Shown in pieces: positions 1 to 64,000 of a DNA stretch of 64,000 nucleotides (its first letter is position 1; each line of letters starts with the position of its first letter). The translations under genes were made by a program, and so were the position numbers. The stretch lies in assembly GCF_000003815.2 (NCBI RefSeq), contig NW_023365779.1, positions 472,463 through 536,462 of the forward strand. The letters are read 5' to 3'. Below the pieces are notes generated by a model, which was not told the origin of the DNA, did not search any database, and saw only the letters and a program-made list of their open reading frames with translations. This stretch comes from Branchiostoma floridae (lineage: Eukaryota > Chordata > Leptocardii > Amphioxiformes > Branchiostomatidae).

Positions 1-332
1 TACCCAGACCATTACACCTAGTAATGTACTAAGTGTTCCTCTACCCATGACTATACCGAATATTGTACCCCATGGCACAGAAACCTACAGGCTGACAATC
101 CTGACTTCAAGTCCCCTGAACAACATTATATACACTGAAGTCAAGCGGTGCGGACACGTATAATATAAGGTGTGTTCTGTGAGATCAAGCAATCTTTCAT
201 ACCCCAAATGCCTAAGGAAATCACCTATAGTATACAGACTGAGGAATTTTACTTCCCAGCTGCTTCTTGGCGACTCTGCAGCTCAATGTATAACATAGAG
301 AGGCTTGACCACACCTTATAACACGTTCTTAC

Positions 333-510
333 CTTGGAAATGTTGCCGCAAAGATTCACCGGAGCGTTCCACAGTTCCCGGCGGGGCCAGGCGTTCCTCC
401 TCCCGACAAGGTTTGACGGATCGTCCGCTGGTAAATCCCACGGCCTGATACGGCGGTACCGCGACGGGAAACGTGCTCGTTCGAACAGCTGAGACCTGTA
501 ACTCCGAGCG
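333..510 (-). CDS. Possible internal exon of an unknown minus-strand gene
   Basis: A GC-rich 178-bp stretch on the minus strand bounded by TAACTGCAG| and a consensus donor CAAG|GTAAGA. One frame is open for 59 codons, with VSAVRTSTFPVAVPPYQAV and CREEERLAPPGTVERSGE. No family recognised. A stop lies immediately before the acceptor, so if coding it must be internal; it could equally be a 5' leader exon. Confidence 0.3.
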
Positions 511-1590
511 CTGCAGTTAGATACACTTCAGATGATAATGGTGGGAGACTCTGCGTACACTAGCGACCTCTAACTCTGGCGGTTGGTACTGCACACAGGC
601 CGGTAATATTGTGTGAGGTGGCGGTTTCGAGGGACTCATAAATTGTGGCACGGGTCTGACAAAATATAACAAAGATACGGATTGCATTATTGAAGTCATA
701 TCAAAAACAGTAAACATAAAGATCTAATGGCTCCATAAACATATTTTTCCTCATACATGGTGGTACAGAATTACATAAAAATCAAACGTCCAAATGTGTT
801 ACTAAAGTCAGTTGAACATTTCGTTGTTTCCTCGTGACCTACCTTCCCCAAAGCACACTGTTCTCTGTAGGCGCTACGTGTACCTGTATGGTCTACGTTA
901 GTAAACAACGAATTTCTGGATAGTTACATGTACGACTAAAGAGATCCGTGCCGCCATTTCTGTACCCACCTGTCGTCTGCTAATTCCCTCAGGTTCCCGC
1001 CTAAACACTCGTCCCCAGGATAGGCTGATTTTCCCAGCATGCTTTACACAGAAAAAACTTCTCTTTCCCAGGAAACAAAGACTAACTCGCTATTCCCGTT
1101 TTAAACATTATGATTATCATCACAAATCGGAAAGCGTATAAACAGAGCAAACCGACTGTACCTGAATGAAGCACTATTTGTCATATTTTTTCAAAGACAA
1201 TTATGGACCGGAAAACGAACAATAACACATTGTATGCGCTAATTATGCGAGGAAAGTTGACGTGTTTTTCATGATCTCGCAGTTTACGGACGATTGCTTC
1301 AGTCTTTTGGGTTCTTGCATAGAGGACAGTTTTATTTGAACCTTAGATTGTTTATTCATGAAAGCTCAAATCGGCCTGCAGGCCGCTTTTTATTGAGGTC
1401 ACGGGGGAATATTTAGGGGTTAGACAAAATATAATGTTCTACGGTAAATGTACAGATTGCAGTGATGCTGTGACAATTCCTCAGTCCTCCTGTGGCAAAT
1501 GTCTTTGCGGCAGGCTCAGTTCGTGTCATGGATGCTCATATTTCAGCAAAGCTAATGCGCCCCGCTATGCCTAGGGCGTAGGTTTAGTTA
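511..1590. other. Non-coding stretch, nothing recognised
   Basis: Mostly AT-rich sequence with no open frame of convincing composition. The segment around 1350-1440 resembles another at 43565-43625 (both contain AGGCCGCTTTT and a following GAGGTCA/GAGCTGA), so part is an interspersed repeat. Confidence 0.4.
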
Positions 1591-1832
1591 TACCCCTGTC
1601 ACGTATCGATGGAAGATCGGCCATATTTTATAATTAGAAATCGACAGAGGGTTGCGCGTATTTTTCACCTGAAAACCGTCCCTGTCACATATAAGCCATA
1701 ATTTGTACCTTTAACAATTGTTGTGCAATAAAGTTATGATGATGATGAAAGTTATCATTATAAGCGAGGTTCGGGCGATTGCCGCAGAATCGTCGTCCGA
1801 TCGATCGATTTTCGCCAAAAATGACAGGGGTA
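1591..1832. repeat. MITE, TIR TACCCCTGTCA, copy 1
   Basis: Ends are TACCCCTGTCA and TGACAGGGGTA, flanked by TTA on both sides (1588-1590 and 1833-1835), the 3-bp TWA target duplication typical of PIF/Harbinger-type elements. An inverted copy is at 10907-11137, sharing GGAAGATCGGCCAT and CCGTCCCTGTCA-type blocks. Imperfect 28-bp direct repeats also flank this copy (see findings). Confidence 0.8.
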
Positions 1833-2248
1833 TTATACCGCTATGCCCAGGGCGTGGTTTAGTTAAAGAGGAGGCAATGGAGAAGCCTGAGGGGAATGCA
1901 TGGGTGTGCTTGCCTTTTAGTGAGGTGACAAATGCGACAGTAAGCTATGCGCAGGTCTTTACGTGAAACTGGTTGCGTGTTTGGGACCATATTCTCCACG
2001 CTGCAGCAGCGACGTCTAGCGTTAGTGTGACGTATAACAGGTATTGCCCCGAGAAAGGGGACAGGCGGTCATCCAAAAGCCGGCGAGCTATGAACACAAA
2101 GCCCCTACCAGGCACCACAGGTCGCTGGAAAAATAGTAGAAATTGGCCAAATCAGACAGAAAACACTCTGGAAGAGTTTGATGGCCGAGGAGTACAGTTT
2201 GCGACCTTATTTGGTCAATTTCGACTATTCTTACTATATCGACCTGTA

Positions 2249-2456
2249 TAAGAGCGTTGGAATCAGAATCAGTAGGTCCTGGGTTCGATACTCACCATGC
2301 CCCTGCCCCCATGACGGTGGAGTGACGCCCACCGAGCTTCACGGCTAATCTGTCTAAAGGTGCCAAAAACACCTACGGATTTGGTGCTGTCAGTGTGTCA
2401 ACATCTGCACACTTGCCACTAAGACCCGTGATTTTTTTGTTATTCTTTTTTTTTTT
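2249..2456 (+). repeat. tRNA-derived SINE with 14-bp target duplication
   Basis: A B-box-like GGGTTCGATACTC occurs near the 5' end and the element finishes in an interrupted T-rich tail. It is bounded by perfect 14-bp direct repeats TATATCGACCTGTA at 2235-2248 and 2457-2470. The A box is missing, so it is 5' truncated. Confidence 0.8.
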
Positions 2457-2767
2457 TATATCGACCTGTACATGTGGAGCCTGGTAAAGGCTAATGAGCA
2501 CATAGTTAATATGTACAAAGCACATGTACTTTGCTATGCAATGATTCACCTACCAATGGGACTATACTGAGTATTAAGACAATGGTACCCCCGTTGGTGC
2601 AGGTTACATGGGCGTCAGAAGGGTGTTTTAGTCAATGAAACGACTCCTAGTCAAAACAGAAAGAAACGGATTTAATGGCAACATTTAAAGACACGTTGAT
2701 GAGATAGATTGGGTATTTTCCGTAGAGAAGGAACAGAATATGTAGAACCGGATCGGAGATGCAGATG

Positions 2768-2988
2768 TAACGCTAGTTAACCTTTATCCCCAGGGTAACC
2801 TATATTCGTAGTGTTTAATACCCACACGGTAATAGTGGATATCAAGTCGACAGATGTTGGTTTCAAGTTGTAATATGTTCATTTTTTGTAGTTTGAAACT
2901 ATCGTCCGTCGACTTGATATCCCTAAATACCCGTCTTTTTAAAGCAACGTATATATGTTAACCTGCGGATAAAGGTGAACAAGCGTTA
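2768..2988. repeat. MITE, TIR TAACGCTAGTTAACCTT, copy 1
   Basis: Left end TAACGCTAGTTAACCTTTAT pairs with right end GATAAAGGTGAACAAGCGTTA. An internal palindrome centred on GATATCAAGTCGAC adds a second hairpin. Same family as 50156-50383. Confidence 0.8.
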
Positions 2989-3920
2989 CTCAGTGCGTGG
3001 TGCGGCTGTCAGGAGCCAGTCCGTCATGTTGTAGTGGATACAAATTAACCAGTTAGATAAACTACCGGTCGTCTACACTTACACTTTGTTGCTGCACTCT
3101 TACTGCCCGCTAGGCGGCGTTGTGAGGCTGTAAAATAGCCCATCTGCACAAACTGTAGACCGCGTATAATCATCCTTTTCAAAAGTTGCTGATTTTTGGT
3201 TTGAACGATTTAGTTCCGAGGTTTTATTGATGAATCTTTTACATTTCTTACTCAATTACATCTTATGAAATTCAATGTAAATTTCACGATTCATTATGCT
3301 GGTTTGGTGTCACCATCGGTCAAAATCTAAGATGTTATTTTGAGAAATTACCAATAAATTCACATAAAGGGGCACTACCCCCAGCCATCCCCTTCCCAGA
3401 ATGACGAAAAAGCCCAGTCCGACTAGGGTTAAAGCCGCATGCCTTTCCTACTTATATGAATAAATAAATAAGGTACTTAACGTTAATGTAGAATTGTTGT
3501 AGCAAGACCAAAACATTCTAGACAAATACAGTTTACTGTTGTAACGTTGAGAACTTGAGATGCAAATTTTTAACACATTATTTTATACGTATGACATTTA
3601 CAAATACCGCAAATACAATTCACTCTGTAGTTAATGCGACAGGGTTGATACAACATTATACCATGCAAAGAAATTATCATAAAAGTGACTTCAAGCATTT
3701 TCCTTATTTTACATCGAATACAACATCTTGTCTGTATAATATTCTCTACAAGCTTAGCAGACATTACATTATTGCTCAACTTAGAGACCTTATTTTAATT
3801 TAAAAAGTGAAACATATTTTACTTAACCTTTAAAATATCTAATTAACGGACTAACCCGTTGTAACAATTGGGCAGCTCTAGCTGTATATATAGATCATTC
3901 AAAGCTGAAGTGAATAAGAA

Positions 3921-4510
3921 ACAGTTCTGCTGTGATTGTGCTCGGGCGTATAGATAAGTAACAGTTATGCTGTGATTGTGCTCGGGCGTATAAATAAGTA
4001 ACAGTTATGCTGTGATTGTGCTCGGGCGTATAAATAAGTAACAGTTATGCTGTGATTGTGCTCGGGCGTATAAATAAGTAACAGTTATGCTGTGATTGTG
4101 CTCGGGCGTATAAATAAGTAACAGTTATGCTGTGATTGTGCTCGGGCGTATAAATAAGTAACAGTTATGCTGTGATTGTGCTCGGGCGTATAAATAAGTA
4201 ACAGTTATGCTGTGATTGTGCTCGGGCGTATAAATAAGTAACAGTTATGCTGTGATTGTGCTCGGGCGTATAAATAAGTAACAGTTCTGCTGTGATTGTG
4301 CTCGGGCGTATAAATAAGTAACAGTTATGCTGTGATTGTGCTCGGGCGTATAAATAAGTAACAGTTATGCTGTGATTGTGCTCGGGCGTATAAATAAGTA
4401 ACAGTTATGCTGTGATTGTGCTCGGGCGTATAAATAAGTAACAGTTATGCTGTGATTGTGCTCGGGCGTATAAATAAGTAACAGTTATGCTGTGATTGTG
4501 CTCGGGCGTA
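3921..4510. repeat. 40-bp minisatellite, about 14.75 copies
   Basis: Unit ACAGTTATGCTGTGATTGTG followed by CTCGGGCGTATAAATAAGTA, repeated head to tail from 3921. Copies are almost identical; variants have TTCTGC for TTATGC and TAGATA for TAAATA in the first unit. It lies beyond the fold-back element, downstream of the chimeric receptor gene. Confidence 0.97.
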
Positions 4511-4586
4511 TTCACGGAGCCCTTGGGCATGAACACTATCTTTAGTTAGGATGAAAGCTGACCTGCGTTGGTATAATCCATTTTAA

Positions 4587-4850
4587 AGTTTTTCACTGTC
4601 ATTCAACACAGAATTTTCTCACCTCGAATTTTCAGTCGCTCATCCGTTGATCTTCGTCAGGAGTGGTGATTAAATTACTTTGAGCACGTGACCTAAGGAT
4701 ACGTGACGCAAGTAAAGAATCGTAGATGCCTATCCCTAGGTCACGTGCTCAAAGTAATTGAATCACCACTCCTGACGAAGGTCGACGGATGATCGACTCA
4801 AAATTCGAGGTGAGAAAATTTGGCGTTGAATGACGACGGTGAAAAACGTC
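4587..4850. repeat. Fold-back inverted repeat just after the stop codon
   Basis: Two arms of roughly 115-120 bases (4587-4703 and 4730-4850) are reverse complements with few mismatches; both contain the GGAGTGGTGATT block, the AGGTCACGTGCTCAAAGTAA block and GAGGTGAGAAAAT. The loop is about 26 bases. The element begins 11 bases after the stop codon of the chimeric receptor gene, so it would lie in the 3' UTR and fold into a long hairpin if transcribed. Probably a fold-back MITE. Confidence 0.85.
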
Positions 4851-4860
4851 AAAACTATCT

Positions 4861-5770
4861 TTAGTTTCCCAGATACATGGTCATGGGCACGGCCACGGCA
4901 ACGCTGGTGACGTACAGGACAAGGCACAGCCTGTCCAGGACCTTGGTCAACAGGGTATAATCGGACACCTCCTGATCGCCCTTCACCGCCTTGGTCAGCT
5001 CCTCCAGGCTGTGGATCACCTCCTCCGCCTGTTGCTCGGACTTCACCGCCTGCTCCTGAATGATGCTGATCAGCTCCTCCGCCTGTTGCTCGGACTTCAC
5101 CGCCTGCTCCTGAACGATGCGGATCAGGTCACGCAGGCAGGAGGTCTGCTCTTCCACGGCGGCCTCCAGGCGGGTGGGCGGGCCGGACGGCTGGCGGGTT
5201 GTCCCGCAGACATCAGCGGGGGACTCTCCGTCGCTCCCCGCCACGTCATCGGAGACAGCAGCGGGGGGCTCTCCGTCGGTCTCCGCCACGGCATCGGAGA
5301 CATCATCTGGGGACTCTCCGTTGACCTTCACTACGTCATCGGAGACAGCACCTAGGGACTCTCCGTTGACCTTCACCACGTCATCGGAGATATGAGCTGG
5401 AGTCTCTACGTCGGTCCCCGCCACGGCATCGGTAGGGATGTCGCCGGTTGTACCGGAGACAGCAGCTGGGGGCTCTCCGTTGACCTTCACCACGTCATCT
5501 AAAACATCAGCCGGGGACTCTTCGTCGGTCCTTGCCACGGCATCGGTAGGGATGGCGTCGGTTGTCTTGTAGACAACAGCCGTAGTCTCTCCGTCGACCT
5601 TAGCCACGTCGGAGACAGCAGTTGGGGGCTCTACGTCGACCTTCACCATGCCTTCGGCAGGGATGTCGCGGTTGGTCCGCTCAGGCCAGGCCGGCTTCCC
5701 GCCGGTCATGCCTGCCTCTCCTTCCCCGCTCGCAGCCTCCTTCTCTATGAGGTCTCCGAGCAGCAGGAAC
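4861..5770 (-). CDS. Exon 23: repetitive intracellular loop, MA helix and M4; stop codon
   Basis: A 910-bp terminal exon beginning [15 protein letters not shown] and ending at TAA (4863-4861). Most of it is an acidic Pro/Ser/Val-rich loop of about 10-12 imperfect 15-18-residue repeats of the type [16 protein letters not shown], followed by two copies of a 17-residue unit ([14 protein letters not shown]) predicted to be coiled coil. It ends with [14 protein letters not shown], the MA-helix signature, and M4 ([14 protein letters not shown]). The C-terminus GN is short and extracellular, as usual for nicotinic subunits. The loop (about 270 residues) is longer than most. The high-GC repeat DNA is unlike the neighbouring introns. 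Confidence 0.9.
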
Positions 5771-5825
5771 CTTAACAAACGTCAACAAGAAGGAAAGATG
5801 ACGATGTGGAAGCTTCTCACCGATG

Positions 5826-5914
<89 letters not shown>

Positions 5915-8900
5915 GGTCTAACGTTCAGATCATTACAAAATGTGACCACTAGTATATATTCAACAAAACTCTCTCTAAATCCGCTATGAAACCTTCCTCC
6001 CTGAAACTTTTAAAGGTCCTCGAGGAAATCCACTATGGTGCGGGTTCGGGCTGCTTCAATCCGCTTTATTAAACTAAATTACAATATGTTTAATGCTTTT
6101 GAGGATAAGAGATTTGCCATTTCGCTGAAGATAGAAAATTTTCATTTAAAAAAAGAAAAGAAACAAGCCTCTCAGTCTAATCTGCTCTTTTTAGTCTGAA
6201 ACCTTTGTGTTGTAACGAGTAGTACATACTTTGCCATGTAATAGAGGAAGAAAGTCTTGGCCATTGGAGACAGACTCCCCTCCTTGTCGTGGAGGCTGAT
6301 GATGTACATGGTGAAGAACAGGAAAAGTCCCATTAGCCCCATGCAGGCGACGATAAGCGTGGCTGTAATATGAATCATGATATTTGTTAACACGACTTTC
6401 CTCACTTAACTCAGGTGTGAGTGAGTACCTAGTTGTGGGTAGTGGCAGTGACAGGCCTCTGTGGCAGTGACAGGCTATAGGGGCATGTTCGGGCATGACG
6501 CACCCGCTATACACGAGTCAGGGGTAGGAGGAACCCCTTGCATCCTTGGTCGGACGTCCTCCTAGGAGACGGAAACTCCAAACAACAAACCTGCATCTGC
6601 TGGGGCCGTCTTACACATTGCATACAGTTGCCCCTGTAGGACTTGGTGCGCCAGTAGACGAGAGGGTGGAGAAGGAAGTGCACACCCCTCCTTCACCTTA
6701 AAAAGTCACGTGCAGGCCAGGCAGACGGGTAGCCTAACCCACCCTGTCTGCCTACCATTGTCTTCCGAGACGGATGGCAACAATTTGTTTTGTTTTATTC
6801 TATAAGCGGTAAATCATCTTATGGTGTTACCATGTTTGTACCGAAGAGCATAAGCTGTAAACCCGGGCAGGTTTATTTTAGTCCACTCACACCGGGAAGG
6901 ACCCCTACTCTTTTCAATTAACAGTTACCCGAATATTCTCTTAATGGCTTTATCTGATTGGTAATTGGAAAATAACTTAAAGGTTTTTGAATAAAAAAAA
7001 CGTTCTTACGTTAACTACATTCCCCACCTTCTCGAAGTCCATTCAGGTAACTAAGGAGCTAAAGAAATCGGTCTATTTATCTATTCTATCTTAACCCTAT
7101 CCCAGGCTTTTTTTTATTCCTGGGACCAGGGCACCCCCCTTCGTAATGTCAAAACGGCTTGGGTTACGATCACCAAATTTTAAGGGGATGATGTACTAGT
7201 TAATTTTTATATTTTCTGTAATTTTGGTATCGTTATGACGTAATATGACGTCATTACGACGTCATAATGTCATATTTTGGGCTAAAGTCGTCAAAGTATG
7301 ACATTTTCGCCATAGAAACTACATGTATTTATCGTTGAAAATGACATTGTCCGCCGTCTTGGATTTTGACCCATGACGTCATCAAATTAGGATAAATTAT
7401 GAATATTTGATTAGAAATGTAACTTAAAATTACACAGGATGTTAATGATATAAATAAACAAGCTTGATCTAGCAATAAAACCATAAAATCCCATAATTCA
7501 AACTGAAATTAGTAAATTTGGGAAAATATGCTTGTCAGAAATCCGTTGCCATGGTAACACGAAAAATTACAAACTAAAATGTTTTTCGCAGAATTGTTGC
7601 CAACAATATTTCAAGAAAAGTCACCAAGTTTCGTAGTCCTAGCACACTTCGTTCGCCAGTTATACTACGTCAAAGTTGGCGCAGGCACTTTTAGCCCCCC
7701 TGGTCTAGATAGGGATAAGACAGGTGGGTGACCCCTTCATACTTTGACCCCCTCGTCTTGTAGATATGTGCAAAAATAAGAATATGACAATTGTCGGTCC
7801 TCACCGAAAAATGGCAGCGCTCCTTTCACGGGAAGTACCTCCGTGACAAACACGAGAGACACGACCATGGAGAGCAGGATGGTCACTCCGAAGGAGATCC
7901 GGTCTCCCCTGTCTATGGGCATGACGAAGGTGATGGTCATCAGCACCACCAGGATGACACAGGGCCCAATTGTGGTGGCGATGTGGAACAACGGGGATCC
8001 TCTCCAGATGAACAGCGAAGCATGCCTTCTTGTTGCCTTCTGCGAAGATCTTGTCTTTCCGATTCCATTCGCCCTCCTGTTGTGGGGGAGACCAGACGTC
8101 ACAGGTACTGCCCCCTCCGCATTCTGTGTTTCACAAATCATTAAAAATAACTGTCATTGACAGACGTGTCCTGGCAAGATTTGTTTTCTTTGTCTCGGAT
8201 ATTCTAATCTTTGGCAACATGAAGTACATTGTATCGATGGCATCCTCTGCAGACTGCCAAAAAATGAGATTGGTAGTAATAACATAAAACGTCATTCATT
8301 CCTGTGTTCAAGAGGTGAACCTTCATGGCTTCTATAATAATGCCACTTTTACAACTATCCGACTAGTTTCACTTCCAGAACTACAACCATGGTTACTGCG
8401 CTACTGTCATTTCTACAAATACAATAATTATGACACAACGCAACATATTTCCAATTATGGAAGTTTCTCGTCTTGTTGACCAAGAAGAGATTTTTCTGAT
8501 ATCGTCCAAAATTAATGAGAGCTGATGTCATCCATACTACTTACTTCCTGTAGCCTAAGTCTGCTTGACACAAGTACCACTGCATATTTGAATATAAGAA
8601 AAAGTCTTGCTGGGACGATCACTGAGAAACAAAAACTCTTTCTCCATCCCCCCAGCTAGAACTAAAAGATTTCAGAACTCTTTCCTGCACACAGCCAGCA
8701 AGCTGTACAACAAGACTGTAGACACGTAGGTAGTAACAATGGCTACTTAACGTCGGAGATGTTGTTTACTACTTTAGTATATTGTTTCTTATTGTATATT
8801 CAGGCTGTTATTATGTCTGCTATGTTGAAATCAATAAAGGATGATGATGATGATGATGGTTGTTTTACCGTATTGTATCGCTTTAACTTTTGTTGCGTAC

Positions 8901-9487
8901 TTTATAATCTCTAAATTTTAAACTCTGGGCACCTAGATTGTGTTCCAATGTCTATTGTGTTTCTACCGGCGAACATTACATTTTGAATGTACAGAGGATG
9001 GTATCCATAAAATTTACTGGAGGTGGCCTAACCTGAAATGATTTAGGGGATCTCTATCCCACTCCAATATACACTAATGAAGTAAAATCAATGATATCTT
9101 TTCGTGGCATATTTATAACACCTTACCTATGGTTTGCTCAATCGCAGAGGACACAGAGAAACAGATGTGGCATTCCATGGTGTCGGCAGGGAAGAAGAAC
9201 GGGTTTGCATCACAGATGGTGCTGGTCAGAGTCTCCACCCTCCATGTTACCGTACCATCGGGTCTGATCAGGATCGGTACGTCCTTTTGCAAGCCTGGGT
9301 ACTTACCATCGGCACTGTGGGGGAACAAACAGAATGTCATCATTTTTTTTTCTTTTTTCAAAGTTAACAGCTATCTCCACACACACAGACACACACACAA
9401 ACACACACACACATACATACACTCATGCAAGCACACGTGCGCACATGCACACATACACACACACACACACATGCAAGCACACGCGCG

Positions 9488-9534
<47 letters not shown>

Positions 9535-9649
9535 TCATGTAAGCAAACGTGCGCACATGCACACACACACACACACACACATGCAAGCAAGCACACGCGC
9601 GCGCGCACACACGCGCGCACACACTCACATACATACACACACACACACA

Positions 9650-9688
<39 letters not shown>

Positions 9689-12600
9689 ACACACTCACAT
9701 ACACACACACATACACATACACACACACAACTACCAGTCACCACGCGCTGCGAGGTTGAAATATCGTTTTTGCCAATAAAATAATATTTATCATATTTAA
9801 GGAACAAATTTGATATGATGTTGATGATATGAAACAGTTTAAGAAGAGACCAGCACATACTTCCTCTTCAGTGTAAGAGTAGGGGTCCAGATGCTGCTGC
9901 CCGGCACGGTAAGGGTCTGGATGTTCCCGTAGTACTCGGGCCGCCACTCCAGCCGGCTGTCCTGCCAGGTCTGAAAAACAACTTCATTTTCTGAATATTG
10001 TGCAATTTTGTGGAAAAGTCGCTAAATGCAAAACGACAAAATGGAATAATTTTTTATAGAGCCTGAATGTGCTATAACTGCGTCTACTTACGAATTCGAT
10101 GACTAAAGTGGCTACAAGAAGCTCCTTCTTTTCGTCCTGAAAAATAAAAGTTACAACATCAATTACTTAAATTCTGTTATCTCTGTGTACTGTGTAGACG
10201 TCTATAAATGAATCCAGAAGAATCTCACATATATAAGAGATACTAAAGCTTACACTGCTTCGTATTGGCCAAGCTTGGGGCGCATGCCATGCCCTAACAA
10301 AGGTATGGAAGGCCCCCATTCAAAACACCACAAGGCTGAAAGTATTTAAAGCATGTGTAGAGGCTATTTTGCTTTATGGTTCAGACTCATGGGCACTAAC
10401 TAAGTCCCTGTCCAAGAAACTAGATGGTGACTACACCGGTCTGCTTCGTTATGCTCTAAATGTGTCGCATCGGAAACAAAAAACTGTACAATGGAATTCC
10501 CCCGATCACTAAGACTATCCAAAATAGAAGACTGGTTCTTGCTGGCCATGTAGCCCGTCATGAGGAGATGGCTGCCAAAGTTCTCCTCTGGGAACCTGAC
10601 GCGAAGAGAAAAAGGGGACGACCGAATCTGACACTCAAGAAAGTTTTGGAGGAGGAGGTTGGCTTAAAGGACTACATTTGCTAGCCGCCATGCTAGATAG
10701 AAATGCATGGTCGGACGTCGTTAATGGCACCTCATATGAGGATGAACTGAAAGCTTACCAGGTCGGTGATCTGTTCCACAGCGCCGCTGAAGGTGATTGT
10801 TGTGTCAGCATCAGGCGCCTGGTTGGGACTGTACCCGTAGAGCAGGTCATATTGCAGCGTACCTTTGATGTCCACTAAGGAGGGGGATGGTGCATACACA
10901 TTGTTATAACCCTGTCACATTTGGCAAAAATCGATCGGACGACGATTCTGCAGCAATCGCTCGAGCCTCGCCTATGATGATACCTTGTTGCACAACAATT
11001 GTACAAGGTACAAAGTATTGCTTCTAAGTGACAGGGACGGTTTTCAGGTGAAAAATACGCGCAACCCTCTGTCGATCTTAACTATGGCCGATCTTCCATC
11101 GATACGCCCGAAGATCGTGGATAATGTGACAGGGGTACTCTGAAGACGCATCAAATGAAGATCGAATTTAGCGCCAAATACAATAAACATAAAGAATATG
11201 ATACAACTGCTTTCAAGAAAACATACCTACTTACAAATGTTCATGCGACACGTTCGATCTTCCTCTAAGCGCTAACTTTACAGTGCACATCTTTGTAGAA
11301 CATGCAGAATTGTTCAGACCAACAAATCTTTCACAATCACCTGAACAGCTGGGCTTGTCATATTGCCAGATGCCCCCTTGGAGGCACCTGACTCTGCTGG
11401 TATGTCTGGAGTCCAGAGTGTACCCTTCGTCACAGGTGTACGTGACTTTTTCTCCCACGCGGTAGAACCTCTTGACAGGGCTTCTACTGCCGAATCTTGG
11501 ACGACCCATGTCCAAGCAAACGGCTTCTGAATGAAATAAGAATCGTCATGCTTTGTATTTTCAGCATAGATAAGAGGCGATGAGCAGAAGTTGGGTGTGA
11601 CGGGTTGTTCAGTGTAATATAACCAGCTGCTTCCGCGCCGCGTGCCTGCAAATCTGGTGTGTTACATCGAAGGGCGGTTTACCGGCTATATGAATACAGA
11701 TACAGACCAAGACTCTTGACAGGTTTTCATTCAAACATGTCCGAAATCCTGGGAAATGCGTTCAAGTGACCTTGGGAATATGGTCCGAGTGACCTTGGGA
11801 ATATGGTCCGAGTGACCTCGGAAATATGGTCCGAGTGACCTTGGGATTATGGTCCGAGTGACCTTGGGAATATGGTCCAGGAAAGTTTGAATCTTGGAAA
11901 TACAACTTACTACATGGCATGATGTCATCACATGGCGCCGTATAATACTCGCCGTATTCGTATCCGGTTTCCGCCATACAAAACGGCTGCTCGAGCCCAT
12001 AAGGGTTGCGGCAGTAGTTACTGTCCAGGTTAGCCCAGGGGTACTCTTCCGTGAACATAGTGAAAATGAATGGCGGTGCCCATACCCTAGACCACTCCAC
12101 ACAATCTGTCCTGGAAGCTGTGCCGCGGTAGTTCATGCCACTGCCGTGGTAGCAAACTGGGAAGGAGAAACGGCCATGCATTAGCAATTTATCGAATAGA
12201 TGTACTAACTTATGCATGGCGAATGTGTGCGACGAAATCAAAATTACATCAGGACTGGGACATTTATTGCAACCGGTTCAGTTCAGTTCAGTTCACCTTT
12301 ATTTATACTGGTAAGCCCTATCGGCCAACATGTAGGCCGTTCTTCCTAGAGGACCAGTTGAGGGGATGTGTCACGGGAGAAAATAAATAAATAAACAAAT
12401 AGAAAATTAATACAGTTATTTACACTAAAAACGGTAGTTAGTTTCATATTTCGAGATCATGATGTCATAGAAAGCATTTTACTAAAAATATAGGTCTATT
12501 GTCTCTGTGTTTAAGTGGTAATCGTTGGCAATGGTTTAAACTCGTCTTGCAGTCTGTTGTGATATCATTGATAAAATACTTGGAGCCGCGTCTATTGTGT

Positions 12601-15600
12601 TTTCAAGTGAGGAAATGAGGTTGTGCGTGTTCGGCGACCAGACCATTGAACTGTACGTTTGCTTCTTACAAGGGTAAGATGATGATGATGATGGCTGTTA
12701 TTTCATATCCGAAGATCAGTGGGCAGGGTGGGTTTGAGCGACCCATCCGCCTGGCCTGCACGTGACTTTTTAAGGTGAAGGAGGGATGTGCACTTCCTTC
12801 TCCACCCTCTCCTCTACCGGCGCACTTTATTCCCACAGGGACAGAACTGTATGCCACGTAAGACGGCCCCAGCAGATGCAGGTTTATTATTTGGAGTTTC
12901 CATCTCCTAGGAGGATTTCCGACCAAGGATGCAAGGGGTTCCTCCTACCCCTGTCTCGTGTGTCATGGCGGGTGCGTCATGCCCGAACATGCCCCTAAAG
13001 CCAACCACTGCCACAAAGCCCTGCCAAGGCCACTAGCCGCAGCTAGGCACTCATTTACACCTGAGTTAGGTGAGGAAAGTCGTGTAAAGTGCCTTTCCCA
13101 AGGGCACAAGATCGGTGACACGGCAGCCGGATTTGAACTCAGGACCTGTCGGGCCGGATTGCCCAACACGATCCCACTATAAGGGTAAGATACTAAATTC
13201 TCTTCTATACTAAATTCGCATATTCAGAAACAGTCTAGAAAAAGGCATCAACCATTTTGTAGGTGCTACTACCAGTGGATAGTCATAGATCCAGTCTTAC
13301 TCCTTACCTTCGTTGTGGTTCGTTTCTGGCTCCGGGTTCCAACAGGCGTGCGGTGGTGACGGAAACAGGTCACAGGTAGGGAACCGGTTCTTCGTCCGGT
13401 CATCAGCCTCCAGGAGGACTTCCTCACACCACGAGCGGCACGGCAGCAGCTGTGTGCCCCTACAATGTACAATAAAAGGCAGGTTAGACTTGCCGTTCTA
13501 TTCTCCCAGTCTATCACAATCCCCATTATAAGTATACGATAAAAATTGCAGATTAGACCTAACGTTCTATTCTGTGGGCACATTTGAGGCTTGTTATGAT
13601 CCGTGGCGCGTTGACACACCTGATCCCTCCATCTCTGAAGATAAGCAACGTGCAGTTGGGTCAGTACTTGGATGGAAGACCACCAAGGAAGACTGGATGC
13701 TGTAGTACCAAAGACTTTTAAAATGGTAAATACTTCTTTCTCTACTTAGAGGAAGAGTATGGAAGCTAAACACACTTCACTACCAGTGGACTGACCCCCT
13801 GCTATAGTGACCTATATGTGTGACCCCAGGGCTTTGAAACGGAGATGGGTGCCGGACCTTCAAAGCAAAACCAAAACTAAAACAATCTAAGCGCGAGCAT
13901 ATTTTTGTAATAGTATGAACATATCAGATGGCTGATGTTAAGCATACCATCAATATTTGAATGTTTGTTAATTCCTGACTAATCGCCTCAGTACCCAATC
14001 AAATGTGACTCACAAGAACGAGGCCATGCTGTCTGCAGGTTTAGACGAATTCCAGGAAAGGCTGTCCTCTTCGGAGAGAACACATCGCGGGAAGATGACC
14101 GTAGATGCGAATTCCCGGAACTCAGGATGTCGGTTCTCTGCGTGGCTGGTCGAACTGTCGAGCAGCTCCACGACAGAGGAATTCTGTATCTCCTCAAACG
14201 TCGTCTGGCCCAGCTGATTCGGCAGCATCGCAAGTCTACCGCCGAGGCTGAGATCCACAGGAGTTGGCAGGCACACTGAAAGTTATGATAATGCATTTTC
14301 ATTTATTTGTACGAAAATACAAAATACAGAGACTAAAGTTGAAAGAATTAAAAAAACACCGTACGGGAGAAAAGAAGTAGCCTAATTTGCTTATACAAGC
14401 CCTGCTTCTGGAACAACAAATACTAATTACAATTCTGCTGAAATAATGGAAATAAGACGTGAGCTATTTCTGAGTACTCGCTTTCGGGTATTTAGTTTTT
14501 AATGTGAAATTTGACATATTGCAGAAATTAACACTCAGAATATCATTCATCCGTTTTTTATCAAATTTCCTCGCAAAGACGTGAGTCGCTGGGAGGCAGG
14601 GTTCGAACTCGAGACCTCTCGGTCCCGAGCCAAACACGCTACCGCTTCGCCACGCGATCTCGCTGCTTACCGCAGCCCTCCTCGTCACTGCCGTCTGAAC
14701 AGTCCGCCCGCCCGTCACACCGCTTCCACACCCAGATGCAGGCAGCTCCGCATGGAAGCTTCCCTGGTGAGCAGCTGACATCTGCGTAGGCAGCATGAAA
14801 CGGCCTGTTAACTCTGCTAACTCTCTATGTAATGCTATAATCAAGACATGTCTAAATTCGTGTCTATTAATTCACCAGTAAGAGACAAAAATGCGATAGC
14901 ACCCCTCTATCAAATTACTTCACTAGTATACAGACAATTATTGAAATGACCATTTGAAAACAACTTATCACAACCTTCCACCATCACGTTTTCTGCCCTA
15001 TAATACTGTTCAGGGCTAAATAAATCATCAAGTCTGAAACTATGAGCCTGAAGGTAGCAGAACACAGTTTTCGGCCTATGGGGATTTCTATAGTTAAGGG
15101 CCTCAAGGTGACTAGCTTCGACGCAGTGAAAATATAGTAGGGTGCACTTTTGGAATACCAAAATCGGATATGTTTGAGTTGAAGGTACAAGCCACAATAT
15201 ATTAAAAAACAAAAAAATACTGTCGGCGTATCGTCTTCTCACGCCCTCTTTGAAATGCCCCTCTGCGGAGGTCACAGAACTGCAACCAACAAAATAGAAA
15301 ACTTTCACAATCCAAACCATGCAGTCTCAGAGTCGACACCTTCCGTGACCACGTAGCACAGGTTATATCTGGCTGCCCCTCAAATAAGGCTTTTTACCTC
15401 TCCTTCAACAAGTTTATCCGTACTATTTTATGTACCCGTGTCATACACCCGGGGTTCGCCCACTAATACTGTGTTCTGCTGCCTTAACGATGTGGAGTAA
15501 ATGTAGTGCAGGCCTACCAGCAAATACTTGGACTTCGCACATGGATAGCATTCGTGAGGGCCCGGGGAGACGGACGGCCACATAGCGACCCTTCATGCCC

Positions 15601-18600
15601 TGGCACTGGATGACAATGGACGGCTGGGTCACGTCGATGTGATGGTCACCTCCACACTTTGGGTTCGATCTGACCTGGTCGGAATCCGGCTCGGAATCCC
15701 CGATGTGGATATTGAAGGGGTTTATCCGATCACGGCAGCAATCCTGGCGGTTGACGATGACGACACTGTAGATATTTTAGACAAACTATTGAAATCTATA
15801 CAAGTGTTCGGATGAACGTTCCTATAGATATCTAGTGTGTTCATCGAATGATACTATTATCATCGACATTAATGAAGAATAGTTGTATTCTGCTGTAACA
15901 AACACATTAATAAAAACATGTTTGCTGCTATAGACAGGATAGTTGATGCTTGAATCAAAGTGAAAAAAAGAACATGAGGGACCACAATGACCAGGTGATC
16001 ATTACGCACAGGTAGTACAGGTTCTTCTGCGCTTATTTGTGTGCGCGCGTTTCTGTGTGTGCGTGATTGTGTGCGCGCGTTTGTGTGTATGCGCGTTTGT
16101 GTGCGCGCGTTTGTGTGCGCGCGTTTGTGTGCGCGCGTTTGTGTGTGTGCGCGCGTGTGTGTGTGTGCGTTTGTGTGTGTGCGCGTTTATGTGTGTGCGC
16201 GTTTGTGTGTGCGCGCGTTTGTGTGTGTGCGCGTTTGTGTGGGCGCTTGTGTGAATTAATTCTTTAGCATATTTACTCTGACTAACATATGAACATACAT
16301 GACATTGTTTAGATACTTTACTTACAATTTTAAGACCTTATATCCGTACTGAAAATAAAGTGCTTAAGCGGTTGAGGGACCGAGACGGGGGCCGATACCG
16401 ACCACCAAGCACCTTTGACCCTTTGCTGACGTCACACTTCTGTTCCGGATGTGTGATCTAGGCTTTGGGTCATTTCAACTTGATAAGGATCAGAGGACTG
16501 ATCGAAAGCTTGTTGGTAAGCGCTTTATTTTGTGTACGGATAAAGTCTTAAAAATTGTAACATAATGTTGACTACCGTCACAGATGAACTTACATTGAAG
16601 TATACTTACGTATGAACCGCATACGCTTCTCCGAGATTTACCCCCCAGACGGGGTTATCCTCCCCCAGACCCCCTGCGGTGTGTGTGCAGAAGCCGTGGT
16701 TAAAGTTGGGATCGGTGTTGCCGTCCACGGCGTTGCTGGCAGCCCCATCCTCGCCGCCATAGGTGCTGGTCTGGAACGCTGGCCTCCCCAGGGCGACATT
16801 GACACGCTCCGCAGGCGAGGGGACTGACGGGAGGGGATATGGACGGTTAGGAGTCAGAGATAACAGATTCGGTTGCACATAACTGTTATAGGCGAATAAT
16901 CTATTTATTTTTTTATCTATTCATTTGCAAATTCATGCCAGTAGGCTAATTGAAAGGGTACAGACAGTAAAAAGTGTCTATTCTATGTCTATTATACAGC
17001 TATCTCATGATTCTACATATTTTACTGGGAGCTTGACTTCTTCTATGGAGGTAGTGACTGATAAAAAGTCCCACGTTTTTAATGATTAGTGGGTTCTGTG
17101 ATTTTAACAGGAATGTAGTTTTTTTGGAGGCCTACTAGCTGGTCATAAGAATAACGTCAGCATTCATTTGTATAGTTGTATAAGCCAGGACTCGGTATAT
17201 GTGAAGTAAATGTAGTGCAGACTTACACGACAATATCCGGACTTCGCACAGGCTCAGTATTCTTGATGGTCCAGGCAGACGGACGGCCACATAGCGCCCC
17301 CGCATCCCCTGACACGAGACGGAAATGGACGGCTGGGTCACGTCGATGTGATGGTCGCCTCCACACTGGGGGTTGGTGCTGACCTGGTCGGAATCCGGCC
17401 CGGAATCCCCGATGTGGATGTTGAAGGGGTTGAGCCGATCACGACAGCAGTCCTGGCGGTTGACGATGACCACACTGTAGAATTTTTAGACAATGTGTTG
17501 GACATAAAGTGATTTCTTTTACACAACCAGTTTTTCTCACCTACTGACGTTTCGATGTCTGTCAGACATCTTCCTCAGAGCTTCTAACTGGAGATCTGCT
17601 ATATGTAGCCCATGTAGGTGGCGCTTTTGCGTAGAGAAGACTATGCCAAACGTGGCTGAGTGCAGAGAGAAGGCATTAAATCCGCGGTCACAGACCTCAT
17701 TGCTAGGAAGAACTGTGTCATTGACAGGAAGGACGCCTCTGTTATATCTATGAAAGACACCGGACGAATCCGTCCGCTTCAATAAGCAGTCTGGATAAGG
17801 AAGACCACCCCAGTGATGAACCGGGACGAAGGGGGGGGGGGGGTACAGACTCAGCCACGTTTGGAAAAGTGTTCTCGCCGCAAAAGCGCCACCTACACCG
17901 GCTACATATAGCGGCGAGAAGCAGAACTCCCGTTAGAATCTCTGAGGAGGAAGATGTCTGACAGACATCGAAACGTCAGCAGGTGAGAAAAACTGGTTGT
18001 GTAAAAGAAAACTCTTATGTGCTATGATCTACCAACCTGATGAAATTATCTTCGGAAGAGCAATGGGTTTTATACAAATGTTCGGATGAACGTTCCTATA
18101 AAAAAGTATAAACACCACATAATGTGTGTAAAGATTGATAGATCCACAGTCACTATCATTGCTAGCGATTTTTTGACTTGAATCTTGACTCATCCTCTCG
18201 AATCATCGTAGAAATCAGGAGAACAAAATATAGTTAAATGTTCTAAATGCTTAATGCTAATAATCATACGTACACAAACGCAAACACAGTGATATTTAGT
18301 CCAACCTGTCTATAGCGAACACTCAAGGGACTTTAAGAAGAAAACATGTTGGCTGCTATAGACAGGATTGTTGATGCTTGAATCCAATAGGAAAAAAAGA
18401 ATCTATGGGACCACTGAAAAGAGGCAAGCATGACCAGGAGGTCCGTATGCAGAGGTAGCACAGGTTTTTCTGCGTTTGTTTGTGTGGGTCTGCACTTTTG
18501 TGTGACTTAATTATTTTTGCATATTTACTCGCATGACTTACAGATGAACATACATGTATAAATCCCTACCTATCAACCGCATACGATTGGGCGAGGTCCA

Positions 18601-21600
18601 CCCACCAGGTGGCATTGTCCTCCCCGTGACCTGCAGTGTGTGTGCAGGAGCCGGAGGCCCAGTAGGCAGCGGTGTTCCCGTCTACTGCCCGGCCGGCAGC
18701 CCCGCCCGAACCGGTGCTGGTTTGGAATGCTGGCTTCCTCAGGGCCACATTGACAGCTACCGAATAAAGAGACTCTTTTTACACATTCAACCAATGCTTT
18801 ATTCTCACCGATGTTTCGTCTGTCACCTTCTTCAGGGCAATTCTGACTGGTTCACATGAATTGCCCATCTGGGATGCAGACCTATCCCAGAGGCGCTCCA
18901 TCCCAGCCGTGCTCTCATCAGAGCGTATTTCGGATATCTCCTTTGGAGCCGTCAATCATGGTGATTGACAGGATCGCAAGCGGTTGTTGGTGTTTATAGA
19001 AAAGTTTGTGGCTCTCCTTAGTGAAATATAGAATGTATGGGGGGATAATAAGCAGACAATGAGTCATTTGATAAAGCCTTATAAGCTTAGGCAGGAAAAT
19101 GTAAGTTTCCCGACGAGTTTTAGATGTTGTGCTGGGACGATAGATGCAAGCTACGTGATCGAAATTCACTGTTACCGTTGAACCAAGATTTTTGCCCATT
19201 ATGTAAGAGTTAGATCGGCCCTTGGAGTCCCTATAATGATTTTGTTGGAAAAAATGTTTATTTGGTGTAAGCATATGCGATCTTCTGTCACAATCTTGCC
19301 AGACCACGGTATCGTTAACTAGTCATCAAATGATCTTGATCGATTGATGTGTATTTGAATGTTGAGGAACTAATAGTAGTTAACACAGATGGAAGAAGAT
19401 AATAACACAGAACTGAGATTACAGACTCAGACCTTACCGCAGACGGGTACGTCACAGTACCCCCATGTAGCGCTGGGATCCGTGGTGTAGCACCAGACTC
19501 CGGAGTCACCGTCCGGGTTCCGGCAGTAGTTCTGATCAAGTCCCAGTACCGGGTGATTGACAGGTGTCATGCTGTGTTCATGAGGCGTCTGACTGTCCCA
19601 GCGCTGACACGTCCTGCCTCCTTCCGTCACATTGACTGTTCCTCGGTAGGATGCCCCATCTAAAACCTGGCAATCTCCTGGTGGATGGAATTTAAAAACA
19701 CAATGTTTTACCTGTTCACGAGAAAATATGTAAATTTTGTACAGAAAAAGCAGTGGACAATGAAATGCACTTTATTTGTCATTGTCCACACTACAGTACC
19801 GAAAGAGACAAACTATTGAAACTAGTCAACAAAATTTTCCCCAGCTTTGCACATCGTACCGAACTACAAAAAACTGTCTTCCTGTTAACACCACCCAATG
19901 CATATGTCTCCCAAAATGTCGGAAATTTGTGTGACCTATGCTTTGGGTCATTTCAACTTGATAAGGATCAGAGGACTGATCGAAAGCTTGTTGGTAAGCG
20001 CTTTATTTTGTGTACGGATATAGTCTTAAAATTGTAACATAATGTTGACTACCGTCACAGACGAACTCACATTGAAGTATAACAAAACAAACTGAGGCTA
20101 ATATGATTTGGTGAATGTATGAGGTCATGGAACTCTAGTTATATCTGTTATAATACGCTAATGCTAGACGCTATTATAACAATGTCATATTCGTATCTGG
20201 GGAGAAGTCGTACACGTTCTCTCTCTCATAGTAACGGGCGTTTTATAATAGGATATAAGTATAAATCAATAATAGGATATAAGTATAAATCAGAGAGTAC
20301 GCTAATGCTAGACGCTATTATAACAATGTCATATACGTATCTGGGGAGAAGTCGTACACGTTCTCTCTCTCCTAGTAACGGGCGTTTTATAATAGGATCA
20401 TATAAGTATAAATCAGAGAGTAATTCAACGAAACCACATGGGAAAAAAGATGACGTTTTACGTCTGAATTGTGGTAACAGATACCCGACGTTGTTGTGTG
20501 AAACAAAAAAACAACAACTTTTGTCTCGAGACGAAACCGTAGACGTAAAACTATATCGTTTTTAAAGTAACAGTGCGTATTTATTAGACGTATTTTTGCA
20601 TTGCTGCTGCGGTTCTAGGGGTCTGCATCCCACCAGAACAAGGAACTTTCTAACCTTGACGAGGTGTAGCTATGTCATCATTTCCGTGTCAAAATGTCGT
20701 ATCTAAAACGTACCTTAAAATTGCGAAAATAGGTCTACGATATACGTATTTTCCGGTTAAAACGGTACCGCTGTACGTATACGACATCGTCTCGGAATAA
20801 AAATATCGCTATACTCCATTATACGCAGCAAAATTCACTTTGATAAGATATTGTTATAAGGCGTACCTTAAATTATCGTCCTAGGGTATACGATATCGCA
20901 ATGCAGACGATTTTTTTCATACGGCATCGTTCTGGCATGTACATTCAATGTCTTAATGTTTTCTGATAACAAAGCGATTTTGTGCATGTTTCAGTAATGT
21001 ACCTGTGCTCCTGTCGCAGTGGGCTGTAGTGTTGCCGCACCAGTTGAATGCGGAGCAGCATGGGTTAGGACCTGCTGGGTCGCATTCAGCAGGGTTACCG
21101 TCTTCAGCGGGGTAGCCCTGTCCGCAACGCCAGTCATCACGCCACTTCTTGGGAGCTACCAGGAAAAAATGCAGTAAGCAACGATTAGTCATATATGAAT
21201 ACGCAAAAGACAACCATGGCTAGAGACCTTTGCTGTTAGACTCCTTATTATTTTGCTATTTATCATTATCGGTGATTAGCCCGGAAGTGACCTTTTGACC
21301 CCACATTATATAAGGATGCAGCTCAGAGATCTCTTCCTCTTTAGGTCGGCGTTCTTCCCCGCGTCGGACCTGGCGCTTCTTCCCTCACCGCGACATCAGA
21401 AAACTTCCCGAGGCTGGTTTTGGACGCCGTAGGGAAGCACGCTACAGCCCGAGGCCTTGGCGGTCACGTCGTGGTTACCGTCGGGAGGAGACGTTCTTTC
21501 CACGGAAGGTTTGATGTATGGTTCCTGCGGTCGGTTGGTACATTTTGTGTGTTTCTCTCGTATCTTTAACTCTTGTGTGTGCTTCGTTAAAGGTTCGGAG

Positions 21601-24600
21601 CGGCCTATACTGATAATGTTTTTTCGCTATCTGTTTCCTTCTACAACGGAGGGAATTATGGCTGCCGGCTATACCGTTTTATCCTTGCGTTTCTGTTTGC
21701 TTATTCGAATGAGGTCTTGACTGTTAGGGGGAGGAAAGATCCGGGTAGTAGAGGTGGCTGCCTTGCGTCATTTTTCAATTGTTTACAATCCTTTTCAATC
21801 CTAGGCCGGGATGAGTTAAGGACGCCTTTAGTTCACGCTGACATTTTGTTCCGTGTTGGAGCTGAGTGTTTCTGAATCTTGTGCGATTTCTTGATTTTTT
21901 GTAAATGTTTAGGCTGGGTCGGAAAGCTAAACTCAGACAGGTCCAGGGAGGCAAGATGGGGACCCTCTGGAGAGTTTCTATGTCTTTTAGGATTAGAATT
22001 CACTCTCATTCTCCTCAGAGAGAGCTCGGCTTAGTGAGCAGCCAACGTCTCTGAGCTTTGAAGACTACTGGCAGTGACTGATAAAAAGTCCCACGTTTTT
22101 AATGATTAGTGGGTTCTGTGATTCTAACAGGAATGTGGTTTTGTAGATGTCTACTAGCTGGTCATAATAATAACGTCAGCATTCATTTGTATAGTTGTAT
22201 TTGACAGGAATCGGTATATGTGAAGTAAATGTATACATTTTTTATAGTTGTATTTTGTTCAACTTTGTTCTGTCAGATGATGTCACGGGTAGACATAGCA
22301 ATCATTCAATACCCCCTACACTCCCCCTTATGTTGTGTTTAAAATGTAAACCTCCTTGCATAGCCTAGACTGGGTTGCAGGGGTAGTAGTTTCCGGTAAA
22401 CAGTAATAACCCGCGACCCAAGCTTTGCTTTGAAAATAGGCGCCGCCAGGCTTTTGCCAGCCTATTTCCCCTACACGTCTGGTGTAAGAGTCCTAGAAAT
22501 TCCTGTACAAGCGCTAGTCCAGGTATGTAAGAAAAACACCAGGACATTACACGCCGAACCAGGAAAGTCATGTACACAGCCAGGACACAGAACATTTCAC
22601 AGGTGTGTAAGTCCCTTGAAACACATGGAAATTAGAGTTTTCGTGCAGTGGTAGTGCAGACCTACCCGACAATATCTGGACTTCGCACAGGGTCAGTATT
22701 CTCGATGGTCCAGGCAGACGGACACCCACATAGCGCCCCCGCATCCCCTGACAGGAGATGGAAATGGACGACTGGTTCACGTCGATGTGATGGTCACCTC
22801 CACACTTGGGGTTGGTGCTGACCTGGTCGGAATCCCCGATGTGGATGTTGAAGGGGTTGAGCCGATCACGACAGCAGTCCTGGCGGTTGACGATGACCAC
22901 ACTGTAGAATTTTTAGATAATGTGTTGGACGTCGACGGATATAAAAGTTTTCTTTTACACAACAATTTTTTCTCACGTGCTGACGTTTCGATGTCTGTCA
23001 GACATCTTCCTCAGAGCTTCTAATTGGAGTTCTGCTTCTCGCCGCTATATGTAATCGCAAACGTGGCTGAGTGCAAAGGGAAGAAATCCGCGGTCACGGA
23101 CCACGTTGCAAGAAGAACTATGTTATTGACTAGGAGGGGGCAAAGGTTATAGGTAGAGAAGACAAAGGACGAATCTGTTGTATCAAAGAAGCAGTCTGGA
23201 TAAGGAAGTCCACCCCAGTGATGAACCGGGACGAGGGTGGGAGGGGGGGTACAGACTTAGCCACGTTTGGAAAAGTGTTCTCGCCGCAATTCTGACTGGT
23301 TCACATTGTATTGCAGGACAGGTGTCGTTGCTCACAGTTCAGATGTGGCCAGTAACGTTACGTAACGTAACGTAACGTAAAGTATTTACTGTAAAGTGCC
23401 TTTCCCAAGGGCACAAGATCGGTGACACAGCAGCTGGATTCGAACCCGCAACCTCTCGGTCTCGAGCCGCAAATGCTGCCACTGTGCCACGCGGTCCCAC
23501 ACTAAAACTATTCACAGATGAAAATACATGTATAAATCCCTACCTATCCACAGCATATGATTGCCCGAGGTCCACCCACCAGGTGGCATTTTCCTCCCCG
23601 TGATCTGCAGTGTGTGTGCAGGAGGCAGAGTCCCAGTCGGCAGCGGTGTTCCCGTCCACGGCACGGCCGGCAGCCCCGCCCCAAGCGGTGCTGGTTTGGA
23701 ACGCTGGCTTCCTCAGGGCCACATTGACACCTACCACAGGCGACAGGACTGGCATCAGCACTGGCATTATTGTATTGATGACTCAAATTAAAGAAAATTA
23801 TTCTTTTATTTCTAACAGGTAAGATATTATTTTCGCTCACCAAGTCACCCTGTTGTCCACCAGGCGCCTCTTACATGTCGGGGGAAGATGGTTTGACTTT
23901 CAAGCGGGACATAACCGTAATCAAATAGGGGAGGTGACTAAACCCAGAGGCGTTCCATCCCAAAAGCGCTTCTTGGATAGAAGCACAACTGGGATGAAGA
24001 CCTATCCCAGAGACGCTCCATCCCAGAAGCACTTCTTGGATAGAAGCACAACTGGGATGAAGACCTATCCCAGAGACGCTCCATCCCAGAAGCACTTCTT
24101 GGATAGAAGCACAACGGGGATGAAGACCTATCCCAGAGACGCTCCATCCCAGAAGCACTTCTGGGATAGAAGCACATCTGGGATGCAGACCTATCCCAGA
24201 GACGCTCCATCCCAGAAGCACTTCTGGGATAGATATCTTTATTGCAAACTCATGGCCGAGGGCTAATTGGAAAAAATACATGTATGAAAGTACAATGATG
24301 ATAGTAATGATACTGAATGGAATACAATAACAAAGTGGACATTAAGTGAAATAGGGGTCATCAACTAGTGATACATCTAAGCACGTCTTGGGTAGAAGCA
24401 CATCTGGAATGTAGACCTATCCCAGAGGCGCTCCATCCCAGCCGTGCTCTCATCAGAGCGCATTTAGGATATCTCCTTTGGAGCCGTCAATCATAAGGTG
24501 ATTGACAGGATCGCAAAAGGTTGTTGGTGTTTATAGAAAATTTGTTGGCTCTCGTTAGTAAAATATAGAATGATTTGGGGGATGATAAGCAGGCAATGAG

Positions 24601-27600
24601 TCATTTAATAAAGCCTTATGCACGAAAAGGTAGATTTCTCGACTTGTTTAGATGTTGTGCTGTGCTGATAGATGCAAGCTACGTGATCGAAATCCACTGT
24701 TTTTAAAGCAAACGTTGAACCTAGATTTTCGCCCGTTATGTAAGAGTTAGACCGGCCCTTGGAGTCCCTATAATGATTTTGTTTGAAAAAAAACCCTGTT
24801 TATTTGGTGTAAGCATATGCGATCTTCTCAGACCATAATATCGTTAACTAGTCATCAAAGGTTCTTGATCGATTGGTGTGTATTTGAATGTTGAGGAGCC
24901 AATGTAGTTCATCCTCCTAACGCCCGGTCCCCAACGGCACTACCTTATGGGGCCCTGCTATCCCATGCCCTATTAGTGGCAATTATGATTGTCGACACAA
25001 ACAAGCTGTCGACCAATCAATCAATCAATCAATCAATCAAATGGTTTATTCAGAATAAAAACAAGGCACTGGCAACCAGAGGTTGAATTACGGCCTTGTT
25101 GTACAGCACCTCTGTGCTACAAATACAATAAAATCACGTTACATATATACAATAGATAATATACAGTTGCATTGTTAACATTAATTTCCATTATTTTTGT
25201 TCAGCAGGCATATCATATATGGGATTGCACTTTTTTTGTAGCGCTCAGTTCTGGGTTTGACAGTGTCTAGTTGGTTGCTGGCCCTTGTGGCTCTCCCAGT
25301 GATAGCCCCCCGGGTTTGTGGTAGCCAGTGACGGAAGTCCGGTGACTGGAGGAGTTTCTGGGCGAACTGCAGGCAGAGGTGGTCTCTCCTCTGATCTAGG
25401 GTAGACAAGTTCAGAATCCGGCACGCCTCTGGGTATGAAGTGTAGGCAGAGCGGAGTATTATCCGACATGCGCGTTTCTGGATGAATTCGATCCTTCGTC
25501 GCTGTCTAGCAGTTAGTCCAGGATGCCAGGCAGGCGCTGCGTACTCACAGCTTGGACGGACGAATGTTTTGTAGCAGGTAAGTATGTCATCCCTAGACAG
25601 ATCGAACTGGTTGAGTTGTTTAAGCATAAATAGCTTTCGGTTGCCTTGTTTGACAATGTGGTCTACATGTGCGTTCCAACCAAGGTCAGCCTGGATGAAC
25701 AAGCCGAGGAGTTTAACTATCTTGACCTCCTCTAACGGTTGGCCAGCAATAGACAGGGGTGGCAGTGGAAGGACTGTTCTCGTAAAGACCACGTGCATGG
25801 CTTTGCATTTTTTGGGGTGAAGTTTCATCTTTCTTGTGGATGCCCATTGGTCGAGGCTGTTGAGGTCCGTTTGAATTGTTGAGGTGTCCCGGATCAACCT
25901 GCTCTCAGCTAAGTTAAGATCATCCACGAACTTCCACCTCCTAGCAAGGGAATCCTCACTTGCACTGTTGATTAGAGCAAGGAAGATTAAGGGGCCTAAC
26001 ACTGTTCCTTGTGGTAGGCCACAGGTCGTCTCCCTCCAATCTGAATACGTTCCCCTGTACATCACTCTCTGCTTTCTAGTGGACAGGAACGAACATACCC
26101 ATTTGGCGAGCGAGCTTCGTAGACCTGCTCCAAGTAGGCTTGAAATGGCTATGTTGTGGTCCACAAGGTCGAACGCCTTGGCAAAATCCGTAGTTATCAG
26201 CGTTGTTATTGTCTCCCTCTTATCTGCTGTTCTAGCCAGTTGGTCAATTAAATCAACGAGGCAGTGTGTCGTAGAACGACCTGGTATGCAACCAAACTGG
26301 TTTGGGTCAATGCTGTGCTTGATGTCAGAGTACAGATGTTTCGAGATGAAAGTTTCCGCTACTTTTGCTAGGGTAGGTGTCAGGGATATGGGTCTAAGTT
26401 CGCTGATCGACGGCGGGCGCGTTTTAGGTAGTGGTATGATATTTGCCTGTCGCCATTGTTCTGGGACGACCCCCTCCGATAGTGAGGCATTCAATATGGA
26501 CGTTACTGGTGGTATCAGAGAATAGGCCTTTCTTGGGCTTGTTGTTGTCGCAAGCGGTCTCGCAAAGGCCGCTGGGAAGCTATCAGCCAATCATGTTACG
26601 TATTACCATGACTTTGTTTGCTCACTATGCTAACGCCCGATCCCCAACGGCTGACTGCCCATATAAGGGCAAGCTCATTAATATTCATAAGCAAGGCACC
26701 CCTAATAACCGAATACTGTGGCTGAGTTGTCAGGGGTGATATCATAGGCTTTGCCGTGATTGTCAACCCTGAGTGTGAGGGTGATGTAGTTAAAACAGAT
26801 GGAAGAAGATAATAACACAGAAGTCAGTTCAGTCATCCATGGACACTATGAAGTCCCTCCAGATGACTCTGTCGTGCATGCCAGAAAACACAGAAGTAAG
26901 GTTACATAATCAGACCTTACCGCAGACGGGTACGTCACAAAACTCCCATCTGGTGCCGGGGTCCGTGGTGAAGCACCACACTCCGGAGTCGCCGTCCGGA
27001 TTCCGGCAGTAGTTCCCCTCCAGCCCGGCATCTGGGTAGTCAGCAGAGGTGTAGTCGTGTCCAACAGGCGTCTGACTGTCCCAGCGCTGACACGCTCGGC
27101 CCGTTGCCGTCACATTGACGATTCCTCGGTAGGAGGTTCCATCTTCCGACTGGCAGTCTCCTGGTGGATGGAATTTAACAACTCAGTATGAACACACGCT
27201 GTCTTGATTTTCAACATGGTTATCAGTGAACGTCGATGTAGGTTAGACATCCAGGTAATAAGATACGCCAAAAATAGTTACTCAAGCAACTGGATATGGT
27301 TTTGACACGGTCAGACGCTTCAGAGTATAAAAGACCTGTTTCCTCCAGATCTCTTCAGTGTCACTGACGAAGGACAGTGGATTCTATCCGAAACGTCTGA
27401 CCGTTTCAAAACCATATCCAGTTGCTTGAATAACTATTATTGGGTTATCAGTGAATTTTATAAAATACGCCTGCGGGCAGCCTTATATCAATAAGTACAA
27501 CAGATTTCAAAAGACATGAGGCTGCAAACAGATTTGTATATATCTTTAGATGTCAGAATTCCCCAAATGCAAAAATAGGCAAACATATCAAAGACTTCTC

Positions 27601-28455
27601 TTCTATTAGAAAGAATACCGAAATTAATGTTTAGCCTGCCCCATTGTAAATTATACTATATCAATGAATTATGTTAACCCTTCTTGTTATGTTAACTAGG
27701 TTGTTAAGCTTTATCCTATACCTCTATTTTGTACATTGTATAGTAGTCTTTGCCATAAATTGTACCATGATATGCACAATCGTGCAATAAAGTTCTTCTT
27801 CTTCTTATCAATGTCCATCAAATGGAAGTTTATTTGCAAGTTCGTGCCCGAGGGCTAATTGCAAGTACATGTACATGATATACACATAGTGACAATGGAC
27901 AGCCATAAATAATATTCTAATCTAATACTGGTGTTGGCTATTTCTAAACAGGTTGGGTTTGACTTCTTTTTTGGAAGCAGAGGGAGACGAAAAGCCCCAC
28001 ATTTTCTAGAATTTGTGGGTTCTGCGATTTGAAGAGAAAAGTAGCTTTCTATTCGTCTGTCAATGTGGGGAAGTTGGGATAATACTTTGTGACATCAAAA
28101 CTCCAACCACTATGCTCAGTCCATCGCATGCGACGCAATGATCTGCGGATTCCAAGTATAGCTAGACTGAGGCGCAAGCCGTCGCAAGGGACGTCCAGAG
28201 AAGAAATTGAATCTTGACCGTCTGAAACTTCATTTCCCGCTGTTGAGAGGCACATTTGTTTCGTTTGAATTTACTAAGGCCCCTAAAGCTACTCTTATTT
28301 CGATGGCCCTCCCCAAGGGCAAAATTGTCATGGCGCAGTGCACCACTCCCCACCCACCCCTCGGTAAAAATCGTAAGTCCCTTACCTTGTTGGGCACTGG
28401 TCAAGCAGGCGAAGAACAACACAAGGATAAAGACTGGTAGTCGTAAAACAGCCAT
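4861..28455 (-). CDS. Chimeric multidomain Cys-loop (nicotinic-like) receptor gene, 23 exons
   Basis: Gene-level entry; the exons are listed separately. Carrying codon phase across every GT-AG junction gives one chain of about 1626 residues: signal peptide (1-23), kringle, F-type lectin, hevein-like module, kringle, two F-type lectins, LDLa, Frizzled-like CRD, kringle, sushi (to about 994), nicotinic ligand-binding domain (about 994-1230), M1-M2-M3, a long cytoplasmic loop and M4. By family it should be a plasma-membrane pentameric cation channel; the added ectodomain suggests binding of fucosylated glycans or matrix. I found no signal-peptide exon or minus-strand polyadenylation signal between the sushi exon (11341) and the first LBD exon (10874), which favours one transcript over two genes. 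Oddities: one extra base in exon 21 breaks the frame, and canonical agonist-site aromatics are missing. The alternative is a secreted lectin gene next to a headless receptor gene. Exon calls are firm; the fusion itself is inference from phase and continuity. Confidence 0.75.
5827..5915. repeat. Compound (CT)n(TA)n microsatellite
   Basis: About 22 CT dinucleotides run directly into about 20 TA dinucleotides. It sits in the intron just upstream of exon 23 of the chimeric receptor gene, on the branch-point side of its acceptor. Confidence 0.97.
6230..6362 (-). CDS. Exon 22: M3 transmembrane segment
   Basis: A 133-bp exon (phase 1 to 2), acceptor TATTACAG|, donor GTATGT. It encodes a strongly hydrophobic helix ([20 protein letters not shown]) followed by [18 protein letters not shown], which matches the start of the M3-M4 loop where nicotinic subunits have H-R-x-P-x-T-H-x-MP. 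The M2-M3 linker is about two residues shorter than in alpha7. Confidence 0.9.
6405..6790 (-). repeat. Long interspersed repeat (SINE-like), copy in intron 21/22
   Basis: Reverse-oriented relative of 12690-13190, sharing GGGGCATGTTCGGGCATGACG, the CCTTGCATCCTTGGTCGG block, CCTGCATCTGCTGGGGCCGTC and AAAAAGTCACGTGCAGGCCAGG. The tRNA-like part at the other copy's end is not preserved here. Confidence 0.75.
7085..7730. repeat. Possible degraded DNA transposon with CRE-like palindrome
   Basis: Imperfect inverted ends (TTAACCCTATCC near 7090 and GATAGGGATAAGA near 7712) enclose AT-rich DNA with several TGACGTCA-type palindromes (7230-7275). Intronic between exons 22 and 21. No open frame. Weak. 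Confidence 0.35.
7805..8123 (-). CDS. Exon 21: pre-M1, M1 and M2 pore segments, with a one-base frameshift
   Basis: The upstream part reads in the expected phase as [18 protein letters not shown] and [10 protein letters not shown], resembling the GEW and L-R-x-PLF strands before M1. A run of four C (7993-7996 on the plus strand, G) then shifts to the frame of [14 protein letters not shown] (M1 with its conserved Pro-Cys) and [16 protein letters not shown]...VTEVLP (M2). M2 keeps an acidic -1' residue (Asp), Leu 9' and Glu 20', predicting cation selectivity. With one C fewer the frame is continuous. The alternative is a different donor in exon 20 (ACA|GTTATT) that enters the M1 frame directly, at the cost of the GEW segment. 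No vicinal cysteine pair of alpha subunits is seen in loop C. Confidence 0.82.
8166..8246 (-). CDS. Exon 20: LBD beta strand / loop F region
   Basis: An 81-bp exon (phase 1 to 1). It encodes [18 protein letters not shown] and TKKTNLART. It was placed because it is the only open stretch between exons 19 and 21 with compatible phases on both sides. The donor (C|GTCTGT) is weak, so the 3' boundary is less certain. No recognisable family motif by itself. Confidence 0.55.
8560..8862 (+). mobile_element. 3' end of a non-LTR retrotransposon with (ATG)n tail
   Basis: AT-rich sequence ending in AATAAAGGATGATGATGATGATG, a polyadenylation-like signal running into a trinucleotide tail as in RTE/CR1-type elements. 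No coding sequence retained. Lies in the intron between receptor exons 20 and 19. Confidence 0.45.
9127..9314 (-). CDS. Exon 19: LBD with the Cys-loop
   Basis: A 188-bp exon (phase 2 to 1), donor G|GTAAGG. It begins NADGKYPG (NADG is a nicotinic signature) and contains [15 protein letters not shown], a Cys-loop with exactly 13 residues between cysteines and the F-P-x-D core. This is the defining motif of pentameric ligand-gated channels. Downstream, [10 protein letters not shown] replaces the loop B Ser-Trp-Thr-Tyr, so the principal agonist Trp is absent. A long CA microsatellite lies in the upstream intron. Confidence 0.93.
9376..9727. repeat. (CA)n-rich microsatellite, about 350 bp
   Basis: Long interrupted CA tract with CGCGCA, CATGCAAG and ATACA interruptions; several about 100-bp sub-blocks repeat the ACTCATG(C/T)AAGCA(A/C)ACGTGCGCACATG motif, so it grew partly by block duplication. 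Open frames of His/Thr or Val/Cys here are artefacts. Intron between receptor exons 19 and 18. Confidence 0.97.
9861..9970 (-). CDS. Exon 18: LBD, 110-bp exon (loop A)
   Basis: Exactly 110 bp (phase 0 to 2), as in exon 4 of nicotinic genes. It encodes [29 protein letters not shown] and LTLKRN at the junction. W-x-D-x-R-L-x-W and the W-x-P of loop A are conserved, but the loop A Tyr is lost (LTLKRN for DIVLYNN). Acceptor TTTTTCAG|, donor GTATGTGC. Confidence 0.92.
10092..10136 (-). CDS. Exon 17: LBD, 45-bp exon
   Basis: Exactly 45 bp and phase 0-0, the same size and phase as exon 3 of vertebrate nicotinic receptor genes. It encodes [15 protein letters not shown], aligning with DEKNQLLTTNVWLKQ-type loop D strands. 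The loop D Trp of the complementary agonist face is replaced by Val. Too short to stand out as an open frame; found from its TTTTCAG and GTAAGTAG boundaries. Confidence 0.9.
10240..10756 (+). pseudogene. RTE-like retrotransposon reverse transcriptase, C-terminal remnant
   Basis: Antisense to the receptor gene, within the intron between exons 17 and 16. Frames read [39 protein letters not shown], then after a frameshift [18 protein letters not shown] and [16 protein letters not shown], then [10 protein letters not shown]. This is the thumb and C-terminal region of RTE-clade elements (LLYGSE-W ... RLAGH-RH ... GRP--TL). Frameshifts and stops make it dead. It runs to the splice donor of exon 16. 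Confidence 0.85.
10759..10874 (-). CDS. Exon 16: nicotinic-type LBD, N-terminal helix (LBD exon 2 equivalent)
   Basis: A 116-bp exon (phase 1 to 0), acceptor CTCCTTAG|. It encodes [18 protein letters not shown], then TTITF and QITDL, matching the amphipathic alpha-1 helix and first beta strand (LL-x-YN ... QI-DV) of nicotinic subunits. It is the equivalent of the 140-bp exon 2 of nicotinic genes (compare 62230-62369), shortened at its 5' end. The donor abuts an antisense RTE-like retrotransposon remnant. Confidence 0.88.
10907..11137. repeat. MITE, TIR TACCCCTGTCA family, copy 2
   Basis: Reverse-oriented relative of 1591-1832 with end TGACAGGGGTA on the right and a mutated TAACCCTGTCA on the left. 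It lies in the intron between the sushi exon and the first receptor LBD exon, the intron where the two halves of the chimeric gene meet. Confidence 0.78.
11341..11526 (-). CDS. Exon 15: sushi (CCP) domain
   Basis: A 186-bp phase 1-1 exon bounded by TTTCATTCAG| and G|GTGATT. It encodes [38 protein letters not shown] and DKPSCS: four cysteines in CCP order with the conserved Trp before the last. The split codon (G plus TG) makes Val and joins PSCS directly to DIKGTLQYD of the receptor LBD. This is the fusion point. Reading past the donor stays open to 11231 but ends in another phase, so the shorter exon is preferred. Confidence 0.85.
11766..11880. repeat. 23-bp minisatellite, about 5 copies
   Basis: Unit GTGACCTTGGGAATATGGTC plus CGA repeats from 11767, with single-base variants (ACCTCGGAAATATGG). 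It lies just inside the intron downstream of the kringle 3 exon donor. Confidence 0.93.
11911..12156 (-). CDS. Exon 14: kringle domain 3
   Basis: A 246-bp phase 1-1 exon, donor A|GTAAGT. It encodes [31 protein letters not shown] and two closing cysteines, giving six in total. The lysine-pocket DGD of kringles 1 and 2 is replaced (NPYGLEQ), so this kringle probably does not bind lysine. It is clearly more distant from kringles 1 and 2, suggesting separate recruitment. Confidence 0.85.
12275..12665 (-). repeat. Probable retrotransposon 3' end with short tandem tail
   Basis: On the minus strand AT-rich 3' UTR-like sequence ends in a short (TGAAC)n run (plus 12278-12293, GTTCAGTTCAGTTCA). Intronic, non-coding. 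Assignment is tentative. Confidence 0.35.
12690..13190 (+). repeat. Long SINE-like repeat with tRNA-like B box
   Basis: About 500 bp sharing several blocks with 6405-6790 and, in its last part (TTAGGTGAGGAAAGTCGTG ... CCTTTCCCAAGGGCACAAG), with 23390-23500 and 59150-59290. The end reads GGATTTGAACTCAGGACCTG, a tRNA-like B-box region in reverse orientation. Intronic between kringle 3 and FZ exon 13. Confidence 0.7.
13308..13459 (-). CDS. Exon 13: Frizzled-like CRD, second part
   Basis: A 152-bp exon (phase 2 to 1) completing the FZ-like domain: [11 protein letters not shown], then FPTCDLFP and HACWNPEPE. The CR-x-x-CEEV block is the hallmark C-terminal half of Frizzled CRDs. FZ followed by a kringle recalls the Ror receptor order, though here no kinase follows. 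Confidence 0.78.
14014..14275 (-). CDS. Exon 12: Frizzled-like CRD, first part
   Basis: A 262-bp exon (phase 1 to 2). It begins VCLPTPVDL and keeps the [13 protein letters not shown] block that matches the conserved PN-LG-EE segment of Frizzled cysteine-rich domains, then PEFREF...VIFPRC. Several canonical cysteines are absent, so this is a divergent FZ fold and Wnt or lipid binding cannot be assumed. It joins exon 13 in phase. Confidence 0.72.
14578..14668 (-). repeat. tRNA-derived SINE head
   Basis: On the minus strand a tRNA-like pol III promoter: A-box GTGGCGAAGCGG and B-box GAGTTCGAACC. It starts only a couple of bases beyond the donor of the LDLa exon. Not a functional tRNA: no clean acceptor stem was found. 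Confidence 0.65.
14671..14781 (-). CDS. Exon 11: LDL-receptor class A module
   Basis: A 111-bp phase 1-1 exon. It encodes six cysteines in LDLa spacing and the calcium-binding signature [16 protein letters not shown]; the WVWKRC stretch supplies the ligand-facing aromatic. All acidic calcium ligands appear intact. The splice donor (GTAAGC at 14670) lies a few bases from the tRNA-like promoter of a SINE (14578-14668). Confidence 0.9.
14860..15420. repeat. Interspersed repeat copy shared with 38065-38185
   Basis: The segment 14990-15165 contains the blocks TGGGGATTTCTATAGTTAAG and AACACAGTTTTCGGCCTATG; the inverted partner is at 38070-38180 just before the assembly gap. Non-coding; lies in the intron between LDLa and lectin C exons. 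Confidence 0.6.
15518..15765 (-). CDS. Exon 10: F-type lectin C, C-terminal half
   Basis: A 248-bp exon (phase 2 to 1) with acceptor ATCTACAG| and donor G|GTAGGC. It contains [22 protein letters not shown] and SMCEVQVFA. The RXDX4R half is kept although the partner His is missing in exon 9. Sequence and intron similarity show that lectin C is an older copy of the A/B unit without its own kringle. Confidence 0.86.
16035..16258. repeat. (GT)n / GTGTGCGCGTTT minisatellite
   Basis: A degenerate array of GTGTGTGCGCGTTT units, about 220 bp. It corresponds to a much shorter GTTTGTTTGTGTGGGTCTG segment at 18470-18510 in the paralogous intron, so the array expanded after the lectin units duplicated. 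Confidence 0.93.
16440..16605 (+). mobile_element. Non-LTR retrotransposon 3' end, fragment 1
   Basis: Nearly identical to 19930-20085 (blocks CAACTTGATAAGGATCAGAG and AAGCGCTTTATTTTGTGTAC). It ends with ACATTGAAGTATA directly at the splice donor of lectin C exon 9, so the first bases of that intron are retrotransposon-derived or the element inserted at the exon edge. Confidence 0.75.
16610..16823 (-). CDS. Exon 9: F-type lectin C, N-terminal half
   Basis: A 214-bp exon (phase 1 to 2). It reads [14 protein letters not shown] then [11 protein letters not shown] and [13 protein letters not shown]. Unlike lectins A and B, the motif His is replaced by Leu (AGGLGED) and the WW pair by WG, so classical fucose recognition is probably lost or changed. 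The donor GTAAGTATAC directly abuts a retrotransposon 3' fragment ending near 16604. Confidence 0.85.
17227..17474 (-). CDS. Exon 8: F-type lectin B, C-terminal half
   Basis: A 248-bp exon (phase 2 to 1), acceptor TTCTACAG|. It encodes [43 protein letters not shown] and LCEVRILS. It carries the RXDX4R half of the fucose motif and the four residues missing from lectin A. A MITE (about 17515-18010) sits in the preceding intron at the same relative position as its truncated relative upstream of exon 4. Confidence 0.88.
17515..18010. repeat. MITE with about 60-bp TIRs, intact copy
   Basis: Left end ACACAACCAGTTTTTCTCAC plus TGACGTTTCGATGTCTGTCA; right end is its reverse complement (17948-18005). 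Internal GCGCTTTTGCG / CAAAAGCGCC blocks also pair, giving a long fold-back. A G run (17830-17841) is in the interior. The insertion is shared with the paralogous intron at 22957. Confidence 0.82.
18570..18756 (-). CDS. Exon 7: F-type lectin B, N-terminal half
   Basis: A 187-bp exon (phase 1 to 2), nearly colinear with exon 3. It reads [37 protein letters not shown]. The His of AGHGED is again 24 residues ahead of the Arg in NRQD of exon 8, so the fucose motif is complete. A degraded repeat with a polypyrimidine stretch lies just upstream of the acceptor. Confidence 0.88.
18870..19420. repeat. Segmental duplication, intron copy B
   Basis: Colinear with 24397-24905 plus 26780-26920: shared blocks include CATCCCAGCCGTGCTCTCAT, ATCTCCTTTGGAGCCGTCAA, ATGCAAGCTACGTGATCGAA and CCTTGGAGTCCCTATAATGA. 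It shows that the kringle-lectin exons were duplicated with their introns. Confidence 0.88.
19438..19677 (-). CDS. Exon 6: kringle domain 2
   Basis: A 240-bp phase 1-1 exon, the same length as kringle 1. It has six cysteines and the lysine-pocket DGD pair in [14 protein letters not shown]. About 70 percent of positions match kringle 1 by eye, and the intron on its 3' side (18870-19420) is colinear with sequence near 24400-24900, so exon and intron were duplicated together. No frame defects. Confidence 0.9.
19745..20085 (+). pseudogene. Non-LTR retrotransposon ORF2 C-terminus, fragment 2
   Basis: An open frame of 94 codons from 19753 reads [20 protein letters not shown] and [18 protein letters not shown]. 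The E-x-HFICHCP-Y-x-x-R block is the C-terminal zinc-knuckle-like region of CR1/L2/jockey-type elements (compare the intact element at 54680-57919, HYFLHCPLYNDAR). Only the 3' end is present; antisense to the receptor gene. Confidence 0.8.
20157..20565 (+). other. Tandemly duplicated segment with an open frame of unknown meaning
   Basis: A block of roughly 130 bp (20157-20290) starting GCTAATGCTAGACGCTATTA is repeated at 20300-20420, with a smaller 18-bp duplication (GGATATAAGTATAAATCA) between. A single plus-strand frame stays open across 148 codons and carries the duplication ([12 protein letters not shown] ... [10 protein letters not shown]). No family recognised; antisense to the receptor gene, so coding is doubtful. 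Confidence 0.35.
20566..21002. other. Intronic AT-rich stretch
   Basis: Rich in TACG, TATACG and ACGATA motifs (20690-20940), unlike the surrounding DNA, with no open frame and no inverted ends found. Unexplained. Confidence 0.3.
21003..21155 (-). CDS. Exon 5: hevein-like (chitin-binding type 1) module
   Basis: A 153-bp phase 1-1 exon with a consensus pyrimidine-rich acceptor. The encoded 51 residues include [32 protein letters not shown]: the CC-S-x-F-x-WCG core of hevein-type chitin-binding domains, with six cysteines rather than the eight of plant hevein. The likely ligand is chitin or GlcNAc-containing glycan. The Phe and Trp flank the usual sugar-stacking positions. The module separates the two duplicated kringle-lectin units. 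Family assignment rests on the cysteine pattern only. Confidence 0.72.
21280..21960 (+). other. GC-richer intronic block with TATA-like start
   Basis: ATTATATAAGGATGCAGCTC near 21303 resembles a TATA box followed by an initiator, and is followed by GC-rich sequence (CGGCGTTCTTCCCCGCGTCGG) without a long open frame. It could be the leader or LTR remnant of a retroelement. Absent from the paralogous intron, hence a later insertion. Confidence 0.3.
22666..22901 (-). CDS. Exon 4: F-type lectin A, C-terminal half
   Basis: A 236-bp exon, phase 2 in and phase 1 out. It holds NRQDCCRDR (the RXDX4R part of the fucose motif with vicinal cysteines), CGGDHHIDV and [13 protein letters not shown], ending LCEVQILS, which closes the beta-sandwich. 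It is 12 bp shorter than the paralogous exons at 17227-17474 and 15518-15765, lacking four residues after IHIGDS. The downstream intron contains about 400 bases with no counterpart in the sister copy. Confidence 0.88.
22957..23300. repeat. MITE with long TIRs, truncated copy
   Basis: Same family as 17515-18010 and at the same position relative to the lectin C-half exon, so it predates duplication of the lectin unit. The right TIR is lost; the sequence runs into GCAATTCTGACTGGTTCACA, shared with 18835-18856. Confidence 0.75.
23390..23500 (-). repeat. tRNA-derived SINE fragment
   Basis: Contains CCTTTCCCAAGGGCACAAG and GGATTCGAACCCGCAACC, with GTGGCACAGTGGCAGC on the minus strand as A box: a tRNA-like head plus the body shared with 12690-13190. 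Preceded by a short (ACGTA)n palindrome at 23350-23380. Confidence 0.7.
23544..23730 (-). CDS. Exon 3: F-type lectin A, N-terminal half
   Basis: A 187-bp exon, phase 1 in and phase 2 out (AG|GTAGGG). It starts [14 protein letters not shown] and has CTHT, TWWVDLG and SYAVD segments, the pattern of the eel-fucolectin / tachylectin-4 / pentraxin (FTP, F5/8C-like) fold. The His in ADHGEEN stands 24 residues before the Arg of NRQD in the next exon, so the published F-type lectin fucose motif HX24RXDX4(R/K) is complete across the junction. Extracellular, predicted alpha-L-fucose binding with calcium. Confidence 0.88.
23945..24232. repeat. 63-bp minisatellite, about 4.5 copies
   Basis: Unit starts CCTATCCCAGAGACGCTCCA and continues TCCCAGAAGCACTTC to the next unit 63 bases later. 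Because 63 is a multiple of three, frames stay open on both strands and look like repetitive proteins; they are not genes. A single relative of the unit is at 18877-18905 in the paralogous intron, so the array grew in one copy only. Confidence 0.93.
24397..24905. repeat. Segmental duplication, intron copy A (interrupted)
   Basis: Partner of 18870-19420. Similarity stops at about 24908 and resumes at about 26780 (ACAGATGGAAGAAGATAATA); the intervening 1.9 kb is a later insertion containing the CR1-like retrotransposon. Confidence 0.88.
25013..26600 (-). mobile_element. 5'-truncated CR1-like non-LTR retrotransposon
   Basis: Minus-strand reverse transcriptase frame followed by a 3' UTR and a (TTGA)n tail (plus 25013-25041). 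The endonuclease part is missing. It interrupts duplicated intron sequence (breakpoints about 24908 and 26780), so it inserted after the kringle-lectin duplication. Imperfect 22-bp direct repeats (TAACGCCCG-TCCCCAACGGC) lie at 24918 and 26630. Confidence 0.85.
25181..26590 (-). CDS. Reverse transcriptase, open but 5'-truncated
   Basis: A 469-codon open frame with the RT palm motifs in order: [39 protein letters not shown], and the catalytic box as FVDD (rather than YADD/FADD). A conserved C-terminal RT region follows ([18 protein letters not shown]). No AP-endonuclease, no RNase H. The uninterrupted frame implies recent insertion, but without its 5' half it is not autonomous. The first ATG is arbitrary. 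Confidence 0.85.
   Translation of the reverse strand: MADSFPAAFARPLATTTSPRKAYSLIPPVTSILNASLSEGVVPEQWRQANIIPLPKTRPPSISELRPISLTPTLAKVAETFISKHLYSDIKHSIDPNQFGCIPGRSTTHCLVDLIDQLARTADKRETITTLITTDFAKAFDLVDHNIAISSLLGAGLRSSLAKWVCSFLSTRKQRVMYRGTYSDWRETTCGLPQGTVLGPLIFLALINSASEDSLARRWKFVDDLNLAESRLIRDTSTIQTDLNSLDQWASTRKMKLHPKKCKAMHVVFTRTVLPLPPLSIAGQPLEEVKIVKLLGLFIQADLGWNAHVDHIVKQGNRKLFMLKQLNQFDLSRDDILTCYKTFVRPSCEYAAPAWHPGLTARQRRRIEFIQKRACRIILRSAYTSYPEACRILNLSTLDQRRDHLCLQFAQKLLQSPDFRHWLPQTRGAITGRATRASNQLDTVKPRTERYKKSAIPYMICLLNKNNGN
26820..26890. repeat. Short repeat insertion in the kringle 1 intron
   Basis: Between two copies of ACACAGAAGT (26815-26824 and 26888-26897) lies about 65 bases absent from the paralogous intron (19400-19430). 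The flanking 10-bp direct repeat looks like a target duplication. Probably a truncated SINE. Confidence 0.5.
26921..27160 (-). CDS. Exon 2: kringle domain 1
   Basis: A 240-bp phase 1-1 exon bounded by CACCAG| and |GTAAGG. It encodes an 80-residue kringle with all six cysteines in kringle spacing, starting GDCQ and ending CDVPVCG. The [14 protein letters not shown] stretch keeps the Asp-x-Asp pair (DGD) that forms the anionic half of the lysine-binding pocket in plasminogen-type kringles, so lysine or protein ligand binding is plausible. It is closely similar to kringle 2 (19438-19677), in line with segmental duplication of the kringle-lectin unit. Its downstream intron has been interrupted by a CR1-like retrotransposon and a SINE fragment. 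Confidence 0.9.
27230..27440. repeat. Long-TIR MITE family (AGGTTAGACATCCAGG), copy 1
   Basis: Left arm GTAGGTTAGACATCCAGGTA ... CAACTGGATATGGTTTTGA pairs with right arm AACGTCTGACCGTTTCAAAA ... CATATCCAGTTGCTTGA. Other copies: 31165-31330, 33010-33105, 47680-47770 and 51815-51965, most retaining one arm. Right ends finish CCTGGATGTCTAACCTACAT. Confidence 0.8.
27600..27812 (+). mobile_element. Retrotransposon 3' end, tail (CTT)n
   Basis: Shares TTAAGCTTTATCCTATAC and GTGCAATAAAGTTC with 31998-32157, ending in an AATAAA signal and CTTCTTCTTCTT. Non-coding 3' UTR of a non-LTR element. Confidence 0.6.
27825..28050. repeat. Interspersed repeat shared with 16900-17140, 22068-22160 and 24230-24290
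   Basis: Blocks GCCCGAGGGCTAATTG and GTGGGTTCTG recur in these places. Probably one retroelement 3' end family. It lies in intron 1 of the chimeric receptor gene. Confidence 0.55.
28386..28455 (-). CDS. Exon 1: signal peptide
   Basis: The initiator ATG is at 28455-28453. The 23 codons read as a short polar start (MAVLRLP), a hydrophobic core ([11 protein letters not shown]) and a small-residue cleavage region (TSAQQ): a typical secretory signal peptide. The exon ends in phase 1 at G|GTAAGG. The split codon joins the first kringle exon to read SAQQ-G-DC, so the mature protein would begin almost directly with a kringle. This start was chosen because it is the only signal-peptide exon upstream in phase with the whole module chain. 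The phase-1 position after a signal exon matches intron 1 of nicotinic receptor genes. Confidence 0.8.
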
Positions 28456-28583
28456 GTTATTCCAGCCTGTTTTCCAGCAAAATAACTCCAGTGCAGAAAT
28501 GCTGAAAAGCGACGCTCCTATCGTACACACTTCCCCTGGTAACGTGTACCATTTAACGGTTCTCCACTTCTTGAATGTCCTAG

Positions 28584-28591
28584 TACTTATA
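28584..28591 (-). promoter_or_regulatory. Possible TATA box of the chimeric receptor gene
   Basis: Read on the minus strand this is TATAAGTA, about 130 bases upstream of the initiator ATG (28455-28453). It would place a start site near 28555 and leave a leader of roughly 100 bases. An E-box CACGTG lies further upstream near 28952. Single short motifs are weak evidence. Confidence 0.25.
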
Positions 28592-29188
28592 GATTTAGAC
28601 GTCCCGTATTTTTCATAAATGAAAATAAAAGTGTACTTTAAAAAAAATTTAAAAAGCTTCTTTGAGAAAGTTTCCGTCCAGACGGAAGAGCCAGACGATT
28701 TCTCTAAAGTTGACCTGTTCACTATGGCTAACTTTGCCTTAGACGGTCCGAAAACGCAACGTCTTGATCTAAGAGGGGGGATTTCCACACTACAGACTGT
28801 CACAGTTGTAAAGTTGGAGGTCGACAGAAAAATTAAAATAGTTGACAAGGAAAGATAGGGCGAAACCATTTCAGCGACGGGTGGTGAAAAAGTCCATAGC
28901 AAGTAGAAACTGACTAAGATTACGTCATCATCATCGATGCTTCCTTGGGACACGTGACCTGTTCGTAAATTCTAAATATTTCTTCAAAATGACGTAATTA
29001 ATAGTCCTAATTCTAATACTATGAAATCGTTTGTCTTCAACACCCCTCAACAGAAATACCGACGAATTCAACCATTTTTTGAAATTAGTTTAATGCAAAA
29101 ATGATTAAATTTGAAATATTAATGATAGCGGGTACAAGGACAGCTGACGTAATGCTTAGCATGAATGGGCACGATGTCACATATCATA

Positions 29189-29358
29189 TACTGTAAATGC
29201 AGAAATGTTCGCGGTGGATTAATGTTCGCGATTTTCGCGAGGACCACTTCACCGCGAACTTAAAACCGCCGCGAACATTTTTCTATTATGGTATTAGACT
29301 GCAGTCTATGTCGCTACCGCGAAATTAAATCCCCGCGAACTTAAATGCATTTACAGTA
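29189..29358. repeat. MITE, TIR TACTGTAAATGC, copy 1
   Basis: Ends TACTGTAAATGCAGAAATG and TTAAATGCATTTACAGTA; interior made of complementary GTTCGCGGTGG / CCGCGAACTTAAA blocks. Same family as 49948-50146. Confidence 0.82.
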
Positions 29359-29677
29359 TTTCAAGCCTGTACTGTCACCAGATGAATGTACAGGAGTGTA
29401 TTTGTATTGGAGATGTCTTTAGGTGCATTTTATCTGTGTGTCGTATGCATGTGACCCGTTGTAATTATGTTAGTAGACGTTATATCCACCCTTCCCACCA
29501 AAGAGCTTAAAAATTTTATCTATTCATTGTTGACGAGTGTAGATTCATTGTGCCGCTATGTGTAGCCATACCGAGTTTCAGTATTTCTGTTGTGTGTACA
29601 AGTCATTACGATCAATAAAATAAGTTGCAGGGAGACATTAAGGATGGCTCCGCTATTGTTGGATGGACCCACCGAAG

Positions 29678-30721
29678 TAGTCTCCAAGCAGACCCTACGG
29701 TGCCTTAGAAATAGTATCAAAGCTGGCCAGGGACTTGGTATACCGGCACCAGGGTCTGCCCTCAGTCGGGCTGATCTGACGCTATTATCATCTATTTGTT
29801 GCCTATTAAACTGTGCTTGCCGAGTAGGTGTTAATTGCCCTCCCGGCCTGGGATGGCTCGTGCGCCCCTGCACTGTCTCACGGGAAGTCACGTCACGGGT
29901 CACCTACGATGACCGTTACCGGCAGATTTAAAATGCCGGCAACAATGGAGGCCAGAGTACGACGTGTTTTCCGCGATGTATGGGGATTCGAGCCGAAGAA
30001 AGCACAGCTCGATTCCATTTTGGCCACTCTGGAAGGCAAGGATGTCTTTGTCGGCATCGCTACCGGTCAGGGGAAATCCCTATGCTACCAATGCAAGCCA
30101 TAGTTGCTAGCCGGGAGCAGACATCTGGTCCTTGACGCAGTTTTTGCCGGACGAAATTACAAAATCGCAGAACGAAATAGAAATAAACTTTCAGGAGACA
30201 GAAATGGCAGCGCGCTTGGCTTGTTGTGGTTCTTTCTACCGCATCCAAACATAACAAAGAGGATTACGATCAGGCGGCATGTTTTTAAAACTCATAACGT
30301 TAGTTTGGTGTTATTATATATGTACATCGAAATTTGTAGTTTGTTTGGCATTATTTTCAGACTTCAAATCGATTTTAAACTAAATATTTTATGTATTGTG
30401 GCGCTTGTTCTATTACGTTGCGATGCTGTCAAATTTTTCAATCCGGCGTCATTTGGCGCGAACCTACCGCTGGGAAGTGAGCGCATAGCGCGCGGGTCAC
30501 TGACTTTGTCCAGTGTAAGTCGCTCGTAAAGTAATTAGCACTTGACAACAGGGTGGGGCAGCGACACCATTGTTGAATAGAAACGCTCCACCCTGTTTCA
30601 GTGCAGGCAGACCTCCGGTGCCCGTTTGACTCCCTTAGCCGGCTATCTCCCTTTGGCCGGCTAACTCCTTTGCCAGCTTTGATACTATCTCTAAGGCACC
30701 GTAGGGTCTGCTTGGAGACTA
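29678..30721 (+). mobile_element. 1,044-bp TIR transposon with 9-bp TSD carrying a helicase fragment
   Basis: Terminal inverted repeats of about 50 bp, starting TAGTCTCCAAGCAGACCCTA at 29678 and its reverse complement ending at 30721, with about 47 of 50 matches. Flanked by perfect 9-bp direct repeats CCACCGAAG (29669-29677 and 30722-30730). A 9-bp duplication fits Mutator-like elements best; hAT-type makes 8. The element sits inside a host repeat of which another copy is at 31640-31790. The interior holds the RecQ-like fragment and no transposase, so it is non-autonomous. Confidence 0.85.
29942..30103 (+). pseudogene. RecQ-like helicase N-terminal fragment
   Basis: Codes MPATMEARVRRVFRD, then WGFEPKKAQLDSIL and GKDVFVGIATGQGKSLCYQ before CKP and a stop. 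F-G, the Q motif region and Walker A (ATGQGKS) followed by LCYQ are the start of RecQ-family DEAH helicases. The frame ends about where an exon boundary could be (CYQ|), suggesting capture of one exon. Nothing of motifs Ia-VI follows. Not a functional helicase. Confidence 0.75.
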
Positions 30722-30724
30722 CCA

Positions 30725-30960
30725 CCGAAGCCCCTGTACAGAGAGGTGTCATTATGATCAATTTGATACTCCCTTTCAAGGCCGTGCTCATTTAGAAAAA
30801 AAATGCACATAGTTATTCCCTACTCAATCGATGTGGCTTATATTAGCGAGGCTACTCGGCAGAAGTAATTACAACATGTTGAATAAAAGTTGGAATGTAA
30901 TCAACAATTCTGGCTTTCAGTCTCTCTGGCGTCTCAAAACATGCTCAGTTCTGCTTTATG
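30725..30960 (+). repeat. Direct repeat, copy 1
   Basis: Pairs with 31700-31790 plus 31940-31980 plus 32160-32290: ACAGAGAGGTGTCATTATG / ACAGAAGTGTCACCATG, TTACAACATGTTGAATAAAA and GTCTCTCTGGCGTC. In the second copy the minisatellite and a retrotransposon 3' end have inserted. Confidence 0.65.
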
Positions 30961-31164
30961 TACGTTTGTCATGTTTGTGCAACTAATACAACAGGAGCTA
31001 ATGGACTCATTTGCATTAACTGCGTCTTAGCCTTGCTGTCCTTTGAAATCCAAATTGTCTTCAGCTTGACTTTGGCTTAGCTTTGTTTTCTTTGGAATCC
31101 AAATTATCTTCAGTCTGAATTGTCTTACAACCTTTCCTATTGGACATCTGAAATTTTCTTCTTT

Positions 31165-31330
31165 CATAGTTAGAGTATAAAAGACCTGTTTCTTCCAGAT
31201 CTCTTCAGTGTCACTGACGAAGGATAATGGATTCTATCCGAAACGTCTGACCGTTTCAAAATCATATCCAGTTGCTTGAGTAACTCCTTTTTGGTGTATC
31301 TTACTACCTGGATGTCTAACCTACATCGAC
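31165..31330. repeat. Long-TIR MITE family, right arm
   Basis: Contains GTATAAAAGACCTGTTTC, GATTCTATCCGAAACGTCTG and the terminal CCTGGATGTCTAACCTACAT. The left arm is missing. Confidence 0.75.
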
Positions 31331-31784
31331 GTGTCATGTTTGTAAGTATCAACAGGCACCCTTTCGTGCTAACGCCACCGATATGATGTTCGACAATCCT
31401 AGTTAAGTAAGATAGACAAGGACGTTTTGTAGATCTTCAAAATAGCGAACTATTTTCCGCTTCCCAATAAGGAGTCTGGTTGAGACTACAATGTTGCTAT
31501 GGTAACACTTTTGTGACGTACGCGTAAAATGCTTTATGAAAAATTCAAACCTTGATTCTATCCCTGCCATCTTCTGTATTGGTACTAACTTCCGGAATTT
31601 TGGTTTCTTATATCTTAAAATGACGGTATTCATTAAATGGGAAGTTGATACAATCAGCTGCAGGGAGGCATTTATGATGGTTCCGCTATTGTTGTATGGA
31701 CCCATCGAAGCGCCTTTACAATTACACAGAAGTGTCACCATGATCAAATTGTCCCGCCTTGCCGACTCCCTTGAAGGCCGCGCT

Positions 31785-31940
31785 GTGGCCTGCACGGTAG
31801 CATGGGCCTGCACGGTAGCCGGGGCCTGCACGGTAGCCGGGGCCTGCACGGTAGCATGGGGCCTGCACGGTAGCCGGGGCCTGCACGGTAGCATGGGCCT
31901 GCACGGTAGCCGGGGCCTGCACGGTAGCCGGGGCCTGCAC
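31785..31940. repeat. 18-bp minisatellite
   Basis: About 8 copies of GCCTGCACGGTAGCCGGG with CATGG variants. Frames stay open on both strands because 18 is a multiple of three; they are not genes. Confidence 0.93.
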
Positions 31941-31997
31941 GGGTACAAGTTTATTCAGAAGATAATGCACATAGCTATCGCTGACTCAAAGTGATGC

Positions 31998-32157
31998 AGT
32001 TTATATAGCCTATTTCATTATAATACTATATCAAAGAATTATGTTATCCCTTATTGTCATGCTAACTAGGATGTTAAGCTTTATCCTATACATCTATTTT
32101 GCACTTTGTGTAATAGTTGTTGCAATACTTTGTACAATTGTCGTGCAATAAAGTTCA
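31998..32157 (+). mobile_element. Retrotransposon 3' end
   Basis: Close relative of 27640-27795 (TAAGCTTTATCCTATACATC, GTGCAATAAAGTTC). It interrupts direct repeat copy 2. Confidence 0.6.
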
Positions 32158-32289
32158 GTGGAACGTAGTATTATCGGCGCCGCTGGGCAGAAGTAATTAC
32201 AACATGTTGAATAAAAGTCGGAATGTAATCAACAAGTCGGGCTGTCCGTCTCTCTGGCGTCACAATACATGCTTAGTTACGAAAGCCCA

Positions 32290-33830
32290 AAGCGACTCTA
32301 ATACGCAAGCTTTCATCTCAAATCCTTTTCTTATCAGGTGCGGGCGATGTGACCCAATAATGTCTTGGGCACGGACTCTTTGGGAATACAGGAATGCGAC
32401 CTTAAACCTGTCTGCGCCTACACTTTGTTGCTTTACTGCTAGCGCCCGCTTGGCGGCGTTGTGAGGCTGTGAAACAGCCAAGCTGCAGCCAAATCATTTC
32501 TCTAACGCCTTCATAACGTTGTCGTGCTATCAACACCCGTCAGAGGGCGCTTCAGACCCACACGTCTACTTGACCGTTGCTGTACTAGAAAGTGTTTGCT
32601 CTTGTGATTAGTAGCCTTAGTCTACCCAAAACAATCTTCTACTAAGTTCTTCATTCATTTCATCTTGAAACAAATGGGTAGCCCCTACAACAGTGCATAG
32701 TTGATTTCCAAGGGGGCCCATCAAACATGCATGTAAATAACAGATACAGGACAAAACGTGGTAACAATCAGTCAAAGTTTGAACACCCAGGGACAACATA
32801 CAGTACAGAAAACATAAAACCGGTGCGTCAAAACAAAATCAGTGTCCATACTCAAGTCGAAAACGTTCCAAGGTCAAAAGTTCTAGCGGTCCTTCCAACA
32901 TGGACAGTGGTCCAATCAGCCAATCAGCCCCTTGGATGCTGTCCCTGACAGCAAGAGATTGCGTGACACCTTACCGGCTGTCAATGTACTAAAAATATAG
33001 TGTATATACCATCTGAAATGTCCTACCGTTTCCAAAATCGCATCATTACTTGAGTAGCTGCTATTTGACGTATTGTATTACCTGGATGTCTAACCTTCAT
33101 CGACGAAAAAAATGGTTCGTTTTTGTATGTCTGTGCCTCACCACACACCCGTTTTGTACAGTAAGTACAGGTCAGGTGCGTGAGACAAAACTGTAAGGTT
33201 TGATCCACTCACACGGGGGTGGACATCTACCCTTCATGGTAAGCGTGTTGGGTTATTTAACATGCCGGAGGTGTGGCTCTCCTAAAACAGAGCAGTATAA
33301 TGTCCTCATAGAAGAACTGCAGTCATGTCTAACGATATCCAGATTATTTATAATCATATCATGCCTACTCAAATCATCAAAAATCGATAATCACAGATAA
33401 ACAAACATGTTTATCAATCATTAGGCTCGAATGGCCACTATAAGATAATCCTTATGTAATCCTCTGTAATCCGTCTGAGCTCTAAAGGATTATTTTTCCA
33501 GAAATGACGACTGATGTCATTAGTTCCTGAATTAATGACATTTGTTCTACGTTTCATCAAATGACAAAACATGTTCCTAAGTCTCCGTAATTGACAAGAG
33601 TCACTCTACCAAAAATAAAACAAGTGCTTTTAAAAAAGCTGGCATTTTGCCAATGTTTGCGTGTGTGAACGTTTTTTTCTAGTTATTAGAATGTCATATA
33701 AATAGAACAGAGTAACTAAACCTGATATTGGCGCATGGAGAGATTCACATATGTGCCTGAATCTAGATCTAGACGCCACCTGTTAAAATTTGCGTGAACT
33801 GCAGCAAATTTCACTACACTGCCTGTTTTG
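32290..33830. other. Intergenic stretch without recognisable genes
   Basis: Holds a repeat (32420-32480, GGCGGCGTTGTGAGGCTGTG) shared with 3085-3145, a partial long-TIR MITE (33010-33105), and otherwise AT-rich DNA with short frames only. Confidence 0.45.
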
Positions 33831-33945
33831 AGTGAGCTCTGTTGCGGGGCATTTTTAAGTTTTTTTTTAATTTTTATTTCTATTCGGCAAAAAAACGAAG
33901 CGGCGAATCCGTTAACCAAAGAAATAAATTGGTGTGGCCAAATGG
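33830..33945. repeat. Fragment of PIF-type MITE (GGCCACACCAATT family)
   Basis: The right end TTAACCAAAGAAATAAATTG followed by GTGTGGCC matches the end of 60833-61193. The left half is replaced by other sequence. Confidence 0.6.
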
Positions 33946-33996
33946 ATGTAAAAATTAGTATTTTAATGGATGTAAAAAAAAAAAAAAAAAAAAAAT

Positions 33997-34070
33997 CTAC
34001 CTCCCCGGATTTGAACCGGGTGCATTGGTTTAGAATGCGTAAACTTTAACCACTGCGCCAGTGCGAACAA
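33997..34070 (-). repeat. tRNA-like pseudogene / SINE head
   Basis: Minus strand: CTGGCGCAGTGGTTAAAG (A box) and CCCGGTTCAAATCCGGGG (B box with T-stem), followed by a long T run (A run on plus, 33973-33995). The T-stem pairs well, but the acceptor ends do not, so a functional tRNA is unlikely. Confidence 0.5.
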
Positions 34071-35510
34071 GTTGGACAAATGCCTGTTTTAACAGGTTTA
34101 GAAATGTTTGGCATGGATTGAACAGGTCCGTTCATCTCAACATCACTCCATCACAACGGCGACTATTCTGGCCTGGCGCTAAGGCGGCAAAATGCAAAAA
34201 ATGTTTCACTTAGTCTGTGTAACGCAAACTCCGCTGTCCACTCCAGGGCAGTAACTGGCCCCTCCCCGCGGCAATGTAGGACGGGTCAATAAGAAGCGCA
34301 GATAAACCAGGCTTAGTTTCACTGTACTGCAAGCAGCGTGTGTCACTCTACCAAAATGATATGATTTTATTATACTGCTATAATCAGGGTTTAGATCCGG
34401 ACCCGGACCTGATCCTCCGGACCAGACCTGAATGTTCTGTATGATACTGATATCTACCCTTAATTGCTTATCAAAAGAGGTCCTCTCAGGGTTTCTGCAA
34501 GGTAATCCCAACGTAAGCATCTATAGTCTGTCTACATCCTAAGGACACATTTCCGTAACATGACATCTCTGTTGTGTCGGTTTGTTGGTCATGGCGTGTG
34601 TCCGCAAAAACTTTGCAAACCTTTCCTATCATAGTCCACTCACCGTATCCAAACAACATTGCATTGTAGCACATCTGTCATACATGAATCAGTATCTATA
34701 TGTATATGTATATATATTAGCCCAGTGCGGCGACTTGGTACACTAAAGGCCTCTAATTGGTGTTCCCAAACTGGAATTTGTCTGCCGCATGATTAGGCTG
34801 ATCGTGTCATGTCCAAACTGGGGCAACGTTCTTACAGCGAGGTGGAGTAAAGCTAGCCCGTGATTGGGGTTAATATCCGAGGGCAGATTCGACACCTGCC
34901 GTGGATTACAACTTGTGGTATACATCGATAAAAATCATACCTGCGTTTCGAGTGTTCAAATTGGTTATTATTGGTTCATAAAGGTTGTAATCATGCACCC
35001 CCATCGTTTATCAATGATCATTTAAAAAGACAATTTCTGAACCCCAAAATTCCTCTTTTTTGTTTGAAATTTACATGAACGAACGCACTCACATACGCAC
35101 ACAAACACACACAAATATTTCCAGTGGTGGGTATATTGGGGCACAGCGATGTAATATCAAAGCCTTTACGGGCGCAGCTGTGCGGGATCGGCCCGGATCA
35201 GCTCAGCATCGGCCCGGATCAGCTCACTCCGTAACGGCGAGATTAACTCTTTGCCACGGATTAAGGCAGGTTGGTTCTGACTTAATTGGCCCAGGAAACT
35301 CCCTAAAGTAGAGTAATGATATGACATCCCCGAGAAGACGTAGGGTCCGACTTAATCTCCGCACTGCCGTCTGGCGTGGCCTACTTTCCAGTCTTCCAGG
35401 GTTACTATTGGTCGTATCCATAGCAACGCTATCGCTATGCTGCCCCCCCCACACACACAAACGGCAGTAGTGTTACTAGTAGCCCAACCATCGATTAAAG
35501 ACTCGCAGTA
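34070..35510. other. Intergenic stretch, nothing firm
   Basis: No coding exon recognised. A GATCCGGACCCGGACCTGA block near 34398 is echoed near 51987 (AGGTCCGGACCTG), and a short CGGCCCGGATCAGCTCA duplication occurs at 35190-35225. Confidence 0.4.
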
Positions 35511-35639
35511 CACTGCATGAAATATCGGATTTACCAAACTTACCATTGGTGTGTAAATACCTGGTAAATCTGATGTACAATATTTACCCAAATTTAGCAC
35601 ATATTTACCCGGTAAATTTGGATAAATACGGGTAAATGC

Positions 35640-36206
35640 TGGTAATGCACCCTGATATAAGGCCTAAACAGGGGTACATTTATTGCATTGTCAGGGATGG
35701 GCCCTCTTTTATGGCCTTATATAGGGGTACATGTGTTACATTGTTAGGGATGGACCCTGGTATAAGGCCTAATATAGGGGTGCATGTATTACATTGTCAG
35801 GGATGGACCCTGGTATAAGGCCTTATATAGGGGTGCATGCATTACATTGTCAGGGATGGACCCTGGTATAAGGCCTTATATAGGGGTGCATGTATTACAT
35901 TGTCAGGGATGGACCCTGGTATAAGGCCTTATATAGGGGTGCATGTATTACATTGTCAGGGATGGACCATGGTATAAGGCCTTATATAAGGGTGCATGTA
36001 TTACATTGCCAGGGATGGACCCTGGTATAAGGCCTTATATAGGGGTGCATGTATTACATTGTCAGGGATGGACCCTGGTATAAGGCCTTATATAGGGGTG
36101 CATGTATTACATTGTCAGGGATGGACCCTGGTATAAGGCCTTCTATAGGGGTGCATGTATTACATTGTCAGGGATGGACCCTGGTATAAGGCCTTATATA
36201 GGGGTG
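35640..36206. repeat. 53-bp minisatellite, about 10 copies
   Basis: Unit begins TGCATGTATTACATTGTCAG and continues GGATGGACCCTGGTATAAGG to CCTTATATAGGGG. The first two or three units are diverged, later ones nearly identical. It joins the 59-bp array at about 36206. Confidence 0.96.
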
Positions 36207-36960
36207 CGGTGGTACCCACAGTGTACAGAACACCCCACCGCCCTGAGATAAGAGTTATGTCAGGGCGAGGGTACTCGCAGTACAACACACCACCGCCCTG
36301 AGATAAGAGTTATCCCAGGGCGAGGGTACCCACAGTGTACAGAACACCACACCGCCCTGAGATAAGAGTTATCCCAGGGCGAGGGTACCCACAGTGTACA
36401 GAACACCACACCACCCTGAGATAAGAGTTATCCCAGGGCGAGGGTACCCACAGTGTACAGAACACCACACCGCCCTGAAATAAGAGTTATCCCAGGGCGA
36501 GGGTACCCACAGTGTACAGAACACCACACCGCCCTGAGATAAGAGTTATCCCAGGGCGAGGGTACCCACAGTGTACAGAACAGCACACCGCCCTGAGATA
36601 AGAGTTATCCCAGGGCGAGGGTACCCACAGTGTACAGAACACCTCACTGCCCTGAGATAAGAGTTATCCCAGGGCGAGGGTACCCACAGTGTACAGAACA
36701 CCACACCGCCCTGAGATAAGAGTTATCCCAGGGCGAGGGTACCCACAGTGTACAGAACACCACACCGCCCTGAGATAAGAGTTATCCCAGGGCGAGGGTA
36801 CCCACAGTGTACAGAACACCACACCGCCCTGAGATAAGAGTTATCCCAGGGCGAGGGTACCCACAGTGTACAGAACACCTCACTGCCCTGAGTGAGATAA
36901 GAGTTATGTCAGGATGGGGGCACCCAAAGGGTATAGAACACCTCACCGCCCTGAGATAAT
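36207..36960. repeat. 59-bp minisatellite, about 12 copies
   Basis: Unit GGTACCCACAGTGTACAGAA, CACCACACCGCCCTGAGATA, AGAGTTATCCCAGGGCGAG. Each unit contains an internal inverted repeat (CCGCCCTG / CAGGGCG). The last copies are diverged (36890-36955). Confidence 0.96.
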
Positions 36961-37459
36961 AGTATTGGGGACAGAGCATAAAAGTTGAACACAGTCATCA
37001 TTACCAGTCGACTAGCTTTTTAGGCCTTGAGTGAAATTGTAGGTGTAGTTCATTCATGAATGAGTCTCTATTAATAAGTATTTTACCATGATTGTTTACC
37101 ATACTTAGAATTACATAACGGGCCCCTTATATATTTATGAAGAAAAATGCTTCAGTTAAAACTCAAGACAGTTCACAATCACAGATCTTATGTATTTATA
37201 TGCTACACAGTTTGTGATAAATAACAAAGGTCACAGCTTTTAGTTAAAACAACTCTAAAATCTACAGTGAAAAATCCAAAAGATAACAGGTCAATCTTTA
37301 AACAGATGCTGTAAAGCAAACTTGAATCTAACCAAGGAAGAAAGGCCTTATAAGCTTTACACATTGTGTCACAAATGTCCCCCATGGCCTTCTTGCTGGG
37401 TCCTAAAAGGTCAACTTCTGACCTCAGGGTCAACATCCTAAAGGCCACAGAAATACTAC

Positions 37460-37500
37460 GATCTGATTGGACCGTCGGAAACGCATGCGCACCATGCGGG
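37460..37500 (+). promoter_or_regulatory. Promoter-like cluster: inverted CCAAT and NRF1-like site
   Basis: GATTGGACCG (inverted CCAAT box) is followed within 25 bases by CGCATGCGCACCATGCGGGCG, which contains the GCATGCGC palindrome bound by NRF-1-type factors. It immediately precedes the duplicated segment 37524-37764. Motif evidence only. Confidence 0.4.
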
Positions 37501-37523
37501 CGGGACGATTACAAAAAGTCGTT

Positions 37524-37764
37524 ACGAGATATGAGATCAGACATGACTACGGGGTTTTACGTATCGCTTTCTACGCTACAAATGGCACAAGGAGTCTGCT
37601 ATGGTCGGTCAGCAATTTGGGAGAGGCTTGTGAGTGTAGGGGGAATATGGTGTAAGCTCAAACGGACGGAAAATTATCGTGAATGATGTTTTAGTTGTAC
37701 GTTTGGCGGCCGCCCCCCTCCCACCCTGGGCGGCGCACTCCTCCCCGCAGGATCCAACGTGTAC
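37524..37764 (+). repeat. Duplicated segment, copy left of the gap
   Basis: About 240 bases from ACGAGATATGAGATCAGACA to GATCCAACGTGTACT, essentially identical to 39006-39247 across the N gap. It may be a true duplication, or the two haplotypes of one locus joined in assembly. Confidence 0.9.
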
Positions 37765-38189
37765 TGCCGAAATCTGGAAGCGCCTGTAAACACCGTAACG
37801 TGAAAGACAGTGGGGGATGAGCTTTGCTATATGGTAGTATAAGGAGTCGACTTTCAGGTGGTATGTGTAAGATTTGTATGTTTGTCCATTTGGTGTATAA
37901 ATGCGCGTGACCTTTACAGCTGCCTGCCCCTGTGAGTCGGCTGCAGTTCCGCATGGCCCCGCATACCCCATTTCAAAGAGGTCTTTAGAAAAATTCAAAA
38001 CGACAACTTTTTCTGTTTTTCAATTATTTTGGTAGGTTATACCCTCGACTTCAACATATTAATTTGTCGTGCTTGAAAACTGCACCCTTCTATGATTTTA
38101 TCAGCGTCGATGTCAGTCACCTTGTGGTCCTTAACTATAGAAATCCCCATAGGCCGAAAACTGTGTTCTGCTACCTTGAACCACAGCGG

Positions 38190-39000
38190 NNNNNNNNNNN
38201 NNNNNNNNNNNNNNNNNNNNNNNNNNNNNNNNNNNNNNNNNNNNNNNNNNNNNNNNNNNNNNNNNNNNNNNNNNNNNNNNNNNNNNNNNNNNNNNNNNNN
38301 NNNNNNNNNNNNNNNNNNNNNNNNNNNNNNNNNNNNNNNNNNNNNNNNNNNNNNNNNNNNNNNNNNNNNNNNNNNNNNNNNNNNNNNNNNNNNNNNNNNN
38401 NNNNNNNNNNNNNNNNNNNNNNNNNNNNNNNNNNNNNNNNNNNNNNNNNNNNNNNNNNNNNNNNNNNNNNNNNNNNNNNNNNNNNNNNNNNNNNNNNNNN
38501 NNNNNNNNNNNNNNNNNNNNNNNNNNNNNNNNNNNNNNNNNNNNNNNNNNNNNNNNNNNNNNNNNNNNNNNNNNNNNNNNNNNNNNNNNNNNNNNNNNNN
38601 NNNNNNNNNNNNNNNNNNNNNNNNNNNNNNNNNNNNNNNNNNNNNNNNNNNNNNNNNNNNNNNNNNNNNNNNNNNNNNNNNNNNNNNNNNNNNNNNNNNN
38701 NNNNNNNNNNNNNNNNNNNNNNNNNNNNNNNNNNNNNNNNNNNNNNNNNNNNNNNNNNNNNNNNNNNNNNNNNNNNNNNNNNNNNNNNNNNNNNNNNNNN
38801 NNNNNNNNNNNNNNNNNNNNNNNNNNNNNNNNNNNNNNNNNNNNNNNNNNNNNNNNNNNNNNNNNNNNNNNNNNNNNNNNNNNNNNNNNNNNNNNNNNNN
38901 NNNNNNNNNNNNNNNNNNNNNNNNNNNNNNNNNNNNNNNNNNNNNNNNNNNNNNNNNNNNNNNNNNNNNNNNNNNNNNNNNNNNNNNNNNNNNNNNNNNN
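38190..39000. other. Assembly gap (811 N)
   Basis: Unknown sequence. Any open frame spanning it is meaningless. Its two edges lie next to near-identical sequence, so gap size and local order are unreliable. Confidence 1.
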
Positions 39001-39005
39001 TCAAA

Positions 39006-42000
39006 ACGAGATATGAGATCAGACATGACTACGGGGTTTTACGTATCGCTTTCTACGCTACAAATGGCACAAGGAGTCTGCTATGGTCGGTCAGCAATTT
39101 GGGAGAGGCTTGTGAGTGTAGGGGGAATATGGTGTAAGCTCAAACGGACGGAAAATTATCGTGAATGATGTTTTAGTTGTACGTTTGGCGGCCGCCCCCC
39201 TCCCACCCTGGGCGGCGCACTCCTCCCAGCAGGATCCAACGTGTACTTCGGTGAGTAGAAAATATATAGACTGTGCTTGCCTTTCAGTGTGCTTCGTTTT
39301 TTAAGCAAAAAGTAGGTTCGCTTTTGCTTTTCCCACTTGTTTTGTTATTGACATGTAATCGTTAGAAACAAATTTGTCTCCAACTAACCTGCCCCCCTCC
39401 CCCATTTAATAGGAAAATGTATTGGACAACAGGCATTTCGTATCTGGTTTTATGATACAAAACAGCAACAGCACTTGATGGGTGAATAATTGTGCGTTGA
39501 TAAGAGAATTAATTTGTAGTCACATACATACTGTTAAACTTGAAACCAGTAGGATTAAATTAATGCTTCCAAATGATTATTTATATTTTATAGATTATAC
39601 TAGTACTATACATATTTAAATATATTTATTCATGTATTCGTTCAAATCATGGCTGGCATCACACAGCCAAGGCTGTCGATCTAGTTGTGACTATTATTAT
39701 CAAGGGCTAACCTTTAACAATTTGAACACTGTTCAGTAACTGACAGTTGTTCGGTCACTAATTTGATGACTATTATATTTAAGGTATGGATTTAAGTCAC
39801 GGTGTGTATGTATTAAATTCAGGGATGGCTGGATCTGATTGTGTCATTATTTCCCTTTTTATATGCCTCCAGTACAGCTGCAGTAGATACCTCCTTCAGA
39901 CATGCAGCACAAGTTGTGAGGGTGGATAGCCAGAAGTAAAGCAAGCATCAGCCAGAAGTTTAGCTGCTGGGTACTTCAAATTATGCTGCTACACACTCCA
40001 TAGGTAAGCCTCAAAACTACAGTCCTGCATGAGAGCAGCATGACCAATATCATCATTGGCACACTTCAGTGTTTACCGAGGCATGCCGTTATCATGATTC
40101 TGCTTAGTCTGGTTTTAGTTAGTTGTTGTGATGGGACGAAGCACAACTACCCCAGTTATGTCAAAATCGTGTGACATGTTCCTTGATTGCTGTGTATATA
40201 TTTTTTATTTGTGTCATACCTGATAACATTTGATAGGGGTGTTCCAGACCGGATGATGATTTTCCGTATCACACAGGCTTTTTATTTGTATTAGACAGGT
40301 TTCCATCAATTGAATAGAACATACTCAACTCAAGCGAATGGAGTTCTTTTGTTCGAATTTTTCTCGAATTGATGTTATTTAAAGAATAGAGTTGTTGGCA
40401 CCGTGCAGGTTGAAACAATGTAGCGAGTTTTATCCTTTTTATGAGTAGTTTAGCAATTAAATTGAGAGTTTTCCGACCTGGATATGATATACATGTATAG
40501 AATACAACACGGAGTATTCTGTATCACCTAAGGTACCAGGATCACCCGAAGGCCGGAGGGTGATCCGACCCGTAGGAGGGGTGGGACCGAGGATGATGTA
40601 TTTCAATACACCATGTTTTATTTTATTTGTAACATACCTACCTGAGAAAACACAAGTTTCGATGCAAAACGCGCCAGAAGTTTTAAAAAATTTGGTGTCC
40701 TCGAACAAAAACAGTTACAGCAGCAATTTTAACGTCTGAATCAGGTATTCGAATTTTAGACCACGCCGCCCTCGGTGTGGGTAGAGTACGTTTGAAGTGT
40801 TTGATGGAAGCCTGTGTGATACAGCTTTTCATTACCCGGTCCAGAAAACCCGTATCGACCAATATCGTGGCCCAGGTATGACGACATGAAATTTACATGA
40901 AAAATACAACACAATGTATTCGGCATTACTCTCAGTCCCAGCCCTCCCACGGGTCGGATCGCTTGACCCAGTCAGGCTGGTACACCATGTTGTTGTATTC
41001 TATATTTATCAATTTTCAGTACACATGGGGACTACCCTTCAGTTGCAAATTTAAATAGGCTAGATTTCCACACATAGATTTATATTCTGTGATACTTTTG
41101 TATTATCATGTAGGAACTGACTCACCACACAAAGGACTCCAAACTCATGCCAAGAAGTTCAGCATTCAGACACAGAAGAAGGCAGCCTGTGCTTGTTTGG
41201 ACCCTACACGGAGTGCTTCGCAGCAGTGGACTTGAATATAGATGACAAGAGGATGTCTGTACGCAGTTCCACAGAATGTACTAGTAACTCAGGTGTTCAC
41301 AGTTTGGCTGGACTTTAAAAGTTTACTCATCTGTATTTCAATATCTTTATTGACAACAACTTTGTTCTTTTATGTGATTGCTGTTAACCTAAGGGCCACT
41401 AAAATCTTCATAGCTTTGAAGACTTCCAGTATGAAGCAAATTGTGTTTCACTGTTGTGTGATTGTATGAACCGTGTGATTATGATACATTTTACATAATT
41501 GTCAGAATTACATTGTACCTACACAGGTCCCATACAATATGCTTGTACCTGCATATACAGGTGGTATTTTGAGCCCTGACATGCATCTGACCCTCACCCT
41601 TCTCCAAAGGAAATGGATTTCTTAGCCAGATCACTTGGTTGTTTTTAATCTGTTATGAACTTATTAATTCCCCAATCTATGAAGTTTCGAAAATGATGAA
41701 TTGTTGCTTGAATAAACATGTAGCGTCACATGATGCTAATACTAGTAATAGGATCATGTTGGCAAAGTGTAAAACAATACAGGCCCCATTGAATGTTACA
41801 TAAGTCTTTCATAGGTCATTAATGCACTGCATTTCAGTGTCATGTTACTGTTTCTTTCATTCATCTTGATCATAGTTGCACATTTTGCTTTTTACATTTG
41901 TTAACAGTGACAGCATAGTTTGGATGTTGCACACAATATAATATGATACAACTGTTACAGTACACAGTAAGTACATTGCAAATTCTTAACTGAGTGCTTA

Positions 42001-42471
42001 TTGTAGTCTCCAACTTCCAAGCAGACATGTCAGCTTGTCCAAGTAGGGACAAATAAGTTTCCATGGGATTTCTGTCCTTTGTAGTCTATTCAGTTATCTG
42101 CCTGCCAGTTGGTTCACTCCTATTACTCAAGTCCCCTATTAGTATTTGACCAAGCCAGAGTCTGGTAGAGACTGGGATAATTGCAGATGAAATGTGATGG
42201 GCAAATAGTGTATGGCAAAAATATTGTATATAATTTCTAAAGCCTGTTTGTCAGTGCACAATGACGGAGACTGATGATAGGTTTAGATAGTGTGTGATGA
42301 TAAAATACTTTCTTAAATATCATCCATGATAAAAGCTGCTTGTAACTGATCAACTTGTACACAGGACAGTTGACCAATGTTCAATCACAAGGCCACAATT
42401 GTATATCTGTTATTTATCTGTTTACCCTTTAGAAATCCTAACTGTCATTGTTGATATGTTTATCCAATAAA
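39006..42471 (+). ncRNA. Possible spliced non-coding transcript inside the CACTA-like element
   Basis: Candidate exons: one ending at 39250 (CTTCG|GTGAGTAG), 39873-40003 (acceptor TATGCCTCCAG|, donor TAG|GTAAGCC) and one from 41114 (ATCATGTAG|GAACTG) to a polyadenylation signal AATAAA at 42466-42471, with an earlier AATAAA at 41711. The middle exon is closed in all three frames, so the product would be non-coding or a UTR. The start would lie in the promoter-like duplicated segment. Speculative without transcript data. Confidence 0.3.
40240..41000. repeat. Imperfect fold-back region
   Basis: CCGTATCACACAGGC near 40265 and GCCTGTGTGATACAGC near 40809 face each other, as do GGGTGATCCGACCCG (40558) and CGGGTCGGATCGC (40949). 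It probably represents nested inverted repeats of a MITE. No coding content. Confidence 0.5.
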
Positions 42472-42984
42472 TAATGCTGAGTTTGGCCACAAATCGTGTT
42501 ATGATTCAAAATCATGGGTAATTCTGGGGAGTAATCGGTTAACTACCGGCTAAATGTGGGTAAAGGGGGGCATATGATATTATTCTGGTAAAGGTTGTAT
42601 AAATCCAAGGTAAATACAGCTAAATGTGGGTAAAGGGGGATAAATATAGCATTGAATATTCTGGTAAAGGTATGTATAAATCCAAGGTAAATATGGGTAA
42701 ATACAGCTATATGAGAAATACTCCACATGGTAAATGTCGGTAAATGCGCAAAATATATGAGAAATACCTCGTACGGTAAATCTCGGTAAACGCATATTTA
42801 CACGAACCTGGTAAATGTGGGTAAATCAGGCAAACATTACCCGCTATACCATGCGGGTAAATACCTGGTATATTTGCACCTTTACCGGCGGGTAAATGTC
42901 GATAAATCCCTGGTAAATCTAAACTTTACCCGGCTATACATCGCATTTACCAATGGGGTAAATTCGACTTTTCATGCAGTGGTA

Positions 42985-43990
42985 CTAACTAGTAGCTACC
43001 CCCCGTCACACCACCTAACGACTCCCTCTCCTGTACCCCCTAACTCTCCTGTACCCCCCCCCCCCCCACACACACACCCACCCCCGACACGTATACAAGC
43101 CAGTAATACAATGTTCAGCATCATCATCATCGGGGGCTGCTTGCCCGGACCAAGTCCACCCTCTCCTTCCAATACAATGTTACTCGTCTCCTGCCATCGA
43201 TCGCTCCCTATGATGAATTTCCACCCCTGATTAAAGACTGCCGTTACTAACGAACCCAGCAGAAACAATCGCTTATGGGTCAGGGAGCCTTGTTTTTCAT
43301 CACACGTGTCCCCCACGCTTGATAGCGTGTATAGTTTTAAAGAATGCTTGCAGATAGATGTGCAAAATTTAGGTGTGACTGGTGGTTCAGTGTAATATAA
43401 TCAGCTGTTGCGTGCCTGCGAAGCTGACCAGTGTGTTATACCGGCTATATAACAATACAGCAGACTGCAATGTTGTTTTAGTATGTCCATGTATGTATGT
43501 ACATGTGTATGAAATGTGCATGAAATAAACCATTCTTATAAATATGAACTTTCAAGTTATTAATTGATACGAAGCTGAAATAGGCAGGCCGCTTTTCATT
43601 GAGCTGACCTTTAGTGATGCAACGTTCTGCTTAAACGGAATTCGTCTCGCTATCATTTTGGAAAGGTCTCTTAGGGACATGCCTTTAAAAATCACTTAAG
43701 GTTTTCGCGTAAGGATACATCACTGGTTAAAGTACCTGGCATTAAAAAAATAATCCCTACTTGATTGCTATCTTGTAGTCAGATACTGGGAAACTGCAAT
43801 GACGTTGTTTAGTCTTTCCATATTTGGTCGGCGTGGGAATGTCACGTGACATCCCTTCAATCACGACCGCGTTCTTCGTAATCCCAGCTTTCCATGATCG
43901 GTCCGTAAACTGGCGGCGCCGTCGTAATGTCCGTTGGTCGTAAACCGGCCATACTGTCGTAAAACGTTGGTACCATAAACTACGGTTAGG
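42985..43990. other. Intergenic stretch upstream of gene 2
   Basis: C-rich and CA-rich low-complexity DNA (43040-43090), a repeat fragment near 43100-43220, and a segment near 43565-43625 related to 1350-1440. No exon recognised. Confidence 0.45.
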
Positions 43991-44009
43991 CGAGGGTCTG
44001 ACCAAACTG

Positions 44010-44530
44010 GGTCAGTGCAGGCCCGTGACATGGCGCACAGGTAGCGGAGCGCGGTACCACCTAAGGTCTAACACAAGGTGTGACTCTCACCTGTCTCAGT
44101 GTAACACCTGTGCAAGGACCACCTTTCGTGCACCTGTCCATCGCACCGGAGTTTGGCAGAGATGTGTTACCCGCTGGCTTTCTAGTTTCGGAACTTCTCC
44201 TTTTTAGCCTGGCTGAGTATCGTGGGAGGCTGTGCGAGTTTTTTTTTCCTGCAGACCTGTCTTGATGTTCACCTGTGCAGGTATCTCCTCTCCTAGCGCA
44301 CACCTGCAGATGTCACCTGTGTAAAGCTCAACTTGTCGACTCTACTCACCGTCCCGGGGTTGTGTAAAGACAGGTTCCGTGTAGTTTCCCTGCGGAACTC
44401 CTGCTACTCGGTGAGCCACCCGGAGTATTGAGTGCGCCCGTGTGAGGAAAATCCACCCCTGGCGTTCTCTCTAGCATCTGTCACCCTACAACAAACCCGC
44501 CCGGGCGGCCCTCTGCTCTTTCTTGCACAG
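44010..44530 (+). promoter_or_regulatory. CpG-rich promoter / leader exon of nicotinic receptor gene 2
   Basis: GC-rich sequence with many ACCTG motifs and no long open frame, ending in a consensus donor TTGCACAG|GTAGGTG (exon end 44530). The next plus-strand acceptor with coding follows at 47241. The transcription start could not be placed. Linking this leader to gene 2 is inference from position and strand. Confidence 0.4.
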
Positions 44531-44940
44531 GTAGGTGAAAAAAACATTTTCTACTAGAAGCTCCGAGCAATAAGAAACAAATAAAGAGCGAAATGAAAAG
44601 GACAGAATCCAACGAATTTCACACTTAAATATTTGTTCTCAACGATTGCTTCACGTCTATTGGTATCAGAGAAATAAGCAATGAGCGACCGTTGAGATAA
44701 AACGTATTGACAGATTGATCAGCGAATTTTATACATAAGGCTTAACTCTAAGTGTTTTCGTCTGTTAATGCTAGAAAGATTTCCTTACTTAAGCTTCATT
44801 TTGGAGTTTTTATTTTATTTGCTCTGTCTCTCTGTGTGAAATGTTACAACAACATAAAAACGCCAGAGAAAAAAAGGCAAAACAAGCTTTACCCTACAAC
44901 TGGAGACCAATGTAATCTGGAAAGTCATAATTGTCTTCTA

Positions 44941-46536
44941 AGGGACCGTACGATATTTATCGGGGGGGGGGGGGGGAGGGCTGGTGCATTGGAAGTCCGA
45001 TCAAAAATTTTTTTGATGGCCCTCCCCCCCATCTCAAAAAAATCTAACGTGACCCTCCCCCTCCACCTCAAAAAAATCAACATGGCCCTCCTCCCAGATA
45101 TCCAGATACCCCGACAGGCATAATCAAACGGGGAGAAAAACCACCGATAAAATAATCTTAATAAACCCCAGGGCACAAGGGCGCCCGTGTTCTCCCCAGG
45201 ATTTTTTCCCAGCGTCGGGGCAGGGGTCCGGGGGGGCATGCTCCCCCGGGAAAATTTGGATTTTCAAACCCTCTAAAACAGAATTTCCTGCAATTTGAGA
45301 GGAAAATTATGCCCTTGAGATTGGATGCCGGTTGCCTTTTTTACTCCCGTTTTTCAGTAATCGACGTCCGCCCTCCCCCAAAAATATGTTATAACTATAA
45401 GCTCGGGGAATCAGCAGTCCGTGATCGGGTATTATTTGTCCAGTCATGTCTATATGAAAATTTTGGGTTTTTGATGCTTTCAAACAGGGCTCTAGCCAGT
45501 GAGTTCGTCAGCCCATGGAAAAATCCTGCCAATTTTTTTCCGACATTGAATAAAGAATGCCTACCTCGTGCGATCGATGTTGCGCCCTCCCGCATCAAAT
45601 GCTAGTAGTTTTTCCAGAGGATAAAATAACGGCGCCATCACACCTTGCGTTTTTTTTCTATTTTGCCCGATGATTTTACTAAAATTTATCATTTATCGAA
45701 TCGGTCGGGTTTTACAAGGCCGCGCCGTCATTTTCCACGAGCGTGCGTTTGTTTCGTGCGACCTCAGGTAACCCCGTTTTCGGCGTGAAATCTTTGGCTC
45801 ACCGCTGGATTTCTTTTTACATAGAGACCAAGAACGTTAAACATTATACGAAGGACGGTGATCTGCTGCGTCTTTGGCAGTGATCAGTGCCGGTGTAGCC
45901 TTGAAGGAGTAGCCAGAAAAGACGTCCTAACGTGCTGGGCGCTGCGATCGACAGTCCGTCTGGGGAGGGGGGCGTGCCGCGCCATGTGCCACAGACGACA
46001 ATGCCAGTGCACAGCCGACTTGATCGACGCTTAAAAACAATATTGCGGCCCCTTTTCTGCCGCAAATTTTGTCCTTTTGAAACAAAAGAAATGTTGTAAA
46101 TAAAAAATAAAGTGTATAGTTTTGGATTCTTCACATATTTACCGCGCACCGCTTTTGTAACTTAAATATTTGGGGAAACTCAGCCGATCCGAGTGCGTCT
46201 TTCCAGAAAAAATAAGTCCGGAGACGGAATGACGTATGCCTGGCGGGAGCGCTCAGGTCCAGGGCAGCGCCACTTTGGGGGACCTAGGGGGGCGAAGCCC
46301 CCGGGAAGCTCTTGCATTTTAGGCTATTCAGAAGGCTTATTTTATAAGTTTTAGGGCCATGTCAAGATATCAAAACAATAAATAGTATAAACAATTCTTT
46401 CAAAAAAATTAACATGGCCCTCCCCCCTATCTCAAAAAAATTAACATGGCCCTCCCCCCAGCTCAAAAAAAATTAACATGGCCCTCCCCCCCTAACGCAC
46501 CAGCCCTCCCCCCCTGATAAATATCGTACAGTCCCT
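44941..46536. mobile_element. 1.6-kb TIR DNA transposon, non-autonomous
   Basis: Left end AGGGACCGTACGATATTTAT followed by a G run; right end is the reverse complement of AGGGACTGTACGATATTTAT, preceded by GCACCAGCCCTCCCCCC. Subterminal ACATGGCCCTCC(CCCC)...CTCAAAAAAA units occur in direct repeat at both ends. No transposase frame found. It lies in the first intron of gene 2. Confidence 0.75.
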
Positions 46537-47240
46537 AACTTCTTTTTTGTTGTTGCCCTTTTTATCTGTTTGTTGGTGTTTCTAGTTCTAGTGTTGATAC
46601 CGCGCATCTGTACAGTTCATCCATAGTCAACAATAGGTCGGCTCTCAGTGTGCAGAAATCAAAAGAAACTCCCATTTGTCTTCTGCCGATCAAACGTGAG
46701 GTAATTACTTCAGCCTACAGACCGCACGGCACGCTTTGTTCCCTGCCTCCTGGTTGCCATGGTTTCAGTCTCCATCGTGCTAAGTATTGGAACCCTCGGC
46801 ATAAGGGCCAGGCTCAGTCTTCGTGTTTTACGTCTTGTTTTGCAACCGTTTCTAGTACAGTAGAAGCCAGCTAATTGCACAACGGATTTAAGCACACTTC
46901 TGATAATTGCACGGAATCCCCAAATCCCAAACCGGTGCGGTCCAACTGGGTGACTTCGCATTATTGCACCACCCGGATAGTTGCACGAAATACGTTGGCA
47001 AATAACATGTGCAATTATTACTTGCCTCCGCCTATTAGGAGTACAAAATTTGAAAAGAGTACAAAAAATTGGCGTAAAACACTGAGAAAGAGGCGTCCTT
47101 ACTTCTGCTTGGAGTTTAGCTCAGGGGTAGTATGCTCCTGTTCTACCAAGCAGATGTTGGGTCAAACATCTTATTGTTAGTCATATCGCTCCTCTCGTTT
47201 GTCCGAGTGCAATATTTGATTTTTTTTCACCTTTCAACAG

Positions 47241-47314
47241 ATTTCTGACGCGGAGTGATCTGACGATGAGGACTGTCATCGCAATAGTGTTCTTCGCCGT
47301 GTTCCTCCTCAACG
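47241..47314 (+). CDS. Nicotinic receptor gene 2, exon with signal peptide
   Basis: The acceptor TTTCAACAG| is followed by a 25-base leader and ATG at 47266. The 16 codons read MRTVIAIVFFAVFLLN, a compact signal peptide core, ending phase 1 at G|GTAAAT. Spliced to 62230 it continues G-VLGDFEAKQ, the expected start of a mature nicotinic subunit. The intron phase equals that at the corresponding place in the chimeric gene. Confidence 0.78.
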
Positions 47315-47679
47315 GTAAATAGTTCCACACTTCTCTACTTTCATGTAAAATTCCTGTTGTGTTTTATAAAAAACGAAAATTGACTTCAAGCAGATCAATT
47401 TCATCATTTTACAATCGCCTTGTCTTAGACGTTCAACAATAAACTCAATAAGAATTCCACTCAATGTCATGACCTTCTCGGTCTTCTCTGAGATCTAATG
47501 TCCAAGACAACAATTAGATTCGCCAGTAATATTGCCGGAAACGGGTGTGGACAATATTGAGTTTTCTGCGTGATGAGATGCCATTGATATATCACCCACC
47601 GTCAGAAGTGCGTCTTCGCCGTTTGTGTCTTTTTCGGAAGCATTACTCAAAGTAATGAACTGTTTTAACGATTTGTCGA

Positions 47680-47770
47680 TGTAGGTTAGACATCCAGGTA
47701 ATAAGATACGCGTAATGATTTTCTATGTAGGTTAGACATCAAGGTAATAAGAAACGCCAAGGTGACAGTT
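47680..47770. repeat. Long-TIR MITE family, left arms
   Basis: Two consecutive copies of GTAGGTTAGACATC(C/A)AGGTAATAAGA at 47682 and 47725, i.e. a tandem or nested insertion of the same MITE end. Confidence 0.7.
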
Positions 47771-48252
47771 ACTAAAGCTTTGAAAATGGTCAGATTTTCA
47801 TAGTTTGGCAGAACTCTCAACGAATTTCCAAGGTAAAGAACTGATTTTTTAAAACGCTTTGGGGGGAGGGGGGTTCTAATGTCTTTAAAATCATACTTGG
47901 AAATCGTGCATCACATTCTAATCATAAAACCAATCACACAAGTCTACATTGTCCTTGCTACTGTTCTATGTTTATGAATTTTGAACAAAGCTATTTGGCA
48001 GATACCTCAACGAATTTCCCAGATAAAGAACTGATTTTTTTTACAAGGGTTTCGTTGGTGTTTTTTAATGCCTTTAATTTATAAAACCATTCTTACAAAT
48101 CGTGCATCACATTCTAATCATAAAACCAAGGGAACACAAGTCTAATTCTGCCCGCTCAGCGGTTCCTCAGCAGTGCAAATGAGGTGTACAACCAGCCACC
48201 TGTCCCGACTGGGGGAGTCTAATACCCACAAGAACGTTTGTGGAACCATAAC

Positions 48253-48957
48253 CCTGCTATAAAACTCCCATTCCTGCTATAAAACTCTCATTCCTGCTAT
48301 AAAACTCTCATCCCTGCTATAAAACTCTCATTCCTGCTATAAAACTCTCATCCCTGCTATAAAACTCTCATCCCTGCTATAAAACTCTCATTCCTGCTAT
48401 AAAACTCCCATTCCTGCTATAAAACTCTCATTCCTGCTATAAAACTCTCATTCCTGCTATAAAACTCTCTTTCCTGCTATAAAACTCCCATTCCTGCTAT
48501 AAAACTCCCATTTCTGCTATAAAACTCCCATTCCTGCTATAAAACTCCCATTCAGAACGATAAAACTCTCATTCCTGCTATAAAACTCCCATTCCTGCTA
48601 TAAAACTCTCTTTCCTGCTATAAAACTCTCATTCCTGCTATAAAACTCCTATTCCTGCTATAAAACTCTCATTCCTGCTATAAAACTCTCTTTCCTGCTA
48701 TAAAACTCTCTTTCCTGCTATAAAACTCTCATTCCTGCTATAAAACTCCTATTCCTGCTATAAAACTCTCTTTCCTGCTATAAAACTCTCTTTCCTGCTA
48801 TAAAACTCTCTTTCCTGCTATAAAACTCTCATTCCTGCTATAAAACTCTCATTCCTGCTATAAAACTCTCATTCCTGCTATAAAACTCCCATTCCGGCTA
48901 TAAAACTCTCATTCCTGCTATAAAACTCCCATTCCTGCTATAAAACTCCCATTCCGT
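48253..48957. repeat. 20-bp TATAAAA-containing minisatellite, about 35 copies
   Basis: Unit CTGCTATAAAACTC(C/T)CATTC, 20 bp, with T/C and A/T variants and one interrupted unit (CAGAACGATAAAACTC near 48553). Each unit carries a TATA-box-like TATAAAA. It lies in intron 1 of gene 2. Confidence 0.96.
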
Positions 48958-49239
48958 GTAAAACACGAGGAGAGAAGATCATAATCCCGGTGGCGGATCG
49001 ATCCGCAGTGCGGGGAAGATCACGTCACCGTGACGTGACAGGATGTTTGGGAGCCGTTTGTTTGTCATGTCAAGTTTTCTCTGCCAAGTTCAAGTTTTAA
49101 TTATATAGAATGGGTTTATTTTCCGGAAATCTCTTTGTTAGGAGGTTTAGATTGGTTCTGATGATTTACTGAGCCGTTGGCATGGGTACGAGGGTGATCA
49201 GAGTTTGGGTCAAATATAAAGTCATATTTGGTTGGCTGC

Positions 49240-49430
49240 ACATCGGTCATTTACGTTACATTATACGTATATAACCAGCTGAAAACGGTATAAATGCACT
49301 TCGAAGTACAAACGGGGAGAAGAATTGATTCGCATTGCAGATACACCTGTGATCTGAAAAATGCGTTTAGATGTCTGGTCTCCGGTTTTTTTGTCATGTT
49401 CAAGTTTTCATTGTGCAGAACTCAAGAAGA
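49240..49430 (+). repeat. Diverged intronic unit, copy 1 of 4
   Basis: Blocks TATATAACCAGCTGAAAACGG, GGGGAGAAGAATTGATTCG and ATGCGTTTAGATGTCTGGTC recur at 49600-49760, 50730-50910 and 51410-51610. The larger repeated unit (about 500-650 bp) also includes GTAGCCAAGTTAAAG and CCGAGCACATTG. Confidence 0.75.
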
Positions 49431-49599
49431 TCATCATAAAGTTATTGAATGATTGCTAATATTTGCTCAGCAGTGGTTAGGGTTAGGGTTTATGGCATTG
49501 GCGATTTGATTTTGGGACGTATCTGAAGTCATTTGAATCCAGTTGGCATTAAGCTTCCATCTATGTCCATCTGGTATATTGTCTATCTATGTATGTATG

Positions 49600-49760
49600 T
49601 GCAGTATCGCATGTATATAACACAGCTGAAAAGCGGTCTAATTGTACATCAAACTACAACGAAGTAAAGAATGGATTCTCATTGCAATCAAATAACCGTG
49701 ACCCGGAAATGCGTTTAGATGGCTGGTCGCCATTTTCTTTGTCAAGGTCAGATTCTTATT
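49600..49760 (+). repeat. Diverged intronic unit, copy 2 of 4
   Basis: ATATAACACAGCTGAAAAGCG, AATGCGTTTAGATGGCTGGTC. The following shared part is interrupted by two MITEs (49948-50146 and 50156-50383). Confidence 0.72.
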
Positions 49761-49947
49761 ACGTAGAAGGACGTAATTCCCAGGGAAAGCGTATCTCGGG
49801 AAGGTGAGACGATCACTCAGCAGTTTCGTGATGAATCTGCTGTGCAGTGGATAGGCACGGGTCCCGGGGAGTGGTGATTGGATTTTGGGACACATCTGAG
49901 GTGATAGTCAAACCCAGTAGCCAAGTTAAAGTTTCCCGAGCACATTG

Positions 49948-50146
49948 TTAATGCAGAAATGTTCGCGGTGGATTAATGTTCGCGGCGGCCGCCTCACCGC
50001 GAATTTAAAACCACCGCGAACATTTTTTCTATAACAGTAAGAGACTTTAGTGCATGGTGCTACCGCGAAATTAAAACCACCGCGAAAAGTCCATTTTCCC
50101 GCTACCGCGAAATTAAATCCCCGCGAACTTAAATACATTTACAGTA
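49948..50146. repeat. MITE, TIR TACTGTAAATGC family, copy 2
   Basis: Flanked by TTG on both sides (49945-49947 and 50147-50149). Sibling units (for example CACATTGGCCATGTAC near 50737) show the pre-insertion site CACATTGGCCATG, confirming the boundaries. Confidence 0.82.
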
Positions 50147-50155
50147 TTGGCCATG

Positions 50156-50383
50156 TAACGCTAGTTCACCTTTCTCCGCGGGGTAACCTATATCCGTTGT
50201 ATTTTGAAGCAAGGTATTTTTATTTATTGTATCAACTTAACGACCGGTAGTTTCAAAGACTTATTATTTTAAATATCTCAATTTCAAACCATACAGTGTC
50301 CATTGACTCTATAGCTCTAAATACCTTTTTTTTTTCAATACAGCGAATATAGGTTACACGAGAATAAAGGTGAACTAGCGTTA
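50156..50383. repeat. MITE, TIR TAACGCTAGTTCACCTT, copy 2
   Basis: Ends TAACGCTAGTTCACCTTTCT and AATAAAGGTGAACTAGCGTTA. Inserted ten bases from the preceding MITE. Same family as 2768-2988. Confidence 0.82.
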
Positions 50384-50729
50384 TATGTTCATCCTCATCA
50401 GTCACTGGGTTTTTTTAATATCCCTTTGTAGCAGCGTTTCCATGCAGGCTCTACATGGCCGGCTGTCAGAAAAGGCCAGCAATCAGCGACCCAGTACAAA
50501 AAGAAATGGCCAGCAAAAGTGCCAAAAAAGGCCATAGACAGCCTGCTATGGAGGCTAGGATTCTGCATCTATAGTCTGGAAAGTCCACAGACAAATATGA
50601 GGTGATATTCGCAACCAGTAGCCAAGTTAAAGGTTCCTGCGCACATTGTCCGTATATATGTACAAACATAGACACATCTGAAGTGGTATTGGAACCCAGT
50701 AACCAAGTTAAACTATCCCGAGCACATTG

Positions 50730-50910
50730 GCCATGTACATGTAGACCATATTTCACGTATATTACCAGCTTATATGCGTTCTAAATGCGCAGCAAATTAC
50801 AGACTGGGAGAGAATCGATTGACATTGCAGCAGAGGTCATCTAACCGTGACCTGGTAGGATATCATGTTACCGTTTTCTCTGCCAAGATCAAGTTTTCAT
50901 TACACGAAAT
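50730..50910 (+). repeat. Diverged intronic unit, copy 3 of 4
   Basis: ATATTACCAGCTTATATGCG, AGAGAATCGATTGACATTGCAG, CTCTGCCAAGATCAAGTTTT; followed by the GGTACGAGGG-type block and a G run (50991-51010). Confidence 0.7.
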
Positions 50911-51409
50911 GTGTTTATGTTCCGGGAATCTCTGAATCAGGGGGCTAAGATTGCTTCTTATGATTTACTCAACCGTTGGCCTGGTACCGAGGGGGGGGGG
51001 GGGGGGGGGGATCTGATTCTGGGTCAAATCTGTTAGTTCGGTTTATTTCGATCTGTGATGCATTTCTACTCTTCCTGGAGTCCAGATTAAAATGTAACAA
51101 AATACAACAACAGAAATATACAACACATTCAGACTTTTAATTAACAGGAAGCAAACATAGGTGGAACTCAAACCGGCGATAGACATACGTCAGGGTAGAA
51201 TAAGATAAATCAAATGTGTTCCAATTTATACAACAAAAAATGGCTATTTGAAACAGAAAAGTTGATAACGTCAACTAAAAAAAAGAGAGAGGTCGGAGGT
51301 CAAGCAAAATCATAGTAAATCAAAAAACAATTTGTACTGAAAATAATGAAACAATGTGGTATTTGATATCATATAGAACAAATCTAAAGTCACATTTGGT
51401 TGGCTGTTA

Positions 51410-51610
51410 AACCTTCCCAGCATATCGGTCATTTGCGTTGGTATTACACCGTATATAACCTACTGAAAAAGGGCATAAATGCATATCAAACTACAAACGG
51501 GGAGAAGAATTGATTCGTATTGCAGTCAAAATCACATAACCGTCAGCTGAAAACGCGCTTATATGTCTGGTCATCGGTTTCTAAGTCAAGGTCGTGTGTT
51601 CATTACAGAG
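51410..51610 (+). repeat. Diverged intronic unit, copy 4 of 4
   Basis: CATATCGGTCATTTGCGTT, TATATAACCTACTGAAAAAGG, GGGGAGAAGAATTGATTCG, TATGTCTGGTCATCGG. Confidence 0.72.
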
Positions 51611-51814
51611 AAGGTGGATATTGATCAGAAAAGTACGGCTCGAAACGTCGAGATTATCACTTAAAGATATGAATGAGTTTCTAAGTCTATGACATGTTTG
51701 GCAGAAGGAAGGCGTGGGCGTATGGAAGAGCTGTACACTTATACAAGTCTTAGGTACAGATCTCTTTTGCATATTAATTCATAGCTAGGAAATAATAACT
51801 GCTCTCCAACAGAT

Positions 51815-51965
51815 CTCTCCAGTTCTTATGTTCAGTGTAACTGATGAAAGACACCGAAAGGCTGTTTGAAACGTCTGACTGTTTCCAAAATCATATCTAG
51901 TTGTTTGAGTAACTGCTTTTTGGCGTATCTTATTACCTGGATGTCTAACCTACATGGACGTATCT
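51815..51965. repeat. Long-TIR MITE family, right arm
   Basis: TGTTTGAAACGTCTGACTG, CCAAAATCATATCTAGTTG, and the end TTACCTGGATGTCTAACCTA. The left arm is lost. Confidence 0.72.
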
Positions 51966-52330
51966 TGGGTACAGGTGCAGTGGTTTAGGTACAGGTCCGG
52001 ACCTGTGCCTGCCGCCTTGACAAGTTTAACAGGCATCTGTACAGGAACAGGTACAGGGGTTAGGCACTTAGAACAATGATTGCATTATGAGGTAGATATA
52101 AATTCAGTTTCAGGTCCTGTAGGGGTTATTTCAAACGAATCATCTCGATCGGGTAAATGTCTACATATAGGAATGAGGCACAGGAAATCAGCGAAGCAGT
52201 AAGAATATAGTCTCTACAAGACTCCGGCTTGGCCGAATAGCAATTGGGGACTTTGGCCCAGTTAGGAAAAAAAAAGCTTAGTACGAGTTAATTGGCCCAG
52301 GGGTGAACTGACTGGTCCTATAGCCAGTTA

Positions 52331-53168
52331 GGCCATGTTGATTTGATCATATGGATGACATCCTCTGGGAGCTCCAAAATTGATGCGAGCGAGCGAATAA
52401 AAAAAAAGTTTGGCCAAAAAAAAAAGTTGCCTCCAGTATGAAATCAAAGTGGCCAGGAAGGTTGAACATAGGACTAAACACACATAGTATGGTATACCAA
52501 CAGTTAGGTGTAGGGACCAGTACATTATACGGGTGCAAGACATTTTTTTTCTTTTAGGACCAATCCGAAAAAAACAGACCTGGAAAAAAATCAGAGGAAC
52601 AGGTTTCGCCAATTACAAAATGGACACACTATGTCGGCAGGCATTTGGGGTCTTACCGGGGGGCCAAGAAGACAACAAGAGCGAAGTCAAGTAGAGTTTA
52701 TAGTCAATTGTACCAAGTTTCTACAGTCAAAGGTACAAAGACAGTTAGGCCTTATTACTTGGAGATGGGATTTTTAAATGCTATTGGGAGTCCAATAGTC
52801 CACCAAACAGATTCCTTTGTAGCAAAACTGACTAATTACCAATGTTTTGAGTATTGCCAGTTCTCAAGTTTCCTCTGGACCTGAACGGGACCTGAATTTC
52901 TGTACTGGTACCTCCCCCTACCAACAGAAAATTTTTTTTTCTTTCTGTCCTTTCACATCTTATTAGATTTATTTTGGCATTCTATGGCATTAGACTATGA
53001 TTAATTATCTGTTTTCTGATACTTTTTTTTCAATCTACGGAATATTTGTGCTCATTTTACAGCTGCTTTGCACAATTTATTGTGTGGTGGAAAACTTTTT
53101 TTTTTTTGGAAACGGCCGAAAATTGGTGCGAGCACGGAAGTCATCCATATAATCAAATCAACATGGCC
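52331..53168. mobile_element. 838-bp PIF/Harbinger-like non-autonomous element
   Basis: TIRs start GGCCATGTTGATTTGAT and extend about 30 bp (ATATGGATGAC), inverted at the right end. Flanked by TTA on both sides (52328-52330 and 53169-53171), a TWA target duplication. The GAGCGAGCGAATAAAAAAAA subterminal block links it to 60833-61193. No transposase. Confidence 0.78.
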
Positions 53169-53171
53169 TTA

Positions 53172-54313
53172 GACGGCGAAGAATGACTGAAATCCCATGG
53201 CAACTTATTTTTCCCTATTTGTCCAACTTCTTCTTATTGCTCATCCAGCTGAAATGTCAGAATAAGTGGTCCTACAAGATCGATAACGTGACAGGTTTCG
53301 AACCCAGGTGCATTCTAGGCGACATCCATTCAAGCGATGTCTATAAAGCTAAGTACTGTGTATAAATAGCTGTCTGTCTTCATCGATGGAGCAATCGATA
53401 ACCTGTACTTAAATAGACGTGGGGGTCCTATTAGCCCTACCCACACCTCTGGGTCGATTAAAGGTTAGAGGTCAACTCAATAGGTTAAAGGTCAACGCAT
53501 AAAACAATAATGAAGAAACGTTTTTTTAAATTTCGTTAGACGATTCGTGCAAAGAACTATAAGTCAAAGTGTAGCTTAACATCGGTGAATGTAAGTTTTT
53601 ATAAATTCCGTTATTTTCAAGCAAGCTGAGGGTTTGTTCAGAAAAATTACTTGAAGTGTGCAAAATTCTATAAAGCTGAACACGTAGGACACATATATAC
53701 TCATGGCTGTTAAGGTTTTAGAGGGAGCTGACGGCATCTCAGTTAAGACAGAAAAGTACAGAGACAACAAACAAGGAATGCTACAAATAAAGACAAAAAA
53801 AGAGAGAATGAACAAGCAGATATTTGTGGTTAACTTTCCCTAGATAAAAAGGCTAAATCGTTTTTTATGACCCCAAAACATCGATATAAAGCTAAGCTGG
53901 AAAACCGTTCACTTCCCCCCAGGGCAAAGTTAGAAAATTGCTGATCTGTCGACATTTGGCCCGCTGATCGCCCCATGGCGCATAACGGCACGGCAGGGCC
54001 TTTAATATTCATAACAAACCGCCCATATTACAGACTTCGGGTCATTCGTCTTTATTGATGGTACAAAAGTAAGACGACACCCCAAACACACTCTTCGGGG
54101 CCAAAAATATCGTTCTAAGCATCGTTTATAAAGGTCTGCATCCAGATAACGCGTATCGCTTCTATTTATAACTTTTAAATCACAACTTACAGGCCATTTA
54201 GCTTTGTGATTATGCAACGGAAATGACATAATGACATAAGACGCCAAATGTCACTTGTAGGGTTAACAATACCCGTAACAAACAAAAAATCACTGAAAAG
54301 ATTTACATTCAGA
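53172..54313. other. Intronic stretch, nothing firm
   Basis: AT-rich with short frames only. Two AGGTCA half-sites occur near 53465-53495 (GAGGTCAACTC, AAAGGTCAACG), not in a recognised nuclear-receptor spacing. Confidence 0.4.
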
Positions 54314-54486
54314 ACTTTTTTTTTATTTTTTTTTTATTCACATTTCTTTAAAGAGGATGAGACGGAAAGCAGACCCTGCTTATCGAGGTCTTCTCCTCAT
54401 GTACATAAACAAAATAAAGACACACATACAGGACTACAAAACGCTAAATAACAAAGGCAAGAGATAATGATAACGACATGAAATAA

Positions 54487-54700
54487 AACAACAAGGAATC
54501 AAATAACAATGTGACGTGTAGCTGGCATACAAACTTAGAAGTAATCAAATAAGGTTATAAATCAACTTAAAACAACCTGTCTATTGAACACAAGACATAA
54601 CTACATGAAAATAAACAAGGAATCAAACAACAGAGTGACATATGGCTGATAAACAAACTTAGAAATAATCAAATAAGGTTCAGCTAAAACGATCTGTCTG
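54487..54700 (-). repeat. Tandem duplication at the retrotransposon 3' end
   Basis: Blocks ACAAGGAATCAAA(T/C)AACA and ACAAACTTAGAA(G/A)TAATCAAATAAGG occur twice about 122 bases apart; one copy includes the end of ORF2 and the other lies in the 3' UTR. Confidence 0.8.
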
Positions 54701-57700
54701 TTTGATAAACTTAAATACAACATCAAATAAATGACAGTTCTGAATGGTAGATAGTACTGGGTTTCCCCTGAGTAAGGTTGAACATATAATATTTTCAGTG
54801 GTGTGTCTTGGGTCAAATGGTAAGATACCCTGCATGAACATAGTGGTTAAAGATGACAACATATCAAGTCTTGCATCATTGTATAGAGGACAGTGTAGAA
54901 AATAATGTATAGTTGATTCGTTAGGGTGGCCACATTTACACATAGGACTATTTACACATTTATGTTGGAACAGGTGGAAATTCAACTGACCGAAGTTAAG
55001 TCTAAGTCTAGTGAGATGGATTGCTGGGAATCTGGGACCATGCGAGAAGTGAAGGTGGGTAGGAGGTTTATAGAAAAAAGACTCCAACTCATTTTTGAAG
55101 CTAGCAACAGAGGGAGATACTCTGGTAGTGAGCGGTAATTTATTCCATGAAAGAACAGAGGAAGGTAAGAATGATCTCCTGTACTTCTCAGTTCTAGAAG
55201 GAATTTGGATATAATTTTGATTAGCACGAAGACTGTATGTAGTGCGGTCACAGATCTGGGGTGGAATAATTTCACAAAGATATTCAGGTGTTAAACCGTT
55301 AACCATTTTGTAAAAATGAATAAGTTTGTGCTTTTGGCGTCTGCTGGCAGTAGTTTCCCACCCAACTTCTGACAAGATACTGTCGTTACTTGTTCCTCTC
55401 ATTGCACCTGTGCAAATTCGAGCTGCAGTGAGCTGGACAGATTCAATTAGGTTGCAATCTTTAACCGACAATTCATCCCATACAACATCGGCGTACTCTA
55501 ATAGTGGTCGTATCATAGTTTTGTAAAGAATTTCGAGTGTTTGCCTTGGAGCAAATCTTGAAATTCTCTTTAGTAAATTTGTTCGTTTCATTGCATTAGT
55601 TGTAATAATTGAAACATGTAATGACCATGATAATTTTGGCGTAAGATGTAGGCCGAGGTGTTTATGAGAGGATACCTCAGTCAACCGAATACCCATAAAA
55701 TACAGTGGTGGATGTACAACTTTAGTTCGCTTGGTTGTAAAAGTTATTAGTTGAGTTTTAAGAGGGTTGAATGTAACGAGCCACTGACGTGACCAGTTAT
55801 GAACTAGTCTAAGATCGTGATTTAGCCTTACAGCTGAGGTAATAGGGTCTCTAACAATCTCAGTTAGTGAGGTATCATCTGCAAATAAGCGGCCATCCGT
55901 TTCTAAGTTGTCCACCAAATCATTGATGAAAACAAGGAAAAGAAGTGGGCCCAAAATAGAGCCCTGTGGGACACCAGCACCAATGGGTAACCATTCGGAA
56001 CAGGCTCCGTTGAGTACAACACGCTGCTCACGATCATTTAAATATGACTCAATCCAGGCAAGGAGGGGACCAGTTATTCCTAATTGTTTTAATTTGAAAA
56101 TAAGCCCAAAATGCCAAACTTTATCAAATGCTTTAGATATGTCTAAAAAAACAGTACGTACATCAAGTCCTTGATCAAGTGCTTGATGCATATTATGTGT
56201 TAGATATAACAGTGAGTTAACTGTCGAGTCTCCCGGAGAGAAACCTGAGTTTCGATCGGTGAGCAGTTTGTTTTCGTACAAGTAGGATGACAAGGGGATA
56301 TATACAATTCTCTCAAAGACTTTTGATATACAACACAGCAGAGATATAGGCCTATAATTTGTCTTTGTCTGTTTGTCACCATTTTTATGGACGGGAATTA
56401 CATTTGAGCGCTTCCAAATTCCCGGGAAGCAGCCGCCTTGAACTGACCTATTAAACAAATTGGAAAGTGGCGCAGCAAGGGATGGGGCAATGTGTTTGAG
56501 AAGTCTGTTGCCGATGCCATCGGGTCCAGTGGCCTTACCAACGTCGAGATTGCACAAAATTGTATAGACATCAAGGGGAGAACAATTAATGCAGTTCTTA
56601 GTAGATTCAGTTCTAGGTGTAAATTGCGGAAGGGTGGCTCCAGCTGTGTTTAGGTGCGTTTGTGACGCAAAGTATTGATTAAAAGCCTCAGCCTTGGCCT
56701 TGTCATCTGATACAACACGTCCATTGTCAATCAGGGATGGTATTGCTCGATCCAGCTTACCCAAGAACATTTCTTTGGAAATTGACCACCACTTTTTAGG
56801 ATTTGTAGCAGGGTTGGCGAGATCGAGACACAGGCTGAGACGATGGTTCAATTTAGCTTTCCTAATGAGGCTTGTACACGCGTTGCGTATATGTTTGAAA
56901 GTTCGAAACAAATCTGGACTATTTGTCCTTTTGTATTTCAAGTAAAGTCGCTTCTTTTTTCTCAGCATATGCCTAATTTCACAGGTCATCCACGGCTGAT
57001 CCCTCGGGCGAACAGTGATCACTTTACTAGGCACAAACATTCTGATAGCACTAGAGAGGGTCGCCATAAATGACTCAGTTGTGGCATCAATATCAGGAAG
57101 GTTCGCCGAAAACATGGCATTCCAATCGATAGTCAGAATTTTGGAGTTCAGTCCCTCGTAATCCGCCTTTCCAAAATCGTAGACGGTTCTTTTGAATGTT
57201 TTAACAGGTGGGATCCTGAGAGACATTTTTCCATATATAAGAGAGTGATCGCAGTTGGATAGAGGTGCATGTGTACCACACTCGGTGAAAAGACTGGGAG
57301 AATCGGTGATAATTAGGTCAATCAACGTTGACGTCCGCTCCGTAATTCGAGTGGGCTCTCGAATTAGCTGTACAAAGTTATTATCAGCCACAAACCTGTC
57401 GATGTCGACTGAGGAATTATCTGAAGTATTGTTAAAATCCCCAACAATAACTACTGCAGTTTTACCACCTGGGTCAGTCATAATGACGTCTGCTGAATTC
57501 TGCAGGTGATCTATGAATGCTGTGCGTTCTTGCGCACTTTGACCAGGAGGTCTGTAGCAGACACAGATAAATACTTGCCAATTGTTGGCCTCAATTTCAC
57601 ACCAAATTGTTTCAAAAAGATCGCATTCTAAATCACTCCTTCTTTTAGAAGGTATTGAGTTCCTGACATAAAGTGCGACTCCACCACCATGCCGATTTCG

Positions 57701-57919
57701 GTCACGTCGCATCGGGGACTGGTATGAGGCAAGTGAAATGTCCGAATCGGGTATGGTGGAATCGCACCAGGTTTCAGACAAAGCAATAACATCAAAATCA
57801 TCCTCAAGAGCAATCGTTTCAAGCTCATGAAGTTTAATGAAATCGTTGGCAGACAGGCTCCTCACGTTTGAGTGGCATATAGACAGGTGTCTTTGTTTAT
57901 CTAATGGGAATTTGCCCAT
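54680..57919 (-). CDS. Retrotransposon ORF2: AP-endonuclease and reverse transcriptase
   Basis: 1079 residues. The N-terminal APE-type endonuclease shows SNVRSL, ALSETWCD, CYRPPG, VVIVGDFN and SNCDHSLI, with the catalytic Asn, Glu, Asp/Asn and His in place. The RT shows NYRPISLL, FLDISKAFDKVWH, GVPQGSILGPLLF and FADD. The C-terminus carries a Cys/His cluster (CKCGHPNESTIHYFLHC). No RNase H. It nicks target DNA and primes reverse transcription there. It ends DVVFKFIKQTDRFS; the DNA for the last part is partly duplicated just downstream (54487-54580 versus 54610-54700). Confidence 0.93.
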   Translation of the reverse strand: MGKFPLDKQRHLSICHSNVRSLSANDFIKLHELETIALEDDFDVIALSETWCDSTIPDSDISLASYQSPMRRDRNRHGGGVALYVRNSIPSKRRSDLECDLFETIWCEIEANNWQVFICVCYRPPGQSAQERTAFIDHLQNSADVIMTDPGGKTAVVIVGDFNNTSDNSSVDIDRFVADNNFVQLIREPTRITERTSTLIDLIITDSPSLFTECGTHAPLSNCDHSLIYGKMSLRIPPVKTFKRTVYDFGKADYEGLNSKILTIDWNAMFSANLPDIDATTESFMATLSSAIRMFVPSKVITVRPRDQPWMTCEIRHMLRKKKRLYLKYKRTNSPDLFRTFKHIRNACTSLIRKAKLNHRLSLCLDLANPATNPKKWWSISKEMFLGKLDRAIPSLIDNGRVVSDDKAKAEAFNQYFASQTHLNTAGATLPQFTPRTESTKNCINCSPLDVYTILCNLDVGKATGPDGIGNRLLKHIAPSLAAPLSNLFNRSVQGGCFPGIWKRSNVIPVHKNGDKQTKTNYRPISLLCCISKVFERIVYIPLSSYLYENKLLTDRNSGFSPGDSTVNSLLYLTHNMHQALDQGLDVRTVFLDISKAFDKVWHFGLIFKLKQLGITGPLLAWIESYLNDREQRVVLNGACSEWLPIGAGVPQGSILGPLLFLVFINDLVDNLETDGRLFADDTSLTEIVRDPITSAVRLNHDLRLVHNWSRQWLVTFNPLKTQLITFTTKRTKVVHPPLYFMGIRLTEVSSHKHLGLHLTPKLSWSLHVSIITTNAMKRTNLLKRISRFAPRQTLEILYKTMIRPLLEYADVVWDELSVKDCNLIESVQLTAARICTGAMRGTSNDSILSEVGWETTASRRQKHKLIHFYKMVNGLTPEYLCEIIPPQICDRTTYSLRANQNYIQIPSRTEKYRRSFLPSSVLSWNKLPLTTRVSPSVASFKNELESFFYKPPTHLHFSHGPRFPAIHLTRLRLNFGQLNFHLFQHKCVNSPMCKCGHPNESTIHYFLHCPLYNDARLDMLSSLTTMFMQGILPFDPRHTTENIICSTLLRGNPVLSTIQNCHLFDVVFKFIKQTDRFS

Positions 57920-58261
57920 GACGAGGTTAGGTTAGTCTGGTTGCCGCGCAAACGGGAGGCTTGTTATTAGATAATCGTAAGGACACCAGCTACACAAGAC
58001 GGTGGTAAGACATAAAACATCATAACACACAAAATGAGATCTTATCCTAACTATAACATAGTTCAAACATAAGTACATCGTCATACAATTGCCGTGAGGT
58101 CAGCTGTGACTTAATTACAATAATAATCACAGCCTGGCTATGGGCGATTGCTTTTAATCAAGATCGAAACAATTACCAAGAGCGGAAGAAAATGTCAAAA
58201 GACAAACTTGGCTCTCATGGCGAAGTTCCCCTTCGGGCTGACATCAAAAGTAACGATGCTG

Positions 58262-58963
58262 TCATGCAAATTGTTCGAAGTAGCTCTGAGGAGTCTTGAA
58301 GGACTTGCCGTCCACGACCAGAGAAACTATGGCTCCTTCAATACGATACCTTGGTTTGCGGTTCTTTTTCCTGGCATCCTCAAAGGCAGGGCGGAGCTCT
58401 TGTTTCTTCCTCTGCAAGGCCACGGGAAGGTGTTGGCTGACTCCTGATCCCGACTTGGGCTGAAGCCTGTAGGCATGGCGCAGGACGGTGTCGCGGTGGA
58501 GTTGCGACACAAACTTCACGATGATAGGGTTGCCCTTCATTCTTGGTAATCGGTGGACGTTTACAAACGGAATGGAGTCAGCGAGACTAACTTTCAGTTC
58601 AGCAGACATGAAACCCCGCACTTTCTTCTCTACGTCCTCGTTTGCATCGTGTGGAATGCCCCAAAACAACAGGTTTTGTTTTTTAGAGTACGTTTCAGCC
58701 GCCAGAAGTCTTGTTTTCAACTCATCCACCTGGCTCTGCAATGCGCTCGTTTCAGCTGGGATGAGTTCGGACTTAATTTGATCGATGTCCTTGTGGGCGA
58801 CGTCCACACTCTCTTTCACATCACTTAGCTCAGAACGCAGGGACTTGATGTCGTCTTTCAACTCACTAACACTTGTTGACAAGTCAGAACTTTGAAGATG
58901 CCAAAGCGTATACTCTCCGGGTACTCCTGTACCAATTCTGAGGTCGTGCTGCTTTAACACCAT
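58262..58963 (-). CDS. Retrotransposon ORF1: coiled-coil RNA-binding protein
   Basis: 233 residues; the start ATG follows an in-frame TAG. Residues about 30-100 form a heptad coiled coil (LKDDIKSLRSELSDVKESVD). Residues about 100-165 form an RRM-like region (NLLFWGIPHDANEDVEKKV, FVNVHRLPRMKGNPIIVKF). Then a C-terminal domain (VALQRKKQELRPAFEDARKK). The order matches L1 ORF1p (trimeric RNA chaperone). It should coat the element RNA in an RNP. Confidence 0.85.
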   Translation of the reverse strand: MVLKQHDLRIGTGVPGEYTLWHLQSSDLSTSVSELKDDIKSLRSELSDVKESVDVAHKDIDQIKSELIPAETSALQSQVDELKTRLLAAETYSKKQNLLFWGIPHDANEDVEKKVRGFMSAELKVSLADSIPFVNVHRLPRMKGNPIIVKFVSQLHRDTVLRHAYRLQPKSGSGVSQHLPVALQRKKQELRPAFEDARKKNRKPRYRIEGAIVSLVVDGKSFKTPQSYFEQFA

Positions 58964-58999
58964 GGCCTAGAATTTCGAAACTGAATAATAACATACATT

Positions 59000-59290
59000 T
59001 TATCTGGTCCCATAGCCCTTTTGAGGCCGAGGGGGCAGTGGGTTTTGTTTGCTGTGTCAAGGATGCGGTATTGGAAGCCAGGGCCTTACCCTCTCCATCC
59101 ACCACATTTTATCTCCCCAAAAAGTCAGGTCTTAAAGTCATTTTACACTTAGGTGGAGTAAAGAAAGTCGTGTAAAATCCTTTCCAAAAGCAACACATTA
59201 GTGGCATGTCAGGGGATCCAAACCCAGGACCTCTGGGTTTGGAGACAAACACCCTAGCCACTACGTACACAATGCGCCACCATTTCTGCT
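59000..59290 (-). repeat. SINE with tRNA-like head next to the retrotransposon 5' end
   Basis: Shares AAAGTCGTGTAAA and the CCAAACCCAGGACCTC B-box-like region with 12690-13190 and 23390-23500. It abuts the inferred 5' end of the full-length element. Confidence 0.6.
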
Positions 59291-60829
59291 GTGAAACTAG
59301 CTAAACCCCAGATTTGCACCCCAAAGCCTATACACTGAAATAGTGATGACTTGATCTCGGCCAAGGGAAGCTGGCCGTCAATCTGGCAGCTCTAAACAAG
59401 ACGCATGGCACGGGGGCTGATGGGGTCAACGGCCGTTAGGATATTGACATCCATGTCCATCATTGCTCTAATGTAACGTTGTAGTCCTTGGGACGTCGCA
59501 TCAAGAACTGTGGTTCACTTATTTGAGATTAAGCGAAGGGAAGTTATACTGCAAATAACACCTTAAGATTAGAGGTGGTGGCATTTTGCCTTTTTATAGC
59601 CCTTATGTCGCGAAGGTCACTACAGCAGGGGACTAGTCCACTGGTAGTCCCATACTTACAGTTATTACCTACATCTTTTAAGCACATTGTAGAGCCATCG
59701 GCTAGTTGGCGGCCCTGCCTGTTTTTCTGAACTGTCAAACCAATAAATTTATAAAAACGAATACTGTGTACCTCGAAAGTAGATCTGTGTCATAAGAAAT
59801 CATTCCGAACCAAAATCAAAATGTAATTCACGGCTCAGAAGGTCCCATCATTGCAGCCCAGCATTGGTAGAGGAATGTCTTCGCGGGAAATTACGGTTCA
59901 ACTTTACTTCGGAATGAATAAGGACTATCTTAATGGTAATGAACGGTTATTAGAGGGGCGACAAACATTAAGATTTCGACTATATACGTATGGCATACAT
60001 TTCCTTTCCTACCAGCCAGCCGTGATAGCTGCGAAAATAAATCCCGATGAAGTGTATCTGGGTCAACAGGCACACACGGGTGGAATCTTAAGGACCTAGG
60101 ATTGATAGCATTAGGAAAATAAGGGTCCTGACCGTCCCCTTCAGGCAACCCCCAAGAACCCGGGGGTGGACCGAGACTGCCCCCCCCCCCCCTCATTGGG
60201 GACTTTCAGACATACCTTAAGTTTGAATTGACAGCTTTGATTGATTTGCGGACCGGACTACCACAGCGATTTTGGAATTTAAATTATACTGATGTAGATT
60301 AGTTATTTTGATGGTAAAGTACTTAGTGTAAAATGTTAACTTACTTTGTATTAGTTTATCTATTTTCCCCTGACCACCCCCTCCTCTGGAACTCAGGGTA
60401 AAGCGGCTAAGGCCGACAGGGCTATCCACTGGCAGGTTGAATAAATGTTATTGATTGATGTGCTCACACGCCTTGTCTGAAAGACGGTACCTCTTTGAAA
60501 GACTCTCAGATCAAAACGGTTATTATAATAAGACCGTTCCTAGTTCAAGGAAATTAAAACATAACCTTCCCGTCTTTCTTTGATTCCAGAACGAATCATT
60601 TATACCAAAAGGATTGTAATTAGTCTTCAAAAATTAATCTGTCAAAATTGTCTCTGATTAAGACGAATATCGAATTAAAACCTCTCCCCAATTCTTCTTA
60701 GGTAATAAAGATGTAGATTCTTTATTGTGGCACATCGAGTGTTCTTTTCCCCTGGGACGTATCGACGATTCTAATTAGACTAAGTTAGCATCAGGAACAC
60801 AACCACCCGGCTTATCAGCGCTCTGTGCC
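59291..60829. other. Intronic stretch without recognised genes
   Basis: No exon with nicotinic similarity. Low-complexity C run at 60180-60192. The part near 60420-60450 (AATAAATGTTATTGATTGATG) resembles a retrotransposon tail. Confidence 0.4.
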
Positions 60830-60832
60830 TAA

Positions 60833-61193
60833 GGCCACACCAATTTGATTTCTTGGTTCACGGATTTTTTCATAAAAAATATGAAGCGAGAGGGAGAAAT
60901 AAAAATGAAAATTGTAAAATGGTTGGGGTAAAGGTAACGGCTAATCCAAAACATAAAGAAAAAAAGGTTTCAGCTTGAAAAAAGTACGAAAACACTATTA
61001 TTGTACAGTAACAGCACCTGTACCCACACTTAAAGGAGCTTATGACATAAAGGCCAATTTGCTACACCAGAAAGTTGATGAATGGTTTCAATAATGGTGA
61101 AAATTTGCTGAGTGGTAATTTTTATTTTTATTTTTTTTTCCAAAAAATAGGAGCGAGCGAATCCGTGAACCAAGAAATTAAATTGGTGTGGCC
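60833..61193. repeat. 361-bp PIF/Harbinger-type MITE
   Basis: TIR GGCCACACCAATTTGATTTC ... inverted as AATTGGTGTGGCC, flanked by TAA on both sides (60830-60832 and 61194-61196). An interior poly(T)/poly(A) region and a GAGCGAGCGAATCCGTGAAC block. A partial sibling is at 33830-33945. Confidence 0.85.
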
Positions 61194-61196
61194 TAA

Positions 61197-62229
61197 TGAA
61201 GGTTCATCTCATCAGCGCTGTTCCGTGTACCCAAAGTATGACCGAGATTAAACGGAGCGAGAACACCGTGTACTATTTATAAATGTGAAGCAATTAGACT
61301 GATGAGAAGATGGAGAGGTTGTGTATAACACGAGGGGCGGGGTCGGTTTCTAGTCAGCTAATCCCCGGGCAGACCTGATAGACGGAGCTTGAAATTCACT
61401 GGTGCACGTAATCTAAATTTGTACGCACAAAAATAGGTGCAGAACTTAACATAATGTAGAACATCAGCTGATACAGTTTCAAGTGATGAACCCCAATGCT
61501 ATAACATGTGTCTTACACTTTTGTATCGAGTGTACAATAGTACATTTTTGCGAGTTTATGTATGTAATGTATCACGCGTATTTAGTTACACCTGTCCCTG
61601 AAGTCTTACCGGGATTAGGTCAAGCGCCTTTGCCTGTACTATTTATAAATGTGGAGCAATCGGGTTGATGAGTTAATGGGAAGTTTGTGTACAACATGGG
61701 AGAGGAGTCGGTTTCAATTCTGCTAATCTCTCAGCGGACCTGAGAGTGAAAGTTGTAACCTTTTCCGGTTGTCCCTTGGGGAAGTTGCCTGTTAGGAACA
61801 ATGGGCAAGCAGAGAAAGTACAATTTTTATTTCCATGTCGTTGAGGGGAAAATCCAGTAGCGCTCGCTAGGTGCTAAGTAAGGACTGAAAAAAGAAAGGT
61901 TTACCTTCCACACACATTTGAGTCTAGATAACTAAGATCAGATCTATATTTCACGTATATATAAACGATATATCTTTGTATTGTTTGAGACTTCATAAGT
62001 TCTAAATATCAATCATTCTATAGCCAAATATCAGCTAGTGACAGATCTTTTTGTAGATTTTGTACCTCTTATTCCGCGTACCCTTGTAATTGTAATGTTG
62101 CTTTTAAGTAATTGTTGATAGTTGATAGTTGCTAGTAAGTAACATGCCTAAAGTGCGCAATTCACCGTCTTCTTCTGTACGTCTTCTGGTGTATCTTAGA
62201 GTGCAAGAAATTCACAATTGTTTCTTCAG
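61197..62229. other. End of intron 1 of gene 2
   Basis: A duplicated motif (TGTACTATTTATAAATGTG(A/G)AGCAAT near 61269 and 61635, each followed by a GATGAG block) indicates an about 370-bp diverged direct repeat. Otherwise AT-rich, with the exon 2 acceptor TTTCTTCAG at its end. Confidence 0.5.
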
Positions 62230-62369
62230 GTGTTCTGGGCGACTTCGAGGCGAAGCAGCTGAAGCGCCACCTGCTGCAGGACTACGAGAAGGGACTCCGC
62301 CCCGTGCGTGACGTCACTACCCAGACTACCGTGCGCATCGGCATCGACTTCCGGCAGATCATCGACATC
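62230..62369 (+). CDS. Nicotinic receptor gene 2, LBD exon 2 (partial gene)
   Basis: A 140-bp exon (phase 1 to 0), the same size and phases as exon 2 of vertebrate nicotinic genes. It encodes GDFEAKQLKRHLLQDYEKGL, RPVRDVTTQTTVRIGIDF and RQIIDI: alpha-1 helix with LL-x-DY-K, the RPV turn, and QIIDI. It is closer to canonical nicotinic subunits than the chimeric gene. The donor ATC|GTGAGT is the first of seven tandem copies. Later exons (45-bp exon 3 onward) were not found and must lie beyond 64000. Confidence 0.9.
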
Positions 62370-62712
62370 GTGAGTACAGGGGCATTCTGGGTATAGTTCA
62401 CTTCCGGCAGATCATCGACATCGTGAGTACAGGGGCATTCTGGGTAGGGCAGACTTCCGGCAGATTATCGACATCGTGAGTACAGGGGTATTCTGGGTAG
62501 GGCAGACTTCCGGCAGATTATCGACAACGTGAGTACCGGGGCATTCTGGGTAGGGTGCACTTCCGGAAGATCATCGACATCGTGAGTACAGGGGCATTCT
62601 GGGTAGGGCACACTTCCGGCAGATTATCGACATCGTGAGTACAGGGGCATTCTGGGTAGGGTACACTTCCGGCAGGTAAATGACATCGTGAGTACAGGGG
62701 CATTCTGGGTAA
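62347..62712 (+). repeat. 53-bp minisatellite made from an exon end and its splice donor
   Basis: Seven units start with ACTTCCGGCAG at 62347, 62400, 62453, 62506, 62559, 62612 and 62665. Each contains the last codons of exon 2 (FRQIIDI), GTGAGTAC and GGGGCATTCTGGGTA. Six extra donor-like sites therefore follow the true one; using any of them would read into the stop in GGTATAG or shift frame. Variants include ATCGACAACGTGAG and GGCAGGTAAATGAC. Confidence 0.95.
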
Positions 62713-64000
62713 ACTTCAAGGTAGTGAAGTGATCATAAATTCTGGGTAGGGTAAGGTAGACCAAGTTGAAACAAATAATTTTTTTTGTAAAAGGAATAAA
62801 TGAATGAATGAGACATCAATAACACATTATAACCCAGGAAAAACAGCCCAAAGCAAGGAAATCATCATCCCAAGCTCAAACCCGTCATAGACTCAGTCAC
62901 AGGTGGTCTCTGTGAAGAGGTCAGAGGTCAGGAAGGACTGGACCGGAAAGGATATGAGCAATGATTACGACTTTGGTCAGAAAATTCGACTCTTGTGTTA
63001 CTTGTGTTATAATCTGCAGCAAGGTTTATTTGTTTTCTTTGCGTAAACTTAAAGAAAGTTGATTGGATGAGTATTTTCTAGACTGAACCCCTTGACAGCT
63101 AAGAGAGCTCGACAGAGTTGAACGGGGCCGCCCAGCTGTGTGAAATATCGCTAAACTATAGAAAATGAATAGCTCGGAGGTAGAGAGAACGGCCCTAATG
63201 GAGCAGGGATATCGATTTGTGAGGATAGGTGTCATATTACCTCCATAACGCGCGTCTGTTTCCGTCTCAAGTTTCTAACCCACAGGCCGACTTACAGCTG
63301 AACGTTAAGGGGGCTCAAACTTTTATGACCTTTGTCGATTTTGTTAGCACAAATGGCCCCAGATATCCAAAATATGCCTTTCCGATTTAACCACAAAATC
63401 TACAACATAGTGACTCACTCTTTGAATAATGTCGACAGAAAACTGTATCACAGAATGACGTTAAACATTTACAAGGTAGAATCAAAATTACTTCAAACAT
63501 TTGACATGCATACTGCAGTGTGAAGAAAGGGGGTTTGATCTCATACACTAACGATGCGTTACAGTGCACTGCTGTAAATGTTATGACAAACTCTGAGCAC
63601 TTTATATTCTAAAGTCAAGTTCAAAGCTAAGGCTCAGCGTCCTAAAGCCTTATATAAAGCTGTAAACGGATGGATGGTAACGTTTTATTTCTTACCTTTA
63701 ATCTATGTTACTGATTGTAGTCATAACATTTACAGCTCTACTAACGCGCACATTGACATAGATTATGTTTAAGATTAAATCAATTTTTTTATGCTGAAGT
63801 ATGAACTTCCTGTGTTAAAAGTAATGTTCAGTGTACCCTGTAAATGTTGACCTTTTAGTACCAACGGTCATTGTAAAGAGGTACTAAGTTACATTATGGT
63901 TACCATGAACTTGATGACTATCATCTGCAGGACTTTGTTCGCCACTTCTTTCTTCAGACAGAACTTAAGTGTAGTACTGAAGTCAGGGGACATGTTGTGA
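62713..64000. other. Start of intron 2 of gene 2
   Basis: AT-rich; inspected for the 45-bp nicotinic exon 3 on the plus strand. Candidates after ACCCACAG (63285) and CATCTGCAG (63930) do not encode the expected DE-x-N-Q-x-L pattern, so exon 3 is probably outside the window. Confidence 0.5.

What the first reader, a model, noticed from the sequence alone, without database searches (positions are those of the whole stretch)
4861..28455. A pentameric ligand-gated channel fused to a lectin / kringle / Frizzled / LDLa / sushi ectodomain
Seen: 23 minus-strand exons whose codon phases agree at every junction run from a signal peptide through kringle, F-type lectin, hevein-like, kringle, two F-type lectins, LDLa, FZ-like, kringle and sushi modules straight into a nicotinic-type LBD with a perfect 13-residue Cys-loop and four membrane segments. 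Known: Cys-loop receptor subunits normally have a signal peptide followed directly by the LBD. Inference: a channel subunit with a roughly 970-residue glycan- and protein-binding ectodomain, perhaps coupling recognition of fucosylated surfaces (microbes, matrix, other cells) to cation flux. I know of no described receptor with this order.
Basis: partly seen in the sequence, partly recalled or inferred. Interest (0 to 1): 0.95.

Follow-up and report, generated by a model that had tools for sequence, protein, structure and literature searches.

The report
Ion channels with swappable recognition heads
In what looks like a lancelet genome, a family of about forty nicotinic-type ion channel gene copies carries a large fused outer part, with a fixed stalk topped by different sugar- or protein-binding heads, an arrangement for which we found no description.

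Summary
The fusion is real, and it is a gene family. The window gene has 22 exons (28455-4861, minus strand): signal peptide, kringle, F-type lectin, hevein-like, kringle, two F-type lectins, LDLa, Fz-like, kringle, sushi, nicotinic-type ligand-binding domain (LBD), four membrane segments. GT/AG and phase fit at 21 junctions, but exon 20 holds one extra base versus 7 of 7 aligned paralogs, so as assembled the membrane part is out of frame.

The genome holds 63 related channel loci among the rows used. In 38 of 63, Fz1, Fz2 and sushi exons lie upstream, same strand, same order in 38 of 38; 0 of 50 other LBD loci have them. A scan found no signal-peptide exon in the window's sushi-LBD intron. 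One paralog (C12) is an intact 909-residue frame over 14 exons, headed by a C-type lectin. Two paralogs at 33-54% exon identity keep the stalk.

The stalk is constant, the head varies: of 43 Fz1 loci, 9 have F-type lectins, 10 C-type lectins, 12 YWTD propellers. LBD/TM dN/dS is 0.07-0.28. A cation pore is predicted; the acetylcholine site is not kept. Transcription and function are untested.

The parts
28386..28455 (-). Exon 1: signal peptide [23 protein letters not shown]
   Evidence: Open from ATG, GT donor phase 1; with 5' flank has 21 other copies in the genome, 14 of 21 upstream of a family receptor
26921..27160 (-). Exon 2: kringle 1 ([10 protein letters not shown])
   Evidence: Pfam Kringle, three stretches; AG/GT
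23544..23730 (-). Exon 3: F-type lectin 1, first half
   Evidence: Pfam F5_F8_type_C_2, splice sites
22666..22901 (-). Exon 4: F-type lectin 1, second half (RQDCCRDR)
   Evidence: Pfam, motif
21003..21155 (-). Exon 5: hevein-like Cys-rich module
   Evidence: Pfam Chitin_bind_1 E 1.6e-4 but below curated cut-off
19438..19677 (-). Exon 6: kringle 2
   Evidence: Pfam Kringle best stretch 298-375
18570..18756 (-). Exon 7: F-type lectin 2, first half
   Evidence: Pfam; part of an internal duplication with exons 2-4
17227..17474 (-). Exon 8: F-type lectin 2, second half
   Evidence: Pfam
16610..16823 (-). Exon 9: F-type lectin 3, first half
   Evidence: Pfam
15518..15765 (-). Exon 10: F-type lectin 3, second half
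   Evidence: Pfam
14671..14781 (-). Exon 11: LDLa module, start of the constant stalk
   Evidence: Pfam Ldl_recept_a 28.5 bits over cut-off 24.1; found in paralogs
14014..14275 (-). Exon 12: Fz-like domain, first half
   Evidence: Pfam Fz 18.1 bits, below cut-off; homologous exons in deep paralogs over cut-off
13308..13459 (-). Exon 13: Fz-like domain, second half (PCRSWCEE)
11911..12156 (-). Exon 14: kringle 3 (stalk)
   Evidence: Pfam Kringle 45.4 bits; found in paralogs
11341..11526 (-). Exon 15: sushi/CCP module directly before the LBD
   Evidence: Pfam Sushi; a sushi hit upstream at 49 of 63 family channel loci
10759..10874 (-). Exon 16: start of the ligand-binding domain
   Evidence: Pfam Neur_chan_LBD; acceptor seen in paralogs
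10092..10136 (-). Exon 17: LBD
9861..9970 (-). Exon 18: LBD (TWQDSRLEW, loop D)
9127..9314 (-). Exon 19: LBD with the 13-residue Cys-loop
7805..8123 (-). Exon 20: end of LBD, TM1, TM2; one extra base near 8000 relative to 7 of 7 aligned paralogs
   Evidence: alignment
6203..6362 (-). Exon 21: TM3
   Evidence: alignment
4861..5770 (-). Exon 22: intracellular domain with a helical-looking run before TM4, TM4, stop
   Evidence: homologous exon in C16:2.40, C12 and C8 copies
17050..27185 (-). Internal duplication: kringle-lectin unit 27185-22070 resembles 19702-17050 in pieces of 80-92% identity

Best explanation
Family genes code for a signal peptide, a variable recognition head (F-type lectins with kringles, a C-type lectin, a YWTD propeller, or propeller plus C-type lectin), a constant stalk (LDLa-Fz-kringle-sushi), a nicotinic-type LBD with Cys-loop, and four membrane segments with a cation-type pore. 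Most likely mechanism: the stalks rise from the outer face of the pentamer and carry the heads away from the membrane. Heads bind glycans or matrix/cell-surface proteins and so place and cluster the channel at chosen contacts, doing in cis what MuSK (Fz, and a kringle in some vertebrates), LRP4 (LDLa, propeller) and LEV-9/LEV-10 (sushi, LDLa) do in trans for acetylcholine receptors. Because the acetylcholine site is degraded, these are either accessory subunits of mixed pentamers or are gated by another ligand or by head engagement. Shown here: architecture, family, differing heads on one stalk, constraint on sequence. Inferred: cation flux, outward stalk, clustering role. Separate confidences: fused family 0.95; cation channel 0.8; cis-tethering as the main role 0.45. 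The figure given is for the whole statement.
For: Fusion: phases and GT/AG at 21 junctions; sushi exon upstream of the first LBD exon found in 6 of 6 paralogs first fetched; Fz1, Fz2 and sushi in the right order at 38 of 63 loci on 15 contigs, 0 of 50 other LBD loci; no alternative signal-peptide exon in the window intron; first exon conserved and linked, 14 of 21; intact 909-residue frame on C12, with Pfam LBD and nearly whole TM domain over cut-off; deep paralogs with the same stalk. Heads. Channel: with the LBD-TM3 part of paralog C16:2.34 as query, the best solved relatives are nAChR chains, E 3e-30, TM2 [26 protein letters not shown] aligned without gap; the window's TM2 is the same in these letters. 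Constraint: dN/dS 0.07-0.55 over stalk, LBD and TM blocks. Parallels in trans: passages of PMC6966886 and PMC9083331.
Against: No transcript, peptide or current was seen. The window copy is frame-broken as assembled. Other copies look damaged: an 87-base insertion in Fz1 of C16:2.40 (joined frame with 26 stops; alignment), a one-base loss in Fz1 of C17:15.9, exon 16 not found in C16:2.04, exon 18 only partly matched in C18:4.32. The C8:17.3 copy could not be joined into one frame because lectin exon 3 lies in an assembly gap. So part of the family may be dying. 14 of 63 loci had no sushi hit within 26 kb and 25 of 63 lacked the full Fz1-Fz2-sushi set, although two such sushi-only loci, when read, had LDLa, Fz and kringle exons too. 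Agreement of phase is partly by construction, since the nearest in-frame AG/GT was chosen. LEV-10's LDLa is dispensable for clustering in the passage read, which weakens that parallel.
Confidence: 0.62

Rival explanations
1. Recognition-gated channels: binding of a microbial, sperm or self glycan to the head opens or primes the pore, so the family works as an innate-immune or allorecognition sensor with ion flux as output.
For: Large family with different lectin heads on one stalk; RxDx4R with upstream His in FTP1, FTP2 and the C16:2.40 lectin; QPD in the C12 C-type lectin (its meaning, galactose-type binding, is recalled); acetylcholine-site residues lost while the pore is conserved.
Against: No ligand, no expression site, no evidence of coupling from head to pore. 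No test of diversifying selection on heads was made. Stalk and pore conservation fits anchoring equally well.
Confidence: 0.3
2. Two neighbouring genes: a secreted lectin/kringle/Fz/sushi protein and a separate channel, joined only by the reader's splicing.
For: No transcript evidence; six-frame genome searches do not show splicing.
Against: Same order and strand at 38 of 63 loci on 15 contigs; no second signal peptide found in the window intron; sushi-LBD splice sites at matching places in paralogs and exon order kept down to 33-54% exon identity; intact single frame across the junction on C12.
Confidence: 0.03
3. This copy, or much of the family, is a decaying set of duplicates; the window copy makes at most a soluble ectodomain-LBD protein without a channel (stop at codon 1336), possibly a decoy.
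For: Frame break in window exon 20; apparent breaks in at least three other copies.
Against: dN/dS 0.07-0.17 in exons 20-21; intact C12 copy; the extra base sits in a short run of C and may be an assembly error.
Confidence: 0.25

Closest known systems
Cys-loop (pentameric ligand-gated) receptors, nicotinic type
   Same: LBD with 13-residue Cys-loop, four membrane segments, TM2 with acidic -1' and Leu at 9' by alignment of a paralog to nAChR alpha-4 (numbering recalled)
   Different: About 970 residues of added modules before the LBD; loop B Trp and loop C vicinal cysteines of nAChR alpha subunits absent
MuSK and ROR receptor tyrosine kinases
   Same: Fz followed by kringle in the ectodomain; MuSK has a kringle after Fz in fish, amphibians and birds (PMC6966886, passage); ROR recalled
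   Different: No Ig module and no kinase matched; membrane part is a pLGIC. Kringle 3 is no closer to ROR2 than to plasminogen
LRP4/LRP6-type receptors
   Same: Copies on C10, C11, C13 have YWTD propeller exons followed by LDLa; LRP2, LRP4 and LRP6 are the best solved relatives of the joined C11 exons
   Different: Stalk continues with Fz-kringle-sushi and ends in a channel
LEV-9 / LEV-10 receptor-clustering scaffold of C. elegans
   Same: Sushi and LDLa modules, linked to clustering of acetylcholine receptors (PMC9083331, passages)
   Different: There the modules are separate proteins; here they are fused to the channel. LEV-10 works without its LDLa
F-type lectins
   Same: Fold family and RxDx4R-type motif
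   Different: Fused to a channel gene
Fusions of pLGICs with other domains noted at genome level
   Same: PMC4795631 (2016) says association of the classic architecture with other domains has so far been seen only at genome level (passage)
   Different: The passages read name no kringle, lectin or Fz fusion and no lancelet family of this kind

Membership tests
Cys-loop receptor superfamily | Neurotransmitter-gated LBD fold family | tested here: met
   PF02931 101.2 bits in window, 97.1 bits in C12 copy
Cys-loop receptor superfamily | Disulfide loop with 13 residues between cysteines | tested here: met
   [15 protein letters not shown] in exon 19
Cys-loop receptor superfamily | Four-segment membrane domain | tested here: met
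   PF02932 positions 1-226 of 233 in the intact C12 copy; in the window, positions 1-105 matched in the shifted frame
Cys-loop receptor superfamily | Assembles as a pentamer and conducts ions | not testable with these tools
   none
Nicotinic acetylcholine receptor alpha subunit | Loop B Trp and loop C vicinal cysteines of the acetylcholine site | tested here: not met
   In paralog C16:2.34 the stretch aligned to GSW reads SVS and there is no CC; window, C12 and C8 copies likewise
Cation-selective pLGIC | Acidic residue at -1', no anion-type insertion before TM2 | tested here: met
   GDRISFG aligned to GEKITLC without gap; selectivity itself not measured
F-type lectin | Fold family match | tested here: met
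   PF22633 three stretches, E 2e-57
F-type lectin | Fucose-binding motif His ... RxDx4R/K | tested here: inconclusive
   RQDCCRDR in 4 of 4; His at spacing 24 and 28 in FTP1 and FTP2, 25 in C16:2.40, none at 22-28 in FTP3; canonical spacing recalled as 26
Fz domain | Pfam Fz over cut-off | tested here: inconclusive
   Window 18.1 bits, below 32.1; C12 copy no match; homologous exons joined by eye in C19:1.37 and C10:11.26 copies 67.8 and 52 bits
Hevein / chitin-binding | Pfam Chitin_bind_1 over cut-off | tested here: not met
   22.3 bits against 27.8
MuSK/ROR receptor tyrosine kinase | Ig modules and a tyrosine kinase domain | tested here: not met
   No such Pfam match in the spliced window pieces or the C12 protein

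The most novel reading that the evidence does not exclude
A lancelet has built a combinatorial set of some forty channel subunits in which one constant stalk and pore is paired with exchangeable lectin or propeller heads, so that pentamers of different subunits read combinations of surface glycans or proteins and turn them directly into cation flux: a recognition system with an ion channel as its effector, comparable in logic to immune or allorecognition receptor families.
Probability: 0.28. Interest if true: 0.97.

Novelty: new variant of a known kind. Interest (0 to 1): 0.9.

Why it matters
Cys-loop receptors are among the best-studied channels, and the subunits I can recall go from signal peptide straight to the LBD. 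A family in which the LBD carries a fixed LDLa-Fz-kringle-sushi stalk with differing heads would show that the top of the pentamer tolerates very large additions, that clustering or recognition modules can be built into the channel itself, and that fast ion flux may serve surface recognition. It also gives a test of whether the trans-acting clustering proteins of other animals have a cis-acting counterpart, and a natural library of head-channel fusions for structure work.

Tried and rejected
A 23rd exon between 9127 and 8076 was sought and rejected: exon 20 begins at 8123. A start of exon 21 at 6404 was rejected for 6362. A special tie of the stalk to ROR was considered; kringle 3 is no closer to ROR2 than to plasminogen, so not supported. 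A profile of three Fz-like sequences found no Frizzled in the PDB; the deeper paralogs resolved this. Two genes instead of one was tested and rejected. The head of the C8:9.5 copy was not identified by comparison with known modules and by eye; no Pfam search was made on it. Structure prediction was not used: the domains are split over exons and spliced chains are not contiguous DNA. Other animal genomes were not searched; I saw no tool that holds any.
Literature: 10 searches in an open-access library. Five term sets that joined kringle with channel or lectin terms and one search gave 0 papers, which also held kringle but asked for only part of their terms, gave 2 and 3 papers, none of whose titles or listed abstracts is about such a fusion. 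Passages only were read in PMC4795631, PMC12403961, PMC6966886 and PMC9083331; the rest were seen as listings.

Full report
What was checked. The window is G000:C221:472463-536462 of a 513-Mb, 431-contig genome. On the minus strand I rebuilt the gene from anchored domain peptides and splice sites, then corrected it against paralogs. The result is 22 exons, 28455 to 4861, with GT/AG at its 21 junctions and phases that agree. The domain order is signal peptide, kringle, F-type lectin, hevein-like, kringle, F-type lectin, F-type lectin, LDLa, Fz-like, kringle, sushi, LBD, TM1-TM4. Pfam supports these over cut-off except the hevein-like module and Fz; TM4 is by eye.

Exon 20 (8123-7805) has one more base than 7 of 7 aligned paralogs near position 8000. 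Upstream of it the LBD is in one frame, downstream TM1-TM4 in another. As assembled, the product stops at codon 1336. An exon start at 8076 gives an open frame but is not what the paralogs show. The extra base lies in a short run of C, so an assembly error is possible; a damaged copy is equally possible.

It is a family. A search of the same genome with the LBD/TM part gave 143 matches. From 68 of these, typed into a script, I derived 63 loci with the TM1-TM2 exon. A search with the LDLa, Fz and sushi pieces scored 150 of 955 candidates. Of these 150, 140 lie within 26 kb upstream and on the same strand of one of the 63 loci; 0.24 would be expected if hits were scattered at random. Fz1, Fz2 and sushi are present together at 38 of 63 loci, on 15 contigs, in the window's order in 38 of 38; a sushi hit is present at 49 of 63. 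Of 50 other LBD loci, taken from the first 53 rows, 0 have such a hit upstream.

Reading paralogs. Six were fetched with 6 kb around the LBD start. Sushi precedes the first LBD exon found in 6 of 6; kringle 3 is seen in 4 of 6, Fz in 3 of 6 and LDLa in 2 of 6, the stretches being short. In one of the six (C16:2.04) LBD exon 16 was not found. Splice sites fall at or near the expected places; one search took the nearest in-frame AG/GT, so its agreement is partly by construction. The C16:2.40 copy is signal peptide, F-type lectin, LDLa, Fz, kringle, sushi, LBD, TM1-4, but an 87-base insertion breaks Fz1. The C8:17.3 copy is kringle, F-type lectin (partly in an assembly gap, so its frame could not be joined), LDLa, Fz, kringle, sushi, LBD, TM exons. 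The C12:16.35 copy is intact: 14 exons, 909 residues, one terminal stop, AG/GT throughout, with Pfam matches over cut-off to Lectin_C, LDLa, kringle, sushi, LBD and nearly the whole membrane domain, but none to Fz. Its first exon was picked by a scan for a signal peptide with a good donor, the one candidate that passed in 8.4 kb, not by likeness to the window's. Two members at 33-54% identity exon by exon (C10:11.26 and C19:1.37) keep LDLa, Fz, kringle, sushi, LBD exons and TM1-2 in order; exons 16, 17 and 21 were not matched in the stretches fetched. Their Fz halves, joined by eye, score 52 and 67.8 bits; that of C19 matches sizzled and Frizzled structures.

One gene, not two. A scan of the intron between sushi and LBD finds no signal-peptide exon in the window and in 5 of 6 paralogs; the sixth has one weak candidate with a poor donor (for C16:2.04 the stretch ran to exon 17). 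The first exon with its 5' flank has 21 further copies, 14 of which lie within 65 kb upstream, same strand, of a family locus, where 0.08 would be expected; 7 do not.

Heads differ. Between signal peptide and LDLa, the C10, C11 and C13 copies have YWTD-propeller exons. Of five C11 exons searched singly, two match Ldl_recept_b over cut-off, one below, two not; joined they give 63.5 bits, and LRP2, LRP4 and LRP6 are the best solved relatives. With genome searches for F-type lectin, YWTD and C-type lectin, among 43 loci with an Fz1 exon (window included), 9 have F-type lectin, 12 YWTD and 10 C-type lectin within 30 kb upstream on the same strand; 27 of 43 have at least one and 16 none; 4 have YWTD then C-type lectin, in that order in 4 of 4. 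These searches score only the best 150 candidates, so the counts are lower bounds; the hits for one search were picked by eye as near a locus. In the window the head itself grew by duplication of a kringle-lectin unit. Copies of the first exon and YWTD head on C9 and C16:18.84 lead instead to EGF-like and FN3-like exons, by eye, with no match to family exons, so heads seem to be shared between unrelated genes.

Constraint and pore. Nei-Gojobori dN/dS between the window and paralogs is 0.43-0.47 for LDLa/Fz, 0.29-0.40 for kringle 3, 0.15-0.55 for sushi, 0.15-0.28 for LBD exons 16-19 and 0.07-0.17 for exons 20-21 (some pairs rest on few changes; in exon 20 the window's halves were compared each in its own frame with the bases between dropped; Fz1 of C17:15.9 and exon 18 of C18:4.32 were left out as broken or misplaced). 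With the LBD-TM3 part of paralog C16:2.34 as query, the best solved relatives are nAChR chains (E 3e-30). TM2 aligns without gap, with acid at -1', Leu at 9' and acid at the outer end, a cation-type pore (numbering recalled). Loop D Trp is kept; loop B Trp and the loop C cysteine pair are not. So it belongs to the Cys-loop receptors but is not a nicotinic alpha subunit by these features.

How it may work. The modules of stalk and heads are those that other animals use in trans to gather acetylcholine receptors: MuSK has Fz and, in fish, amphibians and birds, a kringle; LRP4 has LDLa and propellers; LEV-9 is made of sushi domains and LEV-10 has LDLa, though this LDLa is dispensable. The best reading is that this family has such modules in cis, placing channels at contacts defined by glycans or matrix proteins. 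That recognition itself opens the pore is the boldest reading; nothing here excludes it and nothing shows it.

Novelty. Ten searches of an open-access library found no such fusion (see Tried and rejected); [quoted passage not shown] Most subscription literature, preprints and gene databases were not searched.

Noticed in passing
window 25181-26590 (-): A 469-residue open frame that reads like a non-LTR retrotransposon reverse transcriptase (by eye, no family search) inside intron 2 of the gene.
   Followed up: no
window 29828-30103 (+): An open frame that reads like part of a RecQ-type helicase (GIATGQGKSLCYQ), by eye.
   Followed up: no
window 38190-39000: Assembly gap of 811 N.
   Followed up: no
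L052+L053 (C9:2460200-2480199) and L054 (C16:18854100-18864099): Downstream of copies of the family's first exon and YWTD head no channel exon was matched, but EGF-like and FN3-like exons (by eye): the same head seems to sit on another kind of gene.
   Followed up: partly
L040 (C16:2.40), L038 (C17:15.9), L035 (C16:2.04), L036 (C18:4.32): Fz1 exon broken by an 87-base insertion and by a one-base deletion; exon 16 not found; exon 18 only partly matched. Several copies look damaged.
   Followed up: partly
G000:C221:557795-558004 (+) and 567159-567482 (-): LBD exons of other receptors about 21 and 31 kb beyond the window's right end.
   Followed up: no
window 23943-24233: Short direct repeat with 63-base offset, 95-96% identical, in intron 2.
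   Followed up: no
contig C16 of G000: Thirteen of the 63 family TM1-2 loci lie on contig C16; the rest are spread over other contigs, so copies have dispersed.
   Followed up: no
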